Shown piece by piece: positions 1-64,000 of a stretch of 64,000 nucleotides of DNA. The DNA comes from Sphingobium sp. AP49 (GTDB lineage: Bacteria > Pseudomonadota > Alphaproteobacteria > Sphingomonadales > Sphingomonadaceae). Location: contig NZ_CP124576.1 of NCBI RefSeq assembly GCF_000281715.2, positions 875,501 to 939,500 on the forward strand, written 5' to 3'. The translations under genes were made by a program, and so were the position numbers. How positions within the stretch are numbered: the first letter of the stretch is position 1; every line of letters begins with the position of its first letter. A model generated the notes under the pieces. That model saw only the letters and a program-made list of their open reading frames with translations, was not told the DNA's origin and did not search any database.

Positions 1-655
1 GGTTGCGGTTGAAGGCGGCCGTCACCCCTGCGGCATCGTCATAGGCGGCGATCAACCGGTCACGGTCCTTGATCCGATCCATGCCGATCAGCAGCATGGC
101 ATCGTCACCCAGCAATCGGTGCATGGCGCGCAGCAGGTCGACGCCCGCGTCGGGTTCCATATTGCCGATCGTCGATCCGGGAAAGAAGCCGAGGCGCGGA
201 AGGCCATCGATCACCGGCGGAAGAAGCAGCGGTCCATTGAAGTCACCCACGACCGGCAGCACGGGCAATCCCGGAAAAGCCGCGGCCAGTTTGGCGCTGC
301 TGGCGCGCAGGAAATCGCCGCTGATGTCGATCGGTACATAGGCGGCCGGTGCGATGGCACGCAGCAGATGTGGGGTCTTGCGCGCGCTGCCCGCGCCAAA
401 TTCGACGATGGCGCGACCCGGTCCGGCGATCGCCAGGAAATCGGCGCCATGATGGGCGAGCAGGGCGGTTTCGGTCCGGGTCGGGTAATATTCGGGCAGG
501 TCGGTAATGGCCTCGAACAGTTCCGATCCGCGCTGGTCGTAGAACCACACCGGCGGCGTGGCCTTGGGTGAACGGGCCAGGCCGGTCAGGATATCGCGGC
601 GAAACGCCAGATCGCCGGCTCGGGTTGCAATGGGCATGTCTTGGGTCAGCAACAT
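1..655 (-). CDS. egtD: EgtD, L-histidine N-alpha-methyltransferase (3' end outside window)
   Basis: Trimethylates histidine to hercynine with S-adenosylmethionine, the first step of ergothioneine synthesis in the cytoplasm. About 218 codons are visible, read leftwards; the C-terminus lies beyond base 1. Visible family marks are a YYPTRTE segment (residues 56-62), the SAM-binding EFGAGS loop (85-90) and a GFFPGSTIGN segment after the middle. The ATG at 655 sits 5 bases past the egtB stop. A GTG at 664 in the same frame would overlap that stop as GTGA. An AAGGA lies 12 bases before the ATG and only 3 before the GTG, so the start is not settled. The gene follows egtB directly, as in known egtBD operons. 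Confidence 0.93.
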   Translation of the reverse strand, partial: MLLTQDMPIATRAGDLAFRRDILTGLARSPKATPPVWFYDQRGSELFEAITDLPEYYPTRTETALLAHHGADFLAIAGPGRAIVEFGAGSARKTPHLLRAIAPAAYVPIDISGDFLRASSAKLAAAFPGLPVLPVVGDFNGPLLLPPVIDGLPRLGFFPGSTIGNMEPDAGVDLLRAMHRLLGDDAMLLIGMDRIKDRDRLIAAYDDAAGVTAAFNRN

Positions 656-660
656 GGCGG

Positions 661-1929
661 TCACAGATCCTTGGCCAGCCGCAGTCCGGTGAACTGCCAG
701 CGTTGATGGGGATGGAAGAAATTGCGGTAGCTGGCGCGGACATGGCCGCGCGGGGTGGCGCAGCTGCCGCCTTTCAGCACGAACTGCCCGGACATGAACT
801 TGCCATTATATTCACCGACCGCGCCGGTTGCGCTGCGGAAACCGGGATAGGGACGATAGGCGCTGCCGGTCCATTCCCAGACATCGCCGAACATCTGGGT
901 CAGCGCCGTCCCATCGTCCGCAGCGCGCGGGCGGGGGCATGTCGCCCCGTCCAGTTGTTCGCCACTGGTAGGCGCGATATTTTGCGCCGCGCTCTCCCAT
1001 TCGGCCTCCGTCGGCAGACGTGCACCGGCCCAATTGGCGTAGGCATCCGCTTCATAGAGGCTGATATGAGTGACGGGGGCGGCCGGGTTGACCGGCTGGC
1101 GGCCGTCCAGACTGAACCGGGTCCATCCCTGTTCGGTTCGTTGCCAGTAAAGCGGTGCCTCCACCGCTTCGGCCTGGACCCAGGTCCAGCCGTCCGACAA
1201 CCAGTGCGCGGCCTGACGATAGCCGCCATCCTCGATAAAGCCGATCCATTCGCCATTGGTGACTGGCCGATGGGCCAGCGCATGTGGACGCAGGAATGTC
1301 TTGTGGCGTGGCCCCTCGCAATCGAAGGCAAAGCCGGCCTTGCCGTCATCGCCAATCTCTACCAGCCCTTCCCGACCCTCAATCCAGTGCAAGGGGCCGG
1401 GGATCGGTACGGGCGTGGGAGCAGGGGCGGTAAACAGGGCCGGTGCGATGGGATTTTGCGAGAAGAGATGCAGCAGGTCCGTGAGCAACAGTTCCTGATG
1501 CTGTTGCTCATGATGCAGGCCGAGCGTGATGAGTTCGTACGCGCCCTCGGGCAGCGATGGGAGCGCGGCGAGCAACATGTTATCCACATGGGCGCGATAG
1601 GCCCGTATCTCCGCCAGGCTCGGCCTGGTGAGCATGCCACGCATCGGCCGGGCATGGCGTGGCCCCTCCGCCTCATAATAGCTATTGAACAGATAGGCGT
1701 AGCGATCGTCGAAGGCACGATAGCCTGAAACATGGTCGCGCAGGACAAAGGTCTCGAAAAACCAACTGACATGCGCCAGGTGCCATTTGGCAGGGGATGC
1801 ATCGGGCATCGATTGCACCGTGGCGTCTGCATCCGACAGGGGCGCTGTCAATGCCTCGGTCAACCCGCGAACGGCCCGGTACCGGCTGGCAAGGTCATCC
1901 TGTCCCGGCTGAATCCAGATTTTGGCCAT
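661..1929 (-). CDS. egtB: EgtB, hercynine sulfoxide synthase
   Basis: Non-haem iron enzyme that joins hercynine to a cysteine-containing thiol with oxygen, the C-S bond step of ergothioneine synthesis. The product is 422 residues. The N-terminal DinB-like helical domain carries the expected iron ligands: WHLAH at 49-53 and HHEQQH at 139-144. The C-terminal half is a formylglycine-generating-enzyme-like fold ending in GLRLAKDL. The open frame continues 79 codons upstream, but the ATG at 1929 is preceded by an AAGAGGGG ribosome site and matches the family's usual length. It is followed directly by egtD. No egtA, egtC or egtE is visible. Whether the sulfur donor is cysteine or gamma-glutamylcysteine cannot be read from the sequence by eye. 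Confidence 0.93.
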   Translation of the reverse strand: MAKIWIQPGQDDLASRYRAVRGLTEALTAPLSDADATVQSMPDASPAKWHLAHVSWFFETFVLRDHVSGYRAFDDRYAYLFNSYYEAEGPRHARPMRGMLTRPSLAEIRAYRAHVDNMLLAALPSLPEGAYELITLGLHHEQQHQELLLTDLLHLFSQNPIAPALFTAPAPTPVPIPGPLHWIEGREGLVEIGDDGKAGFAFDCEGPRHKTFLRPHALAHRPVTNGEWIGFIEDGGYRQAAHWLSDGWTWVQAEAVEAPLYWQRTEQGWTRFSLDGRQPVNPAAPVTHISLYEADAYANWAGARLPTEAEWESAAQNIAPTSGEQLDGATCPRPRAADDGTALTQMFGDVWEWTGSAYRPYPGFRSATGAVGEYNGKFMSGQFVLKGGSCATPRGHVRASYRNFFHPHQRWQFTGLRLAKDL

Positions 1930-2011
1930 GCACGCCCCTCTTGATACGGTTGCGCCGTTCTCGCCAGGATAAGCGCATGAAAGGGGGCCAGGTTCCAGCC
2001 GCTCGCCGGAA

Positions 2012-2866
2012 TCAGGCGGCGTTGCGGGTCGTTTCCGCGCGGCGCAGTTGGTTGCGCCCCGCGCGCTTGGCATCGTAGAGCGCTTGGTCGGCGTGACGCA
2101 GCGCATCGTCCACTGGCCCGTTGCTCCATCGACAGATACCAGCGGAAAAGGTAACTGCCCGTCCATCGACTTCGCTCAGCGGCTGGGTCCGCATCCGTTC
2201 GGCCAGACGCGCCAGCGACCAACAGGCCTCATCCTCGATACAATCCTGGAAGAAGACGACAAATTCCTCACCACCCCAGCGGGCGACCAGATCGACACGG
2301 CGCATCTGGGCGGACAGGCGGTCAGCGAAGGCGCGCAGCAGCCGGTCGCCTTCGTCATGGCCCAGCCGGTCGTTGACCAGCTTGAAATGGTCGATGTCGA
2401 TGATCGCGATGCTGCCCTGGCGACGCTCGGGCGGCAGCGCCTCGATCTGGGCCAGGAAACCGCGCCGGTTGACGATGCCGGTCAGCACATCCTCGTGCGC
2501 CGCGACCTGTAGTTCGTCCATTTGCGTCTGGGTCGTCGTGGCGGCGCGATGAACCCCGGCAAAGAGGGAGCGGATGACATCGCCGACCTCGGTCAGGGCC
2601 GGGGCGTCGTCCTGGTTCGGCTTCAGCGTGTCGGCTAACGCCTGGATCGGGCTCAGCATCGCCCCGATTCCCGCCAAGGCCAGCCCGGTGCCGATAAGGG
2701 TAGCCAGGGTCAGCAGCAGAAATTCGGCCAGTGCGATCCGGCCGGTTGCCAAGCCCCAGCCGATATAGCCGAGCAGCGGCAGGTGGGTGGCCAAGAAGCA
2801 TAATGCGAAGAGTCGTAATCGCAGGCTGCGCGGAAAGATGAAGGACGTCGCGAGATAGAATTGCAT
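2012..2866 (-). CDS. Membrane-bound diguanylate cyclase (GGDEF domain)
   Basis: Makes cyclic di-GMP from two GTP. The 284-residue protein has two hydrophobic helices (about 17-40 and 46-68), a short linker of HAMP-like size, then a GGDEF domain from about residue 120. The active-site motif is GGEEF (198-202), a functional variant. An RRVD inhibitory-site motif (189-192) lies exactly five residues before it, so product inhibition is likely. There is no EAL domain and no recognisable periplasmic sensor, so the signal is unknown. The ATG at 2866 follows a GAGG ribosome site 8 bases upstream. The gene lies upstream of egtB on the same strand, with its 3' end 83 bases from the egtB start, so co-transcription is possible. 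Confidence 0.9.
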   Translation of the reverse strand: MQFYLATSFIFPRSLRLRLFALCFLATHLPLLGYIGWGLATGRIALAEFLLLTLATLIGTGLALAGIGAMLSPIQALADTLKPNQDDAPALTEVGDVIRSLFAGVHRAATTTQTQMDELQVAAHEDVLTGIVNRRGFLAQIEALPPERRQGSIAIIDIDHFKLVNDRLGHDEGDRLLRAFADRLSAQMRRVDLVARWGGEEFVVFFQDCIEDEACWSLARLAERMRTQPLSEVDGRAVTFSAGICRWSNGPVDDALRHADQALYDAKRAGRNQLRRAETTRNAA

Positions 2867-2994
2867 TGCCTGTCCTCATTGTTGCGAATGAAGCGCAAGT
2901 TCCTGGACGAATATAAATGCAGCCTGAAGAAACAGGGTTAATGCCTGGCCGTGCGGACGGGCCGTGCCCGCGGCGAGTCAGAATGGGCGCGGGC

Positions 2995-3564
2995 TCAGCG
3001 CGATGCGCCCGGCACCCATTTGACGTCGCCTGCGCCATTGTCGTTCAGCCGACGCGCCAGCACGAACAGCAGGTCGGACAGGCGGTTGAGATAGGCGAGG
3101 GCCTGGGGGTTCAGTCGATCCACGCTTGCGGCTGCAGTGGCGCTGCGTTCTGCGCGCCGGGTAATGGCGCGGGCGAGATGGACAGCGGCGGCAGCGGGCG
3201 ATCCGCCAGGCAGGACGAAGCTGTCGAGCGGAGCGAGTTCGGCATTCATCGCGTCGATCTGCTCTTCCAGTCGCACGACCTGACTGGGTATGATCCGCAG
3301 CGCCCAGGGCTCATCCGCTCCTTCGGGCAGCGGCGTGGCCAGGTCGGCGCCCAGATCGAACAGGTCATTCTGGATCATGGTCAGCCATGGCGCCTCGGCG
3401 CGGTCGCCGATCGCCAATATGGCCAGGCCGATTGCGCTGTTGGCTTCATCGATGTCGCCGACCGCCTGCATCCGGGGCGCATGTTTGGGCAGGCGCGATC
3501 CATCGACCAGCCCAGTGGTCCCCGCGTCGCCGGTGCGGGTGTAGATCTTATTCAGTTTCACCAC
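2995..3564 (-). CDS. pduO: PduO-type ATP:cob(I)alamin adenosyltransferase
   Basis: Transfers the adenosyl group of ATP to cob(I)alamin (or cob(I)yrinic acid diamide) to make coenzyme B12. The 189-residue length and the N-terminal TRTGDAGTTGLVDG segment are the PduO-family ATP-binding signature; the C-terminal helix carries NRLSDLLFVLAR. Translation probably starts at the GTG at 3564, which has AGGA 8 bases upstream; a second GTG follows directly. It is the last of three same-strand genes (gluQ, HIG1 protein, this one) with gaps of 9 and 19 bases, so a small operon is likely. The partner genes do not explain why B12 activation should be co-expressed with a tRNA-modifying enzyme. Confidence 0.9.
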   Translation of the reverse strand: MVKLNKIYTRTGDAGTTGLVDGSRLPKHAPRMQAVGDIDEANSAIGLAILAIGDRAEAPWLTMIQNDLFDLGADLATPLPEGADEPWALRIIPSQVVRLEEQIDAMNAELAPLDSFVLPGGSPAAAAVHLARAITRRAERSATAAASVDRLNPQALAYLNRLSDLLFVLARRLNDNGAGDVKWVPGASR

Positions 3565-3583
3565 TGGATCGGTCCTTCCGCCT

Positions 3584-3817
3584 TCAACCCTGCCCCTTCA
3601 TCATCAGTAGCAGGGCGATGATGATGACGGCGGCGGCCTGGAACAGGATGCGATTCATCATCATCCGATTTTGTTTCAGGCTGGATGGCCGGGGCGCACC
3701 CTCCGGCAGGTTCAGTTCTTCCTTGGTCGCTTGAAGGAAGGCGATGATGCCGCGGATGAGTGTGAACAGGGTCGCGGCCATGGCAAGGATGAGGGCGATG
3801 ATGAGTATGGCGGTCAT
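3584..3817 (-). CDS. HIG1-domain twin-transmembrane protein
   Basis: Small inner-membrane protein of 77 residues with two hydrophobic helices (roughly 2-25 and 54-73) joined by a polar loop containing the LKQNRMMMNRILFQ segment typical of HIG1/RCF-type proteins. Mitochondrial relatives associate with respiratory supercomplexes; the bacterial role is inferred. The ATG at 3817 was chosen because the in-frame codon two places upstream is only a TTG. No clear ribosome site precedes it, but gluQ ends just 9 bases upstream, which suggests translation coupled to gluQ. The next gene is the cobalamin adenosyltransferase. Confidence 0.75.
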   Translation of the reverse strand: MTAILIIALILAMAATLFTLIRGIIAFLQATKEELNLPEGAPRPSSLKQNRMMMNRILFQAAAVIIIALLLMMKGQG

Positions 3818-3826
3818 GGCCAAAGA

Positions 3827-4732
3827 CTAGGCTTGTACCAATGCGATGCCAACTGGAAAGCGTCCGGCGCGCAGGTCATCGGCCAGGCGGAGCGGGTCGA
3901 TGCCCTGGTCGCGCAGTTCGGCGAGGGCGATCGACCCGCTGCGCTTGGCCAGACGCTTGCCGTCCGGACCCATCAGCAGCGGATGATGAACATAGACCGG
4001 TGTCGGCAGGTCGAGCAGCGCCTGCAGCAGGCGATGGATATCGGTGGCGGCACGCAGATCCTGGCCCCGCAGGACATGGGTGATGCCCATGGCGGCATCG
4101 TCGAGTGTGCAGGACAGGTGATAGCTGGCTGGCGCATCCTTGCGTGCCAGCACGACATCGCCAGCGGCAAGCGGGTCCGCCAGCACATCCTCCACCATGG
4201 CGGCGCGGCGCGGCGGATAAGGAAGTGCAGGCCAATGCAGAGGCGCGGCGCGCGCGGTCGCCGCCGCCATGTCGATCCGCCAGGCGTGGGGGGCTCCGCT
4301 CGCCAGCCGCCGATCCCGTTCGGCCTGGGGCAACGTGCGGCACGTGCCAGGATAGACGGGGCCTTCCGGCCCGTGCGGTGCCGTCAGGCTCGCCTGGATA
4401 TCCGCGCGGGTGCAGAAACAGGGATAGAGCAGACCCATATCGCGCAGGCGCACCAGTGCCCCATCATAATGGTCCAGCCGCTGCGACTGAAAGATGATGT
4501 CTCCGTCCCACTCCACGCCCAGCCAACGCAGATCCTGGACGATGCCCGTGACATGTTCGGGTCGGCTGCGGGTCCCGTCGATATCTTCGATACGCAGGCG
4601 AAATGCACCGCCCTCGCGGCGGGCCAGGTCCATCGCCATCAATGCCGACCATCCATGCCCGACATGCAATCGACCTGTGGGGCTTGGTGCGAAACGAGTC
4701 ACTAGATGCAGTGGTGCGACGGATTGAGTCAT
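3827..4732 (-). CDS. gluQ: Glutamyl-Q tRNA(Asp) synthetase
   Basis: Activates glutamate and attaches it to the queuosine base of tRNA(Asp), a modification that does not need the tRNA acceptor stem. The protein has 301 residues, the length of the truncated class I synthetase paralog, with no anticodon-binding domain. The HIGH-like motif is in FAPSPTGRLHVGH (14-26), the KMSKS-like motif is KRLAKRSGS near residue 260, and a zinc-site pattern CFC...Y..TCR lies in between. Presence of GluQ implies that the organism makes queuosine. It heads a short leftward operon. The opposite-strand HNH gene begins 93 bases away, so the two share an intergenic promoter region. Confidence 0.94.
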   Translation of the reverse strand: MTQSVAPLHLVTRFAPSPTGRLHVGHGWSALMAMDLARREGGAFRLRIEDIDGTRSRPEHVTGIVQDLRWLGVEWDGDIIFQSQRLDHYDGALVRLRDMGLLYPCFCTRADIQASLTAPHGPEGPVYPGTCRTLPQAERDRRLASGAPHAWRIDMAAATARAAPLHWPALPYPPRRAAMVEDVLADPLAAGDVVLARKDAPASYHLSCTLDDAAMGITHVLRGQDLRAATDIHRLLQALLDLPTPVYVHHPLLMGPDGKRLAKRSGSIALAELRDQGIDPLRLADDLRAGRFPVGIALVQA

Positions 4733-4825
4733 ACAGGCCCTTGACGGCGGATATTCGTTAATGCTGTCATGCCCTTGTCATGTTGCTGGTGGATCAGCGG
4801 CGTCGGCAAGGGGGTAGAGGCGTTT

Positions 4826-5392
4826 ATGTACCATCCCGACCTGATACGGCATCCGGAAAACTGCCCGGCGCTGGTTTTGAATGCGGATTATACGCCGCTC
4901 AGCTATTACCCCTTGAGCCTGTGGCCCTGGCAGACTGCCATCAAGGCGGTCTTTCTGGAGCGGGTCGACATCGTCTCTTCGTATGAACGGGAAGTCCACA
5001 GCCCTAGCCTGCTGATGAAGATCCCCTCGGTCATCGCGCTCAAGCAATATGTCCGGCCATCGGAACATCCCGCCTTCACCCGTTTCAACCTGTTCCTGCG
5101 CGACAAATTTTCCTGCCAATATTGCGGGACGACGCATGACCTGACCTTTGACCATGTCGTGCCGCGACGTGCGGGCGGACGCACGACATGGGAAAATGTC
5201 GCCACGGCCTGTTCACCCTGCAACCTGAAAAAGGGTGGGCGCACCCCTCGGGAGGCCGGTATGCAGCTCCATGTCCAGCCGATCCGGCCGACCAGTTGGC
5301 AACTGCAGGAACATGGGCGCGCCTTCCCACCCGGGTATCTGCACGAAAGCTGGCACGACTGGCTTTACTGGGACGTCGAATTGATCGCCTGA
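4826..5392 (+). CDS. HNH endonuclease family protein
   Basis: Protein of 188 residues with a C-terminal HNH nuclease module: a zinc pair CQYCG, then LTFDHVVPRRAGG with the catalytic His, NVATACSPCN with the second zinc pair, and a closing KGGRTP. The N-terminal part, NCPALVLNADYTPLSYYPLS, is conserved in chromosomal HNH proteins of alphaproteobacteria. Those occur as single copies outside restriction systems, so a housekeeping DNA-processing role is more likely than defence. The ATG at 4826 has GAGG 5 bases upstream; an earlier in-frame ATG at 4769 has no comparable site. The stop is 7 bases from the end of the convergent Crp/Fnr-type gene. Confidence 0.85.
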   Translation: MYHPDLIRHPENCPALVLNADYTPLSYYPLSLWPWQTAIKAVFLERVDIVSSYEREVHSPSLLMKIPSVIALKQYVRPSEHPAFTRFNLFLRDKFSCQYCGTTHDLTFDHVVPRRAGGRTTWENVATACSPCNLKKGGRTPREAGMQLHVQPIRPTSWQLQEHGRAFPPGYLHESWHDWLYWDVELIA

Positions 5393-5399
5393 ATCGGCA

Positions 5400-6134
5400 T
5401 CAGTTCATCCCCGGCAGCCAGTCCAGGTCCATATCCTTGTGCCGATTGGTGTAGTGGCCGATTTCCTCCAGTCCGGCCATGTCCAGCAACGTGATGCGGC
5501 CATTGGCCCGGCTGATCAGCTGTTCCTGTTCCATCTGGCGGATCATGCGGTTCACGTGAACCGAGGTGAGGCCGATCGCGTCGCCAATTTCCTCCTGCGT
5601 CAGCTTCAGCTCGAAACTGTCGGTGATACTGTCGTCCGTCACCCGTAGACGATCGAACATGTCGAGCAGGAAGGACGCGACCCGGGCCTTGGCGGATGTG
5701 CGTCCCAGCGATGCCAGCCGGTCGGTCAGTGCGACCCGTTCGGTGTTCGACAACAGGAACAGCAGGGCTGCGACCCGGGGATATTCCTCCAGCAGTCGGC
5801 GCAGCGCATGTTTGTCGAATGGACAGACGATGGCGTCGGACAGGGCGATCAGCGATTCCGGGGCCTTGTTGTAGACCGTGCTGGCCGACCCGATGAAGTC
5901 GCCTGGAAAATAGACACGCAATATCTGGCGGCTGCCATCGGGCAGGATGACGAAGCTCATCACGCGCCCTTCGCGCAGGACGAACAATTCCGTCACGGTG
6001 TCATTTACACGCTGGATCATTGCACCGCGTTTCACCCGACGCGGATTTTCCTCGAGCCTGGCTAGTGCCGTCTTTTCCGCTTCGGACAGAGGAACATGCT
6101 TGGCCAACCTTTCCGCGAAACAACTTGTTGCCAC
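5400..6134 (-). CDS. Crp/Fnr-family transcriptional regulator
   Basis: DNA-binding regulator of 244 residues: an N-terminal cyclic-nucleotide-binding-type beta barrel (about 15-130, with LPDGSRQILRVYFPGDFIG), a long dimer helix and a C-terminal winged helix (LTQEEIGDAIGLTSVHVNRMIRQ). Only one cysteine (residue 5) lies near the N-terminus, so an FNR-type oxygen-sensing 4Fe-4S cluster is unlikely. The recognition helix has VHVNR where CRP and FNR carry a glutamate, so target specificity cannot be borrowed from them. The start is a GTG at 6134 with AAAGG about 8 bases upstream; the first in-frame ATG comes far too late. It diverges from murA, and a CRP-geometry inverted repeat lies between the two genes. 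Confidence 0.9.
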   Translation of the reverse strand: MATSCFAERLAKHVPLSEAEKTALARLEENPRRVKRGAMIQRVNDTVTELFVLREGRVMSFVILPDGSRQILRVYFPGDFIGSASTVYNKAPESLIALSDAIVCPFDKHALRRLLEEYPRVAALLFLLSNTERVALTDRLASLGRTSAKARVASFLLDMFDRLRVTDDSITDSFELKLTQEEIGDAIGLTSVHVNRMIRQMEQEQLISRANGRITLLDMAGLEEIGHYTNRHKDMDLDWLPGMN

Positions 6135-6231
6135 CCAAAAAACCTTTTTCCTGAAATTGTCGTTTCGTTGGCAGAACGCCCCAAGCGTCTTTTGGCTGCA
6201 TTTTCGTGTCGTGCACTAAACTCGATCAAGG

Positions 6232-6249
6232 TTGTGCGGATCGGCACAA
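6232..6249. promoter_or_regulatory. CRP/FNR-geometry inverted repeat between crp-like gene and murA
   Basis: TTGTGCGGATCGGCACAA: 6-bp arms around 6 bases, i.e. TGTGC-N6-GCACA, the 5-6-5 spacing of CRP-family boxes. A further TTGTG follows at 6251, forming CACAA-A-TTGTG with the right arm. It lies about 98 bases from both the murA start and the regulator's start. Binding by the neighbouring regulator is an inference. Confidence 0.5.
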
Positions 6250-6279
6250 ATTGTGTTCTTTCCATGCTCTGTCGTGTCG

Positions 6280-6295
6280 GATTTGACGTCAAATC
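6280..6295. promoter_or_regulatory. 16-bp perfect palindrome upstream of murA
   Basis: GATTTGACGTCAAATC is its own reverse complement over 16 bases and lies 51 bases before the murA start codon. It differs from the neighbouring TGTGC-N6-GCACA repeat, so a second regulator may act here. Nothing in the window identifies which. Confidence 0.45.
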
Positions 6296-6346
6296 GCGCC
6301 CCGTCCGCCTTGCACGGCGCGCAATAGGCGTTATGAACCCTAGCCA

Positions 6347-7630
6347 ATGGACCGCATTCACATTCGCGGCGGCAAGCAACTCAACGGCCGCCTTCCCATC
6401 TCCGGCGCCAAGAACGCTGCCCTGACGCTGCTGCCATGCGCGTTGCTGACCGACGAGCCGGTGACGCTGCGCAATCTGCCGCGCCTGGCCGATGTCGACA
6501 GCTTCGGTCATCTGCTCAACCAACTCGGCGTGTCGACCATGATCGAGGGGGCACGGCCGGAGGATTTTGGCCGCGTCCTGACGATGCGCGCCGGTCGGGT
6601 CACCTCGACGGAAGCGCCCTATGACATCGTGCGCAAAATGCGCGCGTCGATTCTGGTGCTGGGGCCGTTGCTCGCGCGCCAGGGTGAGGCGCGGGTGTCG
6701 CTGCCTGGTGGCTGTGCGATCGGCAATCGTCCGATCGACCTGCATTTGAAGGCGCTGGAAGCGTTCGGCGCGATCATCGAGATCGCTGCCGGCTATGTCC
6801 GTGCGAGCCTGCCCGACGGCGGTCTGCCCGGTGGCATCTACACTTTCCCGGTCGTGTCGGTGGGCGCGACCGAGAATGCGCTGATGGCGGCGGCCCTCGC
6901 CAAGGGCACCTGCATTCTGGAAAATGCCGCGCGCGAGCCGGAAATCGTGGATCTATGCAACCTGTTGATCGCGATGGGCGCCGATATCGAAGGCGTTGGC
7001 ACCGACAAGCTGGTCATCCATGGCCGCGAACGGCTGCACGGCGCGACCTACAGCGTGATGCCCGACCGGATTGAGGCAGGCAGCTATGCCTGTGCGGCGG
7101 CGATCACTGGCGGTTCGCTCGACCTGGCTGGCGCCAATGCCGAAGATATGCATGCCATCCTGGCTGCGCTGCGCGATGCGGGGGTGCAGGTGGACGAATA
7201 TAAGGGCGGCATCAAGGTGTCGTCCGATGGCAAGCTCAAGCCACTGACCCTGTCGACCGCGCCCTTCCCGGCCTTCCCAACCGACATGCAGGCCCAGTTC
7301 ATGGCGATGCTGACGCTGGCCGACGGCGCTTCGGTGCTGACGGAGACGATCTTTGAAAACCGCTACATGCACGTGCCCGAACTGGCGCGCATGGGCGCGG
7401 ACATCGCGGTCAACGGGCGGACCGCCGTGGTGCGCGGTGTGTCGGGGCTCGTGGGCGCGCCGGTGATGGCGACCGATCTGCGTGCGTCGATGAGCCTGAT
7501 CCTGGCGGGCCTAGCCGCCGAGGGCGAGACCCAGGTCAATCGGGTCTATCATCTCGATCGCGGCTATGAACGACTGGAGGAAAAGCTGTCCGCCGTCGGC
7601 GCCGATATCGAGCGGGTCAGCGATGGCTGA
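6347..7630 (+). CDS. murA: UDP-N-acetylglucosamine 1-carboxyvinyltransferase
   Basis: Adds enolpyruvate from phosphoenolpyruvate to UDP-GlcNAc, the first committed step of peptidoglycan synthesis. The 427 residues are the normal length. The catalytic Lys-Asn pair is in SGAKNAALT (K22, N23). The fosfomycin-targeted cysteine is C123 in [15 protein letters not shown], so the enzyme is the fosfomycin-sensitive Cys type. The ATG at 6347 begins the conserved MDRIHIRGG start. Its last codons overlap the start of the sensor kinase gene by 8 bases (ATGGCTGA), so the two are probably co-transcribed and translationally coupled. Confidence 0.97.
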
Positions 7631-9134
7631 GGGGCGGGGCCTGGCAACGGATCGGGCGGCGCTACTGGCGCTCTATGATCTGGATGCCGGCGGTTTCCAG
7701 ACCCTGGACGACATTACCGCTTTTGCGGCGCAATTATGTAACGCGCCGATCGCGCTGGTCAGCATCGTGGAGGATGTGCGCCAGCGCTTTCTGGCGCGTA
7801 CGGGGCTCGATGCCGAGGAGACGCCGCGCGATGTCTCCTTCTGCGCTCTTGCCATGCTGGGCCAGGATATTTTCGTCATTCCCGATGCTACGGGCGATGT
7901 ACGTTTCATCGATAATGCGCTGGTCACCGGTCCGCCGCATATCCGTTTCTATGCCGGTGCGCCTTTATGGGGCGCGGACGGCGAGCCGCTGGGCGCACTG
8001 TGCGTGATCGATACCGTACCGCGCGCCGACTTGACGCCTTTGCAGCGACAGGGGTTGGCTTTGCTTGCTCGGCAGGTGATGGTGGAACTGGAGGGGCGCC
8101 GGCGCGATCGCGACGTGATCTTGCAGCAACGGTTGGATGCGGCGGCGGTCGCCGATAGCGATCGGATGTTCCGGACGCTAGCCGATACCATGCCGCAGAT
8201 GGTCTGGTCGACGCTGCCCGACGGCTATCATGATTATTATAATGCCCGTTGGTATGAATATACCGGTGTACCGGCCGGTTCCACGGACGGTGACGCATGG
8301 AACGGCATGTTCCATCCGGACGATCAGCCGCATGCCTGGGAAAGATGGCGTCACAGCCTGGCAAGCGGAGAGGCGTATGAGATCGAATATCGGTTGCGCC
8401 ACCACCGCGGTGACTATCGCTGGACGCTGGGCAGGGCCTTGCCGATCCGGGGACCCGATGGCGCGATCATACGTTGGATCGGCACCTGTACCGAGATTCA
8501 CGAACAGAAGCTGATGATGGAAGAGCGCGAATTGATCGCGCATGAACTGTCCCATCGGATCAAGAATATCTTTTCGGTGATTGCCGGGTTGATCGCCCTG
8601 ACAGCGCGCGAGCATTCTGGCATGCGTGAAGGGGCGGACGATCTGCGCGACCGCATCCTGGCGCTGGGGCGCGCGCATGATTTCGTACGGCCCCACGGCG
8701 ATAATTTCCAGCCAACGCCGAAGCAGGGCAGTCTGCATGGCGTCCTGGCACAGATTCTGGCCCCCTATGGCGGGCGCATAATCCTGGCCGGTGAAGATCC
8801 CGCAGTGGATGATCGTTCGGCCACGCCCCTGGCACTGGTCTTTCATGAACTGGCGACCAATGCCGCCAAATATGGTGCCTTGTCCCGACCCCAGGGCCAG
8901 GTCCGGCTGCATATCGCTGCAGGGGCAGAGGCGTTCCGTGTCGACTGGCGGGAGGAAGGCGGCCCTGCTGTGGTGCCGAGTGTCGTGGAAGGCTTTGGCA
9001 GCCGGCTGATCGCGCTGAGTATCGAGCGTCAGTTAGGTGGTCGGGTCGAGCGCCAATGGCAAGCCGACGGTCTGCAGGTTACCCTCTCGATCCCGCGGCG
9101 CTCCATGAGCCGTGCGGCGGCAGGAACGGCGTAA
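7623..9134 (+). CDS. Soluble GAF-PAS sensor histidine kinase, HWE/HisKA_2 class
   Basis: Cytoplasmic sensor kinase of 503 residues with no membrane helix. Order: GAF domain (about 25-150, with [25 protein letters not shown]), PAS domain with a PAC tail (about 180-295), dimerisation/phosphoacceptor segment [14 protein letters not shown] (H311 the likely phosphorylated His), and an ATPase domain with [15 protein letters not shown]. This is the HWE/HisKA_2 layout common in alphaproteobacterial light, redox and stress signalling. The PAS segment lacks an obvious NCRFLQ motif, so it is not a standard LOV photoreceptor. The ATG at 7623 lies inside the murA end. The 3' end overlaps the convergent response-regulator gene by 56 bases. 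Confidence 0.9.
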
Positions 9135-9516
9135 AGCCGACAATTTCCGCCGTTTCGAGTGCGGGCATGTCGCTCGCGGCTAGCTGGATTGTGGCGGCAA
9201 TACTATGTGCGCGGAAGGGTTTGGTAATGACGCCCAGGGCTGCGGCGGATGCCGTGCCGATCTGCGCCGGGTTGGCGGTCACATAGATCACGCGGATGCC
9301 GAAGCGGCTGGCCAATTCCATGCCGATGCTCGGACCGGTAGGCCCATCCCGCAGATTGAGGTCAACGAGCGCAATATCGCATTCCGCCGCAGCACCAAGC
9401 GCCGCTTCCCGGTCAGCCGCAATCGCGCCGACATCGAAGCCGGCATCCTGCACGATCTGCTCAATTTCCAATGCGACGAAAATCTCGTCCTCGACGATGA
9501 GAATCTTCTTGGCCAT
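9079..9516 (-). CDS. Single-domain response regulator
   Basis: Receiver-only protein of 145 residues. The phosphoacceptor is D52 in IALVDLNLRDG, with the acidic pair D10/E11, T80 in VIYVTAN and K99 in ITKPF, a complete receiver site. There is no output domain, so it probably relays phosphate or acts by protein contact. The last 20 or so residues, rich in Pro, Gly and Ser, fall in the 56-base stretch shared antisense with the 3' end of the kinase gene. Convergent pairing with an HWE-class kinase makes it the natural partner, as single-domain regulators often are for such kinases; the pairing is inferred. Confidence 0.9.
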   Translation of the reverse strand: MAKKILIVEDEIFVALEIEQIVQDAGFDVGAIAADREAALGAAAECDIALVDLNLRDGPTGPSIGMELASRFGIRVIYVTANPAQIGTASAAALGVITKPFRAHSIAATIQLAASDMPALETAEIVGFTPFLPPHGSWSAAGSRG

Positions 9517-9595
9517 TCCCGCGCCCGATATAGTTGGTGCCCTTAAATGCTGCAGGACAGTATCGGTTCCCTCGGGTTAAGAAAATTATAGCGTC

Positions 9596-9817
9596 TCATT
9601 TTTCCGTGCTGGACCACACAATGTCGAACGCCGTGCCGTTCATCAGCAGGACCGATGCCGGATAGCCGCTGTCCGCTGCCTTGCGGGCTGTGTCGGTCGC
9701 GCTGTCGACGGCGGCTTGCTGGCTGTCGAACGGACCAAAATAGCTGTTGTTGAGATTGATCTTCCACACGCCCTCATGGGCAAGCACGATGTAGCGGGCA
9801 TGGGGTAGGCTGGTCAT
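9596..9817 (-). CDS. Small conserved protein, DUF2188-like
   Basis: Protein of 73 residues resembling the DUF2188 pattern: a short beta segment (YIVLAHEGVWKINL), a central helix (SQQAAVDSATDTARKAAD) and a final strand (ASVLLMNGTAFDIVW). No signal peptide or catalytic motif is visible. The start ATG at 9817 follows an intergenic gap, and the gene stands alone between the response regulator and ruvC on the same strand. Function unknown; the family call rests on pattern only. Confidence 0.6.
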   Translation of the reverse strand: MTSLPHARYIVLAHEGVWKINLNNSYFGPFDSQQAAVDSATDTARKAADSGYPASVLLMNGTAFDIVWSSTEK

Positions 9818-9844
9818 GATCCGATGTACCTCGACAAGGGGTGG

Positions 9845-10336
9845 TCAACGCATGGGTATGCGTCGTGCGCTCGCCAGATGATGGGCATGGGTAATTGCCA
9901 CCGCAAGGGCGTCGGCGGCGTCCGATCCAACGATCTTCACCCCCGGCAATAGCCGCTGGACCATGGCATGGACCTGATCCTTCGACGCATTGCCGACGCC
10001 TACGACCGATTTCTTGACCAGTCGGGCGGCATATTCGCCGACTTCCATGCCGGAACGTGCGGCGTTCAGCAGGATGACGCCGCGCGCCTGGCCCAGCTTC
10101 AGCGTCGATTGCGGATTGACGTTGACGAACACCTCCTCGACCGCCGCGCCGTCGGGCCGGTGTTCGAGGATGAGGTCGGTCAAGGCCAGGTCGAGGGCCA
10201 TCAGCCGCGTCGCCAGCGACATGGCGCTATCCGTCTTGATCTGGCCATTGCCGACATGGGCCAGACGGTTGCCGTCGGCGGAAATCAGGCCCCAGCCCGT
10301 CGTGCCGAGGCCTGGATCCAGGCCCAGGATGATCAT
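9845..10336 (-). CDS. ruvC: Holliday junction resolvase RuvC
   Basis: Dimeric endonuclease that cuts four-way DNA junctions in homologous recombination. The catalytic acidic residues are present: D7 in [14 protein letters not shown]67/E68 in AAVEEVFVN, and D139/D142 in [15 protein letters not shown] chose the ATG at 10336 (163 residues) because the codon three places upstream is a TTG and the MIILGLDPG start is standard. It lies 20 bases after yebC on the same strand, the usual yebC-ruvC neighbourhood. ruvA and ruvB are not in the window; the next leftward gene is unrelated. Confidence 0.96.
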
Positions 10337-10356
10337 GCGATGCAAGCCGCAGGCAT

Positions 10357-11100
10357 TTAGCCCAGCTTCTCCATCACCGCGTCGGACACTTCGTAATTGC
10401 CCCAGACCGTCTGGACGTCGTCATCATCTTCCAGCGTGTCGACCAGCTTCAGCAGCGTTGCAGCATTGGCTTCATCGACTTCGAGAGTGGTCTGCGGCTT
10501 CCAGGCGAGCTTGGCGCCCTCTGCCGGGCCAAGCTTGGCTTCCAGCGCCTTGGCGACTTCGTGCAGCGCGTCCATTGCGGTCCAGATCTCATGCTCGTCT
10601 TCGTTCGACGAAACATCGTCCGCGCCCGCTTCCAGGGCTGCCTCGAAGATCGCGTCGGCATCGCCGGCGCTGGCGGGATAGGTGATCAGGCCCAGGCGAT
10701 CGAAACCATGGCTCACGGCGCCCGACGCGCCCAGATTGCCGCCATTCTTGGCGAAGGCGGTGCGGACGTTGGTCGCGGTACGGTTGCGATTGTCGGTCAG
10801 CGCCTCGACGATGATGGCGACGCCGCCAGGGCCATAGCCCTCATAGCGGATTTCCTCGTAATTCTCCATGTCGCCGCCGATCGCCTTGTCGATCGCGCGC
10901 TGGATATTGTCCTTGGGCATCGACTGGGCCTTGGCCGCGTTGACCGCCAGGCGCAGGCGCGGGTTCATGTCCACATCGGGCATGCCCATCTTGGCCGCGA
11001 CGGTGATTTCGCGGCTGAGCTTGGAGAACATCGACGAGCGCTTCTTGTCCTGCGCGCCCTTGCGATGCATGATGTTCTTGAATTTGGAATGGCCGGCCAC
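10357..11100 (-). CDS. yebC: YebC/PmpR-family protein
   Basis: Member of the YebC/PmpR family, described both as transcriptional regulators and, more recently, as ribosome-associated translation factors. The product is 247 residues and begins [22 protein letters not shown], the hallmark N-terminus. The start is a GTG at 11100 with AGGAG 6 bases upstream; the open frame extends 20 codons further but has no such support. The acidic C-terminus contains [10 protein letters not shown]. It is followed by ruvC. Confidence 0.95.
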
Positions 11101-11193
11101 GGCCTTCTCCTGACATTTTCTGTGAAACCGAAGGGCGCTCTCTAGCGAGCGCGTGGCCATCCTGCAACGCTAGAGGATAACCGGGATAAGGGT

Positions 11194-11520
11194 TCAATAG
11201 CGAATGGCGGTGCCCGAGGCTGAGACCATCAGCATCGATCCATTGGCGCCGATCACTTCATAATCCAGGTCGACGCCGACGACGGCATTGGCGCCCAGCT
11301 TGCGGGCATTGCCCTTCATCTCCTCGATCGCTTCGCCCCGGGCGCGTTGCAACACATCCTCATAGGCGCCCGATCGGCCACCGACGATGTCGCGCACGCT
11401 GGCGAAGAGATCGCGGAAGAGATTGGCACCCAAGATCACCTCGCCGGTGACGATGCCCAGATAATCCTGGGCGGGACGGCCTTCCAGGCGGCTGGTGGTG
11501 CTGACGATGATGTCGGTCAT
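11194..11520 (-). CDS. YbjQ/UPF0145 heavy-metal-binding-like domain protein
   Basis: Protein of 108 residues matching the YbjQ/UPF0145 family: N-terminal [26 protein letters not shown], a central [30 protein letters not shown] and a C-terminal [13 protein letters not shown]. The family forms small ring-like oligomers with a dodecin-like fold, and its function is not settled despite the name. No cysteines or metal-binding cluster are visible here. It is a single gene between gapR and yebC on the same strand; separate transcription is suggested by two hairpins between gapR and this gene. Confidence 0.88.
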
Positions 11521-11603
11521 GATGGGGCGTCCTCTCGGTTTGTGGCGCCCCTGGCGCGAGGGGGCCGGACCTGATGTAGGTCGACAGCGCCCCTCGGCAA
11601 GGT

Positions 11604-11646
11604 CCGGTGCAGCGCACCGGCGGGAATAAGGCGGCGGCCGCCTTAT
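11604..11646 (-). terminator. Two tandem hairpins downstream of gapR
   Basis: CCGGTGC-AGC-GCACCGG (11604-11620) and ATAAGGCGG-CGG-CCGCCTTAT (11626-11646) are perfect stem-loops just past the gapR stop, in the gap before the YbjQ gene. Read leftwards, the first encountered is followed by TTATTCCC rather than a clean T-run, so termination strength is uncertain. Confidence 0.5.
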
Positions 11647-11651
11647 GCCAT

Positions 11652-11894
11652 TTATTCCATGCCCAGCGCGGACAGGTAGGTCTGCAGAATCGCTTCCATT
11701 TCCTGGCGATCATGCGGCTGCATTTTACGCAGGCGGATGATCTGGCGCATGATCTTGGGATCGTAACCGGTCGCCTTGGCTTCCAGATAGACGTCCTTGA
11801 TATCGTCGCCGATACCCTTCTTTTCTTCTTCCAGGCGCTCGATGCGCTCGATCAGAAGGCGCAGCTGGTCGGCCGCGATATTGCCCTCGCTCAT
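11652..11894 (-). CDS. gapR: GapR-like DUF2312 nucleoid-associated protein
   Basis: Small coiled-coil DNA-binding protein of 80 residues. GapR of Caulobacter clamps overtwisted DNA ahead of replication and transcription and stimulates topoisomerases. The sequence shows a long N-terminal helix ([21 protein letters not shown]), the [16 protein letters not shown] segment and a C-terminal helix, as in DUF2312. The ATG at 11894 has GGAGA 6 bases upstream, although the frame is open much further. It is downstream of the DUF1244 gene on the same strand with a 107-base gap. Confidence 0.9.
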
Positions 11895-11957
11895 GGGAAT
11901 CTCCGTGTCAGTGTGAATCGGTTGGCGGATGCTCCTAGAGCCTGATTGTTTGAGGTG

Positions 11958-11974
11958 GAAGCGCTTTGCGCTTC
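11958..11974. repeat. Hairpin between DUF1244 gene and gapR
   Basis: GAAGCGC-TTT-GCGCTTC is a perfect 7-bp stem with a 3-base loop, 27 bases past the DUF1244 stop and 64 before the gapR start. The surrounding sequence (TGATTGTTTGAGGTGGAAGCGC) looks like a dispersed extragenic element, but it occurs once in this window, so a repeat family cannot be shown here. Confidence 0.35.
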
Positions 11975-12001
11975 GATCGGTCCGCCAGACTCGTTGAGCA
12001 C

Positions 12002-12301
12002 CTAATGATTGTCGGCGTTCTTCGCCACGCTCTCCTGCATCCTGGCGATCTGCTCGGGAGTTGCCTCGCCCTGGTGGCGCGTCTTCCAATCGGCAAAGGG
12101 CATGCCGTGGATGATCTCGCGCGCCTGGTCGCGCGTCAGATTGCCGTCGGCCTCGGCAATCCAGTCGGCCAAGCAGTTGCGGCAAAATCCCGCATTTCCC
12201 ATCAGATCGATGTTCTGAACGTCGGTGCGATGCTGCAAATGCGCGATCAAGCGACGGAAGGCGGTTGCAGCGACGGCGTCGCTGAGTATGTTATCGGTCA
12301 C
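12002..12301 (-). CDS. DUF1244 family protein
   Basis: Protein of 99 residues carrying the DUF1244 signature: [20 protein letters not shown] followed by [11 protein letters not shown]. The CRNC pair suggests a metal or redox site, but no function is established. The start is a GTG at 12301 with AAAGG 8 bases upstream; the open frame extends 104 codons further, across the divergent pyk promoter and into pyk, so the long version is unlikely. It is transcribed away from pyk across a 103-base gap. Confidence 0.85.
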
Positions 12302-12404
12302 AGGCGAAACCTTTCGCTTTTCTACATCATCCTGTCGTGCAGCACGGATAATCGATAACGACGCCCTGGCAAGCCAGAGGCGATCATGACGGCCAGGAGA
12401 AGAC

Positions 12405-13862
12405 ATGACACAGCTACCGCCCCGCTCGCGCAAGGTCCGCATTCTCGCGACCCTCGGCCCCGCCAGCGAGAGCGCAGAGATGATTCGCGCCTTGTTCGTC
12501 GCGGGTGCCGACGCCTTTCGAGTCAATATGAGCCATGGGGCGCATGAAGACCATGCCGCCAGGATCGCGACGATTCGGGGGCTGGAAAAGGAATTTGCGC
12601 GACCCACGACCATCCTCGCCGATCTTCAAGGTCCCAAGTTGCGGGTGGGCGTCTTTGAAAAGGGCCTAGTGGTGCTGGAAACCGGCGCGCCCTTCGTGCT
12701 GGATCGCGACGATACGCCGGGCAATGTCCAGCGCGTAAACCTGCCGCATCCGGAAATCTATGCTGCGCTCGTGCCTGAGACCCGGCTGTTGCTGGACGAC
12801 GGCAAGCTGGTGCTGCGGGTGAAGGCGGTCACCGATACGCGGATCGACACGATCGTGGAGATTGGCGGCACCCTGTCCAACCGCAAGGGGGTCAATGTGC
12901 CCGACGTGGTCGTGCCGGTGCCGGCGCTGACCGACAAGGACCGCCGCGATCTCAGCTTTGCGGTTGAGCAGGGCTGTGACTGGATCGCGCTCAGCTTCGT
13001 GCAGCGGCCCGAAGATCTGGCCGAAGCGCGCAAGCTGATGGGCGGCTATGGCGCATTGATGGCGAAGATCGAGAAGCCTTCGGCCGTGCAGCGGCTGGAA
13101 GAGATTATCGAGATGGCCGACGGCGTGATGGTCGCGCGCGGCGATCTGGGCGTCGAACTGCCGCCGCAGGCGGTGCCGCCTTTGCAGAAGCAGATCGTCG
13201 CCACGGCGCGCCGCATGGGCCGTCCGGTGGTGGTCGCGACGCAGATGCTCGAATCGATGATCAAGGCGCCGACGCCGACTCGTGCGGAAGTGTCGGACGT
13301 GGCGACCGCTGTCTATGACGGGGCCGACGCGATCATGCTGTCGGCCGAGACGGCGGCGGGCGACTGGCCGGTCGAGGCGGTGACGATGATGGATAGCATC
13401 GCCCATAGCGTGGAGCGCGACCCGGGCTATTTCGCCCGCCTGCACTTTACCGAGACACGCCCCGACCCCACGACCGCCGACGCACTGGCGGAGGCGGCCG
13501 GCGGCATCGTGTCGGTGGTGGGGGCAAGCGCCATCACCTGCTTCACCTCGTCGGGCAGCACTGTGCGCCGGGTTGCGCGCGAACGGCCTTCCGCGCCGAT
13601 TCTGGCGCTGACGCCGCGCGCCGATACCGCGCGCAAGCTGGGGCTGACCTGGGGCGTCCATGCCATCCGCACAAAGGATATCGGCAATTTCGAGGAGATG
13701 ATCGGCAAGGCCAGGCGCATGGCCTTGCGCCATGACATGACGGTCAAGGGTGGCAAGATCGTGGTGCTGGCCGGCGTTCCCTTCGGTACGCCCGGTTCAA
13801 CCAACGTGCTGCATGTCGCCACCGTGCGCGGCGATGAGCTCAAGGGACGCGACGAGGGCTGA
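12405..13862 (+). CDS. pyk: Pyruvate kinase
   Basis: Converts phosphoenolpyruvate and ADP to pyruvate and ATP. The 485-residue protein starts RKVRILATLGPAS and has the catalytic-lysine signature LMAKIEKPSAVQRLEEI, the magnesium-binding MVARGDLGVELP, and the TRAEVSDVATAVYDGADAIMLSAETA segment. The C-terminal regulatory-like domain is complete (NVLHVATVRG near the end). Ribosome site AGGAG lies shortly before the ATG. A strong terminator follows. Sphingomonads rely on the Entner-Doudoroff route, where this enzyme still provides the final ATP step. Confidence 0.97.
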   Translation: MTQLPPRSRKVRILATLGPASESAEMIRALFVAGADAFRVNMSHGAHEDHAARIATIRGLEKEFARPTTILADLQGPKLRVGVFEKGLVVLETGAPFVLDRDDTPGNVQRVNLPHPEIYAALVPETRLLLDDGKLVLRVKAVTDTRIDTIVEIGGTLSNRKGVNVPDVVVPVPALTDKDRRDLSFAVEQGCDWIALSFVQRPEDLAEARKLMGGYGALMAKIEKPSAVQRLEEIIEMADGVMVARGDLGVELPPQAVPPLQKQIVATARRMGRPVVVATQMLESMIKAPTPTRAEVSDVATAVYDGADAIMLSAETAAGDWPVEAVTMMDSIAHSVERDPGYFARLHFTETRPDPTTADALAEAAGGIVSVVGASAITCFTSSGSTVRRVARERPSAPILALTPRADTARKLGLTWGVHAIRTKDIGNFEEMIGKARRMALRHDMTVKGGKIVVLAGVPFGTPGSTNVLHVATVRGDELKGRDEG

Positions 13863-13883
13863 TTCCCGGAGCATGCCCGATTC

Positions 13884-13918
13884 GGCGCGGCTATCCATCC
13901 GGGTGGCCGCGCCTTTTT
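13884..13918 (+). terminator. Rho-independent terminator of pyk
   Basis: GGCGCGGC, a 14-base loop and GCCGCGCC followed by TTTTT, starting 22 bases after the pyk stop. Confidence 0.85.
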
Positions 13919-13962
13919 CATGGGGCGGCGAATCGATTGCCGGCGTAATATGCACCTACACG

Positions 13963-13995
13963 TTGAGCGCCCGATCCGGAGGATCGGGCGCTCAA
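13963..13995 (-). terminator. 15-bp perfect inverted repeat downstream of rpmJ
   Basis: TTGAGCGCCCGATCC, loop GGA, then the exact reverse complement. It lies 51 bases past the rpmJ stop on the rpmJ side of the gap. There is no T-run on either side, so it may end transcription only weakly, protect the 3' end, or separate the convergent pyk and rpmJ units. Confidence 0.55.
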
Positions 13996-14045
13996 ACAGG
14001 CCTCATTGGGCCGGGAGGATCGGCAAGCCGATCCCCGCGCGCAGC

Positions 14046-14171
14046 TTAGCCCTGGCGGGCCTTGAAGCGGCGGTTGGTCTTGTTGATGACGTAGGTGCGG
14101 CCACGACGACGGATCACGCGGTTGTCCCGGTGGCGGCCCTTGAGCGACTTGAGCGAGTTGCGGATCTTCAT
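14046..14171 (-). CDS. rpmJ: 50S ribosomal protein L36
   Basis: Protein of 41 residues, beginning [19 protein letters not shown] and ending NRRFKARQG. It is the zinc-free form of L36: the CxxC and His metal ligands of the classical form are absent (no cysteine at all), as is usual for the longer alphaproteobacterial type. The frame runs from the ATG at 14171 to the TAA at 14046. It stands alone, as this paralogous form commonly does outside the large ribosomal operons. Confidence 0.95.
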
Positions 14172-14367
14172 TGTGAGCCTTCTGGAATCTTGCTTGATTG
14201 GAAAATCGAAGCGCAGCCCCTATGGGGGAGGGCGCCGAAAGTCAAGGGTAGCCAAGCTTCTTTTGCCACCGTTCATCCTGCGTGCAGCCAAGTCGTGGCT
14301 TCACGCATTGGAAGGAAATAGCCTGGGCGCGGCGTGTAGGGTCTAGCCCCGTTGGAGTTCAAGTTCG

Positions 14368-14958
14368 ATGCTGAAACAGATCATCCTGTCATCCACTCTG
14401 GCCTTGTCGCTGGCGGCCTGTACGACTGTCCCGTCGGCCGAGGTCACGCGATTCCATACCGGCAATCCGGCCCGGACCGGGACGATCGCGATCGAGGAAA
14501 TGCCCGGCAATCCCGACATCAGCCTGGAATTCCGAACCTACGCCGCTGCCGTCGGCCAGCAGTTGCAGCAGGTGGGCTTCAGCCCTGTCACCGGCAATGC
14601 CAGCGACTATGTCGCGCGCGTGGCGTTCAGCCGCAGCTTCCGCCCGACCGGCAATGGCTATAACGACAAGCCGGTGAGTGTCGGCGTCGGTGGCGCGGTG
14701 GGCAGCGGCGGCTATTCGGGCCTGGGCCTGGGCGTGGGTATCAACCTGTCGGGCAAGCCCAAGGATATCGTCACCACCGAGATGCAGGTGCAGATTCGCA
14801 AGCGCAGCGATTCGACCGCCATCTGGGAAGGCCGCGCCTATACCCAGGCACGCGAGGGCTCGCCCGCAGCCCAGCCGGCCGCCGCCGCGCAAAAGCTCGC
14901 TGCCGCCCTCATCGGGGGCTATCCGGGCGAATCGGGGCGCACTATAACGGTCAAATGA
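14368..14958 (+). CDS. DUF4136 outer-membrane-type lipoprotein
   Basis: Lipoprotein of 196 residues: signal helix then the lipobox LSLAAC with C18 as the lipidated residue. After it comes a domain resembling DUF4136 ([22 protein letters not shown]), a glycine-rich stretch ([21 protein letters not shown]), a beta region ([15 protein letters not shown]) and [10 protein letters not shown]. Asp is not at position +2 (Thr-Thr follow the Cys), so the outer membrane is the expected location. The stop overlaps the peptidase start as ATGA, so the two are one operon. Function of the family is unknown. Confidence 0.8.
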
Positions 14959-16085
14959 CCATCTCCATTTCGAGCGCCTTCGACAGCGGCAACATCCGCG
15001 TTCTTTCCATCACCGATAGCCCCGCCGGCGTCCGCGCCGAACTGGAGATCGTCAAGGACAAGGACAGCGACTTCTACCAATGGTTTCATTTCCGTCTGGC
15101 GGGCGCCGCCGGACGGGAGGTGGAACTGGCGATCGTCAATTGCGCGGGTTCGGCCTATCCGGATGGCTGGCCGGGCTACAAGGCGCGGATGAGCGAGGAT
15201 CGCGAGAACTGGCTGCAGGCCGATACCGACTATAGCGATGGCACCCTGACCATCCGCCTCTCGCCCGACAGCAATGCCGTCTGGCTCGCTTATTTCGCGC
15301 CCTATTCGATGGAGCGCCATCATGACCTCGTCGCCTGGGCCGCCTGCCAGCCGGGCGTCGAGCATCGCGAGCTGGGCCTGACGCTGGACGGCCAGCCGCT
15401 CGACATGCTGAGCGTCGGCGAAGGCCCCAAGAATATCTGGCTCTATGCCCGCCAGCATCCCGGCGAGAGCATGGCGGAATGGTGGATGGAAGGCGCGCTG
15501 GAGCGGCTGACCGACGACGAGGACGCCGTCGCCCGCAAATTGCGGCAGAAGGCGACCTTCCACATCGTCCCTAACATGAACCCGGACGGCAGCCGGCGCG
15601 GCCATCTGCGCACCAATGCAGCGGGCGTGAATCTCAACCGCGAATGGCATGAGCCGTCGATGGACAAGAGTCCGGAAGTTTTTCTGGTCCGCGCGGCGAT
15701 GGACGAGACCGGTATCGATTTCGCCATGGACGTGCATGGCGACGAGGCGATCCCGGCGGTGTTCCTGGCCGGGTTCGAGGGCATTCCCTCGATCACCGAC
15801 CGGCAGCTCTCGCTCTATCATCGCTATCGCGACACGCTGGCGGCCCGCACGCCCGATTTCCAGACGCGCCTCGGCTATCCGGTGGCGGGTGGCGGCAAGG
15901 CCAATCTTGCCATGTCGACCAACCAGTTGGCTGAGCGATTCGGCGCCGTCGCGATGACGCTGGAAATGCCGTTCAAGGATAATGATGATCTGCCCGACGC
16001 GGATTTCGGCTGGTCGCCCGCCCGGTCGGCCCAGCTGGGCAAGGATTGCCTGGCGGTGCTGGCGGAGATGATCGACGATATCTGA
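14955..16085 (+). CDS. M14-family zinc carboxypeptidase, cytosolic carboxypeptidase-like
   Basis: Zinc metallopeptidase of 376 residues without a signal peptide. The N-terminal beta domain (1-120) resembles the Pepdidase_M14_N region of cytosolic carboxypeptidases. The M14 zinc site follows: H168 and E171 in [13 protein letters not shown], then [15 protein letters not shown] and GVNLNREW for substrate binding, H261 in MDVHGDEA as the third ligand, and MTLEMPFK with the candidate catalytic Glu near the end. Relatives remove C-terminal or side-chain acidic residues; the bacterial substrate is not known. It overlaps the upstream lipoprotein gene by four bases (ATGA). Confidence 0.85.
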
Positions 16086-16107
16086 CGAGGGCAATCTGGG
16101 GGCAGCG

Positions 16108-17487
16108 ATGGGGAATGACGGCGTGACGCGACGGACGATCCTGCACGGTGCCGGTGGCGCCATGGCCCTCGGCACCGTCGGCGCGCCGGCCATTGCCAAA
16201 GCCCGGCCATCGCGCGAACGGCTGGAGGCAGCGCTGGCGCGCATCGCTGACCCGGCGGGGGAGGGCAAGCGTACCTACCTCACCCTCTATTCTGACACTG
16301 CACGGGCGGCGGCGGATGCGGCCGATGCCCGCGCTAGTTCGCCCCTCTCGCCGATCGACGGCGCGATCGTCAGCATCAAGGATCTGTTCGACGTCGCAGG
16401 CGAACCGACTCGCGCGGGTTCCCTGATTCTGGCCGATGCCTCACCTGCCACTGTCGATGCGCCGGTCGTCGCCCGGCTGAAGCAGGCCGGCGCGGTGATC
16501 GTCGGCAAGACCAACATGGTCGAGTTCGCCTTTTCCGGCGTCGGCGCCAACCCCCATTATGGCACGCCGGGCAATCCGGCCGACCGCGCCCGCGTACCGG
16601 GCGGATCGACCAGTGGTGGCGGTGTCGCAGTGGCCGATGCCATGTGCGAGATCGCGATCGGGACCGATACCGGCGGGTCGTGCCGCATCCCGGCGGCGCT
16701 GTGCGGCGTCGTCGGCTATAAGCCGACCAAGGCGCGGGTACCGACCGACGGCGCCTTTCCGCTCTCGCCCACGCTCGATTCGATCGGGCCGATCGCGACC
16801 AGCGTGGATGCCTGTTTCCGCACCGATGCGATATTGGCGGGCGAGACACCCCGCCGGCTTGACCTCGCGCCGCTCAAGGGGCTGCGCGCCGGCATTCCGC
16901 AGGGCCTGCCGCTGGCCGATCTGGACGCGACCGTGGCGGCGCGTTTCGCCGATGCGCTGGCGCGGCTGGGCAAGGCGGGCGTGACGCTCAGCGACGAAGT
17001 CTTCCCGCAATTCGATGCGATGCAGGCGCTCCAGTCGCCGGTGCCGATCGCCTCGATCGAGGCCTATGCCATCCATCGCGACCGGATCGCGACCCGTGCG
17101 CAGGATTTCGATCCAATCGTGCTGGCGCGGATGCAGGCGGGCCGTGATGTGACGCCCGAACGCCACCGGCAGATGCTGGCGGAACGCACCGCGCTGGTCC
17201 GGTCGATGGATGCGCGCCTGGCCGGGCTGGACATGCTGGTCCTGCCGACCACGCCGATCGTTGCGCCGACCCAGGCGGAGGTGGCGAACCCGGACATCTT
17301 CGTCGCGCGCAACCGGCTGCTGCTGCGCAACACCGGCCTCGGCAATGTCTTCGACCTATGCGCCATTTCCCTGCCGCTGCCGCGCCAGGGCGGCCTGCCG
17401 GTCGGCCTGATGCTTATGGCACGGGCAGGGCAGGACCAGCGCCTGTTCGCGATCGCGGCTGCGGTGGAAAAGCTGCTCGCGGCCTAG
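16108..17487 (+). CDS. Amidase-signature hydrolase with Tat-type leader
   Basis: Amidase-signature enzyme of 459 residues. Lys91 (IVSIKDLFD), the cis-Ser region GGSTSGGG (165-172) and nucleophile Ser191 in GTDTGGSCRIPAALCG make up the Ser-Ser-Lys triad. The N-terminus has TRRTILHG followed by a hydrophobic stretch ending APAIAKA, a twin-arginine leader, so it probably works in the periplasm. The substrate cannot be predicted; the GatA paralog is excluded by the leader and lack of gatB/gatC. It starts 22 bases after the M14 peptidase and may belong to the same operon. The stop overlaps the convergent dienelactone hydrolase stop by four bases. Confidence 0.88.
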   Translation: MGNDGVTRRTILHGAGGAMALGTVGAPAIAKARPSRERLEAALARIADPAGEGKRTYLTLYSDTARAAADAADARASSPLSPIDGAIVSIKDLFDVAGEPTRAGSLILADASPATVDAPVVARLKQAGAVIVGKTNMVEFAFSGVGANPHYGTPGNPADRARVPGGSTSGGGVAVADAMCEIAIGTDTGGSCRIPAALCGVVGYKPTKARVPTDGAFPLSPTLDSIGPIATSVDACFRTDAILAGETPRRLDLAPLKGLRAGIPQGLPLADLDATVAARFADALARLGKAGVTLSDEVFPQFDAMQALQSPVPIASIEAYAIHRDRIATRAQDFDPIVLARMQAGRDVTPERHRQMLAERTALVRSMDARLAGLDMLVLPTTPIVAPTQAEVANPDIFVARNRLLLRNTGLGNVFDLCAISLPLPRQGGLPVGLMLMARAGQDQRLFAIAAAVEKLLAA

Positions 17488-18203
17488 TCAAATAGTTCGT
17501 CGAGGAAATTCACCATCGCGCGAAAACTGCGCCGGTCGGCGTCGGCGCTGTAGGCCAAGCCCTTTTCCGGCATATGGACGCTCTCGTCGGTGAAGGCATG
17601 GCCGGTATGGCCATAGGCGTGGATCTGCCAGTCGCAGCCCGCCTCGGTCAGTTCCTTCGCCAGCCCCAGCGTGGCATCCTGCGCGGCATAGGGATCGTCC
17701 CAGCCATGGCAGATCAGCAGCTTTGCGGTGATCGTCGCATTGGGGAAGGGCGGTGCTTCATAGACGCCGTGGAAGCTGACGCCGCCGGCAATGTCCGCGC
17801 CGCTGCGGGCGAGGTCGAGCACGCAGCGGCCGCCGAAGCAGAAGCCGATCGCCGCGGTGCGGGCGGCATCGACTCCCGGCATGGTCTTGAGCAGCGCATG
17901 GGCGCCCTGCAGCCGGTCGCGTAGCAGCGCACGGTCGGCATTCAGCGCATTCATATACCGCCCGGCATCGGGATCGGCGCGGGTGGTGCGCTTGCCCTGG
18001 CCAAAGACGTCGGCGACCAGCACGGCATAGCCGAGCGCCGCGACCTTCTCCGCATAGCGGAAGTCGGCTTCCTTCGTGCCCAGGACATTGGGCAGCAGCA
18101 GAATGCCCGGCACCGGCCCCGTGGCGGCATCGTCGACCACGGCGACGCTTTCAAACGGACCATCCGGACCGTCATGGATGATCGTCTGACGAGTGATGGC
18201 CAT
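17484..18203 (-). CDS. Dienelactone hydrolase family protein
   Basis: Alpha/beta hydrolase of 239 residues. The nucleophile is C122 in GFCFGGRC, with D169/D170 in CHGWDD and H202 in HTGHAF completing the Cys-Asp-His triad typical of this family. No signal peptide. The ATG at 18203 has AGGAG 8 bases upstream; the frame is open 64 codons further with no such site. It may act on lactones or esters in general metabolism; no chlorocatechol genes are adjacent. It follows prmA on the same strand with 31 bases between. Confidence 0.88.
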   Translation of the reverse strand: MAITRQTIIHDGPDGPFESVAVVDDAATGPVPGILLLPNVLGTKEADFRYAEKVAALGYAVLVADVFGQGKRTTRADPDAGRYMNALNADRALLRDRLQGAHALLKTMPGVDAARTAAIGFCFGGRCVLDLARSGADIAGGVSFHGVYEAPPFPNATITAKLLICHGWDDPYAAQDATLGLAKELTEAGCDWQIHAYGHTGHAFTDESVHMPEKGLAYSADADRRSFRAMVNFLDELFD

Positions 18204-18234
18204 GAAAGCGTCTCCTGTGGATAGGTCGATAGGA

Positions 18235-19233
18235 TCAGATGCTGCCGAAGCCGGGCGCCTCGCCGCGTGCGGCACTGTCGATGCGGCGCGGCCGCTTCCA
18301 GCCGATCTGCGGGCGCTTGCGCAGGCGCAAGGTCGGCCAGTCGCCCCGATCGCTGCGTTCGGCCAGGCGCATGCCCTGCGCACGATAGGCTGCAATCACC
18401 GCATCGGCCTGTTCGTTGAGCAGGCCGGCGAGCACGATCGTCCCGCCATCTTCCACCAGCGCGCAGAGCGAGGGAGCCAGTTCGATCAGCGGACCGGCCA
18501 ATATGTTGGCGATCAGCAGATCATAAGGCGCCCGACCGACCAGCGCGACATGGTCGACGCCGGCGGCGGTGCACAGCGCCAGCCGGCCGGGGCCTGCGCC
18601 CGGGATGATGCCGTTCGCCAGCGCGTTGTCGCGCGTGATGTCGACCGCGACTGGATCGATGTCCGATGCGATCGCATAGGCGCGCGGCCACAGCGTCAGC
18701 GCGGCAAAGGCGAGCAGACCGGTGCCGGTGCCGATGTCGGCGACATTGCGATAGCGCATGCCGACCCGGCGCATCCGGTCGAGCATGGCCAGGCAGCCGG
18801 CCGTCGTTTCATGCTGGCCGGTGCCGAAGGCGCGACTCGCCTCGATCAGGAAATTGACATGGCCCGGCTGTGTCGGGTCGGACGCCAGGTTGCGGACATG
18901 GAAGCGGCCGGCGGTGACCGGCTCTAGCCCCTGCTGGCTGATCGTCACCCAATCCTCGTCGGGCAGCGCTTCGACCAGCGGCTTCGTGCCCGCTGCGCTT
19001 GGCACCAGCGTCTTGAGCAGCTTGATCGCAGCGGGGCTGGGCTTGCCCTCGAAATAGGCATCCAGCTGCCACTTATTCTCATCGTCCGGTTCGGCCTCGC
19101 TGGTCATCAGCACCGGGGGGCGATCCATCAGGGCAAAGGCCGCGATATCCCCGTCCAGCGCCTCCGCTTCGGCGCGGGTGCAGGGCAGGGTGACTTTCCA
19201 GCTCTGGGCGGCTGGCGCGACGGCATCGTTCAT
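18235..19233 (-). CDS. prmA: Ribosomal protein L11 methyltransferase
   Basis: SAM-dependent methyltransferase that methylates ribosomal protein L11. The product has 332 residues: an L11-binding N-terminal domain, then ASRAFGTGQHETTAGC, the SAM loop VADIGTGTGLLAF, and NILAGPLIELAP, the NxLA motif diagnostic for PrmA. A C-terminal basic tail (LRKRPQIGWKRPRR) is somewhat longer than in enterics. ATG at 19233. The upstream chemoreceptor gene ends 40 bases before it on the same strand. Confidence 0.94.
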   Translation of the reverse strand: MNDAVAPAAQSWKVTLPCTRAEAEALDGDIAAFALMDRPPVLMTSEAEPDDENKWQLDAYFEGKPSPAAIKLLKTLVPSAAGTKPLVEALPDEDWVTISQQGLEPVTAGRFHVRNLASDPTQPGHVNFLIEASRAFGTGQHETTAGCLAMLDRMRRVGMRYRNVADIGTGTGLLAFAALTLWPRAYAIASDIDPVAVDITRDNALANGIIPGAGPGRLALCTAAGVDHVALVGRAPYDLLIANILAGPLIELAPSLCALVEDGGTIVLAGLLNEQADAVIAAYRAQGMRLAERSDRGDWPTLRLRKRPQIGWKRPRRIDSAARGEAPGFGSI

Positions 19234-19272
19234 GCCGCCGCCTTTAGACCAGCCGGGAAGGGAGGAAAAGGG

Positions 19273-20604
19273 TCAGGCGACCTGGCGGCCGAAGTCGGTC
19301 GAGGCATGGCGCAGGCTCGACAGCTTGCCTTCCACGCTCATGAAGCCGCGTTCCAGCTGGTCGATCTCCGACGCGACCACTTCGGTATCCTGGCGGATTG
19401 CGGAAATGGTGGTCGACATCGAATCGGCGGCCAGCGCGGTCTCGTCGACGGCTGCGGTGATCATGGTCACGGTCTGGGCCTGGGCATCCATGGCATGGCG
19501 GATGCGCTGGGCGCTGGCCTGCACTTCGCCCACCGTATCGCGGATGCGTTCGTTGGTGTCGACCGACTGGCGGGTCGATGCCTGGATATCGGCGATGCGG
19601 CCGGCGATCTCGTCGGTCGCACGCGCGGTCTGGTTGGCCAGGCTCTTCACTTCCTGTGCAACCACGGCAAAGCCGCGCCCGGCATCACCGGCACGAGCAG
19701 CCTCGATCGTCGCGTTGAGCGCCAGCAGGTTGGTCTGGCCGGCAATGTCGCGGATCAGGCCCAGGATCGATTCGATCGACTTGGCATGTTCCGACAGGGT
19801 GGCCGACATCGCCACCGCGTCGCCCGACTGGGCAGCAGCGCGCTGGGCCACTTCGGCTGCGCTTTCGACTTCGGTACGGGCATCCTCGATCGCGCGGATC
19901 AGGCCGGCCGAGGTGCGGGCGGCTTCGCGCATGGCGAGCGCCGACTGTTCGGCGGCGGCGGCGACTTCGGATGCCTTGCCCAGCATGCCGCGGGTCGCGG
20001 CGGAAGCGTCCTTGGCCTGTTCACGCAGCGATTCGCCCAGTTGCGAGGCGCCGTCGATCTCGCCCATGATGCGCTGTTCAAACAGCACGCCGAATTGCTG
20101 GCGTGCATTGCGCTGCGATTCCGCATCATCGATTGCGATGACATTGGCCATCAGTCCGGCATCGACCATGCCGACCTGGGCGATGACATCGACCAGCCGG
20201 CGGCGCATCCGGTCGTCGCTGCAGCGATCCCAGATCAGGTCGGTCAGCTTGCCGTTGGCAGCCGCGACCGGCAGCAGCACGGCGCGGACCGGGATGCCGT
20301 GCTTGCGGGCATGACGAACGCAGGCCGTGGACGATAATGCCCATTCGCCGGCGCTATATTGTTTCAGTTTCTGCCGCACATAGTCATGGGCCGCGTCTTC
20401 CATGCGGGCCAGCGTTTCAGGCTCCAGCCTGGCGCGCAGGCCCGAACCATCGACATAGGTCGAAAAGAAGGTCTGTGCCGCAATTTTGCTGTCATCGCCG
20501 ACCAGTTCGGCGATTTCGAGCATGCCTCGTGCCAGATCGCCTCGGGGGTCAACCTCGGCCAGCATCTGGGCGATGGCGTTCCTGGGTGCGGCAGCGGAAG
20601 TCAT
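19273..20604 (-). CDS. Soluble methyl-accepting chemotaxis protein, possible globin-type sensor
   Basis: Chemoreceptor of 443 residues with no transmembrane helix. The C-terminal half is a signalling domain with the hairpin tip [29 protein letters not shown], flanked by heptad-rich helices. The N-terminal 170 residues are all-helical. A segment [17 protein letters not shown] resembles the proximal-histidine region of globin-coupled sensors (HemAT type), and an [14 protein letters not shown] helix precedes it. The resemblance is weak and seen by eye only. If it holds, the protein would sense oxygen or redox through haem. No other che genes are in the window. Confidence 0.88.
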
Positions 20605-20776
20605 GGATGGCAGAACCCCAATTGGTGTCAGGATGAACCAGGGTCTGATAGCGCCATTTGGTTAATCACTTCTTATTTGAACGGGGCGACAGACTCGCCT
20701 TGCGTGGCTTGCCCTCCCGCGTCTTCGCTCCTAAGGGGAGCGGACTCAAAGGATAGAAGCAGGGACTAGGGTAGAC

Positions 20777-21172
20777 ATGGCGCGATCCAACAGCCGGCCA
20801 CTCTCGCCGCATTTGACGATCTGGAAATGGGGACCGGCCATGGCCGTTTCCATCATGCACCGCGTGACTGGCAATGGCCTGGCCACCGCCGGCGCGCTGG
20901 GCCTCATCTGGTGGCTGATGGCTGCCGCGACCGGCCCGGAAGCCTATGCCACCTTCGTCAAGTGCGCGACGTCGCCGATCGGCTATCTGGTCATGATCGG
21001 CCTGACCTGGTTCTTCTTCCAGCATCTCTTCTCGGGCCTGCGGCACTTCGTGCTCGACATGGGCGCGGGCTATGAGCTGAAGAAGAACAAGAACTGGTCG
21101 ATCGCGACCTTCATCCTCTCGCTGCTCGTGACCGGCCTGGTCTGGCTCACCATCTTCGGAAAGGCGCTCTGA
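20777..21172 (+). CDS. sdhC: Succinate dehydrogenase cytochrome b556 subunit
   Basis: Membrane anchor of complex II, 131 residues, three hydrophobic helices. SIMHRVTGNGLA near residue 28 is the quinone-site/haem signature and HLFSGLRHFVLDMG carries the axial haem histidine. The stop overlaps the sdhD start (TGATG). No promoter was identified with confidence in the 172 bases before it; a small CGCTCC...GGAGCG hairpin lies at 20726-20742. Confidence 0.95.
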   Translation: MARSNSRPLSPHLTIWKWGPAMAVSIMHRVTGNGLATAGALGLIWWLMAAATGPEAYATFVKCATSPIGYLVMIGLTWFFFQHLFSGLRHFVLDMGAGYELKKNKNWSIATFILSLLVTGLVWLTIFGKAL

Positions 21173-21561
21173 TGGGCACTGGTACTGGTATCGGCCGCGT
21201 CCGTGGCCTGGGCTCGGCCCATCATGGCGCGCATCACTGGCTGGCGCAGCGCTACACTGCCGTCGGCAACCTGTTGCTGGTGCTGTGGCTGATCTTCAGC
21301 CTGCTCAGCCTGCCCGGCCTCGACTATGAGAGCGTGGTCAACTGGATCCACAATCCGCTGGTCGCCGTGCCGCTGATGCTGATGATCGTCAGCATCTTCT
21401 GGCATCTGCGCCTGGGCATGCAGGTCATGCTGGAAGACTATGTCCACGACAAGGGACTGGCCTTCCTCTCCATGCTGCTGCTGAACTTCTATGCCTTTGG
21501 CGGTGCGGCCGCGGGCGTCTTCGCGATCGCCAAGATCGCCTTCACGGGGATCGTGAAATAA
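21172..21561 (+). CDS. sdhD: Succinate dehydrogenase hydrophobic membrane anchor
   Basis: Second membrane anchor of complex II, 129 residues, three helices. The N-terminal [20 protein letters not shown] and the later [18 protein letters not shown] contain the conserved quinone-site and haem-ligand positions. Starts inside the sdhC stop and its own stop overlaps the sdhA start (TAATG), so all three genes are translationally coupled. Confidence 0.95.
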
Positions 21562-23375
21562 TGACCGAAGCCTATAAGATCATCGACCACACCTACGACA
21601 CCGTCGTCGTGGGTGCTGGCGGTTCGGGCCTGCGCGCCACCATGGGCAGCGCCGAAGCGGGCCTCAAGACCGCCTGCATCACCAAGCTGTTCCCGACCCG
21701 CAGCCACACCGTGGCGGCTCAGGGCGGCATCGCCGCCTCGCTTGGCAACAACAGCCCCGACCACTGGACCTGGCACATGTACGACACCGTCAAGGGGTCG
21801 GACTGGCTGGGCGACCAGGACGCGATCGAATATATGGTGCGCGAAGCGCCGGCGGCCGTGATCGAGCTGGAACATGCCGGCGTGCCGTTCAGCCGCAACC
21901 AGGACGGCACCATCTATCAGCGTCCGTTCGGCGGCCACATGCAGAATATGGGCGCCGGCCCGCCGGTGCAGCGCACCTGCGCTGCGGCCGACCGTACCGG
22001 CCACGCCATGCTCCACGCGCTGTACCAGCAGAGCCTGAAGTATGATGCCGACTTCTACATCGAATATTTCGCCATCGACCTGATCATGGAAGATGGCCCG
22101 AACGGCAAGGAATGCCGCGGCGTCATCGCCATCTGCATGGAAGATGGCAGCATCCATCGCTTCCGCAGCCATGCCGTCGTGCTGGCGACCGGTGGCTATG
22201 GCCGCGCCTATTTCTCGGCCACTTCGGCCCATAGCTGCACCGGCGACGGCGGCGGCATGGTGCTGCGCGCCGGCCTGCCGCTGCAGGATCTGGAATTCGT
22301 GCAGTTCCACCCGACCGGCATCTATGGCGCGGGCGTGCTGATCACCGAAGGCGCGCGCGGCGAAGGCGGCTACCTCACCAACTCGGAAGGCGAGCGTTTC
22401 ATGGAACGCTATGCTCCGTCGGCGAAGGATCTGGCGTCGCGTGACGTCGTGTCGCGCTCGATGGCGATGGAAATGCGTGAGGGCCGTGGCGTCGGCGAGC
22501 ACAAGGATCATATCTTCCTTCACCTCGACCATATCGACCCCAAGGTTCTGGCCGAGCGCCTGCCGGGCATCACCGAAAGCGGCAAGATCTTTGCCGGTGT
22601 CGACCTGACCCGCCAGCCGCTGCCGGTGACCCCGACGGTCCATTACAATATGGGCGGCATCCCCTGTAACTATCATGGCCAGGTGGTGACCAAGGTCGGC
22701 GACGATCCGGAAGTCGTGGTGCCGGGCCTGTTCGCGGTCGGCGAAGCGGCCTGCGTGTCGGTGCATGGCGCCAATCGCCTCGGCTCCAACTCGCTGATCG
22801 ACCTTGTCGTGTTCGGCCGCGCGACCGGTCTGTTCCTCAAGGACAATCTGAAGCCCAACGCGCCGCATCGGCCGCTGCCGAAGGATTCGGCCGATCTGGC
22901 GCTGTCGCGCCTCGACCATTATCGCAATGCTGATGGCGGCACGACGACGGCGGAAATCCGCATGGACATGCAGCGGACCATGCAGAAGCATGCCGCCGTG
23001 TTCCGTGACAGCGCGCTGCTTTCCGAGGGCGTCACCCAGATGCAGGCGGTCAACAAGCGGCTGCAGGACGTCAAGGTGTCGGATCGCTCGCTGATCTGGA
23101 ACACCGACCTCATCGAGACGCTGGAACTGGACAACCTGATGAGCCAGGCCATCTGCACGATGGAAGGCGCCGAGGCCCGCAAGGAATCGCGCGGCGCGCA
23201 TGCGCACGAGGATTTCCCGAACCGCGACGACGAAAACTGGATGAAGCACACCATCAGCTGGTTCGAGGGCTGGGGTGGTACGAGCGGCAAGGTGACGCTC
23301 GATTACCGTCCGGTGCACGACTATACGATGACCGACGAGGCGGAGTATATCAAGCCGAAGGCGCGCGTATACTAA
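21561..23375 (+). CDS. sdhA: Succinate dehydrogenase flavoprotein subunit
   Basis: Catalytic subunit of complex II, oxidising succinate to fumarate with covalently bound FAD. The product is 604 residues. It shows the FAD-binding [12 protein letters not shown], the flavinylation histidine in [17 protein letters not shown], the substrate region HPTGIYGAG and the proton-shuttle RGEGGYL, and the C-terminal [21 protein letters not shown]. It ends the sdhCDA cluster. The iron-sulfur subunit gene sdhB, which normally follows, is not here: the next gene is an unrelated secreted protein and a terminator intervenes. Confidence 0.97.
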
Positions 23376-23405
23376 GTCCGGGGCATGAAGCCGGACATGT
23401 GAAGA

Positions 23406-23432
23406 GGGCGGGCCGAAAGGTCCGCCCTTTTT
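23406..23432 (+). terminator. Rho-independent terminator of sdhCDA
   Basis: GGGCGGGCC-GAAA-GGTCCGCCC followed by TTTTT, starting 31 bases after the sdhA stop. It has a stable GNRA-type loop and one G-T pair in the stem. Confidence 0.9.
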
Positions 23433-23498
23433 CATTGCCCATTGCCAGCCGGCGATGGGGCGTTAGCTTGGTTCCGATCGATCGAGGAGGCAGCAAGC

Positions 23499-24131
23499 AT
23501 GCGGGGACCGGCGGGACGTCATGGGAAATATTTCCTGGCACTGCTGCTGATGGCGGCGGCCCCGGCCCCGCCCGAAACGGTTGACGCCGTGCTGGCGCTG
23601 ACGCGGACGACGAAGGCGACATATGCTGTCTGTACCTGGAATGTCGTGACCCCGAGCGCGGATGTGCAGGTGAAGGAGTGGGCGGCGGAATATCATCAGG
23701 GTGACCGTCACAGGGTGGAAACGCCGCGCGACCGGATCATCGCCAATTGCGCCACCGGGGAGGCCCAGCATCTGGATGTGCGCACCGGGGCGGTATCGAC
23801 TTCGCCCTCACTCGCCGCCGCTGCCTGTGGCGTGGACGCCAACCGCAAGCTCATGGCCAAGCAGTTTCTGGGGCGTGAAACCGGAGGCCGTTATGGCCCG
23901 GTGTCGCGCATCGCGGTGGAGGATGACGGTAATCGCCGGACCTATGATGTGCTCGACGATGGCGCGATTATCGCCGCGACGATCCGGGATAATGTGGAGG
24001 ACGAAACCGAACGGCTGAACAGTGCGGCCCTATCCTATAGCCACAGATTGCCGGAGGCCGATATCTTCTCCACCGCCTCGCTGGGCCGCAGCGTGGTAAC
24101 GGAGAGCTGCCGCAGCGGACATGGCGGATGA
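23499..24131 (+). CDS. Secreted protein of unknown function
   Basis: Protein of 210 residues that I do not recognise. The ATG at 23499 has a strong GAGGAGG site 8 bases upstream. The N-terminus (GKYFLALLLMAAAPAPPE) reads as a signal peptide with a short hydrophobic core, so a periplasmic location is likely. The mature part has three cysteines (CTWNV, NCATG, ACGVD) plus a C-terminal TESCRSGHGG, and a patterned segment RRTYDVLDDGAIIAATIRDNVEDE. It occupies the place where sdhB would be expected. It is the last gene before the accessory island. Confidence 0.6.
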   Translation: MRGPAGRHGKYFLALLLMAAAPAPPETVDAVLALTRTTKATYAVCTWNVVTPSADVQVKEWAAEYHQGDRHRVETPRDRIIANCATGEAQHLDVRTGAVSTSPSLAAAACGVDANRKLMAKQFLGRETGGRYGPVSRIAVEDDGNRRTYDVLDDGAIIAATIRDNVEDETERLNSAALSYSHRLPEADIFSTASLGRSVVTESCRSGHGG

Positions 24132-24186
24132 CCCGGTGACGCGAAAAGGGGGGAGGGCTGACATCCGTCAGCGCCCCTGAAGGCGC

Positions 24187-24510
24187 CTAACGGGCAACCT
24201 CTATCTGCTCTCCGATAATCCGTACCTCATAGACCCGGATCGGCGCCTTGGCCGGCGGGTTCATGGCGCGGCCGGTTTCCAGGTCGAAACGGGCGCCATG
24301 GACCGGGCAGGCGATCCAGCCGGCGCGGATGCGACCGCAGGCCAGCGGCTCGTCGGCATGCGAACACCGATTGGCGATCGCGAACAGCCGGCCATTGCTG
24401 TGGCAGATCAGCACGCTCTGGCCATCCAGATCCACGACCTTGCTGGTGCCCGGCGGCACATCATCGACATGGGCGACGGGGGTGAAGGTGATCAGCGTCA
24501 TGGCCTCCAC
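24187..24510 (-). CDS. Rieske 2Fe-2S ferredoxin of a ring-hydroxylating oxygenase
   Basis: Small Rieske ferredoxin of 107 residues. Cluster ligands are in CSH (about 48-50) and CPVHG (about 68-72), the oxygenase-ferredoxin type without the extra disulfide cysteines of respiratory Rieske proteins. It would pass electrons to a terminal oxygenase; the Rieske alpha subunit at 35608-37017 is the obvious partner, though 11 kb away. The first codon is a GTG at 24510; an ATG at 24501 is also possible, with GGAGG too close (2 bases) to it, so the start is uncertain. Divergent from the VOC gene. Confidence 0.88.
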   Translation of the reverse strand: MEAMTLITFTPVAHVDDVPPGTSKVVDLDGQSVLICHSNGRLFAIANRCSHADEPLACGRIRAGWIACPVHGARFDLETGRAMNPPAKAPIRVYEVRIIGEQIEVAR

Positions 24511-24654
24511 TCACCATAGCGCGTGCCGGCCTGCAATCCGGCCCGGGCCGATGCGCGCGCGGGTGCAAGCGGCGCTGCCGCGCGGGTCATTCCGGTTCGC
24601 AGCCGCCCCTTCGATAGTGGCGAGCAGGAGAGTTGCCGCAGGAGAGACGGGGGC

Positions 24655-25119
24655 GTGCGCCAGGATTATTATCAACATGCCTATGTGACCACCGACTGGC
24701 GCCGGGCGATGGACGAGATCGCCGCACTGCACGGCATCGGCCATTATATGGAGATGCCCGACGCGCTGTTCGATACCGGGCAGGATCGGCAGGCGGTCGC
24801 CCATTTCGCGCTGGGGACCAAGGATGAACTGCAGTTCGAGATCATCCAGCCCTTGTCGGGCGATATCAGCGTCTATCAATGGGGCCTGCCGGCGGAGGGC
24901 TATGGTACCCATTTCCACCATCAGGGCCGGCATTTCGGCGATCGCGCGGCCTTCGACGCGGCTGTCGCGGCGGCCAAAGCGCGCTGGGCGATGCCGATCG
25001 CCTGGGACACGATGGGCGGCACCTATGCCTATTTCGATGCGCGGGCGGATCTGGGGCATTTTCTCGAATATTTCTGCTTCCCACCCGGATCGCATCTCGA
25101 AGCGGTGCCGAGTTTTTGA
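24655..25119 (+). CDS. VOC/glyoxalase-superfamily protein
   Basis: Vicinal-oxygen-chelate fold protein of 154 residues. A first strand carries QHAYVTTDWRRAM, a middle part LQFEIIQPLSGDISVYQW, then GTHFHHQG and LGHFLEYFCFPP, giving His and Glu candidates for a single metal site. Such proteins in catabolic clusters are ring-cleavage enzymes, isomerases or epimerases; which one cannot be read. The start is a GTG at 24655 behind AGGAGA. The stop overlaps the next start (TGATG), so it is coupled to the flavoprotein gene. Confidence 0.78.
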   Translation: MRQDYYQHAYVTTDWRRAMDEIAALHGIGHYMEMPDALFDTGQDRQAVAHFALGTKDELQFEIIQPLSGDISVYQWGLPAEGYGTHFHHQGRHFGDRAAFDAAVAAAKARWAMPIAWDTMGGTYAYFDARADLGHFLEYFCFPPGSHLEAVPSF

Positions 25120-26837
25120 TGATGGAAAGCTTCGACCTCATCGTCGTGGGATCGGGCGCGGCGGGTGCCATGGCGGCCTTGCGCGGCGCGGACCTTGGCC
25201 TGTCCGTCCTGATCGTGGAGAAGGCGCATCAATTTGGCGGCACGTCCGCGACCTCGGGCGGGGTGATGTGGGTGCCGGGCCATGGGTTGGACGGGGACCA
25301 GGGCGACAGCGCCGCCGAGGCGTTGCGCTATTTGCGCAGCGTCATCGGCGTGCCGGTGGATGAAGACAGGCTGGCCGCCTATGTCGACCGCGCACCAGAG
25401 ATGCTGCGCTTCCTGAAGGATAGCGGCGTGCCGGTAATGGCGGCGGCCTGGCCCGATTATTTTCCCGACGCACCGGGTGCGCGGGCGGACCGGTCCATCA
25501 TCTGCCCGACCTTCGACGGACGACAACTGGGCGACGAACGCTATCTGCTGATGCGGGCGCAATATGGCCGGTTCACGCTGTTCCGGCGCTACGCGATGGA
25601 CCTTGGCCAGACCTTCGCCCTGATGATGCAGCAGCGCGGCTGGCGCTGGACGGCGGCGAAGATGATCGCGCGATACTGGCTGGACCTAAGCACGCGGCGT
25701 TTGTCGGCGCGCGATCGCCGCTTCACCCAGGGCGCGGGGCTGATGGGCGCGCTCTATCATCAGGTCTTCGCGCGCGGTGTCGAACTGCGGCTGGAAACGG
25801 CACTGGAGGGGCTGACGCTCGGTACCGATGGCAGCGTGTCGGGCGTCACCGTTCGCCGCTTCGGGCAGGTGCAACAGATTGCAGCGCGCCACGGTGTAGT
25901 GCTGGCTTCCGGCGGCTTTGAATGGAATCAGGCGCTGCGCGAGCGTTTCTACCCGGTGCCGGGGCTGGCTCGCCACAGTTCCACCCCGGAGGAAGGCAAT
26001 CGCGGCGACGCACTGATCGCGGCGGAGGCGATTGGCGCGTCGGTGGCCCATACCGATCAGGGCTGGTGGATACCGACCATGACCCTGCCGGCGCCGGACG
26101 CCGCCAATTTCCACGAAATCCACCAGGCCGCCTTTGATGTCGGCCGGCCGTGGAGCGTCTGCGTCAACCGGCTGGGGCTGCGCTTCGTCAATGAAGCGAC
26201 CGGCTATGACCGGTTCGGTCAGGCCATGGTGGAAGATCAGGTGAAGACCGGCGCCAACATGCCCTGCTGGCTGATCTTCGACGCCAAGTTCCGGGCGAAG
26301 TTCAGCGCCGGCGGGCTGATGCCCACGGTGCATACGCCCGACCATCGCATTCCGGGCCATTGGTGGGACCATTATGTCTTTCGCGCCGGATCGATCGAGG
26401 AACTGGCGCGCAAGATCGGCATCGCGCCGCAAGCCCTGAGCGAAACCGTGCAGATGATGAACGGCTATGCCTGGACCGGCGTCGATCCCGAGTTCGGTCG
26501 GGGCGGCAATATCTATGATCGCTTCTTCGGCGATCCGGTCGTCACCCCCAATCCCAATCTGGGGCCGATCGACACCGCCCCCTTCTATGCCGTGCCGATC
26601 AACAATGGCGATCTGGGCACCAAGGGCGGGCTGCGCTGCGATGCACAGGCGCGGGTACTGGATGGCGGCGGCCGGCCGATCCCGCATCTTTATGCAGCCG
26701 GCAATTGCGCCGCGAGTCCCTTTGGCGACTGCTATCCCGGCGCCGGCGCGACGATCGGCCCGGCGCTGACCTTCGGCTTTGTCGCCGCCGAGGACATTGC
26801 AGCGCGGGCGAACGACAAGCAGAGGATGACGGCATGA
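25119..26837 (+). CDS. FAD-dependent dehydrogenase, 3-ketosteroid delta1-dehydrogenase-like
   Basis: Flavoprotein of 572 residues in the fumarate-reductase/KstD superfamily. N-terminal dinucleotide motif IVVGSGAAGAMAAL, then GGTSATSGGVMWVPG, and a C-terminal GNCAASPFGDCYPGAGATIG closing the FAD site. The YPGAG element matches the Tyr-x-x-x-Gly spacing of KstD active sites, so introduction of a double bond next to a ring ketone is a reasonable guess. No flavinylation His motif or signal peptide is seen. Starts at 25119 (ATGATG) inside the VOC stop and overlaps the SDR start as ATGA. Confidence 0.85.
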   Translation: MMESFDLIVVGSGAAGAMAALRGADLGLSVLIVEKAHQFGGTSATSGGVMWVPGHGLDGDQGDSAAEALRYLRSVIGVPVDEDRLAAYVDRAPEMLRFLKDSGVPVMAAAWPDYFPDAPGARADRSIICPTFDGRQLGDERYLLMRAQYGRFTLFRRYAMDLGQTFALMMQQRGWRWTAAKMIARYWLDLSTRRLSARDRRFTQGAGLMGALYHQVFARGVELRLETALEGLTLGTDGSVSGVTVRRFGQVQQIAARHGVVLASGGFEWNQALRERFYPVPGLARHSSTPEEGNRGDALIAAEAIGASVAHTDQGWWIPTMTLPAPDAANFHEIHQAAFDVGRPWSVCVNRLGLRFVNEATGYDRFGQAMVEDQVKTGANMPCWLIFDAKFRAKFSAGGLMPTVHTPDHRIPGHWWDHYVFRAGSIEELARKIGIAPQALSETVQMMNGYAWTGVDPEFGRGGNIYDRFFGDPVVTPNPNLGPIDTAPFYAVPINNGDLGTKGGLRCDAQARVLDGGGRPIPHLYAAGNCAASPFGDCYPGAGATIGPALTFGFVAAEDIAARANDKQRMTA

Positions 26838-27598
26838 CGGAACAGAAGGTCGCGATCGTCACCGGCGCGGCGGGCGGCATTGGCGAGGCGATCGTGCGGG
26901 CCTTGTGCGCCGATGGCGTGGCGGTGCTGGGCACGGGGCGCAGCGGCGACAAGCTGGCGGCGCTGGCAGCGGCCTTGCCCAAGGAAGCGACCTTTGCCTG
27001 GGTGGCGGCGGATATTGGCGACGAAGATGCGCCGGACAGGATCGTGGCGGAGGCATTGGCGCGGTTCGGCCGGGTTGACTATCTGGTCAATAATGCCGGG
27101 GCCGGGGTGTGGGCGCCGGTGCATGAAACGACCGACGCGATGCTGGACGAGGTGATCGGCCTGTCGCTGCGCGCGCCCTTTCGCCTGTGCCGGGCTGTCC
27201 TACCCCACATGGGCATGGGGTCGGCGATCGTCACCATCGGGTCGACCTTTGGCATCATGGGCGGCATGGACGGCGGCATCTATTGCGCGGTGAAGGCGGG
27301 GCTGACCGGCCTCACCCAGACGATGGCGGCGCAATATGGCGAACAGGGCATAAGATCCAACATCGTCGCGCCGACCGTGGTGCGCACGCCGATGACCGAT
27401 GCCGCCTGGGACTATCCCGCCTTCCAGCGGATCAACCAGGGGCTGACCCCCTTCTACCGCGACTGTCTCCCCGAAGATGTGGCCAATGTCGTAGCTTTCC
27501 TCTGCTCCGACAAAGGCGAATATATCAACGGCCAGGTGATCGCGGTGGACGGTGGCTGGTCGACCACGCGGATGATCAACAGCCGTTTTACCGGCTGA
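26834..27598 (+). CDS. Short-chain dehydrogenase/reductase
   Basis: SDR of 254 residues: NAD(P) motif TGAAGGIG near residue 11, NNAGAG, Ser in IGSTFG and the catalytic YCAVK pair. The C-terminal NGQVIAVDGGWST is classical. It would oxidise or reduce a ring or side-chain alcohol/ketone in the same pathway as the flavoprotein, to which it is coupled by an ATGA overlap. Its last 11 bases overlap the convergent DUF2520 gene. Confidence 0.9.
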   Translation: MTEQKVAIVTGAAGGIGEAIVRALCADGVAVLGTGRSGDKLAALAAALPKEATFAWVAADIGDEDAPDRIVAEALARFGRVDYLVNNAGAGVWAPVHETTDAMLDEVIGLSLRAPFRLCRAVLPHMGMGSAIVTIGSTFGIMGGMDGGIYCAVKAGLTGLTQTMAAQYGEQGIRSNIVAPTVVRTPMTDAAWDYPAFQRINQGLTPFYRDCLPEDVANVVAFLCSDKGEYINGQVIAVDGGWSTTRMINSRFTG

Positions 27599-28442
27599 GA
27601 TCGGCGCGCAGCGCGGCCTCGTCCCGGTCCAGTGCGTCCAGCGTGGCGATGGCCATGGCGCGATAGACCGGCAGCAGTTCGGGTGCGTGCGCGGTCAGCG
27701 CCGTCAGATGATTGCCGATCGTCTCCCGGTCGCCGCGCAGCAACGGGCCGGACAGGGCGTCGATCCCGCGATCCAGGCTGTTGTCGAGTGCGGCGTGGAC
27801 CAGCGGCGCCAGCAGCGCGCCGGGTTCGGTGACACCGGCTGCCACCAGCGCGCCGGAGGCGCCGGCGATCAGCGTCACCAGATGATTGGCCGCATGGCAG
27901 AGCGCGGCATGATAGAGGGCGCGATGCGTTTCCGCGACCTCGACCGCCACGCCGCCCAGCAGCGCGACCAGTTTATGGGCTGCCGCCAGTGCGGGAGAGT
28001 CCGGCCCGGTGATGGCGAAGCGGGCGCCCTGCATCCGGGCGACTTCGGCCGCCGGATCGCCGGTGAAGGTCATCGCCGGATGGACGGCGGCGGTGGTCGC
28101 GCCCTGCGCTCGCAGCGGGTCAAGCAGCGCCGCGCCGCTGCGCCCGCTGACATGGCAGATGGTGGCGGACAGGGGCGTGGTGGCCAGGTCCGCGATCACC
28201 GCAGGCAGGGCGTCGTCCGCCACCGCCAGCAGGATCAGGTCGCAATTGGATGACAGCGAAGATGACAGGGTAACGGCCTGCGCACGGCCGATCGCGGCAA
28301 CCGCTGCAGCGGCATGATCCGGATTGCGACCCTGCACGAGGACCGGCGCGGCGCTGTGTCGGGTCAGCGCCAGCCCCAGCGCGCACGCGACCCGGCCGGT
28401 GCCGATGAGGCCGATCTGGCGGTAGGCGGGATGCTCGGTCAT
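27588..28442 (-). CDS. Rossmann-like/DUF2520 oxidoreductase-like protein
   Basis: Protein of 284 residues with an N-terminal Rossmann domain (IGLIGTGRVACALGLAL, LLAVADDALPAVI) and a C-terminal all-helical DUF2520 domain (ALYHAALCHAANHLVTLIAGA). Similar folds occur in ketopantoate-type reductases and F420-dependent enzymes. VHPAMTFTG between the domains is conserved in the family. The physiological reaction is unknown. It lies 32 bases after the methyltransferase gene on the same strand and may share its transcript. Confidence 0.8.
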   Translation of the reverse strand: MTEHPAYRQIGLIGTGRVACALGLALTRHSAAPVLVQGRNPDHAAAAVAAIGRAQAVTLSSSLSSNCDLILLAVADDALPAVIADLATTPLSATICHVSGRSGAALLDPLRAQGATTAAVHPAMTFTGDPAAEVARMQGARFAITGPDSPALAAAHKLVALLGGVAVEVAETHRALYHAALCHAANHLVTLIAGASGALVAAGVTEPGALLAPLVHAALDNSLDRGIDALSGPLLRGDRETIGNHLTALTAHAPELLPVYRAMAIATLDALDRDEAALRADLSR

Positions 28443-28474
28443 GGCGCGCCTATATCCCGGCCGGTGCGGCTACT

Positions 28475-29335
28475 CTAGCCCGGATTGGTGGCGGTGACGA
28501 TCCAGGCAGCGCCGTCGATCAGGATCGCCGTCTCGCCCGGTCGCGTGGCGAATGCCTGGCGCACCGCCTGAGCGGCGCGATCCCGCACCTCTACAGGCTG
28601 ATCGGTAAGCGCACGGGAGAGCGGGCCGACCTCGAACGCCATGGCGAGCGCATCGTCCAGCGCTGCCTCGCGATGGGCGCCCCGGCCGAAGGGAATGGCG
28701 CCATCGACCGGGGCGAGGGCGATCTCGGCAAAGCCGGCTTCGCCCAATATGCGTGTCACCCGTGCGGCGTCGCCGAAGGAGAAGGGGCCGGGCGCTTCGG
28801 GATCGGGCGGCGCCAGCGGCGGCACGATGTCGCGGATCGCGCCCATCGGCAGGCGCACCCAGTCATTGTCCGCCGCCGCGCGCCAGCAGACGAAGGCGAT
28901 TCGCCCGCCCGGACGCAGCCAGCGCCGCATATGGGCAAAGCTGGCCACCGGATCATCGAAGAACATCACGCCAAAGCGGGAGAAGAGCAGGTTGAATCCG
29001 TGGGTGTTCAACGCCGCGCTGCCGGCATCGGCCAGGGCGTAGCGGACCGGCAGGTCGGCGGGCTGCTGCGATTGGGCCAGGGCGATCAGCGGCCCGGAAA
29101 TGTCGAGGCCCAGTACTTCACCGGTCGCGCCGACCTGGCGGGCAAGGGCGATGCTGCTGGTGCCCGCGCCGCATCCGATATCCAGCACACGCTCGCCCGG
29201 CCGGACCGCCGCCGCTGCCATCGCCGCATCGCCAAAGGGCGCGAGCATCGCATCGAGCCGCTGGCGGTGGATGACCCAGCGTTCGCCACTCGATCCGTTC
29301 CAGTCCGAGACCTGATAGACATTGGGCTGCGCCAT
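28475..29335 (-). CDS. Class I SAM-dependent methyltransferase
   Basis: Methyltransferase of 286 residues with motif I VLDIGCGAGTSSIALARQ, motif II-like GLDISGPLIALAQ and a post-motif segment LFSRFGVMFFDDPVASFAHMRRWLRPGG. The N-terminal NVYQVSDWNGSSGERWV is typical of a subgroup annotated as UbiE/COQ5-like. Substrate unknown. AAGGA precedes the ATG by about 6 bases. A 19-base inverted repeat sits just upstream, suggesting its own repressor-controlled promoter separate from the CoA-transferase operon, which ends 68 bases upstream. Confidence 0.85.
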   Translation of the reverse strand: MAQPNVYQVSDWNGSSGERWVIHRQRLDAMLAPFGDAAMAAAAVRPGERVLDIGCGAGTSSIALARQVGATGEVLGLDISGPLIALAQSQQPADLPVRYALADAGSAALNTHGFNLLFSRFGVMFFDDPVASFAHMRRWLRPGGRIAFVCWRAAADNDWVRLPMGAIRDIVPPLAPPDPEAPGPFSFGDAARVTRILGEAGFAEIALAPVDGAIPFGRGAHREAALDDALAMAFEVGPLSRALTDQPVEVRDRAAQAVRQAFATRPGETAILIDGAAWIVTATNPG

Positions 29336-29346
29336 CTTCTTTCCTT

Positions 29347-29365
29347 TTTGCGAATCGTTCGCAAA
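29347..29365. promoter_or_regulatory. Operator-like inverted repeat before the methyltransferase gene
   Basis: TTTGCGAATCGTTCGCAAA: perfect 8-bp arms around TCG, ending 12 bases before the methyltransferase start codon and overlapping the likely promoter or leader. Length and symmetry fit a TetR- or ArsR-type repressor. No regulator gene is adjacent. Confidence 0.6.
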
Positions 29366-29403
29366 TTTCTAATGGCTGGCGATGAACATGCAAGAGCGGG
29401 TGA

Positions 29404-30603
29404 TTACCAAATGACGCGACGGGTGATCAGCTTGTCAATTTCGCTGTCACTCAATCCCAATATCTCGCCATAGACCAGATGGTTATGCTCGCCGAGCAAA
29501 GGTGCGCCACGGGTGATGCTGGCCTCGTCCGGTGTCATGCGCCAGCCCGGCCCGATGACCGGCCGGGCTTCGCCCTTGGCGTCGCTGACCATGCGATAGG
29601 CCCCCAATGCCCAGAGCGCCTCGTTACCGATCAGGTCGAGCGAGGACTGGCTGCGAAAGGCCGGCACGCCCGCCAGAAGCAGCGCCTGCGCCATCGCCTC
29701 GGCATCCCAGTCGGGAGTGCATTGGGCAATGGCCGCGTCGAGCGCGTCCCGATTGGCAAGCCGGTCGGACGCCTGGGCGAAGCGGGGATCGGCGGCCAGC
29801 GCCTGCGTACCAGATATGGTACAGAAGGCGCGCCATTCCCGGTCATCGGCGATGGCGAGACTGATCCATTGCCCCTCGGCGCACGGATAGCAGCCATGGG
29901 GCGCCATGTCGGCATGGGCATTGCCCGTTGCCTGCGGCAGCTCGCCGGTCAGGCCATAGGCGAACAGGCTGTCGCCGACCATCATCGACAGCGTCTCGAC
30001 CGCTGACAGGTCGATAAACTGGCCCTCGCCGCTCGTCTCGCGATGATGGAGCGCAGCGACGATCGCCAGTGCGGCGGCGGCGCCGACGGTCGAATCGCCA
30101 TAGCGGATACTCATCCCCGCCGGCGTCTCGTCGGCATGGCCGACCAGTGCATTCAGCCCGCCCAGCGCCGCGAAACAGGGGGCATAGCCGGTCTGGTAGC
30201 CGAGCGGCCCGTCACTGCCATACATTTTGATCGAGAGCTGGATGATGTCGGGGCGGATCGCACGGACATCCTCATAGCCAAGTCCCGATCGCTCCATCGC
30301 GCCGGGCCGCAGATTGTCGATCAGCACATCGCACGCGGCGATCATCGCGCGCAGATGGGCCATGCCCTCGTCCGACTTCATGTCGAGCTGGACGCTCAGC
30401 ACCTCCTGATTGATGCTGCGAAAATAGGGCGCGCTGTCGATGTCGACGCCGCCATAGGCGCGCATCTCGTCCAGATTGGCGCGGCTTTCCACCTTGATCA
30501 CCTCCGCGCCGAGGAAGGCGAGCAGCTTGCCGGCATAGGGGCCGGCCCAGACCTTGGCGATCTCCAGCACACGGACGCCGGCGAGCGGTCCGCCCCGGCT
30601 CAT
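29404..30603 (-). CDS. CaiB/BaiF (class III) CoA-transferase, first copy
   Basis: CoA-transferase of 399 residues. The N-terminal GVRVLEIAKVWAGPYAGKLLAFLGAEVIKVE is the family start. The catalytic aspartate is probably the Asp in YGDSTVGAAAAL, aligned with the GDS of formyl-CoA transferase. It would move CoA between acids to activate a pathway intermediate. It is the last gene of the six-gene leftward operon and overlaps the preceding CoA-transferase gene by ATGA. The two copies are clearly diverged, so they may form a heteromer (as in BbsEF) or act on different acids. Confidence 0.92.
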   Translation of the reverse strand: MSRGGPLAGVRVLEIAKVWAGPYAGKLLAFLGAEVIKVESRANLDEMRAYGGVDIDSAPYFRSINQEVLSVQLDMKSDEGMAHLRAMIAACDVLIDNLRPGAMERSGLGYEDVRAIRPDIIQLSIKMYGSDGPLGYQTGYAPCFAALGGLNALVGHADETPAGMSIRYGDSTVGAAAALAIVAALHHRETSGEGQFIDLSAVETLSMMVGDSLFAYGLTGELPQATGNAHADMAPHGCYPCAEGQWISLAIADDREWRAFCTISGTQALAADPRFAQASDRLANRDALDAAIAQCTPDWDAEAMAQALLLAGVPAFRSQSSLDLIGNEALWALGAYRMVSDAKGEARPVIGPGWRMTPDEASITRGAPLLGEHNHLVYGEILGLSDSEIDKLITRRVIW

Positions 30604-31712
30604 GCCAGCATCGCCTGATCGGCGCCCGCCGCAGGAGCCGGGCTGTGCAGCCGCACCGGCGAGGCGCTCATGCGATAGGGCACGGTGGGATGCAGCGCAC
30701 CGCCCAGCGACCGGAAGAAGCCGCGATGCCGATACTGGGCATGGTCGATCAGGTCGGCGGCGCTGTTGACCTGCACCAGCGGGACGCCCGCCTGCTGTGC
30801 CGCCTGCGCCACGACATCCTTGGCCTGGGTCGCGATCCAGGCGCGGAAATGGCGGCGGAAATCGGCGACCCGGTCAGGCGTGCAATGATATTCCAGCCAG
30901 TCCTCGGGGAAGGCGATGGCCCATTCGGGATCGCCCATCAGCGCACACAGCCCGCGCCAGTGCGCGCGCGTCGTCATCAGCAGATAGACATGACCATCGG
31001 CGCAGGCGAAGGCGGCGCCCGGCCCGCCCATGTCATAGCGGGTGCGCTCCGGCCCCGGCTCCGCATCGCCCGCCAGCATCCGCCCCAGCACGCAGTCGGC
31101 GCGCGACAGCTGAACCGCGACTTCGCTGATGTCGATCGCCTGTCCGGTACCGGTGCGCCGCTTGCGTAGCAGCGAGGCCGCAGTGCACAGCGCGGCCTCC
31201 AGCCCCGCCTCATAATCGCTCATGAAGCGGCCAGCGCCCATGAGCGGTGGTCGGTCGGGCGCGCTTTCACTGGGCGTATGCCAGGCCCAGCCGCCGGCAT
31301 TCATGACGTTGATCGGGCGCGCGACCTGCCAATGGGGCGAGGCGTCCTGGCCAAAGGGGGTGATGGCGCAATGGACGATCGCGGGCTGGCTGCCCAGCGC
31401 CAGTCCGTGCTGCGCCGCCCAGTCCGGCGCATGATCGTCGATCAGCGCATCGGTGCGCGCCAGCAGACGGTCGAGCAGGGCGCGATCGCCAGGCGCCGCC
31501 AGATCGAGCAGCACCGATTTCTTGTTACTGTTGAGATAGCGGAACAGGGTGCTTTGCCCGTCATGAAACGGCCCCATGGCGCGGGTCGGGGCGCCGCCGG
31601 GCGACTCGATCTTGATGACCTCCGCGCCGAAATCGGCGAGAAGGCGGGCGGCAAATTCGCCCGCCACCCGCTGCGCCGTCTCGACGATGACCAGCCCGGC
31701 CAGCGCCGTCAT
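30600..31712 (-). CDS. CaiB/BaiF (class III) CoA-transferase, second copy
   Basis: CoA-transferase of 370 residues, starting LAGLVIVETAQRVAGEFAARLLADFGAEVIKIE. The candidate catalytic Asp is in FMSDYEAGLEAAL. Shorter than its neighbour by about 30 residues and with little direct similarity beyond the family core. It overlaps both neighbours by four bases (ATGA), which argues for equal expression with the other copy and with the HyuA-like protein. Substrate acid unknown. Confidence 0.92.
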   Translation of the reverse strand: MTALAGLVIVETAQRVAGEFAARLLADFGAEVIKIESPGGAPTRAMGPFHDGQSTLFRYLNSNKKSVLLDLAAPGDRALLDRLLARTDALIDDHAPDWAAQHGLALGSQPAIVHCAITPFGQDASPHWQVARPINVMNAGGWAWHTPSESAPDRPPLMGAGRFMSDYEAGLEAALCTAASLLRKRRTGTGQAIDISEVAVQLSRADCVLGRMLAGDAEPGPERTRYDMGGPGAAFACADGHVYLLMTTRAHWRGLCALMGDPEWAIAFPEDWLEYHCTPDRVADFRRHFRAWIATQAKDVVAQAAQQAGVPLVQVNSAADLIDHAQYRHRGFFRSLGGALHPTVPYRMSASPVRLHSPAPAAGADQAMLA

Positions 31713-33796
31713 GTCTGGCGCACCAGCAGATAGTCGCCGACATCATCGACCCGTGCCTGCCAGCCGGGATAGACGGCGATGGTGGTGAACACCTCCTCGA
31801 TGATCGCCGGTCCGGTGACGCGGGCGCCGGGGATCAGGTCCGGTCCCTTGTGGATCGCGATATCGGCAAAGCCGTGGCCCAGATTGGCGCGGCGATGGCC
31901 ATGGGCGGCGGGGTGCACGACCGGCGCGGTGAAGCCGCCGCCTGCGGGTGGCATCGGCGTTTCCACCTGGGCGGTCAGGCGCACGCCGGTAATTTCCGGC
32001 ACTTCGCCGTCGCGGACATGGCCATATTCGGCCAGGTGCCGGGCATTGAAGGCAGAGATGGCGCGGGCCGACAGCGTTTCGTCGACGAAGCCCTGATCAT
32101 CGAGGCCACGGCCTTCATGCAGGTCGAAGGTCAGCGCCCAATTCTGCCCGGCATAGCGCATCGCCACGCGCCAGCGCGCCTGCACCGCATCGGCGGCAAA
32201 GCCCGCTTCGGCAAAATGCGCCCCGGCATCGGCGGCCAGATCGGCCCACAGGCTGCGCAGCCGGTCGAGGTCGAGCGCATCGGCGCGCGCGCTGCAGGAG
32301 CGTTCCTCGTCGATCGCCGGATGGGCGACCAGCGTGCCGAGCGCGGAGAAAGTGGGGGAAGCGCGGGGCACCAGCACCTGGTCGATCCCCAGATCCTGCG
32401 CCTGGATCGCGGCGAAGGCCGGGCCGTTGCCGCCATAGGCCAGCATCACCATGTCGGCCGGGTCCATGCCCTTGGCCGCCGTGGTGCGCCGCACCGCCTG
32501 GGTCATATTGGCATTGACCAGCCGCCAGCAATCGAACGCCGCCTGCTGCGCGTCATAGCCCAGCTCCGCGCCCAATGCCGCGAACGCCTCTGCCACGCCC
32601 TCGTCGCGCAGGCGGAAGCTGCCGCCGGCAAAACCCTCGCCGGTGGAAAGAATGCCGAGCATCAGCAGCGCGTCGGTGACGGTCGGCCGCAGCCCGCCCC
32701 GGCCATAGCAGATCGGTCCCGGCGCCGCGCCGGCGGAGGCAGGGCCGACCTTCAGCTCCCCCTTGTCGACATGGCAGATTGATCCGCCACCCGCGCCCAG
32801 CGTTGCCACCTGCACCATCGGCACGCCGACCAGATAGCGATGATGCATGTTCCATCCCGCTTCGGCCGGGGCGGCGCCGTCTCGCACCACCGACATGTCA
32901 TAGCTGGTGCCACCCATGTCGACGCATAGCAGGTTGCGATAGCCCTTGGCGCCGCCGGTGCGCGCCGATGCAATGACGCCGCCGGCGGGACCGGAAGCGA
33001 GCAGGCGGATCGGCGCGGCTTCGATATAGGCGCGGGTCATGACGCCGCCGGATGCCTGCATCACCATCAACTGCCGGGCATAGCCGGCCTGCGCCAGACG
33101 GCTGACCAGCCGTTCGAGATAGGCATTCACGCGCGGCGCGACATAGGCGTTCACCACCGTCGTGCTGATCCGGTCATATTCCGGCGCGCGCGACAGGATG
33201 CGGTGGCCGAGCGAGACGGGGATGCCGGGCATTTCCTCCGCCACGATCTGTGCCACCCGATCCTCATGATCGCCGTTCACATGGGCGAAGATCAGGCCGA
33301 TCGCGACCGATTCGACGCCCTGTTTGCGCAGCCTGGCGCAGGCCTCACGCACCGCCTCTTCGTCCAGTGCCTCATGTACGCTGCCATCGGCCAGCACCCG
33401 TTCGGGCACGGTCAGGCGGCGGCGGCGCGGCACGATCGGAATCGGCGGCTCCAGCCGCACGTCCCAGATGCTTTCCTTGTAGCCGCGCCGATATTCCATC
33501 TCGTCGCGGAAGCCCTGGGTGGTGATGAGGCCGGTGATGGCGCCGTCCATCTCGATCAATATATTGTCCGCGACCGTGGTGCCGTGGACGATCGCCTCGC
33601 AGCGCTGGAGGAAATCGCCCAGCGACAGTCCCTCCTTGCCGGCCAGCGTCTCCAGCCCCTCCATCACGCCGATCGAGCGGTCGTGCGGGGTGCTGAGATT
33701 CTTGTGCAGGATGACCTGTCCGTCTTTCACCCCCTCTTTCAACAGCGCGAAATCGGTGAAGGTGCCGCCAATGTCGATGCCGACGCGATAGCTCAT
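31709..33796 (-). CDS. HyuA-like hydantoinase/oxoprolinase A subunit (ATPase fold)
   Basis: Protein of 695 residues in the hydantoinase A / acetone-carboxylase beta family. The actin-like ATP-binding fold begins YRVGIDIGGTFTDFALL (3-19); later CVDMGGTSYDMSV and GAGGGSICHVDKGELKVGP mark the second phosphate loop. With the B subunit it would hydrolyse or carboxylate a substrate at ATP cost: opening of a hydantoin, lactam or 5-oxoproline-like ring, or carboxylation of a ketone. The ATG at 33796 overlaps the hyuB stop by ATGA; the longer open frame is not supported. Downstream overlap with the CoA-transferase is also ATGA. Confidence 0.9.
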   Translation of the reverse strand: MSYRVGIDIGGTFTDFALLKEGVKDGQVILHKNLSTPHDRSIGVMEGLETLAGKEGLSLGDFLQRCEAIVHGTTVADNILIEMDGAITGLITTQGFRDEMEYRRGYKESIWDVRLEPPIPIVPRRRRLTVPERVLADGSVHEALDEEAVREACARLRKQGVESVAIGLIFAHVNGDHEDRVAQIVAEEMPGIPVSLGHRILSRAPEYDRISTTVVNAYVAPRVNAYLERLVSRLAQAGYARQLMVMQASGGVMTRAYIEAAPIRLLASGPAGGVIASARTGGAKGYRNLLCVDMGGTSYDMSVVRDGAAPAEAGWNMHHRYLVGVPMVQVATLGAGGGSICHVDKGELKVGPASAGAAPGPICYGRGGLRPTVTDALLMLGILSTGEGFAGGSFRLRDEGVAEAFAALGAELGYDAQQAAFDCWRLVNANMTQAVRRTTAAKGMDPADMVMLAYGGNGPAFAAIQAQDLGIDQVLVPRASPTFSALGTLVAHPAIDEERSCSARADALDLDRLRSLWADLAADAGAHFAEAGFAADAVQARWRVAMRYAGQNWALTFDLHEGRGLDDQGFVDETLSARAISAFNARHLAEYGHVRDGEVPEITGVRLTAQVETPMPPAGGGFTAPVVHPAAHGHRRANLGHGFADIAIHKGPDLIPGARVTGPAIIEEVFTTIAVYPGWQARVDDVGDYLLVRQT

Positions 33797-35598
33797 GCCG
33801 CGATCCGCTCCCCGCGCAGTGCTGCCGTGGCGGCAGGATCGACCGCCAGGCTGTAATCTTCCAGACTGCCGGTCAGCGCCACGCCATAAAGGTCGCGGGC
33901 GGCGGCGATGCTCACCAGTTCGTCCAGCACATCCTCGCACACCGCCTGCGGATCGCGGCGCAGCGCCGGGCCGAAACCGGCGCCGCCGCCATGCTGATAG
34001 GCAATGACCGCGCCGGCCGGCAGTTGCGCCCGCGCCGTCAGTTCGACCCGATATTCATCGGGCGTCCCGACCTGAAAATGATTGAGATAGGGGGTGCCGT
34101 CGGCACCACCGGCCAGGCCGCTGATCGGATGATCATGGCTGACCATCCACGCCATCGCCAGCGCCGGTTCCAATATCTGCTTCACATTGCGGCTGCCCGG
34201 CATGCCGCGCCACTGGCCCGCGCCGCCGCTGTCGGTGACCAGTTCGCGGCTGATGTTGATGACGGGGAAGCGCGCCTCGCCATCCTCCGCCTGCGACAGC
34301 AGCAGATTGCCGAGCGAGACCGGGCAACTGCCCCAGCCGTCTATGCCCTGCACGGCGGATACGTCCATCGACCGGCAATCGACGCCCTGGTCCATCCACA
34401 TTTGGCCGCCCGGATCGAAGCCGATCACGGCATTGGGCATGCCGATCTTGTAGACTTGCGGTGCGGACCGGTCGGGCGCGACCTGCGACAGCGCGACGCA
34501 CACCGCCTCGGTAATTTCGCAGGCGGGGTGGAAGGAGCCGAGCGCGGCCGGACGGTTGGGCGCGGGATGAGCGATGCAGCCTTCGGGCAGGATGATCTCG
34601 ACCGCGTTGAACAGCCCTTCATTCTTGACGATGTCGGGGTCGATGCTGGCGGCGATCTGCGTCATGATATAGCCGCGCGAATTGGCAAAGGTGTTCCACA
34701 CCCCGACCAGATCCTGCCGATCGTCGGTGCCGCTGAGGTCGACGGTCAACTGGTCGCCGGCGACGGTGCAACCCACTTGGACGCGGATATCCTTGGTCCC
34801 CATCGTGTCATGGTCGATATGGACGGTCGCGTCATAGCGGCCGTCGCGCCAGACGGAGACGGTGGCGCGCATCTGCCGTTCCGACTGGTCGATCGCATGA
34901 TTGACCGCCGCCCGCACCATGTCGGCCCCCCATTTGTCGAGGATCGCGCGGATCGAGGCGGTCGCCTTCTCGACCGCGCCGATCATCGCGGCGAGATCGC
35001 CGGCGAAGCTGGGGAAGCGGTTGTTGCGTTCGAGCAGGTGGATGGCGTCGCGGCGCTTTTCGCCGCGATGGACCAGCTTCAGGCAGGGAATGGCGAGGCC
35101 CTCGGTGAAGATGTCGGTGGCGTCGAGGGTGAAGCCGCCCGGATCCTTGCCGCCGGTATCGCCCTGATGCGCCTGCAGCGCCTGCACCAGCACCAGCTCG
35201 CCCGCCGCGTCATAGACCGGCGCATAGACATTATAGTCGGGCAGGTGGCCGCCGCCATAATCGGGGTCGTTGCCGACGAAGACATCGCCCGGCCCCCAGT
35301 CATAATCTTGCTGCTGCATCAGACCATAACGGACGGTGAGTTGTGACACGAAGGTCAGATGCGGCGTGCCGATCGACCCCATGGCCAGCCGCCCATGGGC
35401 ATCGACGATCGCCGCATTGCGCTCGTTCGACTGATTGATGATGGGGGAGGAGGCGGCGCGGCCGAGATGGGTCGTCGCCTCGTAGCAGACGGTTTCCAGT
35501 GCGCCGCGAATGATGCTGGCGGTGACCGGATCGATCACCGTCGCGGTCGGCAGGGGGGGGCGCTTGGCGGCCAGTTGGGCGTTGAGGGCAAAGGACAT
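33793..35598 (-). CDS. HyuB-like hydantoinase/oxoprolinase B subunit
   Basis: Protein of 601 residues, hydantoinase B / acetone-carboxylase alpha family. Marks include DPVTASIIRGALETVCYEATTHL near the start, NERNAAIVDAHGRLA, PGDVFVGNDPDYGGGHLPDYN with probable metal-binding residues, and GGAGQWRGMPGSRN in the C-terminal half. It must act with the HyuA-like subunit encoded directly downstream. No gamma subunit (as in acetone carboxylase) is present. The start lies 9 bases after the Rieske oxygenase gene, the only junction in this operon without overlap. Confidence 0.9.
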   Translation of the reverse strand: MSFALNAQLAAKRPPLPTATVIDPVTASIIRGALETVCYEATTHLGRAASSPIINQSNERNAAIVDAHGRLAMGSIGTPHLTFVSQLTVRYGLMQQQDYDWGPGDVFVGNDPDYGGGHLPDYNVYAPVYDAAGELVLVQALQAHQGDTGGKDPGGFTLDATDIFTEGLAIPCLKLVHRGEKRRDAIHLLERNNRFPSFAGDLAAMIGAVEKATASIRAILDKWGADMVRAAVNHAIDQSERQMRATVSVWRDGRYDATVHIDHDTMGTKDIRVQVGCTVAGDQLTVDLSGTDDRQDLVGVWNTFANSRGYIMTQIAASIDPDIVKNEGLFNAVEIILPEGCIAHPAPNRPAALGSFHPACEITEAVCVALSQVAPDRSAPQVYKIGMPNAVIGFDPGGQMWMDQGVDCRSMDVSAVQGIDGWGSCPVSLGNLLLSQAEDGEARFPVINISRELVTDSGGAGQWRGMPGSRNVKQILEPALAMAWMVSHDHPISGLAGGADGTPYLNHFQVGTPDEYRVELTARAQLPAGAVIAYQHGGGAGFGPALRRDPQAVCEDVLDELVSIAAARDLYGVALTGSLEDYSLAVDPAATAALRGERIAA

Positions 35599-35607
35599 GG
35601 GCCTGCC

Positions 35608-37017
35608 TCAGCGTCCGGGCCGCAGCGGCGGCATGGCGACATAGCGGTCGACCGCCTGCTCGAAATGGCGGATGCGGATTTCCTGATAATTGCCCAGCGT
35701 CAGGCCGCGCTTGGCGCTCGCCTCTATGCCTTCCTGCTGCAGGAACAGATTGTCGGTATCCTGGTCGAGAATCTTGCCGAAGCCCGCATCCATGCCCGGC
35801 GCCTCGCAGAAGCTTTGTTCGTCGGTCAGCAGGATCGGCTCGGCCGGTTCGGGGCGCGGGCCATCGCTGGGTACCGGGCGCAGGAAGAAGACCTCATAGA
35901 TGCAGCGGCGATGATCCCCGGGGTCCGGGCGGAAGCGATAGACCATCGGCAGCGACACGCCGGGGAAGAGATAGGTGTTGGGAAAGAGGGTGTAGGAGAA
36001 GCAGTCGAGCATCTCGCTGTCGGATGTAGCGCTCAGGTCGCTGCCGGTGGCCGCGCCGAACATGGTGCGGAACAGGTCGGCCATCGCCTGCCGCGCGGTG
36101 CCGTCGCCCACCTGCGGGCGGTCCTCGCTCAGCACGGACGCGTCGCCGAGCGTGAACTGGTCGAGAATATCCTGCTCCGAAAAGCACCCCTCCAGATGCG
36201 GCGAGGCGACACCCAGGCAGGAGATGAAGCGGTTCACATGGTCGCCATAGACATCATATTGGCTGTTCGCGTCGGCGTTGGACGGGGCGACCTGCGGATG
36301 GGTTTCGATCACATGATAGGCTTCCATGAAGGCCTCGATTGTCAGCTTCCAATTGGCCGGAAAGCTCTTCTGGACATGGAGGTGGATATAGCGGTCCTCC
36401 AGCTTCCACGCCTTTATATGGGCCAGCGCCTCGGCACCCAGATAGTCTTCCAAACTGGGCGCGTCCGGGTCCATGTTGATCCATATGAAGCCGCCCAGCG
36501 TCTGGACACGAGCCTGGGGCAGGGCGTTGTTCGCCGGATCGACATGGGGGAAGTCCCAGGGGCAGGTGATGCTCTTGCTGGACCCATCCACGTTCCAGCT
36601 CCAGCCATGGAAGCTGCATTTGAACTCGCTGGCATAGCCCGCTGAGCCTGATGCCCGCAGCTTGGTGCCGCGATGCAGGCAGGCGTTGTAATAGGCGCGG
36701 ATATCGTCCGCCGCGACGCGGGTGATGATGAAGCTGTGGCGGCCGATCTCATAGACCTGATAGTCGCCGATTTCCGGTATATGCTCCTCGCGGCAGGCGA
36801 ATTGCCAGGTGCGGGTCCACAGGCTTTCCATCTCGCGCCGGGCAAAATCGGGGTCGATGTAGCGGTCGGTCGATACGTCCTCGCTACCCAGAAACGCATA
36901 GGATTCGCTGCGGACCCAGCCGGGCGCGGCAACCTTGTCGCGGGCAATGATATCCTGCGTGCTGATCGCCGGGCAGCGGGCATCGCCCGCCGCCATCGGG
37001 CCGCTTTCCATATTCAT
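35608..37017 (-). CDS. Rieske non-haem iron oxygenase, alpha subunit
   Basis: Terminal oxygenase of 469 residues. The N-terminal Rieske domain has CLH (C113, H115) and CSFH (C134, H137). The catalytic domain has iron ligands H235 and H240 in EAFMEAYHVIETHP, with the bridging Asp region nearby. It would hydroxylate or dihydroxylate an aromatic or saturated ring, or demethylate. No beta subunit gene is adjacent, consistent with an alpha-only homotrimer. The ferredoxin is probably the Rieske protein at 24187; no reductase is seen in the window. Overlaps the amidohydrolase stop by ATGA. Confidence 0.93.
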   Translation of the reverse strand: MNMESGPMAAGDARCPAISTQDIIARDKVAAPGWVRSESYAFLGSEDVSTDRYIDPDFARREMESLWTRTWQFACREEHIPEIGDYQVYEIGRHSFIITRVAADDIRAYYNACLHRGTKLRASGSAGYASEFKCSFHGWSWNVDGSSKSITCPWDFPHVDPANNALPQARVQTLGGFIWINMDPDAPSLEDYLGAEALAHIKAWKLEDRYIHLHVQKSFPANWKLTIEAFMEAYHVIETHPQVAPSNADANSQYDVYGDHVNRFISCLGVASPHLEGCFSEQDILDQFTLGDASVLSEDRPQVGDGTARQAMADLFRTMFGAATGSDLSATSDSEMLDCFSYTLFPNTYLFPGVSLPMVYRFRPDPGDHRRCIYEVFFLRPVPSDGPRPEPAEPILLTDEQSFCEAPGMDAGFGKILDQDTDNLFLQQEGIEASAKRGLTLGNYQEIRIRHFEQAVDRYVAMPPLRPGR

Positions 37018-38300
37018 GCAACTCTCCGTTGGTCGGGGGTGGCAGTGTCGATCAGGCCGGGCGCGATGCTGTGGATCGCGCCGTCCTTCATCACCATGGC
37101 CAGCCGGTTCTTGTCTTCGAGGATGGTGACGTCGGCCAGCGGATCGCCGTCCACCAGCAGCATGTCAGCCAGCGCACCGGGGACCAGCGTGCCCAGATCG
37201 CCCTGGTCGCGCATCGCCTGTCCCCCGTTGCGGGTGGCACAGGTCAGCGCGCCGGCGGCGTCATAGCCATAATAGTCGATCAGCAGCCGGATATCGCGGG
37301 CATTGGTACCCTGCGGGTTCCAGGCCAGGCCATAATCGCCGCCGATCAGATGGCGAATGCCGCGCTTGCGCAACGCGCTATGGGTCTCGACCGATGCTTC
37401 GATCAGCGCGGGGATGCCCATCGCGTCGCAGGCGGCGCGGCTGATCCAGGGTTCGCCATGATGGATCATCGCATGGAACAGCCCGATCGAGGGCGCGATG
37501 ACGATCCGATCCTTCGCTTCCTCCAGCATGTCGAGCAATTCGCTGTCGGCATATTCGACATGGAACAGGCCATCGACCCCGGCGCGGACGCAATATTTGC
37601 TGCCTTCGATCGACCGGCTATGGGCGTTCACCTTGCGGCCGAAGGCATGGGCGGTGTCGACCGCCATCTGCACTTCCTCGAACGCCATCGGCGTCACATG
37701 GGCCGGGCTGCCGGGATAGAAGGGGTCGCCCGAGACATCGAGCTTGATATTGTCGCAGCCCTCGCGGATCGCGAGCCGCACCGCGCGGCGCATCTCCTCC
37801 GGCCCGTCGACGACACAGGAAATGCCGATGCGCGGATTGTGCAGCCTGCTCTCGTCGCCCATGCCGCCGGTGACGGTGATCTCGGTCGATCCGGCGCGGA
37901 TGCGGGGGCCGGGGATATGGCCGGCGTCGACCGCGTCGCGCACCGCCACGTCCAGCTTCAGCTTGGCCGCCGATGCGCCATAGCAGCTGGTGAACCCCTG
38001 ATCGATCAGGAGCCGGGCCATGCGCGCGGTGATGAGCGTGTGCGCTTCGGGCGAGGGGGCGATCAGATCCTCGGTCGAGGCGGCGTCGCCGAAGGAGATA
38101 TGGGCGTGACCTTCGGTCAGGCCTGGCATCAGCGTCTTACCGGTGCCGTCGATGATCTGGTCGACATCGCTGCGCGCGGCATCATGACCGATGGCGGCGA
38201 TGCGGTTTCCTTCCACCCGCAGGTCGCCGACAAAGCCCGGCGCACCGGTGGCGTCCCAGATGGTGGCGTTGGCGATAAGCGTGGTCGGCACGGATGGCAT
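37014..38300 (-). CDS. Amidohydrolase, imidazolonepropionase/prolidase-like
   Basis: Metal-dependent hydrolase of 428 residues. The HxH pair is H65/H67 in GLTEGHAHISFGD; later come the IKLDVSGD lysine, NAHSRS, FHVEYAD and GGDYGLAW with the catalytic Asp. There is no signal peptide. Members open cyclic amides, imidazolones or dipeptides. In this operon it could act together with or after the HyuAB-like pair on a ring C-N bond. It is the first gene of the leftward operon, 172 bases from the divergent ferredoxin gene, so promoters for both arms lie between. Confidence 0.88.
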   Translation of the reverse strand: MPSVPTTLIANATIWDATGAPGFVGDLRVEGNRIAAIGHDAARSDVDQIIDGTGKTLMPGLTEGHAHISFGDAASTEDLIAPSPEAHTLITARMARLLIDQGFTSCYGASAAKLKLDVAVRDAVDAGHIPGPRIRAGSTEITVTGGMGDESRLHNPRIGISCVVDGPEEMRRAVRLAIREGCDNIKLDVSGDPFYPGSPAHVTPMAFEEVQMAVDTAHAFGRKVNAHSRSIEGSKYCVRAGVDGLFHVEYADSELLDMLEEAKDRIVIAPSIGLFHAMIHHGEPWISRAACDAMGIPALIEASVETHSALRKRGIRHLIGGDYGLAWNPQGTNARDIRLLIDYYGYDAAGALTCATRNGGQAMRDQGDLGTLVPGALADMLLVDGDPLADVTILEDKNRLAMVMKDGAIHSIAPGLIDTATPDQRRVA

Positions 38301-38472
38301 CCTCTTCTGTCCGCCAGACTAGGCCGCGCCCGTCCGCCGCCCAATGACTGCACGCGCACTTGGCGTTTCCTCTCGCCGCCGCCCGGCCTGCCGCGCCAGT
38401 CAAGCCACTGCGCGGCGCCATGCCTTTCCGCCCCGGCCCCCGTCCGCCATCCTGCCGGGCAAAAGGAGAGCA

Positions 38473-38796
38473 ATGTCGATGGTGCAGGTCACCTTTGTGG
38501 ACGTGAATGGCGTGGAACGGTGCGTGACGGGCGAGGGCGACCTGTCGTTGATGGAACTGGCCAAGGCGAACGGGGTCGACGGGATCGCGGCCGACTGCGG
38601 CGGCGCCTGTTCCTGCGCGACCTGCCTCGTCCATGTCGATCCGGCCTGGACCGATCGCACCGGCACGCCCGACGATATTGAATTTGCGATGCTCGACATG
38701 GTGTCGGACGTGGCGACCGACAGCAGCCGCCTTGCCTGTCAGATCCGCCTGTCGACGATGCTCGACGGCCTGCGCGTCGTGGTGGCACAGCAATGA
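38473..38796 (+). CDS. Adrenodoxin-type 2Fe-2S ferredoxin
   Basis: Ferredoxin of 107 residues with ligands C42, C48, C51 and C89 (pattern C-x5-C-x2-C plus RLACQI). It is the class that donates electrons to bacterial P450s. The ATG at 38473 has AGGAGA 3-8 bases upstream, whereas the frame extends 43 codons further without support. The stop overlaps the P450 start by ATGA, a strong sign of a dedicated redox pair. No ferredoxin reductase gene is in the cluster. Confidence 0.93.
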   Translation: MSMVQVTFVDVNGVERCVTGEGDLSLMELAKANGVDGIAADCGGACSCATCLVHVDPAWTDRTGTPDDIEFAMLDMVSDVATDSSRLACQIRLSTMLDGLRVVVAQQ

Positions 38797-40091
38797 GCGG
38801 AGAGGCGACAATGACCGACAGCGCCATGGCGTCGCACGAGCGCGACCTGCTCGACAGCGCATCGATGACCGATCCGATCATCTCCGCCCGGCCGCGCGCT
38901 TATTATGCGGCGATGCGGTCGCATGACCCGGTCCATTGGGACGAGAAATTGGGCATGTATCTGGTGTCGCGCTACGAGGATATTGCGACGATCCAGCAGG
39001 ACCCGATCACCTATTCGGTCAACAAGGGCTATCACAGCCAGCAGGCCAAGGGGTTCCAGGCGGAGTTCCAGGCGATATTGGAGCGCGAGGGCGGCGGCTA
39101 TTTTACCGACGCGATCATGTCCGACCCGCCCTATCACACCCGCATCCGCAAGCTGATGGAAAAGGCGTTCAGCGCCCATCGCGTCAAGGGACTGGAACCG
39201 CGGATCACCAAGGTCGTGACCGACCTGATCGACAGCGTCGCCGATCGGGGGGAGGCGGATGCGGTGCAGGATTTCGCCGTGCCGCTGACGGTGCGGATCA
39301 TCTGCGAGCAACTGGGCCTCGACTGGGCCATGAAGGACCGCATCGCGCGCTGGTCGATCGCGGTGACGGCGCAGATCGGCCGGATGCAGGATCGCGATCA
39401 GATGCTGGGCCATGCGCGCGAGATTTGCGACCTGCAACATTATCTGATCGCCAAGATGCGCGAGCGCGAGGCCGACCCGCGCGAGGACATGATTTCCGAT
39501 CTGGTCCATGCCCGCGATACCGAGGGCCAAGCGCTGACCTTCGCTGAGGCGGTGTCGCTGATCCGCGCGCTGCTGATCGCCGGCAATGAGACGACGGCGA
39601 CCGCGCTCGGCAATCTTTTCTACATCCTCGCGACCCGACCGGAAATCGCGACCCTGCTGCAGGCATCGGTCGACGACGACCGGCTGATGAACCGCTTTGT
39701 CGAGGAATTGCTGCGGATCGAGCCGCCGGTGCGCGGCCTCTCCCGCATGACCACGCGCGAAGTCGAACTGGGCGGCAAGACGCTGCCCGCCGGCGCGCAT
39801 CTGCTGCTGATGTACGCCTCGGCCAATGATCAGGAGGATATGTTCCCCGATCCGCGCCGCTTCGATCTCGACCGGCCCAATATCGGGCGGCATCTGTCGT
39901 TCGGCGGCGGGGTGCATCGCTGCATTGGCCTCGCGCTCGCGCGGATGGAGATCAAGGTCGCCGCGCGGGAGATTGTCCGGCGGATCGGCGATATCGAACT
40001 GGCGATCGCGCCGGAGGATATCCGCTATCTGCCGACGGTCGCGACCCAGTCGATCGAGCGGCTGCCGATCCGCTTCACGCGGCGGGGCTGA
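38793..40091 (+). CDS. Cytochrome P450
   Basis: Soluble bacterial P450 of 432 residues. The I-helix oxygen-activation motif is LIAGNETTAT, the K-helix is EELLR, and the haem ligand is C377 in FGGGVHRCIGLALAR. It receives electrons from the coupled ferredoxin just upstream. The substrate is unknown; adjacent genes suggest hydroxylation of a cyclic or terpenoid-like molecule followed by oxidation by the SDR that begins 5 bases downstream. An alternative ATG at 38811 exists, but the ATGA overlap favours 38793. Confidence 0.95.
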   Translation: MSGEATMTDSAMASHERDLLDSASMTDPIISARPRAYYAAMRSHDPVHWDEKLGMYLVSRYEDIATIQQDPITYSVNKGYHSQQAKGFQAEFQAILEREGGGYFTDAIMSDPPYHTRIRKLMEKAFSAHRVKGLEPRITKVVTDLIDSVADRGEADAVQDFAVPLTVRIICEQLGLDWAMKDRIARWSIAVTAQIGRMQDRDQMLGHAREICDLQHYLIAKMREREADPREDMISDLVHARDTEGQALTFAEAVSLIRALLIAGNETTATALGNLFYILATRPEIATLLQASVDDDRLMNRFVEELLRIEPPVRGLSRMTTREVELGGKTLPAGAHLLLMYASANDQEDMFPDPRRFDLDRPNIGRHLSFGGGVHRCIGLALARMEIKVAAREIVRRIGDIELAIAPEDIRYLPTVATQSIERLPIRFTRRG

Positions 40092-40096
40092 GGCGC

Positions 40097-40936
40097 ATGG
40101 CAGGGGAACTGGCGGGCAAGGTCGCCATCGTCACCGGCGGCGCGGGCGGCATCGGCCGGGCCACGGTGGAATTGTTCGTGGCCGAAGGGGCGAAAGTGGT
40201 GATCGCCGATCGCGATATGGCGGCGGGCGCCGCGCTGGCATCGTCGCTGGGCGCGTCGGCCCTGTTCCTGGCGGTCGATGTCGCCGACCGGGCGCAGGTG
40301 CAGGCGATGGTCGCGCGCGCGGTCGATGCCTTTGGCGGGCTGCATATATTGTTCAACAATGCCGGGATCAGCTGCGCGCCCTTCCCGCAATTCCTCGACG
40401 ACAGCCTGGCCGATTTCGACCGGGTTATGGGCGTCAACCTGCTTGGCCCGATGCTGGGGACGCAAGCGGCGGCGCGCCACATGAAGGATCATGGCGGCGG
40501 GGTCATCCTCAACAATGCCTCGATCGCCGGCGTCCTGGCGGGACAGGCGATGATGAGCTATCGCGCGTCCAAGGCGGGGCTGATCCAATTCTCCAAGTCG
40601 GTGGCGATCGATCTTGCCCAATATGGCATTCGCGTGAATTGCCTGGTGCCCGGCCATATCCGTACCAGCCTGTCCGCCTTCAGCGCGCAGGGCGCGGCGG
40701 CCGATGCGGCGGCGCGGGTCGATGCCGCGATCGATGCGGTCTATCTGTCCAACCAGCCCTTGAAGCGGCGCGGCGTGCCCGACGATGTGGCGCAGGCGGC
40801 ACTGTTCCTGGCGAGCGACCGGGCGCGGCAGATCACCGGCATCGCCATGCCGGTCGAAGGCGGAGTGGTCGCCGGCGACCCGGTCAACCATCTGGAGGAT
40901 ATATTGGCCGCGCGGGCTCAGGCGCTCTTGGCCTGA
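40097..40936 (+). CDS. Short-chain dehydrogenase/reductase
   Basis: SDR of 279 residues: TGGAGGIGRA cofactor loop, NNAGIS, Ser in NNASIAG and the catalytic YRASK. The C-terminal part (GIAMPVEGGVVAGDP) is normal. Third gene of the ferredoxin-P450-SDR operon, it probably oxidises the alcohol made by the P450. The 3' end overlaps the convergent TetR-type gene by 19 bases. Confidence 0.9.
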   Translation: MAGELAGKVAIVTGGAGGIGRATVELFVAEGAKVVIADRDMAAGAALASSLGASALFLAVDVADRAQVQAMVARAVDAFGGLHILFNNAGISCAPFPQFLDDSLADFDRVMGVNLLGPMLGTQAAARHMKDHGGGVILNNASIAGVLAGQAMMSYRASKAGLIQFSKSVAIDLAQYGIRVNCLVPGHIRTSLSAFSAQGAAADAAARVDAAIDAVYLSNQPLKRRGVPDDVAQAALFLASDRARQITGIAMPVEGGVVAGDPVNHLEDILAARAQALLA

Positions 40937-42171
40937 GTTGAGGCCGCAGTCGTGCCGAGCATGGTTCGCAGGTCGAGCATGGCGCGCGCGCCTGCCTGTG
41001 CTGCTTCGCCTGCTGTCATGCTGAAACAGGTTTTGCGGTGGCCTGAGACGAAGCCGGAAAAGAGCGCTGCTTCAAGGGGAGAAATGTCACGCCCCAGGAT
41101 CGCGCGGAGCAACCCGCCACTGGTGCGGCCGCGTCGATAGCGCAGCTGGGGGGCAAAGTCCCTGAGATCGGCATCGCGTGCGGCGGCCAGCATCAATTCA
41201 TCGAGCGCGGGCAGGATTCGGTCGTTGCGCGGTGGAGGATTGCTATAGCGGGCGAACAGTTCTTCATCCGTCATGATCGCAGCCTCGGGGGGAGGCGTCC
41301 AGCCGCCCGATGCCACCACCTTGCGATAGATCATCTCGAACGCGGCGCGGACCAGTTCCGCGCTTGACCGGAAATTATAGGAAACGACGCCCAGGGTCAG
41401 GCCGGCACGGGCGGCGACGGCGCGGTGGGTGAGTGCGGCCATGCCGTCCAGTGCCAGCACATCGGCAGCGGCGTCGGCAATCTGTTCCATCGTGCCGCTG
41501 GTGATGGTCGGCTCCGGCAAGGCGAGGTCGGCTTGCTCGCGGGCGAATCGGCGCCAGTCGCTGTCGCGCACCGGGCGACCGCACAGCCAGTCATTCCAGC
41601 CCGCACACATTTCCTCCAGTCCGGCCCGATCGACCGGGCGGCGCCAGCGCATGAGGTGCAGCGAGGCTTCGCCGTCGAACAGATAGGCGGTATGGGCGCC
41701 GCGGCCCGGATGGCCGCAGCGGGTGCAGACCTCTTCCCAAAAGGCGCGCCACATGGCCGCCCAGCGATCGCAGACTGGCGCATAGTGAAGTTCGCGCGCG
41801 GCGATCAGTTGGCACTCGCGCCAGGCGAAGGCCAGTCGGCGCTCTGTCTCGCACCATTGGTCGATCAGCGCCGCGAGCAATGTGGGGAAGGCATCACGCG
41901 AAAGCGGCAGGACGCCGTCCAGTTCCGCCAGCCGGGCTGCGCACCAACGTTCCGAATCGCGTTGCGCCTGTTCATGGGCGGATAGAAACAATTGTTCCAG
42001 AGATCCGAAGTGGTGATAAATGCCCGAGACCGGAGTCTGGGCAAGGCGGCTGATCGCGCGCGCGGATGCGCCGCTGGCACCTTCGCATTCCCATATGTCC
42101 AGGACCGCCTGGACAAGTCGTTGCATCGCACCGGTTTCCGGTGTTTTTTCCAAGTTGCTAGCCGTCGCCAT
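40918..42171 (-). CDS. Double TetR-family regulator (two fused TetR domains)
   Basis: Protein of 417 residues containing two complete TetR-type units. The first DNA-binding helix-turn-helix is at about 36-62 (SARAISRLAQTPVSGIYHHFGS), the second at about 246-275 (LTHRAVAARAGLTLGVVSYNFRS); each is followed by a helical ligand-type domain. One polypeptide thus has the content of a TetR dimer. The ATG at 42171 with AAGGT upstream is preferred; the frame is open 185 codons further into the divergent receptor gene. It lies between the catabolic genes and the receptor and is the only regulator in the island, so it probably controls both. Confidence 0.88.
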   Translation of the reverse strand: MATASNLEKTPETGAMQRLVQAVLDIWECEGASGASARAISRLAQTPVSGIYHHFGSLEQLFLSAHEQAQRDSERWCAARLAELDGVLPLSRDAFPTLLAALIDQWCETERRLAFAWRECQLIAARELHYAPVCDRWAAMWRAFWEEVCTRCGHPGRGAHTAYLFDGEASLHLMRWRRPVDRAGLEEMCAGWNDWLCGRPVRDSDWRRFAREQADLALPEPTITSGTMEQIADAAADVLALDGMAALTHRAVAARAGLTLGVVSYNFRSSAELVRAAFEMIYRKVVASGGWTPPPEAAIMTDEELFARYSNPPPRNDRILPALDELMLAAARDADLRDFAPQLRYRRGRTSGGLLRAILGRDISPLEAALFSGFVSGHRKTCFSMTAGEAAQAGARAMLDLRTMLGTTAASTQAKSA

Positions 42172-42184
42172 GGTGACCTTTATG

Positions 42185-42195
42185 CCATAATATGG
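42185..42195. promoter_or_regulatory. Short inverted repeat before the double TetR gene
   Basis: CCATA-A-TATGG, 14 bases upstream of the double TetR start. It could be an autoregulatory site; short and AT-centred, so weak evidence. Confidence 0.3.
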
Positions 42196-42276
42196 GTGGT
42201 CGGCAAAGTGGCTGTTCGGCCGTTTCAAGAGTCTTGCAACGGTAATATACGCGCTGCGGCTGTCACTAAACTGAGA

Positions 42277-42306
42277 TACATATGTAACTGCGACTGCATA
42301 CAGTCG
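42277..42306. promoter_or_regulatory. Two palindromes upstream of the TonB receptor gene
   Basis: TACATATGTA (42277-42286) is a perfect 10-base palindrome; CGACTG-CATA-CAGTCG (42291-42306) is a perfect 6-bp inverted repeat around 4 bases. They lie 47-76 bases before the receptor start codon, between it and the double TetR gene, where an operator is expected. Confidence 0.5.
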
Positions 42307-42352
42307 TTCTAGATGCGCCTCCGAATTCAACATCATTCGGGGGATAAGCATC

Positions 42353-44620
42353 ATGAACCGTTCGTCCGTCCTGCGCCGTCGCGCGCTCATTCTTGCTGGT
42401 GCCATGCTGATCGGCGTTGGCTTCACGGCCCAGGCCCATGCGGAGGAAGCGCCGGGTGACGAAGGCGATGCGGGCCTTGGCGCGATCGTCGTCACCGCGC
42501 AGAAGAAGGAAACCAATCTGCAGAAGACGCCGATCTCTATCTCCGTGCTGGGCAGCGACGACCTCAAGGCGCGCAGCGTTGTCAGCCTGAAGGATCTGGC
42601 CGATGGTGCCGTGCCTTCGCTGCGGATCGCGCCCTTTGCCTCGCGCAATTCGGCGCTGACCGTGGGTATCCGCGGCATCGTGCCGTTTGACGCCAACCAG
42701 CCCAGCCGTGATTCGGGCGTCGGCATCTATATCGACGGGGTCTATCTCGGCCGTTCGCAGGGGCTGGGCACCGCGTTGCTCGACGTCGAGCGGATCGAAG
42801 TGCTCAAGGGGCCGCAGGGCACCTTGTTCGGCCGCAACTCGACCGGCGGCGCGCTCAGCATCGTCAGCAAGAAGCCGAGCGGTGAGTTCCACCTGACCCA
42901 GACCATGGGCGTGATGAACTATGATGGCTACAAGGTCGAAACCCATCTCGACCTGCCCAGCTTCGCCAATTTCAGCGTCAAGCTGGACGCGCTGGTGACC
43001 AAGCGGGGCGGCACGCTCGACAATCCGATGGCGGGCGAGGAGGATTATAACCAGCTCGACCAGCGCGGCATGCACGGCGCGATCCTGTGGGAACCGAGCA
43101 GCAGCTTTTCCGCCCAATATGATTTCGACACCTCCTACGACGCCAGCACGCCTTATTATATGCAGGTGCTGGCCAAGAACCCGCTGCTGCCCTTTGCCGA
43201 CATGGTCGACGTCGGCACCGGCCGTGCAAAGACCGCCGATGTCGGCGTTCCCGAACAGAAGAGCATCGGCAAGACCCATGGCCATGCGCTGCATATGGAC
43301 TGGCAGGTTGCCGACGGCATCAATCTGCGCTCCATCACCTCCTATCGCGAGCTGAGCCAGAGCCAGTATGACAATGGCGGCGCGCATCAGGGCGCCTTCG
43401 CGCCCTTCGCCAAATTCGCGCGCTACAGCCTGGCGGGCCTCGACCAGAACCAGTTCAGCCAGGAAGTGCAGTTGGTCGGTTCGACCTCGCGCATCGATTT
43501 CGTCGCGGGCGCCTATTATTATCATGAAAAGGGCGAGGACTGGGCCTGGGCGCCCTACACGATGCAGTGGGGCGCGACCGCCAGCGCTGCACCGACCCGC
43601 CTGCCGACGCTGGAAGCGGGCCAGGTGTCGCCCTATCCCGATCGTGCCAGCGACGCCAAGGCGGACAGCTTTGCTTTGTACGGCCAGGCGACCTGGACCC
43701 CGGCGATCCTGAACGATGCGTTTCACCTGACCGGCGGCGCGCGCTACACCCATGACAAGAAGAGCGGCGACCTGTTCAAGGTCAACGGCGTCGACACGCC
43801 CTATGCCTTCGACATTTCCAACAGCCGGGTCGACCCGACCGTCACCGCCGCCTTCGATGCGAGCGACGACATTCATGTCTATGCCAAATGGGGCACCGCC
43901 TATCGCGCCGGCGGCGCCAATTCGCGCTCGATCACCTATCGCTCCTATGATCCCGAGGAGGTCGAAACCGCTGAAATCGGCTTCAAGGGCGAATTTTTCG
44001 ACAAGCATGTCCGCCTGAATCTGGCCGCCTACAAGACGATCTACAAGGACCAGCAGATCGACTTCAACGCCGTGCTGTCGGCAGTGCCGGGCGGCCCGAC
44101 CCGCACCACGATCGAGACCGTCAACGCCACCGGCAACGGCACGATCAAGGGGATCGAGGCGGACCTGACGATCATGCCGGTCGAGGGCCTGACCCTGACC
44201 GCCAGCTATGCCTATACCAAAGGCGATCTCGATCAGGCGGCCAACCCGTTCAAGAATAACGCGCTGGAAAATGTCTTCCTGGTCTACACGCCCAAGAATG
44301 CCTTCAGCGGTGCGATCGACTATAGCCTGCCGCTCAACTGGGCGACGCTGCGCGCGCATGTCGATGCCAATGGCGGTGACGGCTATCATGCCCAGTCGAA
44401 TGATCCGCTGCTGACCGACTCGTCCTTCCTGGTGAACGGGCGCCTGTCTCTGGCCGACATTGCGCTCAAGGGCGACGCGAAGCTCCAGGTCTCGGCCTGG
44501 TCGCGCAACCTGTTCAACGAACAGCACACCTTCTTCCAGACCGGCACGGCGCAATCGCTGATGCTGGGCATTTATAACGAACCGCGCACCTATGGCCTGG
44601 AAGCCACGGTCCGCTTCTAA
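42353..44620 (+). CDS. TonB-dependent outer-membrane receptor
   Basis: Receptor of 755 residues with a signal peptide (cleavage likely after AQAHA, residue 30), a short linker, then the plug domain starting IVVTAQKKETNLQKTPISISVLG and the beta barrel ending YGLEATVRF. The plug contains LKGPQGTLFGRNSTGGALSI, the classical TonB-receptor plug signature. No N-terminal signalling extension is present. Sphingomonad receptors of this type import aromatic, steroid or other hydrophobic compounds. Position next to the double TetR suggests it takes up the island's substrate. Its stop is 22 bases before the phosphatase gene. Confidence 0.93.
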   Translation: MNRSSVLRRRALILAGAMLIGVGFTAQAHAEEAPGDEGDAGLGAIVVTAQKKETNLQKTPISISVLGSDDLKARSVVSLKDLADGAVPSLRIAPFASRNSALTVGIRGIVPFDANQPSRDSGVGIYIDGVYLGRSQGLGTALLDVERIEVLKGPQGTLFGRNSTGGALSIVSKKPSGEFHLTQTMGVMNYDGYKVETHLDLPSFANFSVKLDALVTKRGGTLDNPMAGEEDYNQLDQRGMHGAILWEPSSSFSAQYDFDTSYDASTPYYMQVLAKNPLLPFADMVDVGTGRAKTADVGVPEQKSIGKTHGHALHMDWQVADGINLRSITSYRELSQSQYDNGGAHQGAFAPFAKFARYSLAGLDQNQFSQEVQLVGSTSRIDFVAGAYYYHEKGEDWAWAPYTMQWGATASAAPTRLPTLEAGQVSPYPDRASDAKADSFALYGQATWTPAILNDAFHLTGGARYTHDKKSGDLFKVNGVDTPYAFDISNSRVDPTVTAAFDASDDIHVYAKWGTAYRAGGANSRSITYRSYDPEEVETAEIGFKGEFFDKHVRLNLAAYKTIYKDQQIDFNAVLSAVPGGPTRTTIETVNATGNGTIKGIEADLTIMPVEGLTLTASYAYTKGDLDQAANPFKNNALENVFLVYTPKNAFSGAIDYSLPLNWATLRAHVDANGGDGYHAQSNDPLLTDSSFLVNGRLSLADIALKGDAKLQVSAWSRNLFNEQHTFFQTGTAQSLMLGIYNEPRTYGLEATVRF

Positions 44621-44642
44621 AATCAGGGAGAGAGAAAAGAAT

Positions 44643-45734
44643 ATGCGCAAGATGATGACGCGCGCCGCACTCGCGGCGCTGCCCCTGATGATGCCGGCCG
44701 CAGCCCTTGCCGGCACCATCGCCGATCCGGTTGCCGAGCGCGTGGCGCCCGACCGGATTGCGATCCGCTGGAGCGATGCCGATGCGGTCGACGTGCTGCA
44801 GGCCGATCGCGCCGATGCACCGATCGCCAGCGCGACGCTGGTGTCGGCCAGGGACAAGGATGGCGTGCAGGAGGTGCAGGTGGCGCCGGGCACCCGACCC
44901 TATTTCCTGCTGCGCGACAGCAAGAGCGGCGCAGTCACCCGCGTGGCCGAACGGGTGCTGGTGATGGAGCAATCCTCCAACTTCCGTGACCTTGGCGGCT
45001 ACCCCGCGGCGGGCGGCAAGCATGTCCGCTGGGGCCAGATCTATCGTTCGGGCGGGCAGGCCATGCTGACGCCGGCCGACGTGGCCGAGGTGAAGGCGCT
45101 GGGCGTCGCCAATCTGGTCGACCTGCGGTCGGACGAGGAGCGGCTGTTCGCCCCGACGAAGCTGGACGGCATCCCCTATAATGCGGTCGGCTATTCGATG
45201 GCCGCGATGATGCAGGGCATGAAGTTCGACCCCAAGAATATGGACCCGGCCAAGCAGGTCGAAGCTTATGCCGGCACCTATCGCAGCCTGCCGACCCAGT
45301 TGAAGCCGCAACTGCGCATCCTCTTCGCCCGCCTGCTGTCGAAGGACGGGCCGCTGCTCTACAACTGCTCGGCCGGGCAGGACCGCACCGGCTTTGCCAG
45401 CGCGATGATCCTGTCGGCGCTGGGCGTGCCGCGCGACGTCATCTATCGCGACTATGTGTTGTCGACGCCCTCGCGCCGCCCGCAATATGAAGTGCCGCCG
45501 ATGAGCGATGCCGTCGCGCAGAGCAGCCCGATCGCCGGCATGTTCGCGCAGATGCAGAAGGGCGGGGCGATGGCCAAGGCCAATCCGCTGGTGCTGCCCG
45601 ACGGCACCCCGTTCCTGACCTATGCCTTTGCCGCGATCGACCAGAAATGGGGTTCGGTGGATGCCTATCTGGCCCAGGAAATCGGCCTGACGCCGGTGGA
45701 CATCGCGGCGCTGCGCACCACCTATCTGGAATAA
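44643..45734 (+). CDS. Secreted tyrosine/dual-specificity phosphatase-like protein
   Basis: Protein of 363 residues with a signal peptide (RKMMTRAALAALPLMMPAAALA). The first 110 residues form a beta-rich domain. After it comes a Y_phosphatase3-type domain: SSNFRDLGGY (general substrate loop), LVDLRSDEER and the active-site loop NCSAGQDRTGF, with C242 and R248 as the CX5R pair. It probably works in the periplasm on a phosphate ester rather than on protein tyrosine; the substrate is unknown. It follows the TonB receptor by 22 bases and is likely co-transcribed. The ATG at 44643 follows a GGGAGAGAG-rich leader. Confidence 0.85.
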   Translation: MRKMMTRAALAALPLMMPAAALAGTIADPVAERVAPDRIAIRWSDADAVDVLQADRADAPIASATLVSARDKDGVQEVQVAPGTRPYFLLRDSKSGAVTRVAERVLVMEQSSNFRDLGGYPAAGGKHVRWGQIYRSGGQAMLTPADVAEVKALGVANLVDLRSDEERLFAPTKLDGIPYNAVGYSMAAMMQGMKFDPKNMDPAKQVEAYAGTYRSLPTQLKPQLRILFARLLSKDGPLLYNCSAGQDRTGFASAMILSALGVPRDVIYRDYVLSTPSRRPQYEVPPMSDAVAQSSPIAGMFAQMQKGGAMAKANPLVLPDGTPFLTYAFAAIDQKWGSVDAYLAQEIGLTPVDIAALRTTYLE

Positions 45735-45748
45735 GCACCGCTTATTCC
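45728..45748 (+). terminator. Hairpin covering the phosphatase stop codon
   Basis: GGAATAAGC-ACC-GCTTATTCC, a perfect 9-bp stem whose left arm includes the TAA stop. No T-run follows. Confidence 0.4.
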
Positions 45749-45761
45749 GGATCAGCATGAA

Positions 45762-45794
45762 GGGCGCGGCGGGATTCATTATCCCGTCGCGCCC
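45762..45794 (+). terminator. Hairpin downstream of the phosphatase gene
   Basis: GGGCGCGGCGGGAT-TCATT-ATCCCGTCGCGCCC: 14-bp stem with one G-T pair, about 28 bases after the stop and 61 before the dehydrogenase start. Likely ends the receptor-phosphatase transcript, though no T-run follows. Confidence 0.55.
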
Positions 45795-45854
45795 GCATGG
45801 CGCTAGGAGGCTGGAAAAGGGTGCGCTATCCTTGACCCGCTTTCTGGAGGCCAT

Positions 45855-47267
45855 ATGATTTTCCGTTCGATCGACCCGGCCAGCGACACGCTCCTGTGGG
45901 AAGGGGAGGCGGCCGATGCCGCGACCTGCGCGGCGGCAGTGACGCGCGCCCGCACTGCCTTTCCGGCCTGGGCCGCGCTGCCGCAATCCGAACGCGAGGG
46001 TCATGTGCGGCGCTACAAGGCGCTGCTGTCGGACCGCAGCGATGCCTTTGCCAATGCGATCGCGCGCGAGACCGGCAAGCCGCTGTGGGAGGCGAAGACG
46101 GAAATCGCCTCGATGATCGGAAAGGTCGACATCTCCATCGCCGCCCAGGCCGAACGCGCCGGATCGCGCGAGCAGGCGACCCCGTTCGGCCGGGCCGTGC
46201 TGCGGCACAAGCCGCATGGCGTGATGGCGGTGCTCGGCCCCTATAATTTTCCCGGTCACCTGCCCAACGGCCATATCGTGCCGGCCCTGCTGGCGGGCGA
46301 TGTCGTGCTGTTCAAGCCGTCCGAACTCACCCCGCTGGTCGGCGAATTGATGGCGCAGGCGTTTCGCGACGCGGGCCTGCCGGATGGCGTCTTCACTCTG
46401 TTGCAGGGCGGGCGGGATACTGGTGCGGCGCTGATCGCACAGGATATCGACGGCCTGCTGTTCACCGGATCGGCGGCGGCGGGCGCGCATTTCTCGCGCG
46501 TGATGGCCGACCGGCCGGGGGTGATCCTGGCGCTGGAACTGGGCGGAAACAATCCGCTGGTCGCCTGGGATGGCGATGCGCAGGCGGTCGCCTCGATCAT
46601 CGTCCAGTCGGCCTTCATCACCGCGGGCCAGCGCTGTTCCTGCGCGCGCCGGCTGATTCTGCCGCAGGGCGCGGCGGGCGACGCCATCCTGGACGCGACC
46701 GTGGCGCTGGCCCGGCGACTGACGATCGGCGCCTGGGACAGTCAGCCCGAACCCTATATGGGCGCGCTGATCTCGGCGCAGGCGGCGGCCCATGCCAGGG
46801 CGCGCCATGCCGCGCTGCTCGCGCTGGGTGGCGTCGACCTGTTGCCGCTGGAGCAGCCGGCGGGCCTGGGCGGTGCCTTCCTGACGCCGGGCATGATCGA
46901 CATGACCGGCGTGGATGCCCCCGACGAGGAGATTTTCGCGCCGCTGCTGCAAGTGGTCCGCGTCGCCGATTTCGACGCCGCGATCGCGGCGGCCAATGCG
47001 ACCCGCTATGGCCTGGCGGCAGGGCTTGTTTCCGCCGACGATGCGCTGTGGGAGCGGTTCCTGCTGGAAAGCCGGGCGGGTGTGGTCAACCGCAACCGGC
47101 CGACCACTGGCGCCAGCGGCGCGATGCCGTTCGGCGGGCTGGGCGCGTCGGGCAACCACCGACCCAGCGCCTATTATGCCGCCGATTACTGCGCCTATCC
47201 TGTCGCCAGTTTCGAGGCGAGCGCGGTGCTGGATCTGACCGCCGATATCAAGGGCTTGGCTGGCTAA
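45855..47267 (+). CDS. astD: Aldehyde dehydrogenase, succinylglutamate-semialdehyde type
   Basis: NAD-dependent aldehyde dehydrogenase of 470 residues. E228 (LALELGGNNP) and C261 in AGQRCSCARR are the catalytic pair. RHKPHGVMAVLGPYNFPGHLPNGHIVPALLAG is closely AstD-like, the arginine succinyltransferase pathway enzyme. The other ast genes (astA, astB, astE) are absent around it, so the true substrate may be another semialdehyde. The ATG has TGGAGG shortly upstream. It stands between two accessory loci, separated from each by a hairpin. Confidence 0.85.
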   Translation: MIFRSIDPASDTLLWEGEAADAATCAAAVTRARTAFPAWAALPQSEREGHVRRYKALLSDRSDAFANAIARETGKPLWEAKTEIASMIGKVDISIAAQAERAGSREQATPFGRAVLRHKPHGVMAVLGPYNFPGHLPNGHIVPALLAGDVVLFKPSELTPLVGELMAQAFRDAGLPDGVFTLLQGGRDTGAALIAQDIDGLLFTGSAAAGAHFSRVMADRPGVILALELGGNNPLVAWDGDAQAVASIIVQSAFITAGQRCSCARRLILPQGAAGDAILDATVALARRLTIGAWDSQPEPYMGALISAQAAAHARARHAALLALGGVDLLPLEQPAGLGGAFLTPGMIDMTGVDAPDEEIFAPLLQVVRVADFDAAIAAANATRYGLAAGLVSADDALWERFLLESRAGVVNRNRPTTGASGAMPFGGLGASGNHRPSAYYAADYCAYPVASFEASAVLDLTADIKGLAG

Positions 47268-47306
47268 TCACCGCAACGAACATGACAGCGAAGCTGACAG
47301 GGTGAA

Positions 47307-47325
47307 GGCGCATCGGCGATGCGCC
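47307..47325 (+). terminator. Hairpin downstream of astD-like gene
   Basis: GGCGCATC-GGC-GATGCGCC, a perfect 8-bp stem 40 bases after the stop, followed by GTTCGCTTTCG with only a weak T-rich tail. Confidence 0.5.
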
Positions 47326-47353
47326 GTTCGCTTTCGATCGCCCGCATCCCTAA

Positions 47354-47381
47354 TTGACAAAACAAATTAATTTAATAAATT
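47354..47381 (+). promoter_or_regulatory. AT-rich promoter region before the first GH92 gene
   Basis: TTGACA at 47354 and TAAATT 16 bases downstream form a sigma70-like pair in a sharply AT-rich patch (AACAAATTAATTTAATAAAT) in otherwise GC-rich DNA, about 56 bases before the GH92 start codon. The AAATTAATTT palindrome inside it could be an operator. Confidence 0.5.
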
Positions 47382-47436
47382 CCCTCGTATCGAAACGGGG
47401 CGGCGCCAGACCGCCCGGACAAGAGGAGAGGGACGC

Positions 47437-49812
47437 ATGGGCCATCAGGGCGCCGACGCCGATCGGCATGGTTTTTCCCGTCGTGCAAAGCGGGCGATGC
47501 AGGCAAGCCTCGGGGCGCTGCTGCTGGCCGGGGCTGGGCAGGCACTGCCGGCGCAGGATAGTGTGCGTGGCGTCGACATCGCCAATCCGCTGGTGGGTAC
47601 CGCGCCGCTCGACCGGCAGGATCTGATCGGCAATGCGCCGCCGCCCGGCGAGCCGGTCTATTCGGGCCAGACCTCCCCCGGCGCGCGCCTGCCGCACAGC
47701 TCGGTCGAGGCGGCGCCGATGAACAACAATATCGCGCTGACCTACCCCAATGGCGTGCCGACCCCTTATTATTACACCAACCCGACGATGATCGGTTTCA
47801 CCGGCGGCGGTGGCCAGACCTATGGCGGCAATGCCGAGCCGATCATCATGCCGGTGGTGGGCGACTGGTCGGCCGCCCCGGCCTATAATCAGGCCTATTA
47901 TGACAAGAAGCGCGAGATCGCCGCGCCGGGCTATTATTCGGTCTATCTCGACAGTTTCCGCACCCAGGTGGAACTCACCGGCACACGCTGGGCCAGCCTG
48001 ATGCAGTTCAGCTTCCCGCAGAGCGCGCGGTCGAACATCCTGCTCAACCTGCTGGATCATGGCGGCAGCGTGGAAGTGGTGGACGACCACACCATTCGCG
48101 GCATTTCCAAGGGACGGGAATCGATCGACGGCCGCTATTTCGTCGCCGAATTCTCCCGGCCCTTCGCGCAACTCGGCACCTTCCGCCGGGCGCCGGGCGA
48201 CAATAAGGGCTGGGGCATCGGCGACAAGGATGTCGTGCCGGCCGGCCGAAGCATCGAGGGCGACTATGCCGGCGCCTATGTCACCTACCAGACCAAGGCG
48301 GGCGACAAGGTGCTGGTGCGCATGGCGCATGGCACCAGCTATGAACAGGCGACGCAGCGGCTGCGCCAGGAATTGCCCAACTGGGATTTCGCCGCCGTTC
48401 GGTCGGCCGCGCGCGGCACATGGGACAAGTTGCTGGGTCGGGTGCAGGTCAGCGGCGGCACGGCCAAGCAGCGGGCGCTGTTCTATTCCACCCTGTTCCA
48501 GTCCTTCGCCAGCCCCCGGCTGATCGCGCAGAAGGGCGAGCCCTTCACCGACAGCAACGGCAAGGTGCAGGTCGCCACCCATGACCGCTATGGCCCGGTG
48601 CCCTTCTGGGATACCGGCCGCAACCAGATCGTCCTGCTGGCGCTGATGGAGCCCGAGGTGGTGCAGGACATCATGCAGTCCGAATATGAGATGGCGCAGG
48701 AGAAGGGGTATATGAACACCTCCTTCCACGGCGACAATGCGGTGTTCCTGTATCTGGGGGCGTGGAAGCGCGGCATCCCGTTCGACTATGCCGGCGTCTG
48801 GACCTATCTGCGCAAGAACGCCACCGATCCCAGGGGGCCGCGCGGCTATCTGGCGGAATATGACCGCCAGGGCTGGATCGCCGACATCGTGCCGCAGGGC
48901 AATCCCAGCCCGCCCTATGCCGGGGGCAAGGCGGGCGCGGCGACGACGATGGAATATGCGTGGGACGACCATGCGCTGGCCGACTATGCCGGGCGGCTGG
49001 GCAAAGGCGAGGACCAGCGCCGCTTCCTCAAGCGGGCGGGCAATTATGCCAATGTCTTCGACCGCTCGACCGGCTTCGTGCGCGGGCGGACGGCGGACGG
49101 CAAATGGATCGCCCCGTTCGACCAGCAGGAACCCTATTATAATTTCATGATGAAGGAGGCGTCGGGCTGGTCGACGCTGTGGCTGGCGCCGCATGACGTG
49201 AAGGGCCTGATGACCCTGCTTGGCGGGCGCGAGGCGTTCAATGCGAAACTCGACCAGTTCTTCGCCACGCCCTATGCGCCCACCGGCATCTGCCGCGACT
49301 GCACCGGCCTGATCGGCCAATATGTCCATGGCAACCAGCCCGACCAGCAGGTGCCCTATTATTATGACTGGTCCGGCCAGCCCTGGAAGACGCAGGCGCT
49401 GGTGCGGCGCATCCTGGACGAGATGTATGGCAGCGATGCCGCCGGCTATGGCTATGCCGGCATGGACGATCAGGGGGCGACATCCTCCTGGTATGTGATG
49501 AGCGCCATGGGCTTCTACCCGGTCGATCCGTCGAGCGACGTCTACATGATCGGCAGCCCGGTCTTCGATCATGTCCGGCTGGAGATGGGCGGCGGCAAGG
49601 CGCTGGAGATCGAGGCGAAGAACAACGGCGCCGCCAATATCTACATCCAGTCGATGACCTTGAACGGCAAGCCCTGGACCCGGCCCTGGTTCCGCCATGC
49701 CGACATCAAGGATGGCGCGCGCATCGCCTTCGTCATGGGGAACAAGCCCAATCCGAAATGGGGCAGCGCGCCGGCCGATACCGCGCCGTCCATGTCCGAC
49801 GCGACACGATAA
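47437..49812 (+). CDS. Glycoside hydrolase family 92 alpha-mannosidase, first copy
   Basis: Secreted calcium-dependent exo-alpha-mannosidase of 791 residues. A long N-region with RRAKRAMQASLGALLLAGAGQALPAQ is a signal peptide. The GH92 N-terminal beta domain starts DIANPLVGT. The catalytic domain contains HGNQPDQQVPYYYDW, GQPWKTQ and DDQGATSSWYVMSAMGFYPV. Relative to the canonical family it has Q where HGNEP has E, and ATSS instead of GQMSA; the fold-specific acids (DD) remain. It removes terminal mannose from mannan or N-glycan. GGAGAGGGA precedes the ATG. First gene of the mannan locus. Confidence 0.92.
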   Translation: MGHQGADADRHGFSRRAKRAMQASLGALLLAGAGQALPAQDSVRGVDIANPLVGTAPLDRQDLIGNAPPPGEPVYSGQTSPGARLPHSSVEAAPMNNNIALTYPNGVPTPYYYTNPTMIGFTGGGGQTYGGNAEPIIMPVVGDWSAAPAYNQAYYDKKREIAAPGYYSVYLDSFRTQVELTGTRWASLMQFSFPQSARSNILLNLLDHGGSVEVVDDHTIRGISKGRESIDGRYFVAEFSRPFAQLGTFRRAPGDNKGWGIGDKDVVPAGRSIEGDYAGAYVTYQTKAGDKVLVRMAHGTSYEQATQRLRQELPNWDFAAVRSAARGTWDKLLGRVQVSGGTAKQRALFYSTLFQSFASPRLIAQKGEPFTDSNGKVQVATHDRYGPVPFWDTGRNQIVLLALMEPEVVQDIMQSEYEMAQEKGYMNTSFHGDNAVFLYLGAWKRGIPFDYAGVWTYLRKNATDPRGPRGYLAEYDRQGWIADIVPQGNPSPPYAGGKAGAATTMEYAWDDHALADYAGRLGKGEDQRRFLKRAGNYANVFDRSTGFVRGRTADGKWIAPFDQQEPYYNFMMKEASGWSTLWLAPHDVKGLMTLLGGREAFNAKLDQFFATPYAPTGICRDCTGLIGQYVHGNQPDQQVPYYYDWSGQPWKTQALVRRILDEMYGSDAAGYGYAGMDDQGATSSWYVMSAMGFYPVDPSSDVYMIGSPVFDHVRLEMGGGKALEIEAKNNGAANIYIQSMTLNGKPWTRPWFRHADIKDGARIAFVMGNKPNPKWGSAPADTAPSMSDATR

Positions 49813-49822
49813 GGGGATGATG

Positions 49823-51751
49823 ATGCGCCTTCTGGTTCCGACCCTGCTGGCCCTGACGGCGGCGACCGCGCCGATCGCCTATGCGCAGGACGACCATGTC
49901 TATACCAGCGATCTGGTGACGCGCTGGGGCAAGGCGGTGACGCCCGACAATGCCTGGCAAAGCTATCCCCGGCCGCAATTGCAGCGCAAGGAATGGCGCA
50001 ACCTCAACGGCCTGTGGGACTATGCCATCACCGATCCGGCGGTCGCGCGGCCGGCGAAGATGGATGGCCAGATACTAGTGCCCTTTCCGGTCGAATCCCG
50101 CCTGTCGCGAGTGGCGCGCAAGCTCACGCCCGAACAGCGGCTCTGGTACCGGCGCGCCTTCACCGTGCCGGCCGGCTGGGCGGGGCAGCGGATCATGCTC
50201 AATTTCGGCGCGGTCGACTATGCCGCGCAGGTGATGGTCAACGGCGCGATCGTCGGCGGGCACAAGGGCGGCTTCGATGCCTTTGGCCTCGACATCACCG
50301 ATTATCTGAAGCCCGGCCAGAACGAGCTGATGGTGCAGGTGGCCGATCCCAATTCGGCCGGTACCCAGCCGCGCGGCAAGCAGTCGCTGGAGCCGAGCGG
50401 CATCTGGTACACGGCGGTCAGCGGCATCTGGCAGACGGTGTGGATCGAACCGGTGCCCAGGCTGCACATCGCCGACGTCCGCGCGACCGCCGATATCGAC
50501 CGGGGCGTGGTGGAGGTCGACGTCGCGCTCAGCAACTGGGCGAGCGACACCGATGCGGTACGCCTGACCGCCAGCAGCGGCGGCAAGACCGTGGCCAGCA
50601 CCATTTTGCGCGGCAATCGCCATGCGACGCTGGCGATCCCCGGCGCCCATCTCTGGTCGCCCGACGATCCCTTCCTCTACGACCTCAAGGCCGAGCTGAT
50701 CGATGTGCGCGATCCCTATGCCGGCATGGCCGAGCGCGATCGCCACGCCTATGACGCGCGCTTCACGGTCGGCGAGACGCGGCGTTATGCCGATGCCCAG
50801 CCGGTCGGCGCGCCGCGCGACACGGTGCAGACCTATTTCGCCATGCGCAAGATTTCGGTCGGGCAGGGGCCGGTACGGGGGCAACCGGTGCTGCTGCTCA
50901 ACAACAAGCCGCTTTTCCACAATGGCACGCTGGACCAGGGCTGGTGGCCGGACGGGCTGCTGACGCCGCCGTCGGAGGAGGCGATGAAGAGCGACCTGAT
51001 CTTCCTCAAGCAGGCCGGCTTCAACATGGTGCGCAAGCATATCAAGGTCGAGCCGGCGCGTTACTATTATGACGCGGATCATCTGGGCATGATGATCTGG
51101 CAGGACATGCCCTCGGGCGGGGGCGAGGACCAGTTCGTCGCCGGCACCAGCCAGGGGCAGGCGATTTTCCCGGCCGCGACCATGGCCGACCATATCAGCG
51201 AACTGACGCGGATGGTCGGCAATCTGCGCGCCTTCCCCTCGATCGTCCTGTGGGTGGTCAATAATGAGGGCTGGGGCCAGTTCGACAGCGCGACCCTGGC
51301 CCGCACCGTCAAGGGGCTGGACCCCAGCCGGCTGGTCGATGCGGACAGCGGCTGGATGGATGTGGCGCCCGGCGTGTCGGATGTGTTTGACATCCACAGC
51401 TATGAGGACAAGCCCAACGTGCCGACGCGCCATGCCGACCGGGCGATCGTGCTGGGCGAATATGGCGGCGTCGGCCTGCCGGTGCAGGGCCATTTGTGGA
51501 AGCCGGGCAAGTCGCTGTGGAGCTATCAGGTGGCCGGCGGCGACGGTGATTACCTGACCCGTTATCGCGCCAAGATGGAGGAGGTGATCCGCCAGGCGCG
51601 CGACCATGGGTTGAGCGCATCCGTCTATACCCAGACCAGCGATGTCGAGGACGAGATCAACGGCCTGCTGACCTATGACCGGGCGCAGGCCAAGGCATCG
51701 GCCGCCGATCTGGCGAAGATTGCTGCGCCTTTGTGGACGCCTAAACCCTAA
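49823..51751 (+). CDS. Glycoside hydrolase family 2 protein
   Basis: Secreted GH2 enzyme of 642 residues: signal peptide ending AYAQ, a sugar-binding jelly-roll domain (NLNGLWDYAI...YRRAFTVPAGW), an immunoglobulin-like domain and a TIM barrel. Acid/base E482 is in VVNNEGWGQF and nucleophile E546 in LGEYGG. Family members are beta-galactosidases, beta-mannosidases and beta-glucuronidases; in a mannan locus a beta-linked-mannose or core-sugar activity is plausible but not shown. Three consecutive ATGs start it; the third (49823) has the best spacing from AAGGGG. It follows the GH92 stop by 10 bases. Confidence 0.88.
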   Translation: MRLLVPTLLALTAATAPIAYAQDDHVYTSDLVTRWGKAVTPDNAWQSYPRPQLQRKEWRNLNGLWDYAITDPAVARPAKMDGQILVPFPVESRLSRVARKLTPEQRLWYRRAFTVPAGWAGQRIMLNFGAVDYAAQVMVNGAIVGGHKGGFDAFGLDITDYLKPGQNELMVQVADPNSAGTQPRGKQSLEPSGIWYTAVSGIWQTVWIEPVPRLHIADVRATADIDRGVVEVDVALSNWASDTDAVRLTASSGGKTVASTILRGNRHATLAIPGAHLWSPDDPFLYDLKAELIDVRDPYAGMAERDRHAYDARFTVGETRRYADAQPVGAPRDTVQTYFAMRKISVGQGPVRGQPVLLLNNKPLFHNGTLDQGWWPDGLLTPPSEEAMKSDLIFLKQAGFNMVRKHIKVEPARYYYDADHLGMMIWQDMPSGGGEDQFVAGTSQGQAIFPAATMADHISELTRMVGNLRAFPSIVLWVVNNEGWGQFDSATLARTVKGLDPSRLVDADSGWMDVAPGVSDVFDIHSYEDKPNVPTRHADRAIVLGEYGGVGLPVQGHLWKPGKSLWSYQVAGGDGDYLTRYRAKMEEVIRQARDHGLSASVYTQTSDVEDEINGLLTYDRAQAKASAADLAKIAAPLWTPKP

Positions 51752-51818
51752 GCAGTTTCCAACAAAATCCATGTTTCTCAAATGGATATTTCATATTTCA
51801 AAACATGTCTTAATCTAA

Positions 51819-51847
51819 TTGACAAATTGCTTTTTTTAATCTGATAT
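51819..51847 (+). promoter_or_regulatory. AT-rich promoter before the TonB receptor of the glycan locus
   Basis: TTGACA (51819) and TGATAT (51842) are 17 bases apart, a near-ideal sigma70-type pair, inside an AT-rich stretch. CTGATATCAG (51841-51850) is a perfect palindrome over the -10. The start codon is about 108 bases downstream, leaving a leader of roughly 100 bases. Confidence 0.55.
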
Positions 51848-51954
51848 CAGCGTCGGGTAGGGTTGCAGGATCATGGTCGGTTCCACGGCCGGCATCCCCA
51901 TCCATCAATAAGAGCGAAAGGGCGAACAGGCCCTAGCCCTGGGAGGGTGCCAAA

Positions 51955-54924
51955 ATGACTATTGCGTGTGAGGAGTCTCGTGTCGGTTCGGGTCGTGGCC
52001 GGCTGATCCGTGTGCTGCTGATGTCCGCCAGCGCGGCCGGCAGCATTGTAGCGGCGCAGGCGCAGGATGCGCCCGCTTCGGCCGCGCCGCAGGGCGCCGC
52101 CGGCGAGGAAGCGAGCATCGTCGTCACCGGCTATCGCCAGTCGATCGAGCAGAGCCTGCGCCAGAAGCGTGAGGCCAATGCCTTTGTCGACGTCATCACC
52201 GCCGAGGATATCGGCAAGTTCCCCGACAAGAACGTCGCGGACTCGCTGCAGCGCGTGCCGGGCGTCATCATCGAGCGTGATGGTGGCGAAGGATCGAAGG
52301 TCAGCATTCGCGGCCTCAGCTCCGACCTGACCCTGACCCAGCTCAACGGCAATTTCATCGCGTCGGCCGACAGCGGCGATCCGTCGCGTTCGTTCAACTA
52401 CACGCTGCTGCCGGCGAACATGATCGCCAGCGTCGACGTCTTCAAGTCGCCCGAGGCGCGGATGGACGAAGGCGGCGTCGGCGGTACCGTTATCCTCAAG
52501 ACCCGTCGCCCGCTCGATCTGGAGCCCTGGTCGGGCTTCCTGTCGGCCGAGGGCGTCTATGCCGACGTATCCGACAAGTTCGAGCCGCAGATTTCCGGCC
52601 AGCTATCCTGGCACAATCCCGACGACACGTTCGGCGTGCTGGTGGGTGCCACCTATCAGGAACGCCGCAACCGCACCTTGACGGCCGGTACGGAAACCTG
52701 GGCCTGGTGGACCTATGACCGGGCGAACGAACCGGCGACCGACGTCAACGGCAACCCCTATGCCAATGACAGCGCGATCAGCTACTGGTCGGAAAATACC
52801 GGCAGCACCACCCAGGACGGCACCCGCTATTCGGGCTATTGGGCGCCGCAATCGGTGACGGAATCGGTGCTGGACCAGCAGCGCAAGCGGCTGGGCATCC
52901 AGGCGACGGCGCAGTGGAAGCCGACCGACGAGCTGACCCTGACCGCCAATTATTTCCGCTTCCAGATCAAGAACAATTTCCAGTCGAACGTGCTGAAGAT
53001 CCCGGAATGGGGCTATAGGAATTTCTTCACCGGCGCGAGTTTCGACGACAGCGGCACGATCATGCAGGGGGCCAATTTCCATGTGCCGGCTGCGGGCACG
53101 GGCTGCCTGACCCAGACCCCGGCCTGCACCATGGAAACGCCGCAGCTGTCGGGCCAGTATAGCCGCGAGAAGGTGACGTCGAACACCTTCGACATCAACG
53201 GCGAATATGAGCATGACCGCTTGAAGGCATCGTTCGTGGTCGGCAAGACCAAGGCGACCGGTGGCCCCTCGATGCGCTTCAGCGTCGCGGCCAAGCCGCG
53301 CCTGACCACGGCGAGCCAGAGCACCAACGGCAATTTCATGAGCGACTGGTCGTTCAAGAACGGCTCGCTCGACATGCAGTTCTCGCCCGAACTGCAGCAG
53401 AATCTGATGAACGGCATCGCCCAGATCGACACCGGGTCGACCGGGTCGAGCTTCACCAACAGCACGATCCAGCAGACCTATGCCCAGATCGACCTGACCC
53501 GCGAGTTTGACGGCTTCTTCAATTCGCTGCAGGTCGGTGGCAAATATCGCGACGGCAAGGTGCGCCGCGAGACCGGGCGCGTCGAATGGTATGCCGATCC
53601 GGCGACCAAGCTGCGCTATCAGGACACGCCGGCCGGGGCGGTCGCGCAGCCGGGATATTTCTATGACAAGCCGATCGGCAATATCGACGGCGGCTTCACC
53701 GCCAGTGCCTTCCCCGGGATCAATTTCCGGAATTATCTGGATTATCTGAACAGCACCTATGGCGATCCGGTCCATGTCACCGACGATCAGAATATCTACA
53801 ATATCGGCGAGAAGATCTGGGCCGGCTATGCCCAGCTGAATTTCAAGACCGACAGTCTGCGCGGCAATCTGGGCATGCGCATCGTCAATACCAAGCAGAC
53901 CGGCACCTCCACCGATACGCTCTATTATGAGGATGATTATTGCGTGAACGGGCCGGGCGGTCCCTTCTCGCCACCGCCCATGGGGCCGGACGGCAATTGC
54001 CAGGTGATCCCGCAGGACCAGCGCGAACGGCGCGTCTTCAGCCCGAACGACGAGTCCAAGAGCTACACCGACTTCCTGCCGAGCTTCAACGTGTCGTGGG
54101 AAGTGCAGCCCGACCTGGTGCTGCGCGGCGCGATCGCCAAGGTGATCGCACGGCCGGGCTATAACGACCTCGCCGGCGCCCGTTCGCTCACCTATAATTC
54201 CGATGCCTTCGTCTATGACCGGCAGCAGTTCGGCGCCCGTCCGGGCTGGTTCGGCAATGGCGGCAATTTCGACCTGAAGCCCTTCTCCGCCTGGCAATAT
54301 GACGTTGGCGTCGAATGGTATTTCCACCAGGGATCGGTGCTGGGCGCGACCCTGTTCCGCAAGGATGTGTCGGACTTCATCGTGCCGGTGGTGCTGGACC
54401 TGACCCAGACCGTGGCCGGCGAGACCGTGGTGGTGCAGCAATATTCGACTCAGGCCAACGGCTCCAAGGCGAAGTCGCAGGGCATCGAGCTTTACGCCCA
54501 GCACACCTTCTCCTTCGGCCTCGGCGCGCAGGTCAACTTCACCTATAATGACACGTCGGTGGCGGACATCGCGATCGACGGGCAGAAGGTGGGCACATCG
54601 CCGCTGGTCGGCAGCGCCAAGACCCAGGTCAATGCGTCGGTCTTCTGGGAAACCGACAAGTTCCTGGTGCGCGCGTCCTACAACCGTCGCGGCGAAGTGG
54701 TGCGCGGCATCGCATCGGGCCTCAACATCTATGATGATCCCTATGAGCAGGTCGACCTGAACGCCTCCTACAATATCAATGACAAGCTCTCGCTGACGGC
54801 GTCGATCATCAACCTCACCAAATCGGAACAGCGGCAGCATCTGGGCAATGACACGAAGGATCGTTTCTATTCCAACGTCTATGCCGGACGCCGTGCCTAT
54901 GTCGGCGTGACCTATAATTTCTGA
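51955..54924 (+). CDS. TonB-dependent receptor, glycan-import type
   Basis: Outer-membrane receptor of 989 residues, with signal peptide (about 1-38, ending AAQAQDAP), plug domain (SIVVTGYRQSIEQSLRQKREANAFVDVI, DSLQRVPGV), then a large barrel ending YVGVTYNF. It matches the long TonB-receptor group of Xanthomonas, Caulobacter and sphingomonads that imports oligosaccharides in place of SusC/SusD. There is no SusD gene here. It is transcribed from its own promoter region and followed by a strong hairpin before the GH43 gene, so it is probably expressed at a higher level than the downstream hydrolases. Confidence 0.93.
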   Translation: MTIACEESRVGSGRGRLIRVLLMSASAAGSIVAAQAQDAPASAAPQGAAGEEASIVVTGYRQSIEQSLRQKREANAFVDVITAEDIGKFPDKNVADSLQRVPGVIIERDGGEGSKVSIRGLSSDLTLTQLNGNFIASADSGDPSRSFNYTLLPANMIASVDVFKSPEARMDEGGVGGTVILKTRRPLDLEPWSGFLSAEGVYADVSDKFEPQISGQLSWHNPDDTFGVLVGATYQERRNRTLTAGTETWAWWTYDRANEPATDVNGNPYANDSAISYWSENTGSTTQDGTRYSGYWAPQSVTESVLDQQRKRLGIQATAQWKPTDELTLTANYFRFQIKNNFQSNVLKIPEWGYRNFFTGASFDDSGTIMQGANFHVPAAGTGCLTQTPACTMETPQLSGQYSREKVTSNTFDINGEYEHDRLKASFVVGKTKATGGPSMRFSVAAKPRLTTASQSTNGNFMSDWSFKNGSLDMQFSPELQQNLMNGIAQIDTGSTGSSFTNSTIQQTYAQIDLTREFDGFFNSLQVGGKYRDGKVRRETGRVEWYADPATKLRYQDTPAGAVAQPGYFYDKPIGNIDGGFTASAFPGINFRNYLDYLNSTYGDPVHVTDDQNIYNIGEKIWAGYAQLNFKTDSLRGNLGMRIVNTKQTGTSTDTLYYEDDYCVNGPGGPFSPPPMGPDGNCQVIPQDQRERRVFSPNDESKSYTDFLPSFNVSWEVQPDLVLRGAIAKVIARPGYNDLAGARSLTYNSDAFVYDRQQFGARPGWFGNGGNFDLKPFSAWQYDVGVEWYFHQGSVLGATLFRKDVSDFIVPVVLDLTQTVAGETVVVQQYSTQANGSKAKSQGIELYAQHTFSFGLGAQVNFTYNDTSVADIAIDGQKVGTSPLVGSAKTQVNASVFWETDKFLVRASYNRRGEVVRGIASGLNIYDDPYEQVDLNASYNINDKLSLTASIINLTKSEQRQHLGNDTKDRFYSNVYAGRRAYVGVTYNF

Positions 54925-54939
54925 TCGGGTCGCACCGAA

Positions 54940-54969
54940 GGAGGTGGGCGACTGCACGCGCCCACCTCC
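54940..54969 (+). terminator. Strong intra-locus hairpin between receptor and GH43 genes
   Basis: GGAGGTGGGCG, 8-base loop, CGCCCACCTCC: perfect 11-bp stem 16 bases after the receptor stop and 25 before the GH43 start, followed by ATTTATC. It may attenuate transcription or protect the receptor mRNA. Confidence 0.7.
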
Positions 54970-54993
54970 ATTTATCTATCGGGAGGACGAAGG

Positions 54994-56043
54994 ATGATCG
55001 GCCGCAAACAGGCCCTGGCACTGATCGGCGCGGCTTTGCTGCCGGCTGTCGCTTGGGCTGGCAATCCGGCGTTGCCGGGCTGGTATGCCGATCCCGAAAT
55101 CCGCGCCTTTGACGGACAATATTGGATCTATCCGACCTATTCGGATCATGACGGCACGCCCGACCTGACCGCGCATTTCACGCCGGAACAGGAACAGGCG
55201 CGCAGCGGCGCATCGATCCGCCCGTCCTATCTCTACCAGACCTTCTTCAACGCCTTTTCATCGCCCGATCTGGTGCACTGGACCAGGCACAGCCATGTGC
55301 TGGACGTCGCCACCATAGCCTGGGCGAACAAGGCGATCTGGGCGCCCTCGGTGATCGAACAGGACGGGCGCTATTATATGTTCTTCAGCGCCAACGACAT
55401 TCAGAGCGATGGCGAGAGCGGCGGCATTGGCCTGGCCGTCAGCGACAAGCCCGGCGGGCCGTTCCGCGATGCGATCGGCAAGCCGCTGATCGGCGCCTTC
55501 CACAATGGCGCGCAGCCGATCGATCCCTTCGCCTATCGCGACGAGGATGGGCAGGTCTATCTGTTCTACGGCGGCTGGAAACATTGCAACGTCGTGCGGC
55601 TGAGCGCCGACCTGCGCCGGATCGAGCCGTTCGCCGACGGCACGACCTATAAGGAGATTACGCCGCCCGGCTATGTCGAGGGCAGCTTCCTGATCAAGCG
55701 CAAGGGCGTCTATTATTTCATGTGGTCGGAAGGCGGCTGGACCGGGCCGGACTATAGCGTCGCCTATGCGACCGGGCCGAGTGCCACCGGCCCCTTCACT
55801 CCGCGCGGCCGGATATTGGCGCAGGATTTCCACATCGCGCGCGGCGCGGGTCATCATTCGGTGCTCAATATTCCAGGCACGGACGACTGGTTCATCGCCT
55901 ATCATCGCCGACCGCTGGGCGACGATGTCGGCGAGCATCGGCAGGTCGCGATCGAGCGGCTGCTGTTCGAGGCCGATGGCAGCATCCGGCCGGTGGTGAT
56001 GACCAGGGATGGCGTGGCGCCGCAAAAGCCGCCGCGCAAATGA
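54994..56043 (+). CDS. Glycoside hydrolase family 43 protein
   Basis: Secreted five-bladed beta-propeller enzyme of 349 residues. A signal peptide (QALALIGAALLPAVAWA) is followed directly by the catalytic module. Residues: D33 (YADPEI) as base, D177 (QPIDPFAYRDEDG) as pKa modulator and E229 (PGYVEGSF) as acid. There is no accessory carbohydrate module. Family members are arabinofuranosidases, xylosidases or exo-galactanases, so the substrate in a mannan context is open; it may remove side-chain sugars. GGGAGGA precedes the ATG. The stop overlaps an in-frame ATG of the next gene. Confidence 0.9.
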   Translation: MIGRKQALALIGAALLPAVAWAGNPALPGWYADPEIRAFDGQYWIYPTYSDHDGTPDLTAHFTPEQEQARSGASIRPSYLYQTFFNAFSSPDLVHWTRHSHVLDVATIAWANKAIWAPSVIEQDGRYYMFFSANDIQSDGESGGIGLAVSDKPGGPFRDAIGKPLIGAFHNGAQPIDPFAYRDEDGQVYLFYGGWKHCNVVRLSADLRRIEPFADGTTYKEITPPGYVEGSFLIKRKGVYYFMWSEGGWTGPDYSVAYATGPSATGPFTPRGRILAQDFHIARGAGHHSVLNIPGTDDWFIAYHRRPLGDDVGEHRQVAIERLLFEADGSIRPVVMTRDGVAPQKPPRK

Positions 56044-56057
56044 GAGAGAAGGGGAAG

Positions 56058-58418
56058 ATGGTGGGTGTAAAGACGATGCGCGGCACGATGGCGCTGATCC
56101 TGGGTGGCTCGCTGCTGGCGCTGGCTTCGGCGGCGGCCGGCCAGTCGGTCCCCGAGCCCGCCGCGTCTGCGCCTTCCGCGCCGGCGCTGGTCGATCTCGC
56201 CAATCCGCTGATGGGCACGGATTCCAGCTATGAACTGTCCTATGGCAACACCTATCCGGCGGTCGCTGTCCCCTGGGGCATGAATTTCTGGACCCCGGTC
56301 ACCGGCAAGATGGGTGATGGCTGGGGCTATACCTATGACGCGCACAAGCTGAACGGCATCAAGCAGACCCACCAGCCCAGCCCCTGGATGGGCGACTATG
56401 CCGCCTTCGCCCTGTTCGCCGAGACCGGCGCGATCAAGATCAAGGAGGAGGAGCGGGCATCCTGGTACAGCCACAAGGCGGAGGAAAGCCGGCCCTATAG
56501 CTACAAGGTCTATCTGGCCGACTATGATGTGACGGCGGAGGTCGCGCCGACCAATCGCGCCGCCCAGTTCCGCTTCACCTTCCCGCAGAGCGACCAGGCC
56601 CATATCCTGCTCGACGCCTATGCCGGCGGGTCGATGGTGACGATCGACGCCGCCAACCGCCGCATCACCGGCTATGTCCGCAACAACAAGGGCGGGGTGC
56701 CGGGCAATTTCCACAATTATTTCGTGGCCCAGTTCGACCATGATTTCAGCATCGGCCAGAGCTGGGGCGACGATGGCAAGCTGGACGCGACGGCGCAGCG
56801 CGAGGGCGACCATGTCGGTGCCGTCATCAGCTTCAAGACGAAGGCCGGCGAGCAGATCGGGGTCAAGGTCGCATCCTCCTTCATCAGCCCGGAACAGGCG
56901 CTGCGCAATCTTCAGAGCGAGGTCGGCAGCGACGATTTCGATGGCACCAAGGCGAAGGCGAAGCAGGTCTGGGAACAGGAATTCCAGCGCATCGCGGTCG
57001 AGGATCCGGACATCGACAATCGCCGCACCTTCTATTCGGCGCTCTACCGGATGCTGCAATTCCCGCGCAATTTCCACGAGATCGACGCGCAGGGGAAGCA
57101 GGTCCACTACAGCCCCTATGACGGCAAGGTGCATCCCGGCCCGCTCTATACCGACAACGGCTTCTGGGACACCTGGCGCGCGGTATTCCCCTTCTTCGCG
57201 CTGATGTATCCTGAGCGCGACGGCGAGATCATGCAGGGACTGGCCAACACCTACAAGGAATCGGGCTGGCTGCCGGAATGGGCAAGCCCGGGCCATCGCA
57301 ACGTCATGATCGGATCGAACAGCGCGATCCTGATCGCCGACGCCTATGCCAATGGCGTGCGCGGCTTCGACGTCAACACGCTCTATGAGGCGATGGTCAA
57401 GAATGCGACCACGTCGAAGGGGCGGCCGACCGATGCCAAGGGCCGGACGCTGACCGCCGTCGGCCGCGAGGGCGTCGAATATTATAACCAGCTTGGCTAT
57501 GTGCCCTATGATGTCGGCATCAACGAGAATGCCGCGCGCACGCTGGAATATGCGACCGCCGACTTCGCCCTGTCGCGCCTCGCCGCGCAACTGGGCAAGA
57601 GCGCCGACGCCAAGCGCTATGCCGAACAGGCGCTAAACTACCGCAAGCTCTATGACGCGCAGACCGGCTGGATGCGCGGCCGCAACAAGGACGGGTCGTG
57701 GAGCGCCAATTTCAATCCCTATAAATGGGGCGATGCCTTCACCGAGGGCAATGCGCTCCATTATAGCTGGTCGGTGATGCAGGATGTGCAGGGGCTGATC
57801 GACCTGATGGGCGGCGACCGGACGTTCGTCGACCGGCTCGACAGCATCTTCACCACCCCGCCAATCTTCGACGACAGCTATTATGGCCAGGTGATCCACG
57901 AGATCAGGGAGATGCAGATCGTCGACATGGGCCAATATGCCCATGGCAACCAGCCGATCCAGCACATGATCTATCTTTATGACTGGGCGGGCGCACCGTG
58001 GAAGGCGCAGTTCCATGCCCGCGACGTGATGCGCAAACTCTACGCGCCCACGCCGGACGGCTATCCGGGCGACGAGGATAATGGCCAGACATCGGCCTGG
58101 TATGTCTTCTCCGCCCTGGGCTTCTATCCGGTGACGCCGACCGTGGGCCAATATGCGATCGGCAGCCCGCTGTTCCGCCGCGTCACCCTGACCATGCCCG
58201 GCGGCCGCAAGCTGCTGGTGGAGGCGGAAAATAACAGCGCGGACAATGTCTATATCCAGTCGGCGACGCTGAACGGCCAGCCCTGGAACAAGCCATGGCT
58301 GCCGCGCGAGGAATTGCAGAAGGGCGGCACGCTGCGCTTTATCATGGGGCCGAAGCCCAATGAAAGCTGGGGCGCGGCCAAGGTGGATGCCCCCTTCTCC
58401 ATGAGCAAGCCGCAATAA
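56058..58418 (+). CDS. Glycoside hydrolase family 92 alpha-mannosidase, second copy
   Basis: Secreted GH92 enzyme of 786 residues from the ATG at 56058 (792 if the ATG at 56040, overlapping the GH43 stop, is used). Signal peptide ends AAAGQ. The module begins DLANPLMGTDSSYELSYGNTYPAVAVPWG. Signature regions: HGNQPIQHMIYLYDWAGAPWKAQ and DEDNGQTSAWYVFSALGFYPV. HGNQ again has Q in place of the E of the canonical motif, as in copy one, but GQTSAW is nearer the canonical form. It probably cleaves a different mannose linkage from copy three. Coupled to the GH43 gene. Confidence 0.92.
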   Translation: MVGVKTMRGTMALILGGSLLALASAAAGQSVPEPAASAPSAPALVDLANPLMGTDSSYELSYGNTYPAVAVPWGMNFWTPVTGKMGDGWGYTYDAHKLNGIKQTHQPSPWMGDYAAFALFAETGAIKIKEEERASWYSHKAEESRPYSYKVYLADYDVTAEVAPTNRAAQFRFTFPQSDQAHILLDAYAGGSMVTIDAANRRITGYVRNNKGGVPGNFHNYFVAQFDHDFSIGQSWGDDGKLDATAQREGDHVGAVISFKTKAGEQIGVKVASSFISPEQALRNLQSEVGSDDFDGTKAKAKQVWEQEFQRIAVEDPDIDNRRTFYSALYRMLQFPRNFHEIDAQGKQVHYSPYDGKVHPGPLYTDNGFWDTWRAVFPFFALMYPERDGEIMQGLANTYKESGWLPEWASPGHRNVMIGSNSAILIADAYANGVRGFDVNTLYEAMVKNATTSKGRPTDAKGRTLTAVGREGVEYYNQLGYVPYDVGINENAARTLEYATADFALSRLAAQLGKSADAKRYAEQALNYRKLYDAQTGWMRGRNKDGSWSANFNPYKWGDAFTEGNALHYSWSVMQDVQGLIDLMGGDRTFVDRLDSIFTTPPIFDDSYYGQVIHEIREMQIVDMGQYAHGNQPIQHMIYLYDWAGAPWKAQFHARDVMRKLYAPTPDGYPGDEDNGQTSAWYVFSALGFYPVTPTVGQYAIGSPLFRRVTLTMPGGRKLLVEAENNSADNVYIQSATLNGQPWNKPWLPREELQKGGTLRFIMGPKPNESWGAAKVDAPFSMSKPQ

Positions 58419-58448
58419 AAGACAAAGACACAAGAGAGGAATGACCCG

Positions 58449-59894
58449 ATGAGTTTCCGTCGCCGTGACGTCATCGCCGGTGCCGGAGCGCTGGCACTGG
58501 CCGCTACCAGCCCCACCTCCCCCCTTGGTGCCGCCAGTGCCAGCGCATTCCCATCCAAGCGCCCGCCCAAGGGGCAGCGGCGCTTCACCAGCCCGGCGGT
58601 GGAGGGCGAGATCGCGCGGGTGAAGGCGAAGATCGCCGACCCGCAACTCGCCTGGCTGTTCGAGAATTGCTATCCCAACACGCTCGATACCACGGCGGAA
58701 CTGGGCATGGTCGACGGCAGGCCCGATGCCTTCGTCATCACCGGCGACATCGACGCGCTGTGGCTGCGCGACAGTTCGGCGCAGCTTCAGACCTATGTCC
58801 ATCTGACGCCCAGGGATGCGGGGTTGCGCCGGCTGTTCCACGGCCTGATCCAGCGGCAGGCGCGCTGCATCCTGATCGATCCCTATGCCAATGCCTTCAT
58901 GAAGGATCCGGCCGCCCGGTCCAGCCTGCCGGCAATTTCGGACAGGACCGACATGAAGCCGGGCGTGGCGGAGCGGAAATGGGAGATAGACAGCCTCTGC
59001 TATCCGATGCGGCTGGCCCATGCCTATTGGACCGCGACCCGTGACAAGGCGCCGTTCGACGCGCTCTGGGCCAAGGCGATGGCGCTGGCGGTCGCGACCC
59101 TGCGCGAACAGCAGCGCAAGGACGGGCCAGGCCCCTATCATTTCCAGCGGGTCGACAAGTCACCGACCGAGACGCTGATGTTCGACGGCTATGGCGCGCC
59201 CACGCGCAAGGTCGGCCTCATCCATTCGGGCTTCCGCCCGTCGGACGACGCGTGCCTCTATCCCTTCCTGATCCCGTCCAACCTGTTTGCGGTGTCGGCG
59301 CTGCGCATGCTGGCGCAGGTGCTGGGCGAGGCGCGGGGCGACGCGGCGGCGGCGCAGGATTGCGCCGCGCTCGCTGCCGAGGTCGATGCCGCGCTCAAGG
59401 CCCATGGCCAGATGGACGACGGGCAGGGCGGTCGGGTCTGGGCCTATGAGGTCGATGGCTATGGCAATGCGATCTTCATGGACGATGCCAATGTGCCGAG
59501 CCTGTCGGGCCTGCCGCTGCTGGGCGCGGCCGACCGGGGCGATCCGCTGTGGCAGCGCACGGCCGCACTCGCCTGGAGCGGGCGTAACCCCTATTTCTTC
59601 ACCGGCACCGCGGCGCAGGGCATTGGTGGGCCGCATATCGGCATGGACATGATCTGGCCGATGTCGATCGTCACCCGCGCGCTCAACAGCGCCGACGATG
59701 CCACGATCCGCCAGTGCCTGGCCTGGCTGCGCGCCACCCATGGCGGCACCGGCTTCATGCACGAAAGCTTCCACAAGGATGATCCGGCCACATTCACCCG
59801 GTCCTGGTTCGCCTGGGCCAATGGCCTGTTCGGCGACCTGATCCTGGATCTGGAGCGGCGCAAGCCCGCGCTGCTGGCCGAGCGCTTCGCATAG
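58449..59894 (+). CDS. Glycoside hydrolase family 125 exo-alpha-1,6-mannosidase
   Basis: Enzyme of 481 residues, metal-independent inverting exo-mannosidase family. An (alpha/alpha)6 barrel is indicated by FVITGDIDALWLRDSSAQLQTY, IHSGFRPSDDACLYPFLIPSN with the candidate acid, FMDDANVPSLSGLPLLG, and GTGFMHESFHKDDP with the candidate base Glu. The N-terminus FRRRDVIAGAGALALAATS is a twin-arginine leader. Known members remove alpha-1,6-mannose, complementing the alpha-1,2/1,3 activity of GH92. It starts 31 bases after the second GH92 and 23 bases before the third. Confidence 0.92.
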   Translation: MSFRRRDVIAGAGALALAATSPTSPLGAASASAFPSKRPPKGQRRFTSPAVEGEIARVKAKIADPQLAWLFENCYPNTLDTTAELGMVDGRPDAFVITGDIDALWLRDSSAQLQTYVHLTPRDAGLRRLFHGLIQRQARCILIDPYANAFMKDPAARSSLPAISDRTDMKPGVAERKWEIDSLCYPMRLAHAYWTATRDKAPFDALWAKAMALAVATLREQQRKDGPGPYHFQRVDKSPTETLMFDGYGAPTRKVGLIHSGFRPSDDACLYPFLIPSNLFAVSALRMLAQVLGEARGDAAAAQDCAALAAEVDAALKAHGQMDDGQGGRVWAYEVDGYGNAIFMDDANVPSLSGLPLLGAADRGDPLWQRTAALAWSGRNPYFFTGTAAQGIGGPHIGMDMIWPMSIVTRALNSADDATIRQCLAWLRATHGGTGFMHESFHKDDPATFTRSWFAWANGLFGDLILDLERRKPALLAERFA

Positions 59895-59916
59895 GAAAGA
59901 TAAGGGAGAGGACAGG

Positions 59917-62238
59917 ATGATCACCGCCAACCGCCGCCAGTTGCTGGCCGGCGTAGGGATGGTTGCGCTCGGGAAGGCATGGCCGGCGGTCGCAGCCGGG
60001 CAGGGCGATGCTGCCGCCCGGCCCGACCTGTTCATCGGCACCGGCGGCCATGGCCACACATTTCCGGGTCCCTCCATGCCCTTTGGCATGGTGCAGCTTG
60101 GCCCCGATACCAACAATGCCGGCTGGGACGCCTGTTCGGGCTATCATGTCGATGACGGGTCGATCATGGGCTTTTCCCACACCCATTTGTCGGGCACCGG
60201 CATCGGCGATATGCTGGACGTGCTGGTGGTGCCGACGCGCGGGCCGCTTCAGCTTCAGCCTGGCCCGGTCGGCAAGCCGGACGAGGGCTATCGCCAGCGT
60301 TTTTCCGACGAACATGCCGAGCCGGGCTATTATCGGGTGAAGCTGGAATCGGGCGTGCTGGCGGAACTGACCGTGACCGAACGGACCGGCCTGCACCGCT
60401 ATCATTTCCCGGATGGCCCCGGCCATATCCTGATCGATTTTGCCCATTGCAAGCAGGAGAAGCCGGACGAACTGATCCGGATCGAGAATGCGTCGCTGGA
60501 CCTGGCCGAGGACGGCACGCTGACCGGCAGCCGGCAGGTATTTCGCTGGGCCGAAGGGCGCCGCATCCATTTCGCGCTGCAAATGTCGCGCAAGCCCGAT
60601 CGGGTCGCCTTCTTCGGTGATGGCGACAAGCCGCTGCCCGACGGCGCGCGATCGGTGAAGGGGCAGCGGCTGAAGGTTGCCCTGTTCTTCGACGATGCGG
60701 GCGCGGCGCCGATCCAGATCCGCACCGGCATTTCCGCCGTCGACGTCGCCGGCGCGCAGGCGGCGCTGGCGGGCGAAGCGGCGGACTGGAATTTCGATGC
60801 GGCGCGGGTGGCGGCGGGCGCCGCCTGGGGCAAGGAATTGGCCGGCATCGTGGTACGCGGCGGCACCGCCGATCAGCGCAGGATCATGGCGAGCGCCCTC
60901 TATCATTGCCTGCTGGCGCCGCAATCGTTCGTCGATCGCGACGGCCGCACCATGGGCATGGACGGCAAGGTGCACAGCCTGCCGCCGGGCGAGCGCGCCT
61001 TCACCGCCTATTCGCTGTGGGACACCTATCGCGCGCTGCATCCGCTGCTGACGATCATCCAGCCCGATCGGGCCGCGCTGATGACCCGCGACCTGATCCG
61101 TCAGACCCAGCAAAGCCCCTATGGCCCGCCGGTCTGGCCGCTGCAGGGCAAGGAAACCGGCTGCATGATCGGCTGGCATGCGGTGTCGGTGCTGGCCGAG
61201 GCGCAGGCCAAGGGGATCAAGGCGGATTATGCCGCCGCCTGGCCGGCGATCCGCCGGCGCGCCTTCGATCCGGCCATGCCCGATGTCGACAGCACGCTGG
61301 GCCGCAATTTCTATTATGATCTGGGCTATATTCCGGCTGACAAGATCTGGGAGTCGGTCAGTCGGACCCAGGAATATGCCTATGATGACTGGGCGATGGC
61401 GCGGCTGGCGCAGGCGGCGGGCGCGAACGAAGATGCGGCGCGGCTGAAGGCGCGCAGCCGCAACTATCGCAACGTGATCGATCCGAAGATCGGCTTTGCC
61501 CGGCCGCGCTTTGCCGATGGCCGTTGGTGGCAGGACTATGACCCGATCCAGATCGGCCATGATCCCAAACGGCATCGCGACTATACCGAAGCCAATGGCT
61601 GGCAGGCGACCTTCCTCACCCAGCATGACATTTATGGCCTGATCGACCATTTCGGCGGCGACGCGGCGTTCGAGACGAAGCTGGACGCCTTCTTCAATGC
61701 GCCGTCGACCCTGCCGGACAATGCGCCGCCCGACATCAGCGGCCTGGTCGGCCAATATGCCCATGGCAACGAACCCGACCAGCATGCCGCCTATCTCTAT
61801 GCCTATTGCGGCGCGCCGGCGAAGACGCAGGCGATGGTCCGCCAGCTGCTGACGGAGATGTACAGGGCCGCGCCCGACGGCGTCATCGGCAATGATGATT
61901 GCGGCCAGATGAGCGCCTGGTTCGTACTGAGCGCGCTCGGCTTCTATCCGGTCGATCCGGTGAGCGCGCTTTATGTGCTGGGATCGCCGCTGTTCGACGA
62001 GGCGACCGTCGATCTGGGCAGGGGCCGGCGGCTGGTGGTGCGCGCGCAGGGTAATGGCCCCGACCGGCCCTATGTCCAGTCGGTGACCTGGAACGGCCGC
62101 GCCCACACGCGCAACTGGATCAGCCATGCGGCGCTGATGCAGGGCGGCGAGTTGGTCTTCGTCATGGGCGCGCGGCCATCGGGCTTTGGCATGGCGAAGC
62201 GTGATCGGCCGCCCAGTTTCGGCATCCAGCCGGGGTAA
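59917..62238 (+). CDS. Glycoside hydrolase family 92 alpha-mannosidase, third copy
   Basis: Enzyme of 773 residues with an N-terminal RRQLLAGVGMVALG leader (Tat-like). The N-domain starts DLFIGTGGHGHTFPGPSMPFGMVQLGPDT, a canonical GH92 opening. The signature regions are fully canonical: HGNEPDQHAAYLYAYCGAPAKTQ and GNDDCGQMSAWFVLSALGFYPV. It therefore looks the most typical of the three copies. Protein identity between copies is evidently low, so they are not recent duplicates. It is the last rightward gene of the locus. Confidence 0.93.
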   Translation: MITANRRQLLAGVGMVALGKAWPAVAAGQGDAAARPDLFIGTGGHGHTFPGPSMPFGMVQLGPDTNNAGWDACSGYHVDDGSIMGFSHTHLSGTGIGDMLDVLVVPTRGPLQLQPGPVGKPDEGYRQRFSDEHAEPGYYRVKLESGVLAELTVTERTGLHRYHFPDGPGHILIDFAHCKQEKPDELIRIENASLDLAEDGTLTGSRQVFRWAEGRRIHFALQMSRKPDRVAFFGDGDKPLPDGARSVKGQRLKVALFFDDAGAAPIQIRTGISAVDVAGAQAALAGEAADWNFDAARVAAGAAWGKELAGIVVRGGTADQRRIMASALYHCLLAPQSFVDRDGRTMGMDGKVHSLPPGERAFTAYSLWDTYRALHPLLTIIQPDRAALMTRDLIRQTQQSPYGPPVWPLQGKETGCMIGWHAVSVLAEAQAKGIKADYAAAWPAIRRRAFDPAMPDVDSTLGRNFYYDLGYIPADKIWESVSRTQEYAYDDWAMARLAQAAGANEDAARLKARSRNYRNVIDPKIGFARPRFADGRWWQDYDPIQIGHDPKRHRDYTEANGWQATFLTQHDIYGLIDHFGGDAAFETKLDAFFNAPSTLPDNAPPDISGLVGQYAHGNEPDQHAAYLYAYCGAPAKTQAMVRQLLTEMYRAAPDGVIGNDDCGQMSAWFVLSALGFYPVDPVSALYVLGSPLFDEATVDLGRGRRLVVRAQGNGPDRPYVQSVTWNGRAHTRNWISHAALMQGGELVFVMGARPSGFGMAKRDRPPSFGIQPG

Positions 62239-62256
62239 ATTCCGGTCAGGGGCGGA

Positions 62257-63477
62257 TCAGCCGTCCGCCCCGATCGTCACCGAACCGCGCGACGGCTTCC
62301 ACAGCGCGCCCGGCGTCGGCAGCAGGAAATGGCTGAAGGGCAGGATTGCCGCGCCCACGGCCGGTGCATCCTCCGACAGGGCGGCGCGCGATACCGGAGC
62401 CACGGCGGGCAGTTGCGCCGCGATGTCGCGCATCTGCGCGTTCATCCGCTCGGCCAGCAGATCCATCAGCCGGGTGGGCAGGCGCCCGCCCAGCAGGATG
62501 GCGGCCGGATTGACCAGGCAATTGACCGCCGCCAGCGGTGCGGCAAGTTGCTCAGCCGCCATCTCGATCCAGCGATTGATCGCGTCGGCCGCCACGCCGT
62601 CGGTCGCGTGCAGCGCTTCGCGCAAAGCGAAACCCTGCGCGCCCATATCCTTGGCCAGTGCCGAGAGGGAGACGATATTCTGCAGGGGTTCGGCCGGGCC
62701 GTCGCCGCGCTGCGCCAGCATGAAGCCGATTTCGCCCGATCGACCGCTGGCGCCGCGGACATAATTGCCATCGACCACCAGGCCGCCGCCCAGGCCCGAC
62801 GACATCAATATGTAGAAGAAGCTGGTGTTGGTCTGCCCCTTGCCCAGCTGCATTTCGCCCATGGCGGCGGCGGCGGCGTCATTCTCGCGGAAGACCGGCC
62901 AGTCATGCGGACCGGCGAACAGATCCGCCATGCTGACCTGTTCCCATTCGCCATAGGCCAGGGGGCGGCCGGGCAGGTCGACCGATCCCAGATCGTCGGG
63001 CATGGCGACGCCCAGGCCCACCACCTTGGCGGCATCGACCCCGGCGCCGGCCAGCATGCCGGCGATCGACCGGTCATACAGGGCGCGCACATCGGCGGGC
63101 AGGGCATAGTCGATCTCTTCCGACACCCGTGCCAATGTCTGGCCGGCGAAATCGACCAGGACGATGGTGATATGGTCGCGGTCGATATTGACCCCGACCG
63201 AATAGCAGGCGTCGCTGCGGATCACGAGCTTGGTCGGCGGCTGGCCACGCCCGCCGCGCCGCTGCCCGGCCTCCTCGATCAGCCCGTCCTGCAGCAGCCG
63301 CTTGGTGATGTTGGCGATGGCCGGTGCGGTGAGGCCGGTGATGCCGGCCAGTTCCACCCGCGTCAGCATGCCGCAGACGCGGATCGCGTGCAGGGTGATG
63401 CGCTGGTTGTGATCGGCGGCGCGTTCCAGATTGGTGCCCGACAGGCGCGGGCGCTGGCGGAGGGACGAGCCGGTCAT
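62257..63477 (-). CDS. ROK-family transcriptional regulator (NagC/Mlc type)
   Basis: Protein of 406 residues with an N-terminal winged helix (about 20-90, RVELAGITGLTAPAIANITKRLLQDGLIEEAG) and a C-terminal ROK sugar-binding domain (GVNIDRDHITIVLVDF, ENDAAAAAMGE, SGLGGGLVVDG). The zinc-binding cysteine cluster (CxCGxxGC) usual in ROK repressors and kinases is absent: the corresponding stretch, GASGRSGEIGFMLAQRG, has no cysteine. It probably represses the hydrolase and receptor genes until mannose or an oligosaccharide binds. The convergent end is 18 bases from the third GH92 stop. Confidence 0.92.
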   Translation of the reverse strand: MTGSSLRQRPRLSGTNLERAADHNQRITLHAIRVCGMLTRVELAGITGLTAPAIANITKRLLQDGLIEEAGQRRGGRGQPPTKLVIRSDACYSVGVNIDRDHITIVLVDFAGQTLARVSEEIDYALPADVRALYDRSIAGMLAGAGVDAAKVVGLGVAMPDDLGSVDLPGRPLAYGEWEQVSMADLFAGPHDWPVFRENDAAAAAMGEMQLGKGQTNTSFFYILMSSGLGGGLVVDGNYVRGASGRSGEIGFMLAQRGDGPAEPLQNIVSLSALAKDMGAQGFALREALHATDGVAADAINRWIEMAAEQLAAPLAAVNCLVNPAAILLGGRLPTRLMDLLAERMNAQMRDIAAQLPAVAPVSRAALSEDAPAVGAAILPFSHFLLPTPGALWKPSRGSVTIGADG

Positions 63478-63516
63478 GCCGAAGGCCCGGTCAGGAACGG
63501 ATAGGATCGGGCGAAA

Positions 63517-64000
63517 TCAGCGCGGGTCATCGTCATGTGTCGGCTTCCCATGCTGTGACGCGCCGGTCAATGGTGACAGTTCATCTTCCAGCGACAGGCC
63601 CCGGGTTTCGGGAAAATAGCGCCAGACGATGACGAACTGGACCAGCATCGCGACCGCGAAGAACCAGAAAGGCAAGGCCCGCGATCCCTGGGCGACAACC
63701 GGAAAGCCGAAGGCGATCAGTGCGTTGAGCGCCCAATGGGCGGCGCTGCCCAGCGACTGGCCGCGTGCGCGCACGGCGGTGGGGAAGATTTCGGAGAGAT
63801 AGACCCAGATCACCGCCCCCTGCGACACCGCGAAAAAGAGGATGAAGCCGATCAGCACCGGCAGCAGCAGCATCTCGCCGCGCCCGGTCGTGTAGATCGT
63901 CGCCACGCCAGCGAGCGCGATCGCGGTGCCGGCAGCGCCGGCCAGCAGCAGCGGGCGGCGGCCGACCCGGTCGATCATCGCCATGCCGATCAGCGTCGCG
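63517..64000 (-). CDS. MFS sugar porter (5' end outside window)
   Basis: C-terminal part of a major-facilitator sugar transporter; about 160 codons are visible and the N-terminus lies beyond base 64000. The cytoplasmic loop DRVGRRPLLLAG is the RxGRR motif of the sugar porter family. Helices follow with LIGFILFFAVSQGAVIWVYLSEIFPTAVRARGQ and the closing PETRGLSLE motif, which is diagnostic. It probably imports the mannose or short sugar released by the locus. It is on the same strand as the ROK regulator, which starts 39 bases downstream. Confidence 0.92.
   Translation of the reverse strand, partial: ATLIGMAMIDRVGRRPLLLAGAAGTAIALAGVATIYTTGRGEMLLLPVLIGFILFFAVSQGAVIWVYLSEIFPTAVRARGQSLGSAAHWALNALIAFGFPVVAQGSRALPFWFFAVAMLVQFVIVWRYFPETRGLSLEDELSPLTGASQHGKPTHDDDPR

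Follow-up and report, generated by a model that had tools for sequence, protein, structure and literature searches.

A split gene cluster of Sphingobium sp. AP49 as a candidate aerobic catabolic pathway containing a HyuAB-type enzyme

The chromosome of Sphingobium sp. AP49 carries genes for ring-oxidising and CoA-activating enzymes beside a pair of hydantoinase/oxoprolinase-type subunits (HyuAB). Do these genes form a single pathway, and which bond does HyuAB act on? These questions were addressed for positions 24187-42306 of a 64,000-nucleotide stretch of genomic DNA (the window).

Results

Gene content and organization

Pfam profile calls recovered all of the enzymes named in a preliminary description of the region (Rieske oxygenase, P450, ferredoxins, KstD-like protein, SDRs, HyuAB, amidohydrolase and CaiB/BaiF proteins) with their motifs intact, and likewise agreed with its single receptor and single double TetR regulator (Table 1). 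That list had missed a methyltransferase and a DUF2520 protein, a gene pair with no counterpart in the G020 version of the cluster. The six-gene operon it proposed lies on the minus strand and was borne out by 4-bp overlaps at four of the five gene joints, the remaining joint being a 9-bp gap. Purifying selection is indicated by dN/dS values of 0.045-0.31, obtained for 15 enzyme and ferredoxin genes against their G018 and G022 counterparts and for 13 of these against G020, which lacks the other two.

Table 1. Features of the AP49 locus (positions in the window).
Feature	Coordinates	Strand	Evidence
Rieske-type [2Fe-2S] ferredoxin	24187..24510	-	Pfam PF00355 4.6e-20; NCBIfam HcaC/AndAb-like, below cut-offs
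VOC-fold protein	24655..25119	+	homologs with PF13669; conserved residues
KstD-like FAD_binding_2 flavoprotein	25119..26837	+	PF00890; PDB relative 7p18
SDR1 short-chain dehydrogenase	26834..27598	+	PF13561 9.2e-59; ATGA-coupled to kstD
DUF2520/Rossmann protein, accessory	27588..28442	-	PF10728
SAM-dependent methyltransferase, accessory	28475..29335	-	PF13649
CaiB1 class III CoA-transferase	29404..30603	-	PF02515 2.6e-96
CaiB2 partner class III CoA-transferase	30600..31712	-	PF02515 1.4e-70
HyuA, ATP-binding subunit, hydantoinase/oxoprolinase type	31709..33796	-	PF01968/PF05378/PF19278
HyuB, metal-site subunit of HyuAB	33793..35598	-	PF02538 2.9e-110
Rieske non-heme iron oxygenase, alpha subunit only	35608..37017	-	PF00848, PF00355
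Amidohydrolase-superfamily enzyme	37014..38300	-	PF01979 2.3e-22; nearest PDB 3mtw
Conserved element C[CA]AATGACTG...GGCGTTT	38341..38372	+	divergent region, amidohydrolase/ferredoxin
2Fe-2S ferredoxin, presumed P450 partner	38473..38796	+	PF00111 8e-8; 4-bp overlap with P450
Cytochrome P450	38793..40091	+	PF00067 2.2e-34; heme motif FGGGVHRC, AGNETT present
SDR2 short-chain dehydrogenase	40097..40936	+	PF13561 1.1e-54
Double TetR-type regulator, one chain	40918..42171	-	PF00440, two TetR_N stretches; start by homology
TonB-dependent receptor, presumed uptake	42353..44620	+	PF00593, PF07715

The cluster genes form one functional unit

The synteny search suggested earlier found the core gene order again in 5 of 60 relatives, supporting a unit, and met no assigned pathway with the same order. 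Reordered versions of the cluster were seen in other proteobacteria. Co-occurrence was analyzed in 298 Sphingomonadaceae genomes, including AP49, which has all four genes by choice. The Rieske ortholog is present in six genomes spanning four genera. HyuB occurs in all six carriers versus 2 of the 292 other genomes (p = 3e-11; by genus, 1.9e-6) and the crotonase in all six versus 1 of 292 (p = 7.6e-12; by genus, 3.7e-7). The KstD-like gene is found in 6/6 carriers at 72-100% identity and in 7/292 others at 48-61% (p = 1.9e-9; by genus, 4.7e-5). HyuB, KstD and Rieske genes are on different contigs or >150 kb apart in G290 and G393, so physical linkage does not explain the co-occurrence. Synteny and co-occurrence thus identify the cluster genes as one functional unit, beyond chance.

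HyuB was also first found in other contexts in 39 genomes, 32 of which have a Rieske protein (65-81% identity); the seven without a match are six MAGs and Novosphingobium sp. ST904 (L085), which is not a MAG. In some Novosphingobium loci HyuAB has dnaB, ftsH and an aminotransferase gene nearby, which suggested a housekeeping 5-oxoprolinase; the distribution of the Rieske protein weakens this idea, and it was set aside. G125 has HyuAB (HyuB, 74%) and no other named cluster gene within ~18-22 kb. The aminotransferase is common (102/298 genomes) and any association is weak (5/6 carriers versus 97/292 others, one-sided p = 0.019), and it was given up as a pathway gene.

The AP49 locus is split

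An acyl-CoA synthetase gene adjoins the island in all five relatives, in a block that also encodes a MaoC hydratase and a second Rieske oxygenase. Where this block was read, AraC regulators and the co-occurring crotonase belong to it as well. In AP49 this block is located at 4,056.8-4,064.1 kb of the same contig, 3.1 Mb from the island. The locus is therefore split, and the window contains only part of it. The description of the region as a catabolic island holds in that its ring-oxidising and CoA-activating enzymes are one unit, but the island is not self-contained and its edges are not the natural ends of the locus. In G022, ~24 kb separates sdhA and its small neighbor gene from the island; the close contact between sdhA and the island in AP49 therefore looks like the product of a rearrangement. 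Insertion into an sdh operon was considered and dropped; only one sdhB-type match is strong, and it lies 485 kb away from sdhA. Plasmid carriage was also rejected: the best Rieske plasmid match (Sphingobium sp. WTD-1) is 70% over 67% of the query, and all HyuB matches on plasmids are <60%.

HyuAB resembles ATP-dependent lactamases

Hydantoinase_A and Hydantoinase_B Pfam matches above the gathering score, together with DxGGT ATP motifs, place HyuAB in the ATP-dependent lactamase/carboxylase superfamily by sequence, and ATP use is predicted. The best PDB relative of both subunits is caprolactamase. HyuA scores 392 bits to CapA (6yra_A) versus 264 to acetophenone carboxylase and 216 to acetone carboxylase; the corresponding HyuB scores are 208 (6yra_B), 96 and 57. 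Neither subunit reaches the NCBIfam caprolactamase equivalog cut-off of 1000 (HyuA, 546; HyuB, 232). The HyuB metal site (Glu59-His118-Asp121-His144) is conserved in 19/19 loci and keeps three of the four Asp-His-Asp-His ligands of caprolactamase. The substitution is Asp to Glu; Glu59 aligns with caprolactamase Asp41 and with Glu89, a metal ligand of acetone carboxylase. The gamma subunit of that carboxylase (PF08882) is absent from 16 of 17 carrier genomes, AP49 included, and the exception (G062) has the gene on another contig. HyuAB is thus most similar to lactamases, and the substrate may or may not contain nitrogen. The opening of a C-N bond, as originally suggested, keeps the support of this lactamase relationship but loses the linked-looking aminotransferase.

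Catalytic residues of the remaining enzymes

The iron-sulfur and iron-site His/Cys/Asp motifs of the Rieske oxygenase are conserved in the 18-20 loci read. The position of the Rieske ferredoxin gene is conserved in five Sphingobium relatives, and its product is inferred to be the electron donor of the oxygenase. The KstD-like protein (P0127) retains the YPGxG residues Y539, P540, G541 and G543 in 18/18 loci. Over residues 83-642 its best solved relative is 7p18, a 3-oxosteroid 1-dehydrogenase (436 bits), a match that makes the proposed steroid-like substrate plausible. It falls under every NCBIfam KstD cut-off listed (best score, 471 bits versus 789) and is presumed to be an FAD dehydrogenase acting on a cyclic ketone. 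SDR2 retains Y155 and K159 in 23/23 loci, and the amidohydrolase metal ligands H65, H67, K186 and H227 are present in 22/22 loci and H247 and D322 in 21/21. CaiB1 and CaiB2 are adjacent CoA_transf_3 genes, as a heteromeric class III CoA-transferase requires. CaiB1 Asp170, which we take from the family to be the catalytic residue, is found in 22/22 loci and the aligned CaiB2 Asp166 in 11/22, including AP49. CaiB1 is presumed to be the catalytic subunit of the pair.

The VOC protein had no NCBIfam match, and its closest homologs have no Pfam label. The label given to it earlier is supported through a few of the 47 homologs listed, four with PF13669 (Glyoxalase_4) and two named 'VOC family protein'. 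Residues E62, H88, H89 and E138 are conserved in 10/10 loci, and the protein is probably of a metal-dependent isomerase/epimerase type. The TonB-dependent receptor is syntenic in four relatives; the best match in the G020 stretch is just 36%. The intergenic element has 16 matches in 2.22 Mb, 14 of them between amidohydrolase and ferredoxin genes, one upstream of a ferredoxin gene and one within a gene. Promoter and terminator scans gave signal at chance level, and an Rfam search gave no match.

Discussion

Proposed pathway

These genes could well encode most of a single aerobic route for breaking down a bulky alicyclic or polycyclic compound, with lactam/amide-type hydrolysis by HyuAB, a tentative assignment that we put at just short of an even chance. 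We infer the order of steps, the substrate class and the HyuAB chemistry as follows. The substrate, which probably comes from plants, fungi or soil, would probably enter through the TonB receptor. The P450 and its ferredoxin would hydroxylate an unactivated carbon of the ring or of a side chain, after which SDR2 would convert the resulting alcohol into a carbonyl group. Ring hydroxylation, desaturation and isomerisation may fall to one or two Rieske oxygenases (from the island and the displaced block), the KstD-like protein, SDR1 and the VOC protein. Next, HyuAB would activate a ring carbonyl at the expense of ATP and set free a carboxylic acid, most likely through hydrolysis of a lactam- or amide-like bond; the amidohydrolase may cleave another bond of this kind. 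CaiB1 and CaiB2 would together transfer CoA to the acid to give the CoA ester. The crotonase, MaoC hydratase, acyl-CoA synthetase and acyl-CoA dehydrogenases would degrade the skeleton by beta-oxidation. Several observations weigh against this reading: HyuA and HyuB scores far under the caprolactamase cut-offs, Glu59 at the position of caprolactamase Asp41, the weak aminotransferase link, the seven HyuB genomes that have no Rieske match, the HyuAB pair of G125 apart from the other named cluster genes, and G094, in which no Rieske match reaches the threshold.

HyuAB may instead be a ketone carboxylase of two subunits that depends on ATP and bicarbonate and acts on a substrate without nitrogen, which is possible but doubtful. 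The P450 and SDR2 would generate a ring ketone, HyuAB would carboxylate the alpha carbon, CaiB1/CaiB2 would form the beta-ketoacyl-CoA and the crotonase would open the ring, as 2-ketocyclohexanecarboxyl-CoA hydrolase does hydrolytically. The G094 variant fits such a minimal set in retaining HyuAB, CaiB1/2 (50 and 46%), the crotonase (57%), the P450 (57%) and the ferredoxin (53%). The invariant Glu59 matches a carboxylase ligand, no aminotransferase is strongly associated, and carboxylation before CoA activation is the logic of acetone and acetophenone breakdown. Against carboxylation stand the closer similarity of HyuAB to lactamases, the missing gamma subunit, an amidohydrolase suggestive of a C-N bond and a crotonase score of just 49.5 bits to the 2-ketocyclohexanecarboxyl-CoA hydrolase model. 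That HyuAB represents a new two-subunit form supporting aerobic ring opening by ATP-dependent ketone carboxylation, CoA transfer and crotonase cleavage in several proteobacterial orders is rather unlikely; if true, a carboxylation route replaces Baeyer-Villiger oxidation or ring hydrolysis.

The cluster would, improbably, be the upstream part of ordinary steroid or sterol degradation if it fed the 9,10-seco pathway (KshA, HsaABCD, IpdAB). The relationship of the KstD-like protein to 3-oxosteroid 1-dehydrogenase points this way, as do P450 matches to many entries, those of CYP125 and CYP142 type among them, and acyl-CoA synthetase scores to the FadD3 and CasG models, below cut-offs. However, we know of no place in the 9,10-seco route for HyuAB, a CoA-transferase pair or the amidohydrolase. 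The steroid-route literature compared was PMC10653915, PMC12175502 and PMC8399759, in the portions available. Within these portions, neither the main text of a paper on tomatidine nor that of one on Chol11 mentions hydantoinase, oxoprolinase or 'CoA transferase', and the tomatidine and bile-salt pathways were rejected as counterparts. 'CoA transferase' appears twice in the available text of a bile-acid review. A chance assembly of separate small catabolic modules side by side in Sphingobium is highly improbable: the modules do move independently, and in G290 and G393 not all of HyuAB, KstD and the crotonase sit beside the Rieske gene, but they still share six of 298 genomes in four genera, and this co-occurrence largely refutes accidental neighborhood.

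The results gather some twenty dispersed 'Rieske', 'P450', 'hydantoinase' and 'CoA-transferase' annotations into a single orphan pathway that can be tested and is present in several bacterial groups, and they name the displaced half of the AP49 locus. One assay can decide between lactam hydrolysis and ketone carboxylation for the HyuAB subfamily.

Comparison with known systems

No description of the gene set was found in open full-text PMC papers, in line with the earlier statement that no characterised counterpart is known. The abscisic acid route was set aside, as the available part of PMC7996341 offers no gene set for comparison. The closest likeness to HyuAB is CapAB of Pseudomonas jessenii, a two-subunit ATP-dependent enzyme with the same B-A gene order (PMC8453981, available part). 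Both have a His-Asp-His metal site and ATP motifs. In contrast to CapAB, both subunits score far under the equivalog cut-offs, and the fourth metal ligand of HyuB is Glu instead of Asp; in an alignment read by hand, the HyuB segment has no vicinal Cys pair and has Phe156 for CapB Tyr136.

The indoleacetate pathway of Aromatoleum includes a CoA-transferase, a B12-dependent mutase and downstream genes of the benzoyl-CoA type, and is not known to involve a P450, Rieske or KstD step. Its IaaCE, which resembles HyuAB by description alone, is a proposed two-subunit, hydantoinase-like enzyme for lactam opening in an anaerobic route, and acetone and acetophenone carboxylases have at least three subunit types (both from the available part of PMC8453981). 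These carboxylases share the HyuAB superfamily at lower similarity than caprolactamase, and their gamma subunit is mostly missing in carriers. The KstD-like protein matches 7p18, presumably AcmB of Sterolibacterium, over its full length and shares YPGxG, but remains below the NCBIfam KstD cut-offs listed. CaiB1/CaiB2 are likened by description to BbsEF, a class III CoA-transferase of the benzylsuccinate type: in both, two CaiB/BaiF genes are adjacent, and an invariant catalytic Asp in one subunit alone may be a further likeness, although CaiB2 retains its Asp in half of the loci.

Organization of the catabolic island

A Pfam search of the window bore out the enzymes that the preliminary description had listed for the island, among them the Rieske oxygenase, P450, KstD-like flavoprotein and SDRs, and added a methyltransferase and a DUF2520 protein. 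Tightly packed on the minus strand are the genes for the amidohydrolase, the Rieske oxygenase, HyuB and HyuA (the two subunits of a hydantoinase/oxoprolinase-type enzyme), and CaiB2 and CaiB1 (paired class III CoA-transferases). By gene coordinates, four joints of this run are 4-bp overlaps and one is a 9-bp gap. Plus-strand groups, VOC-kstD-SDR1 and ferredoxin-P450-SDR2, lie on either side. A bulky cyclic ketone is favored as a predicted intermediate because the KstD-like protein aligns over its whole length with a 3-oxosteroid 1-dehydrogenase. No description of the gene set was found in open full-text papers searched for the gene combination, the candidate routes and the enzymes.

The sdhCDA genes next to the island lack an adjoining sdhB; the sole strong Fer2_3 (sdhB-type) match lies 485 kb from them. 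On the other side, three GH92 genes are grouped with GH125, GH2, GH43 and a TonB receptor, followed by a ROK regulator and a sugar transporter. This is probably a mannan or glycan utilization locus, and it is unrelated to the island.

Coordinates of the island and associated features (the AP49 genome is a single 4.5-Mb contig, of which the window is bases 875501-939500)
Feature	Reference	Position	Setting
sdhCDA	window	20777-24131	
Catabolic island	window	24187-42306	
Perfect palindrome	window	29347-29365	just upstream of methyltransferase gene
Putative operator, conserved sequence	window	38341-38372	divergent region between amidohydrolase and ferredoxin-P450 operons
Double TetR protein	window	40918-42171	
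Probable glycan locus	window	47437-62238	
Fer2_3 match	contig	1384339	
Displaced block	contig	4,056.8-4,064.1 kb	
Fused 2-oxoacid:ferredoxin oxidoreductase	L098, a locus from another carrier	9215-12634	

A block adjoining the island in relatives is displaced in AP49

An acyl-CoA synthetase gene adjoins the Rieske ferredoxin gene in 5/5 Sphingobium relatives, either whole or cut by the end of the stretch. The genes that come next in G022 and G018 encode a MaoC-type hydratase, a second Rieske oxygenase, an AraC regulator, a crotonase and a divergent AraC regulator. The G020 stretch extended from the synthetase through the hydratase into part of the second Rieske gene, and the G030 and G016 stretches covered part of the synthetase only. 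Two genes that border the island directly in the window, sdhA and a small gene, are ~24 kb away in G022, beyond further genes; this bridge was seen in G022 only, the G018 stretch ending before sdhA. In AP49, 3.1 Mb of the contig separates the block from the island, or 1.3 Mb in the other direction if the contig is circular. Because the block adjoins the island in relatives, this separation indicates that the locus was split by rearrangement.

Acyl-CoA dehydrogenases, a second crotonase, an aldo-keto reductase and SnoaL proteins recur near the gene set in other carriers, and a luciferase-like monooxygenase recurs beside CaiB1. A fused 2-oxoacid:ferredoxin oxidoreductase belongs to a protein cluster seen in the vicinity of the gene set at 8 loci; the one member scanned, from L098, combines POR and DUF6537 domains.

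The island genes and the displaced block as one unit

Co-occurrence was measured in 298 Sphingomonadaceae genomes from 91 genera. The Rieske ortholog is present in six, one of which is AP49 itself, picked because the genes are present; the remaining five belong to three further genera. All six carry HyuB (E <= 1e-150; 8/298, with G094 at 71% and G366 at 44%), the KstD-like gene (E <= 1e-165; 13/298, 72-100% in the six and 48-61% in the seven others) and the crotonase (7/298, 77-100% in the six and 57% in G094). One-sided Fisher p values for association with the Rieske gene are 3e-11 for HyuB, 1.9e-9 for the KstD-like gene and 7.6e-12 for the crotonase, and 1.9e-6, 4.7e-5 and 3.7e-7, respectively, when collapsed to genera. 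The co-occurrence is not just linkage, because HyuB, KstD and Rieske genes are on separate contigs or >150 kb apart in G290 and G393. Conversely, a Rieske protein (65-81%) was present in 32/39 genomes identified by their HyuB in other gene contexts, a count of presence per genome with the neighborhood read in a minority of the 32. The seven without a Rieske match (G421, G446, G449, G450, G451, G454 and G457) are MAGs except G454 (Novosphingobium sp. ST904). These results support the island genes and the displaced block as one unit.

Distribution and conservation

The Rieske ortholog occurs at 90-97% identity in 5/60 relatives (AP49 not counted), all with the core gene order of the window. HyuB (E <= 1e-100) is found in 9/94 Sphingobium genomes including AP49, seven at 91-100% identity, G125 at 74% and G094 at 71%. 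A HyuB query against GTDB species genomes recovered 55 loci, 15 of which hold at least three other cluster genes at the locus itself (HyuA counted; ~45% identity or more). These 15 come from Sphingobium, Sphingomonas, Novosphingobium, Nitrospirillum, Solimonas, Stenotrophobium, MAGs labelled Caulobacter, Acidocella, and others. Sphingobium scionense DSM 19371 (L036) is among the carriers of the locus. CaiB1 (E <= 1e-80) had homologs in 11/12 genomes searched; the 12 were 11 with loci of this kind and Novosphingobium sp. MW5.

Fifteen enzyme and ferredoxin genes have dN/dS of 0.045-0.31 against G018 and G022, and the 13 of them present in G020 are likewise within this range. The DUF2520, methyltransferase and TetR genes had no match in the G020 stretch compared, where the best match to the TonB receptor is 36% alike. 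Motif columns were taken from tblastn alignments after dropping rows of <44% identity. Invariant positions are those of the Rieske cluster, the His and Asp residues of the iron site, the metal ligands of the amidohydrolase and of HyuB, Tyr and Lys of SDR2, and CaiB1 Asp170; the Asp of CaiB2 matching CaiB1 Asp170 is kept in 11/22 loci.

A putative operator in the divergent region

The putative operator reads C[CA]AATGACTG, and in the window GGCGTTT follows. There are 16 matches to C[CA]AATGACTG in 2.22 Mb of fetched DNA, compared with 7 in one first-order Markov randomization of the same DNA. Fourteen are between the amidohydrolase and ferredoxin genes, one is upstream of the ferredoxin gene (L104) and one is inside a gene (L043). 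The G330 and G286 versions have an additional Rieske gene in the amidohydrolase-ferredoxin interval. Because two genomes were counted twice, the element is common to 13 genomes, from Sphingobium, Sphingomonas, Novosphingobium and one MAG. The Sphingomonas sp. 35-24ZXX version (L077/L118) lacks the element, and the fetched DNA of unlinked HyuAB and KstD loci gave no match to it.

Elsewhere in the island, a palindrome with 8-bp arms occurs as a single copy in the window. The regulator with two TetR domains in one chain is also present in four cluster-bearing Sphingobium relatives.

Predicted reaction of HyuAB

On balance, the bit scores and the gamma subunit result lean toward lactam- or amide-type hydrolysis by HyuAB; carboxylation of a ring ketone is a serious rival. 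The acetone carboxylase gamma subunit, looked for in 17 carriers, is absent from 16. An aminotransferase gene adjoins HyuAB in many Novosphingobium loci. Its association with the gene set is weak: it occurs in 102/298 genomes, 5/6 carriers versus 97/292 others (p 0.019), and is absent from carrier G409. The diverged version in Sphingobium G094 (L131-L133) retains HyuAB and the CaiB pair together with homologs of the crotonase, P450 and ferredoxin and a KstD-type flavoprotein, with no Rieske match at the search threshold. This version points to HyuAB, both CoA-transferases, the crotonase and the P450 with its ferredoxin as the central steps, whether HyuAB hydrolyzes or carboxylates.

HyuAB does not reach the caprolactamase equivalog cut-offs. 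Among solved relatives, caprolactamase scores highest (HyuA 392 bits, HyuB 208 bits), followed by a 1288-residue N-methylhydantoinase entry (380 and 176), acetophenone carboxylase (264 and 96) and acetone carboxylase (216 and 57). In the alignment, with the ligands of the compared enzymes as named in PMC8453981, the fourth metal ligand of HyuB is Glu, as in acetone carboxylase, whereas caprolactamase has Asp; of the 55 HyuB loci, 53 were readable at this position and all 53 have Glu.
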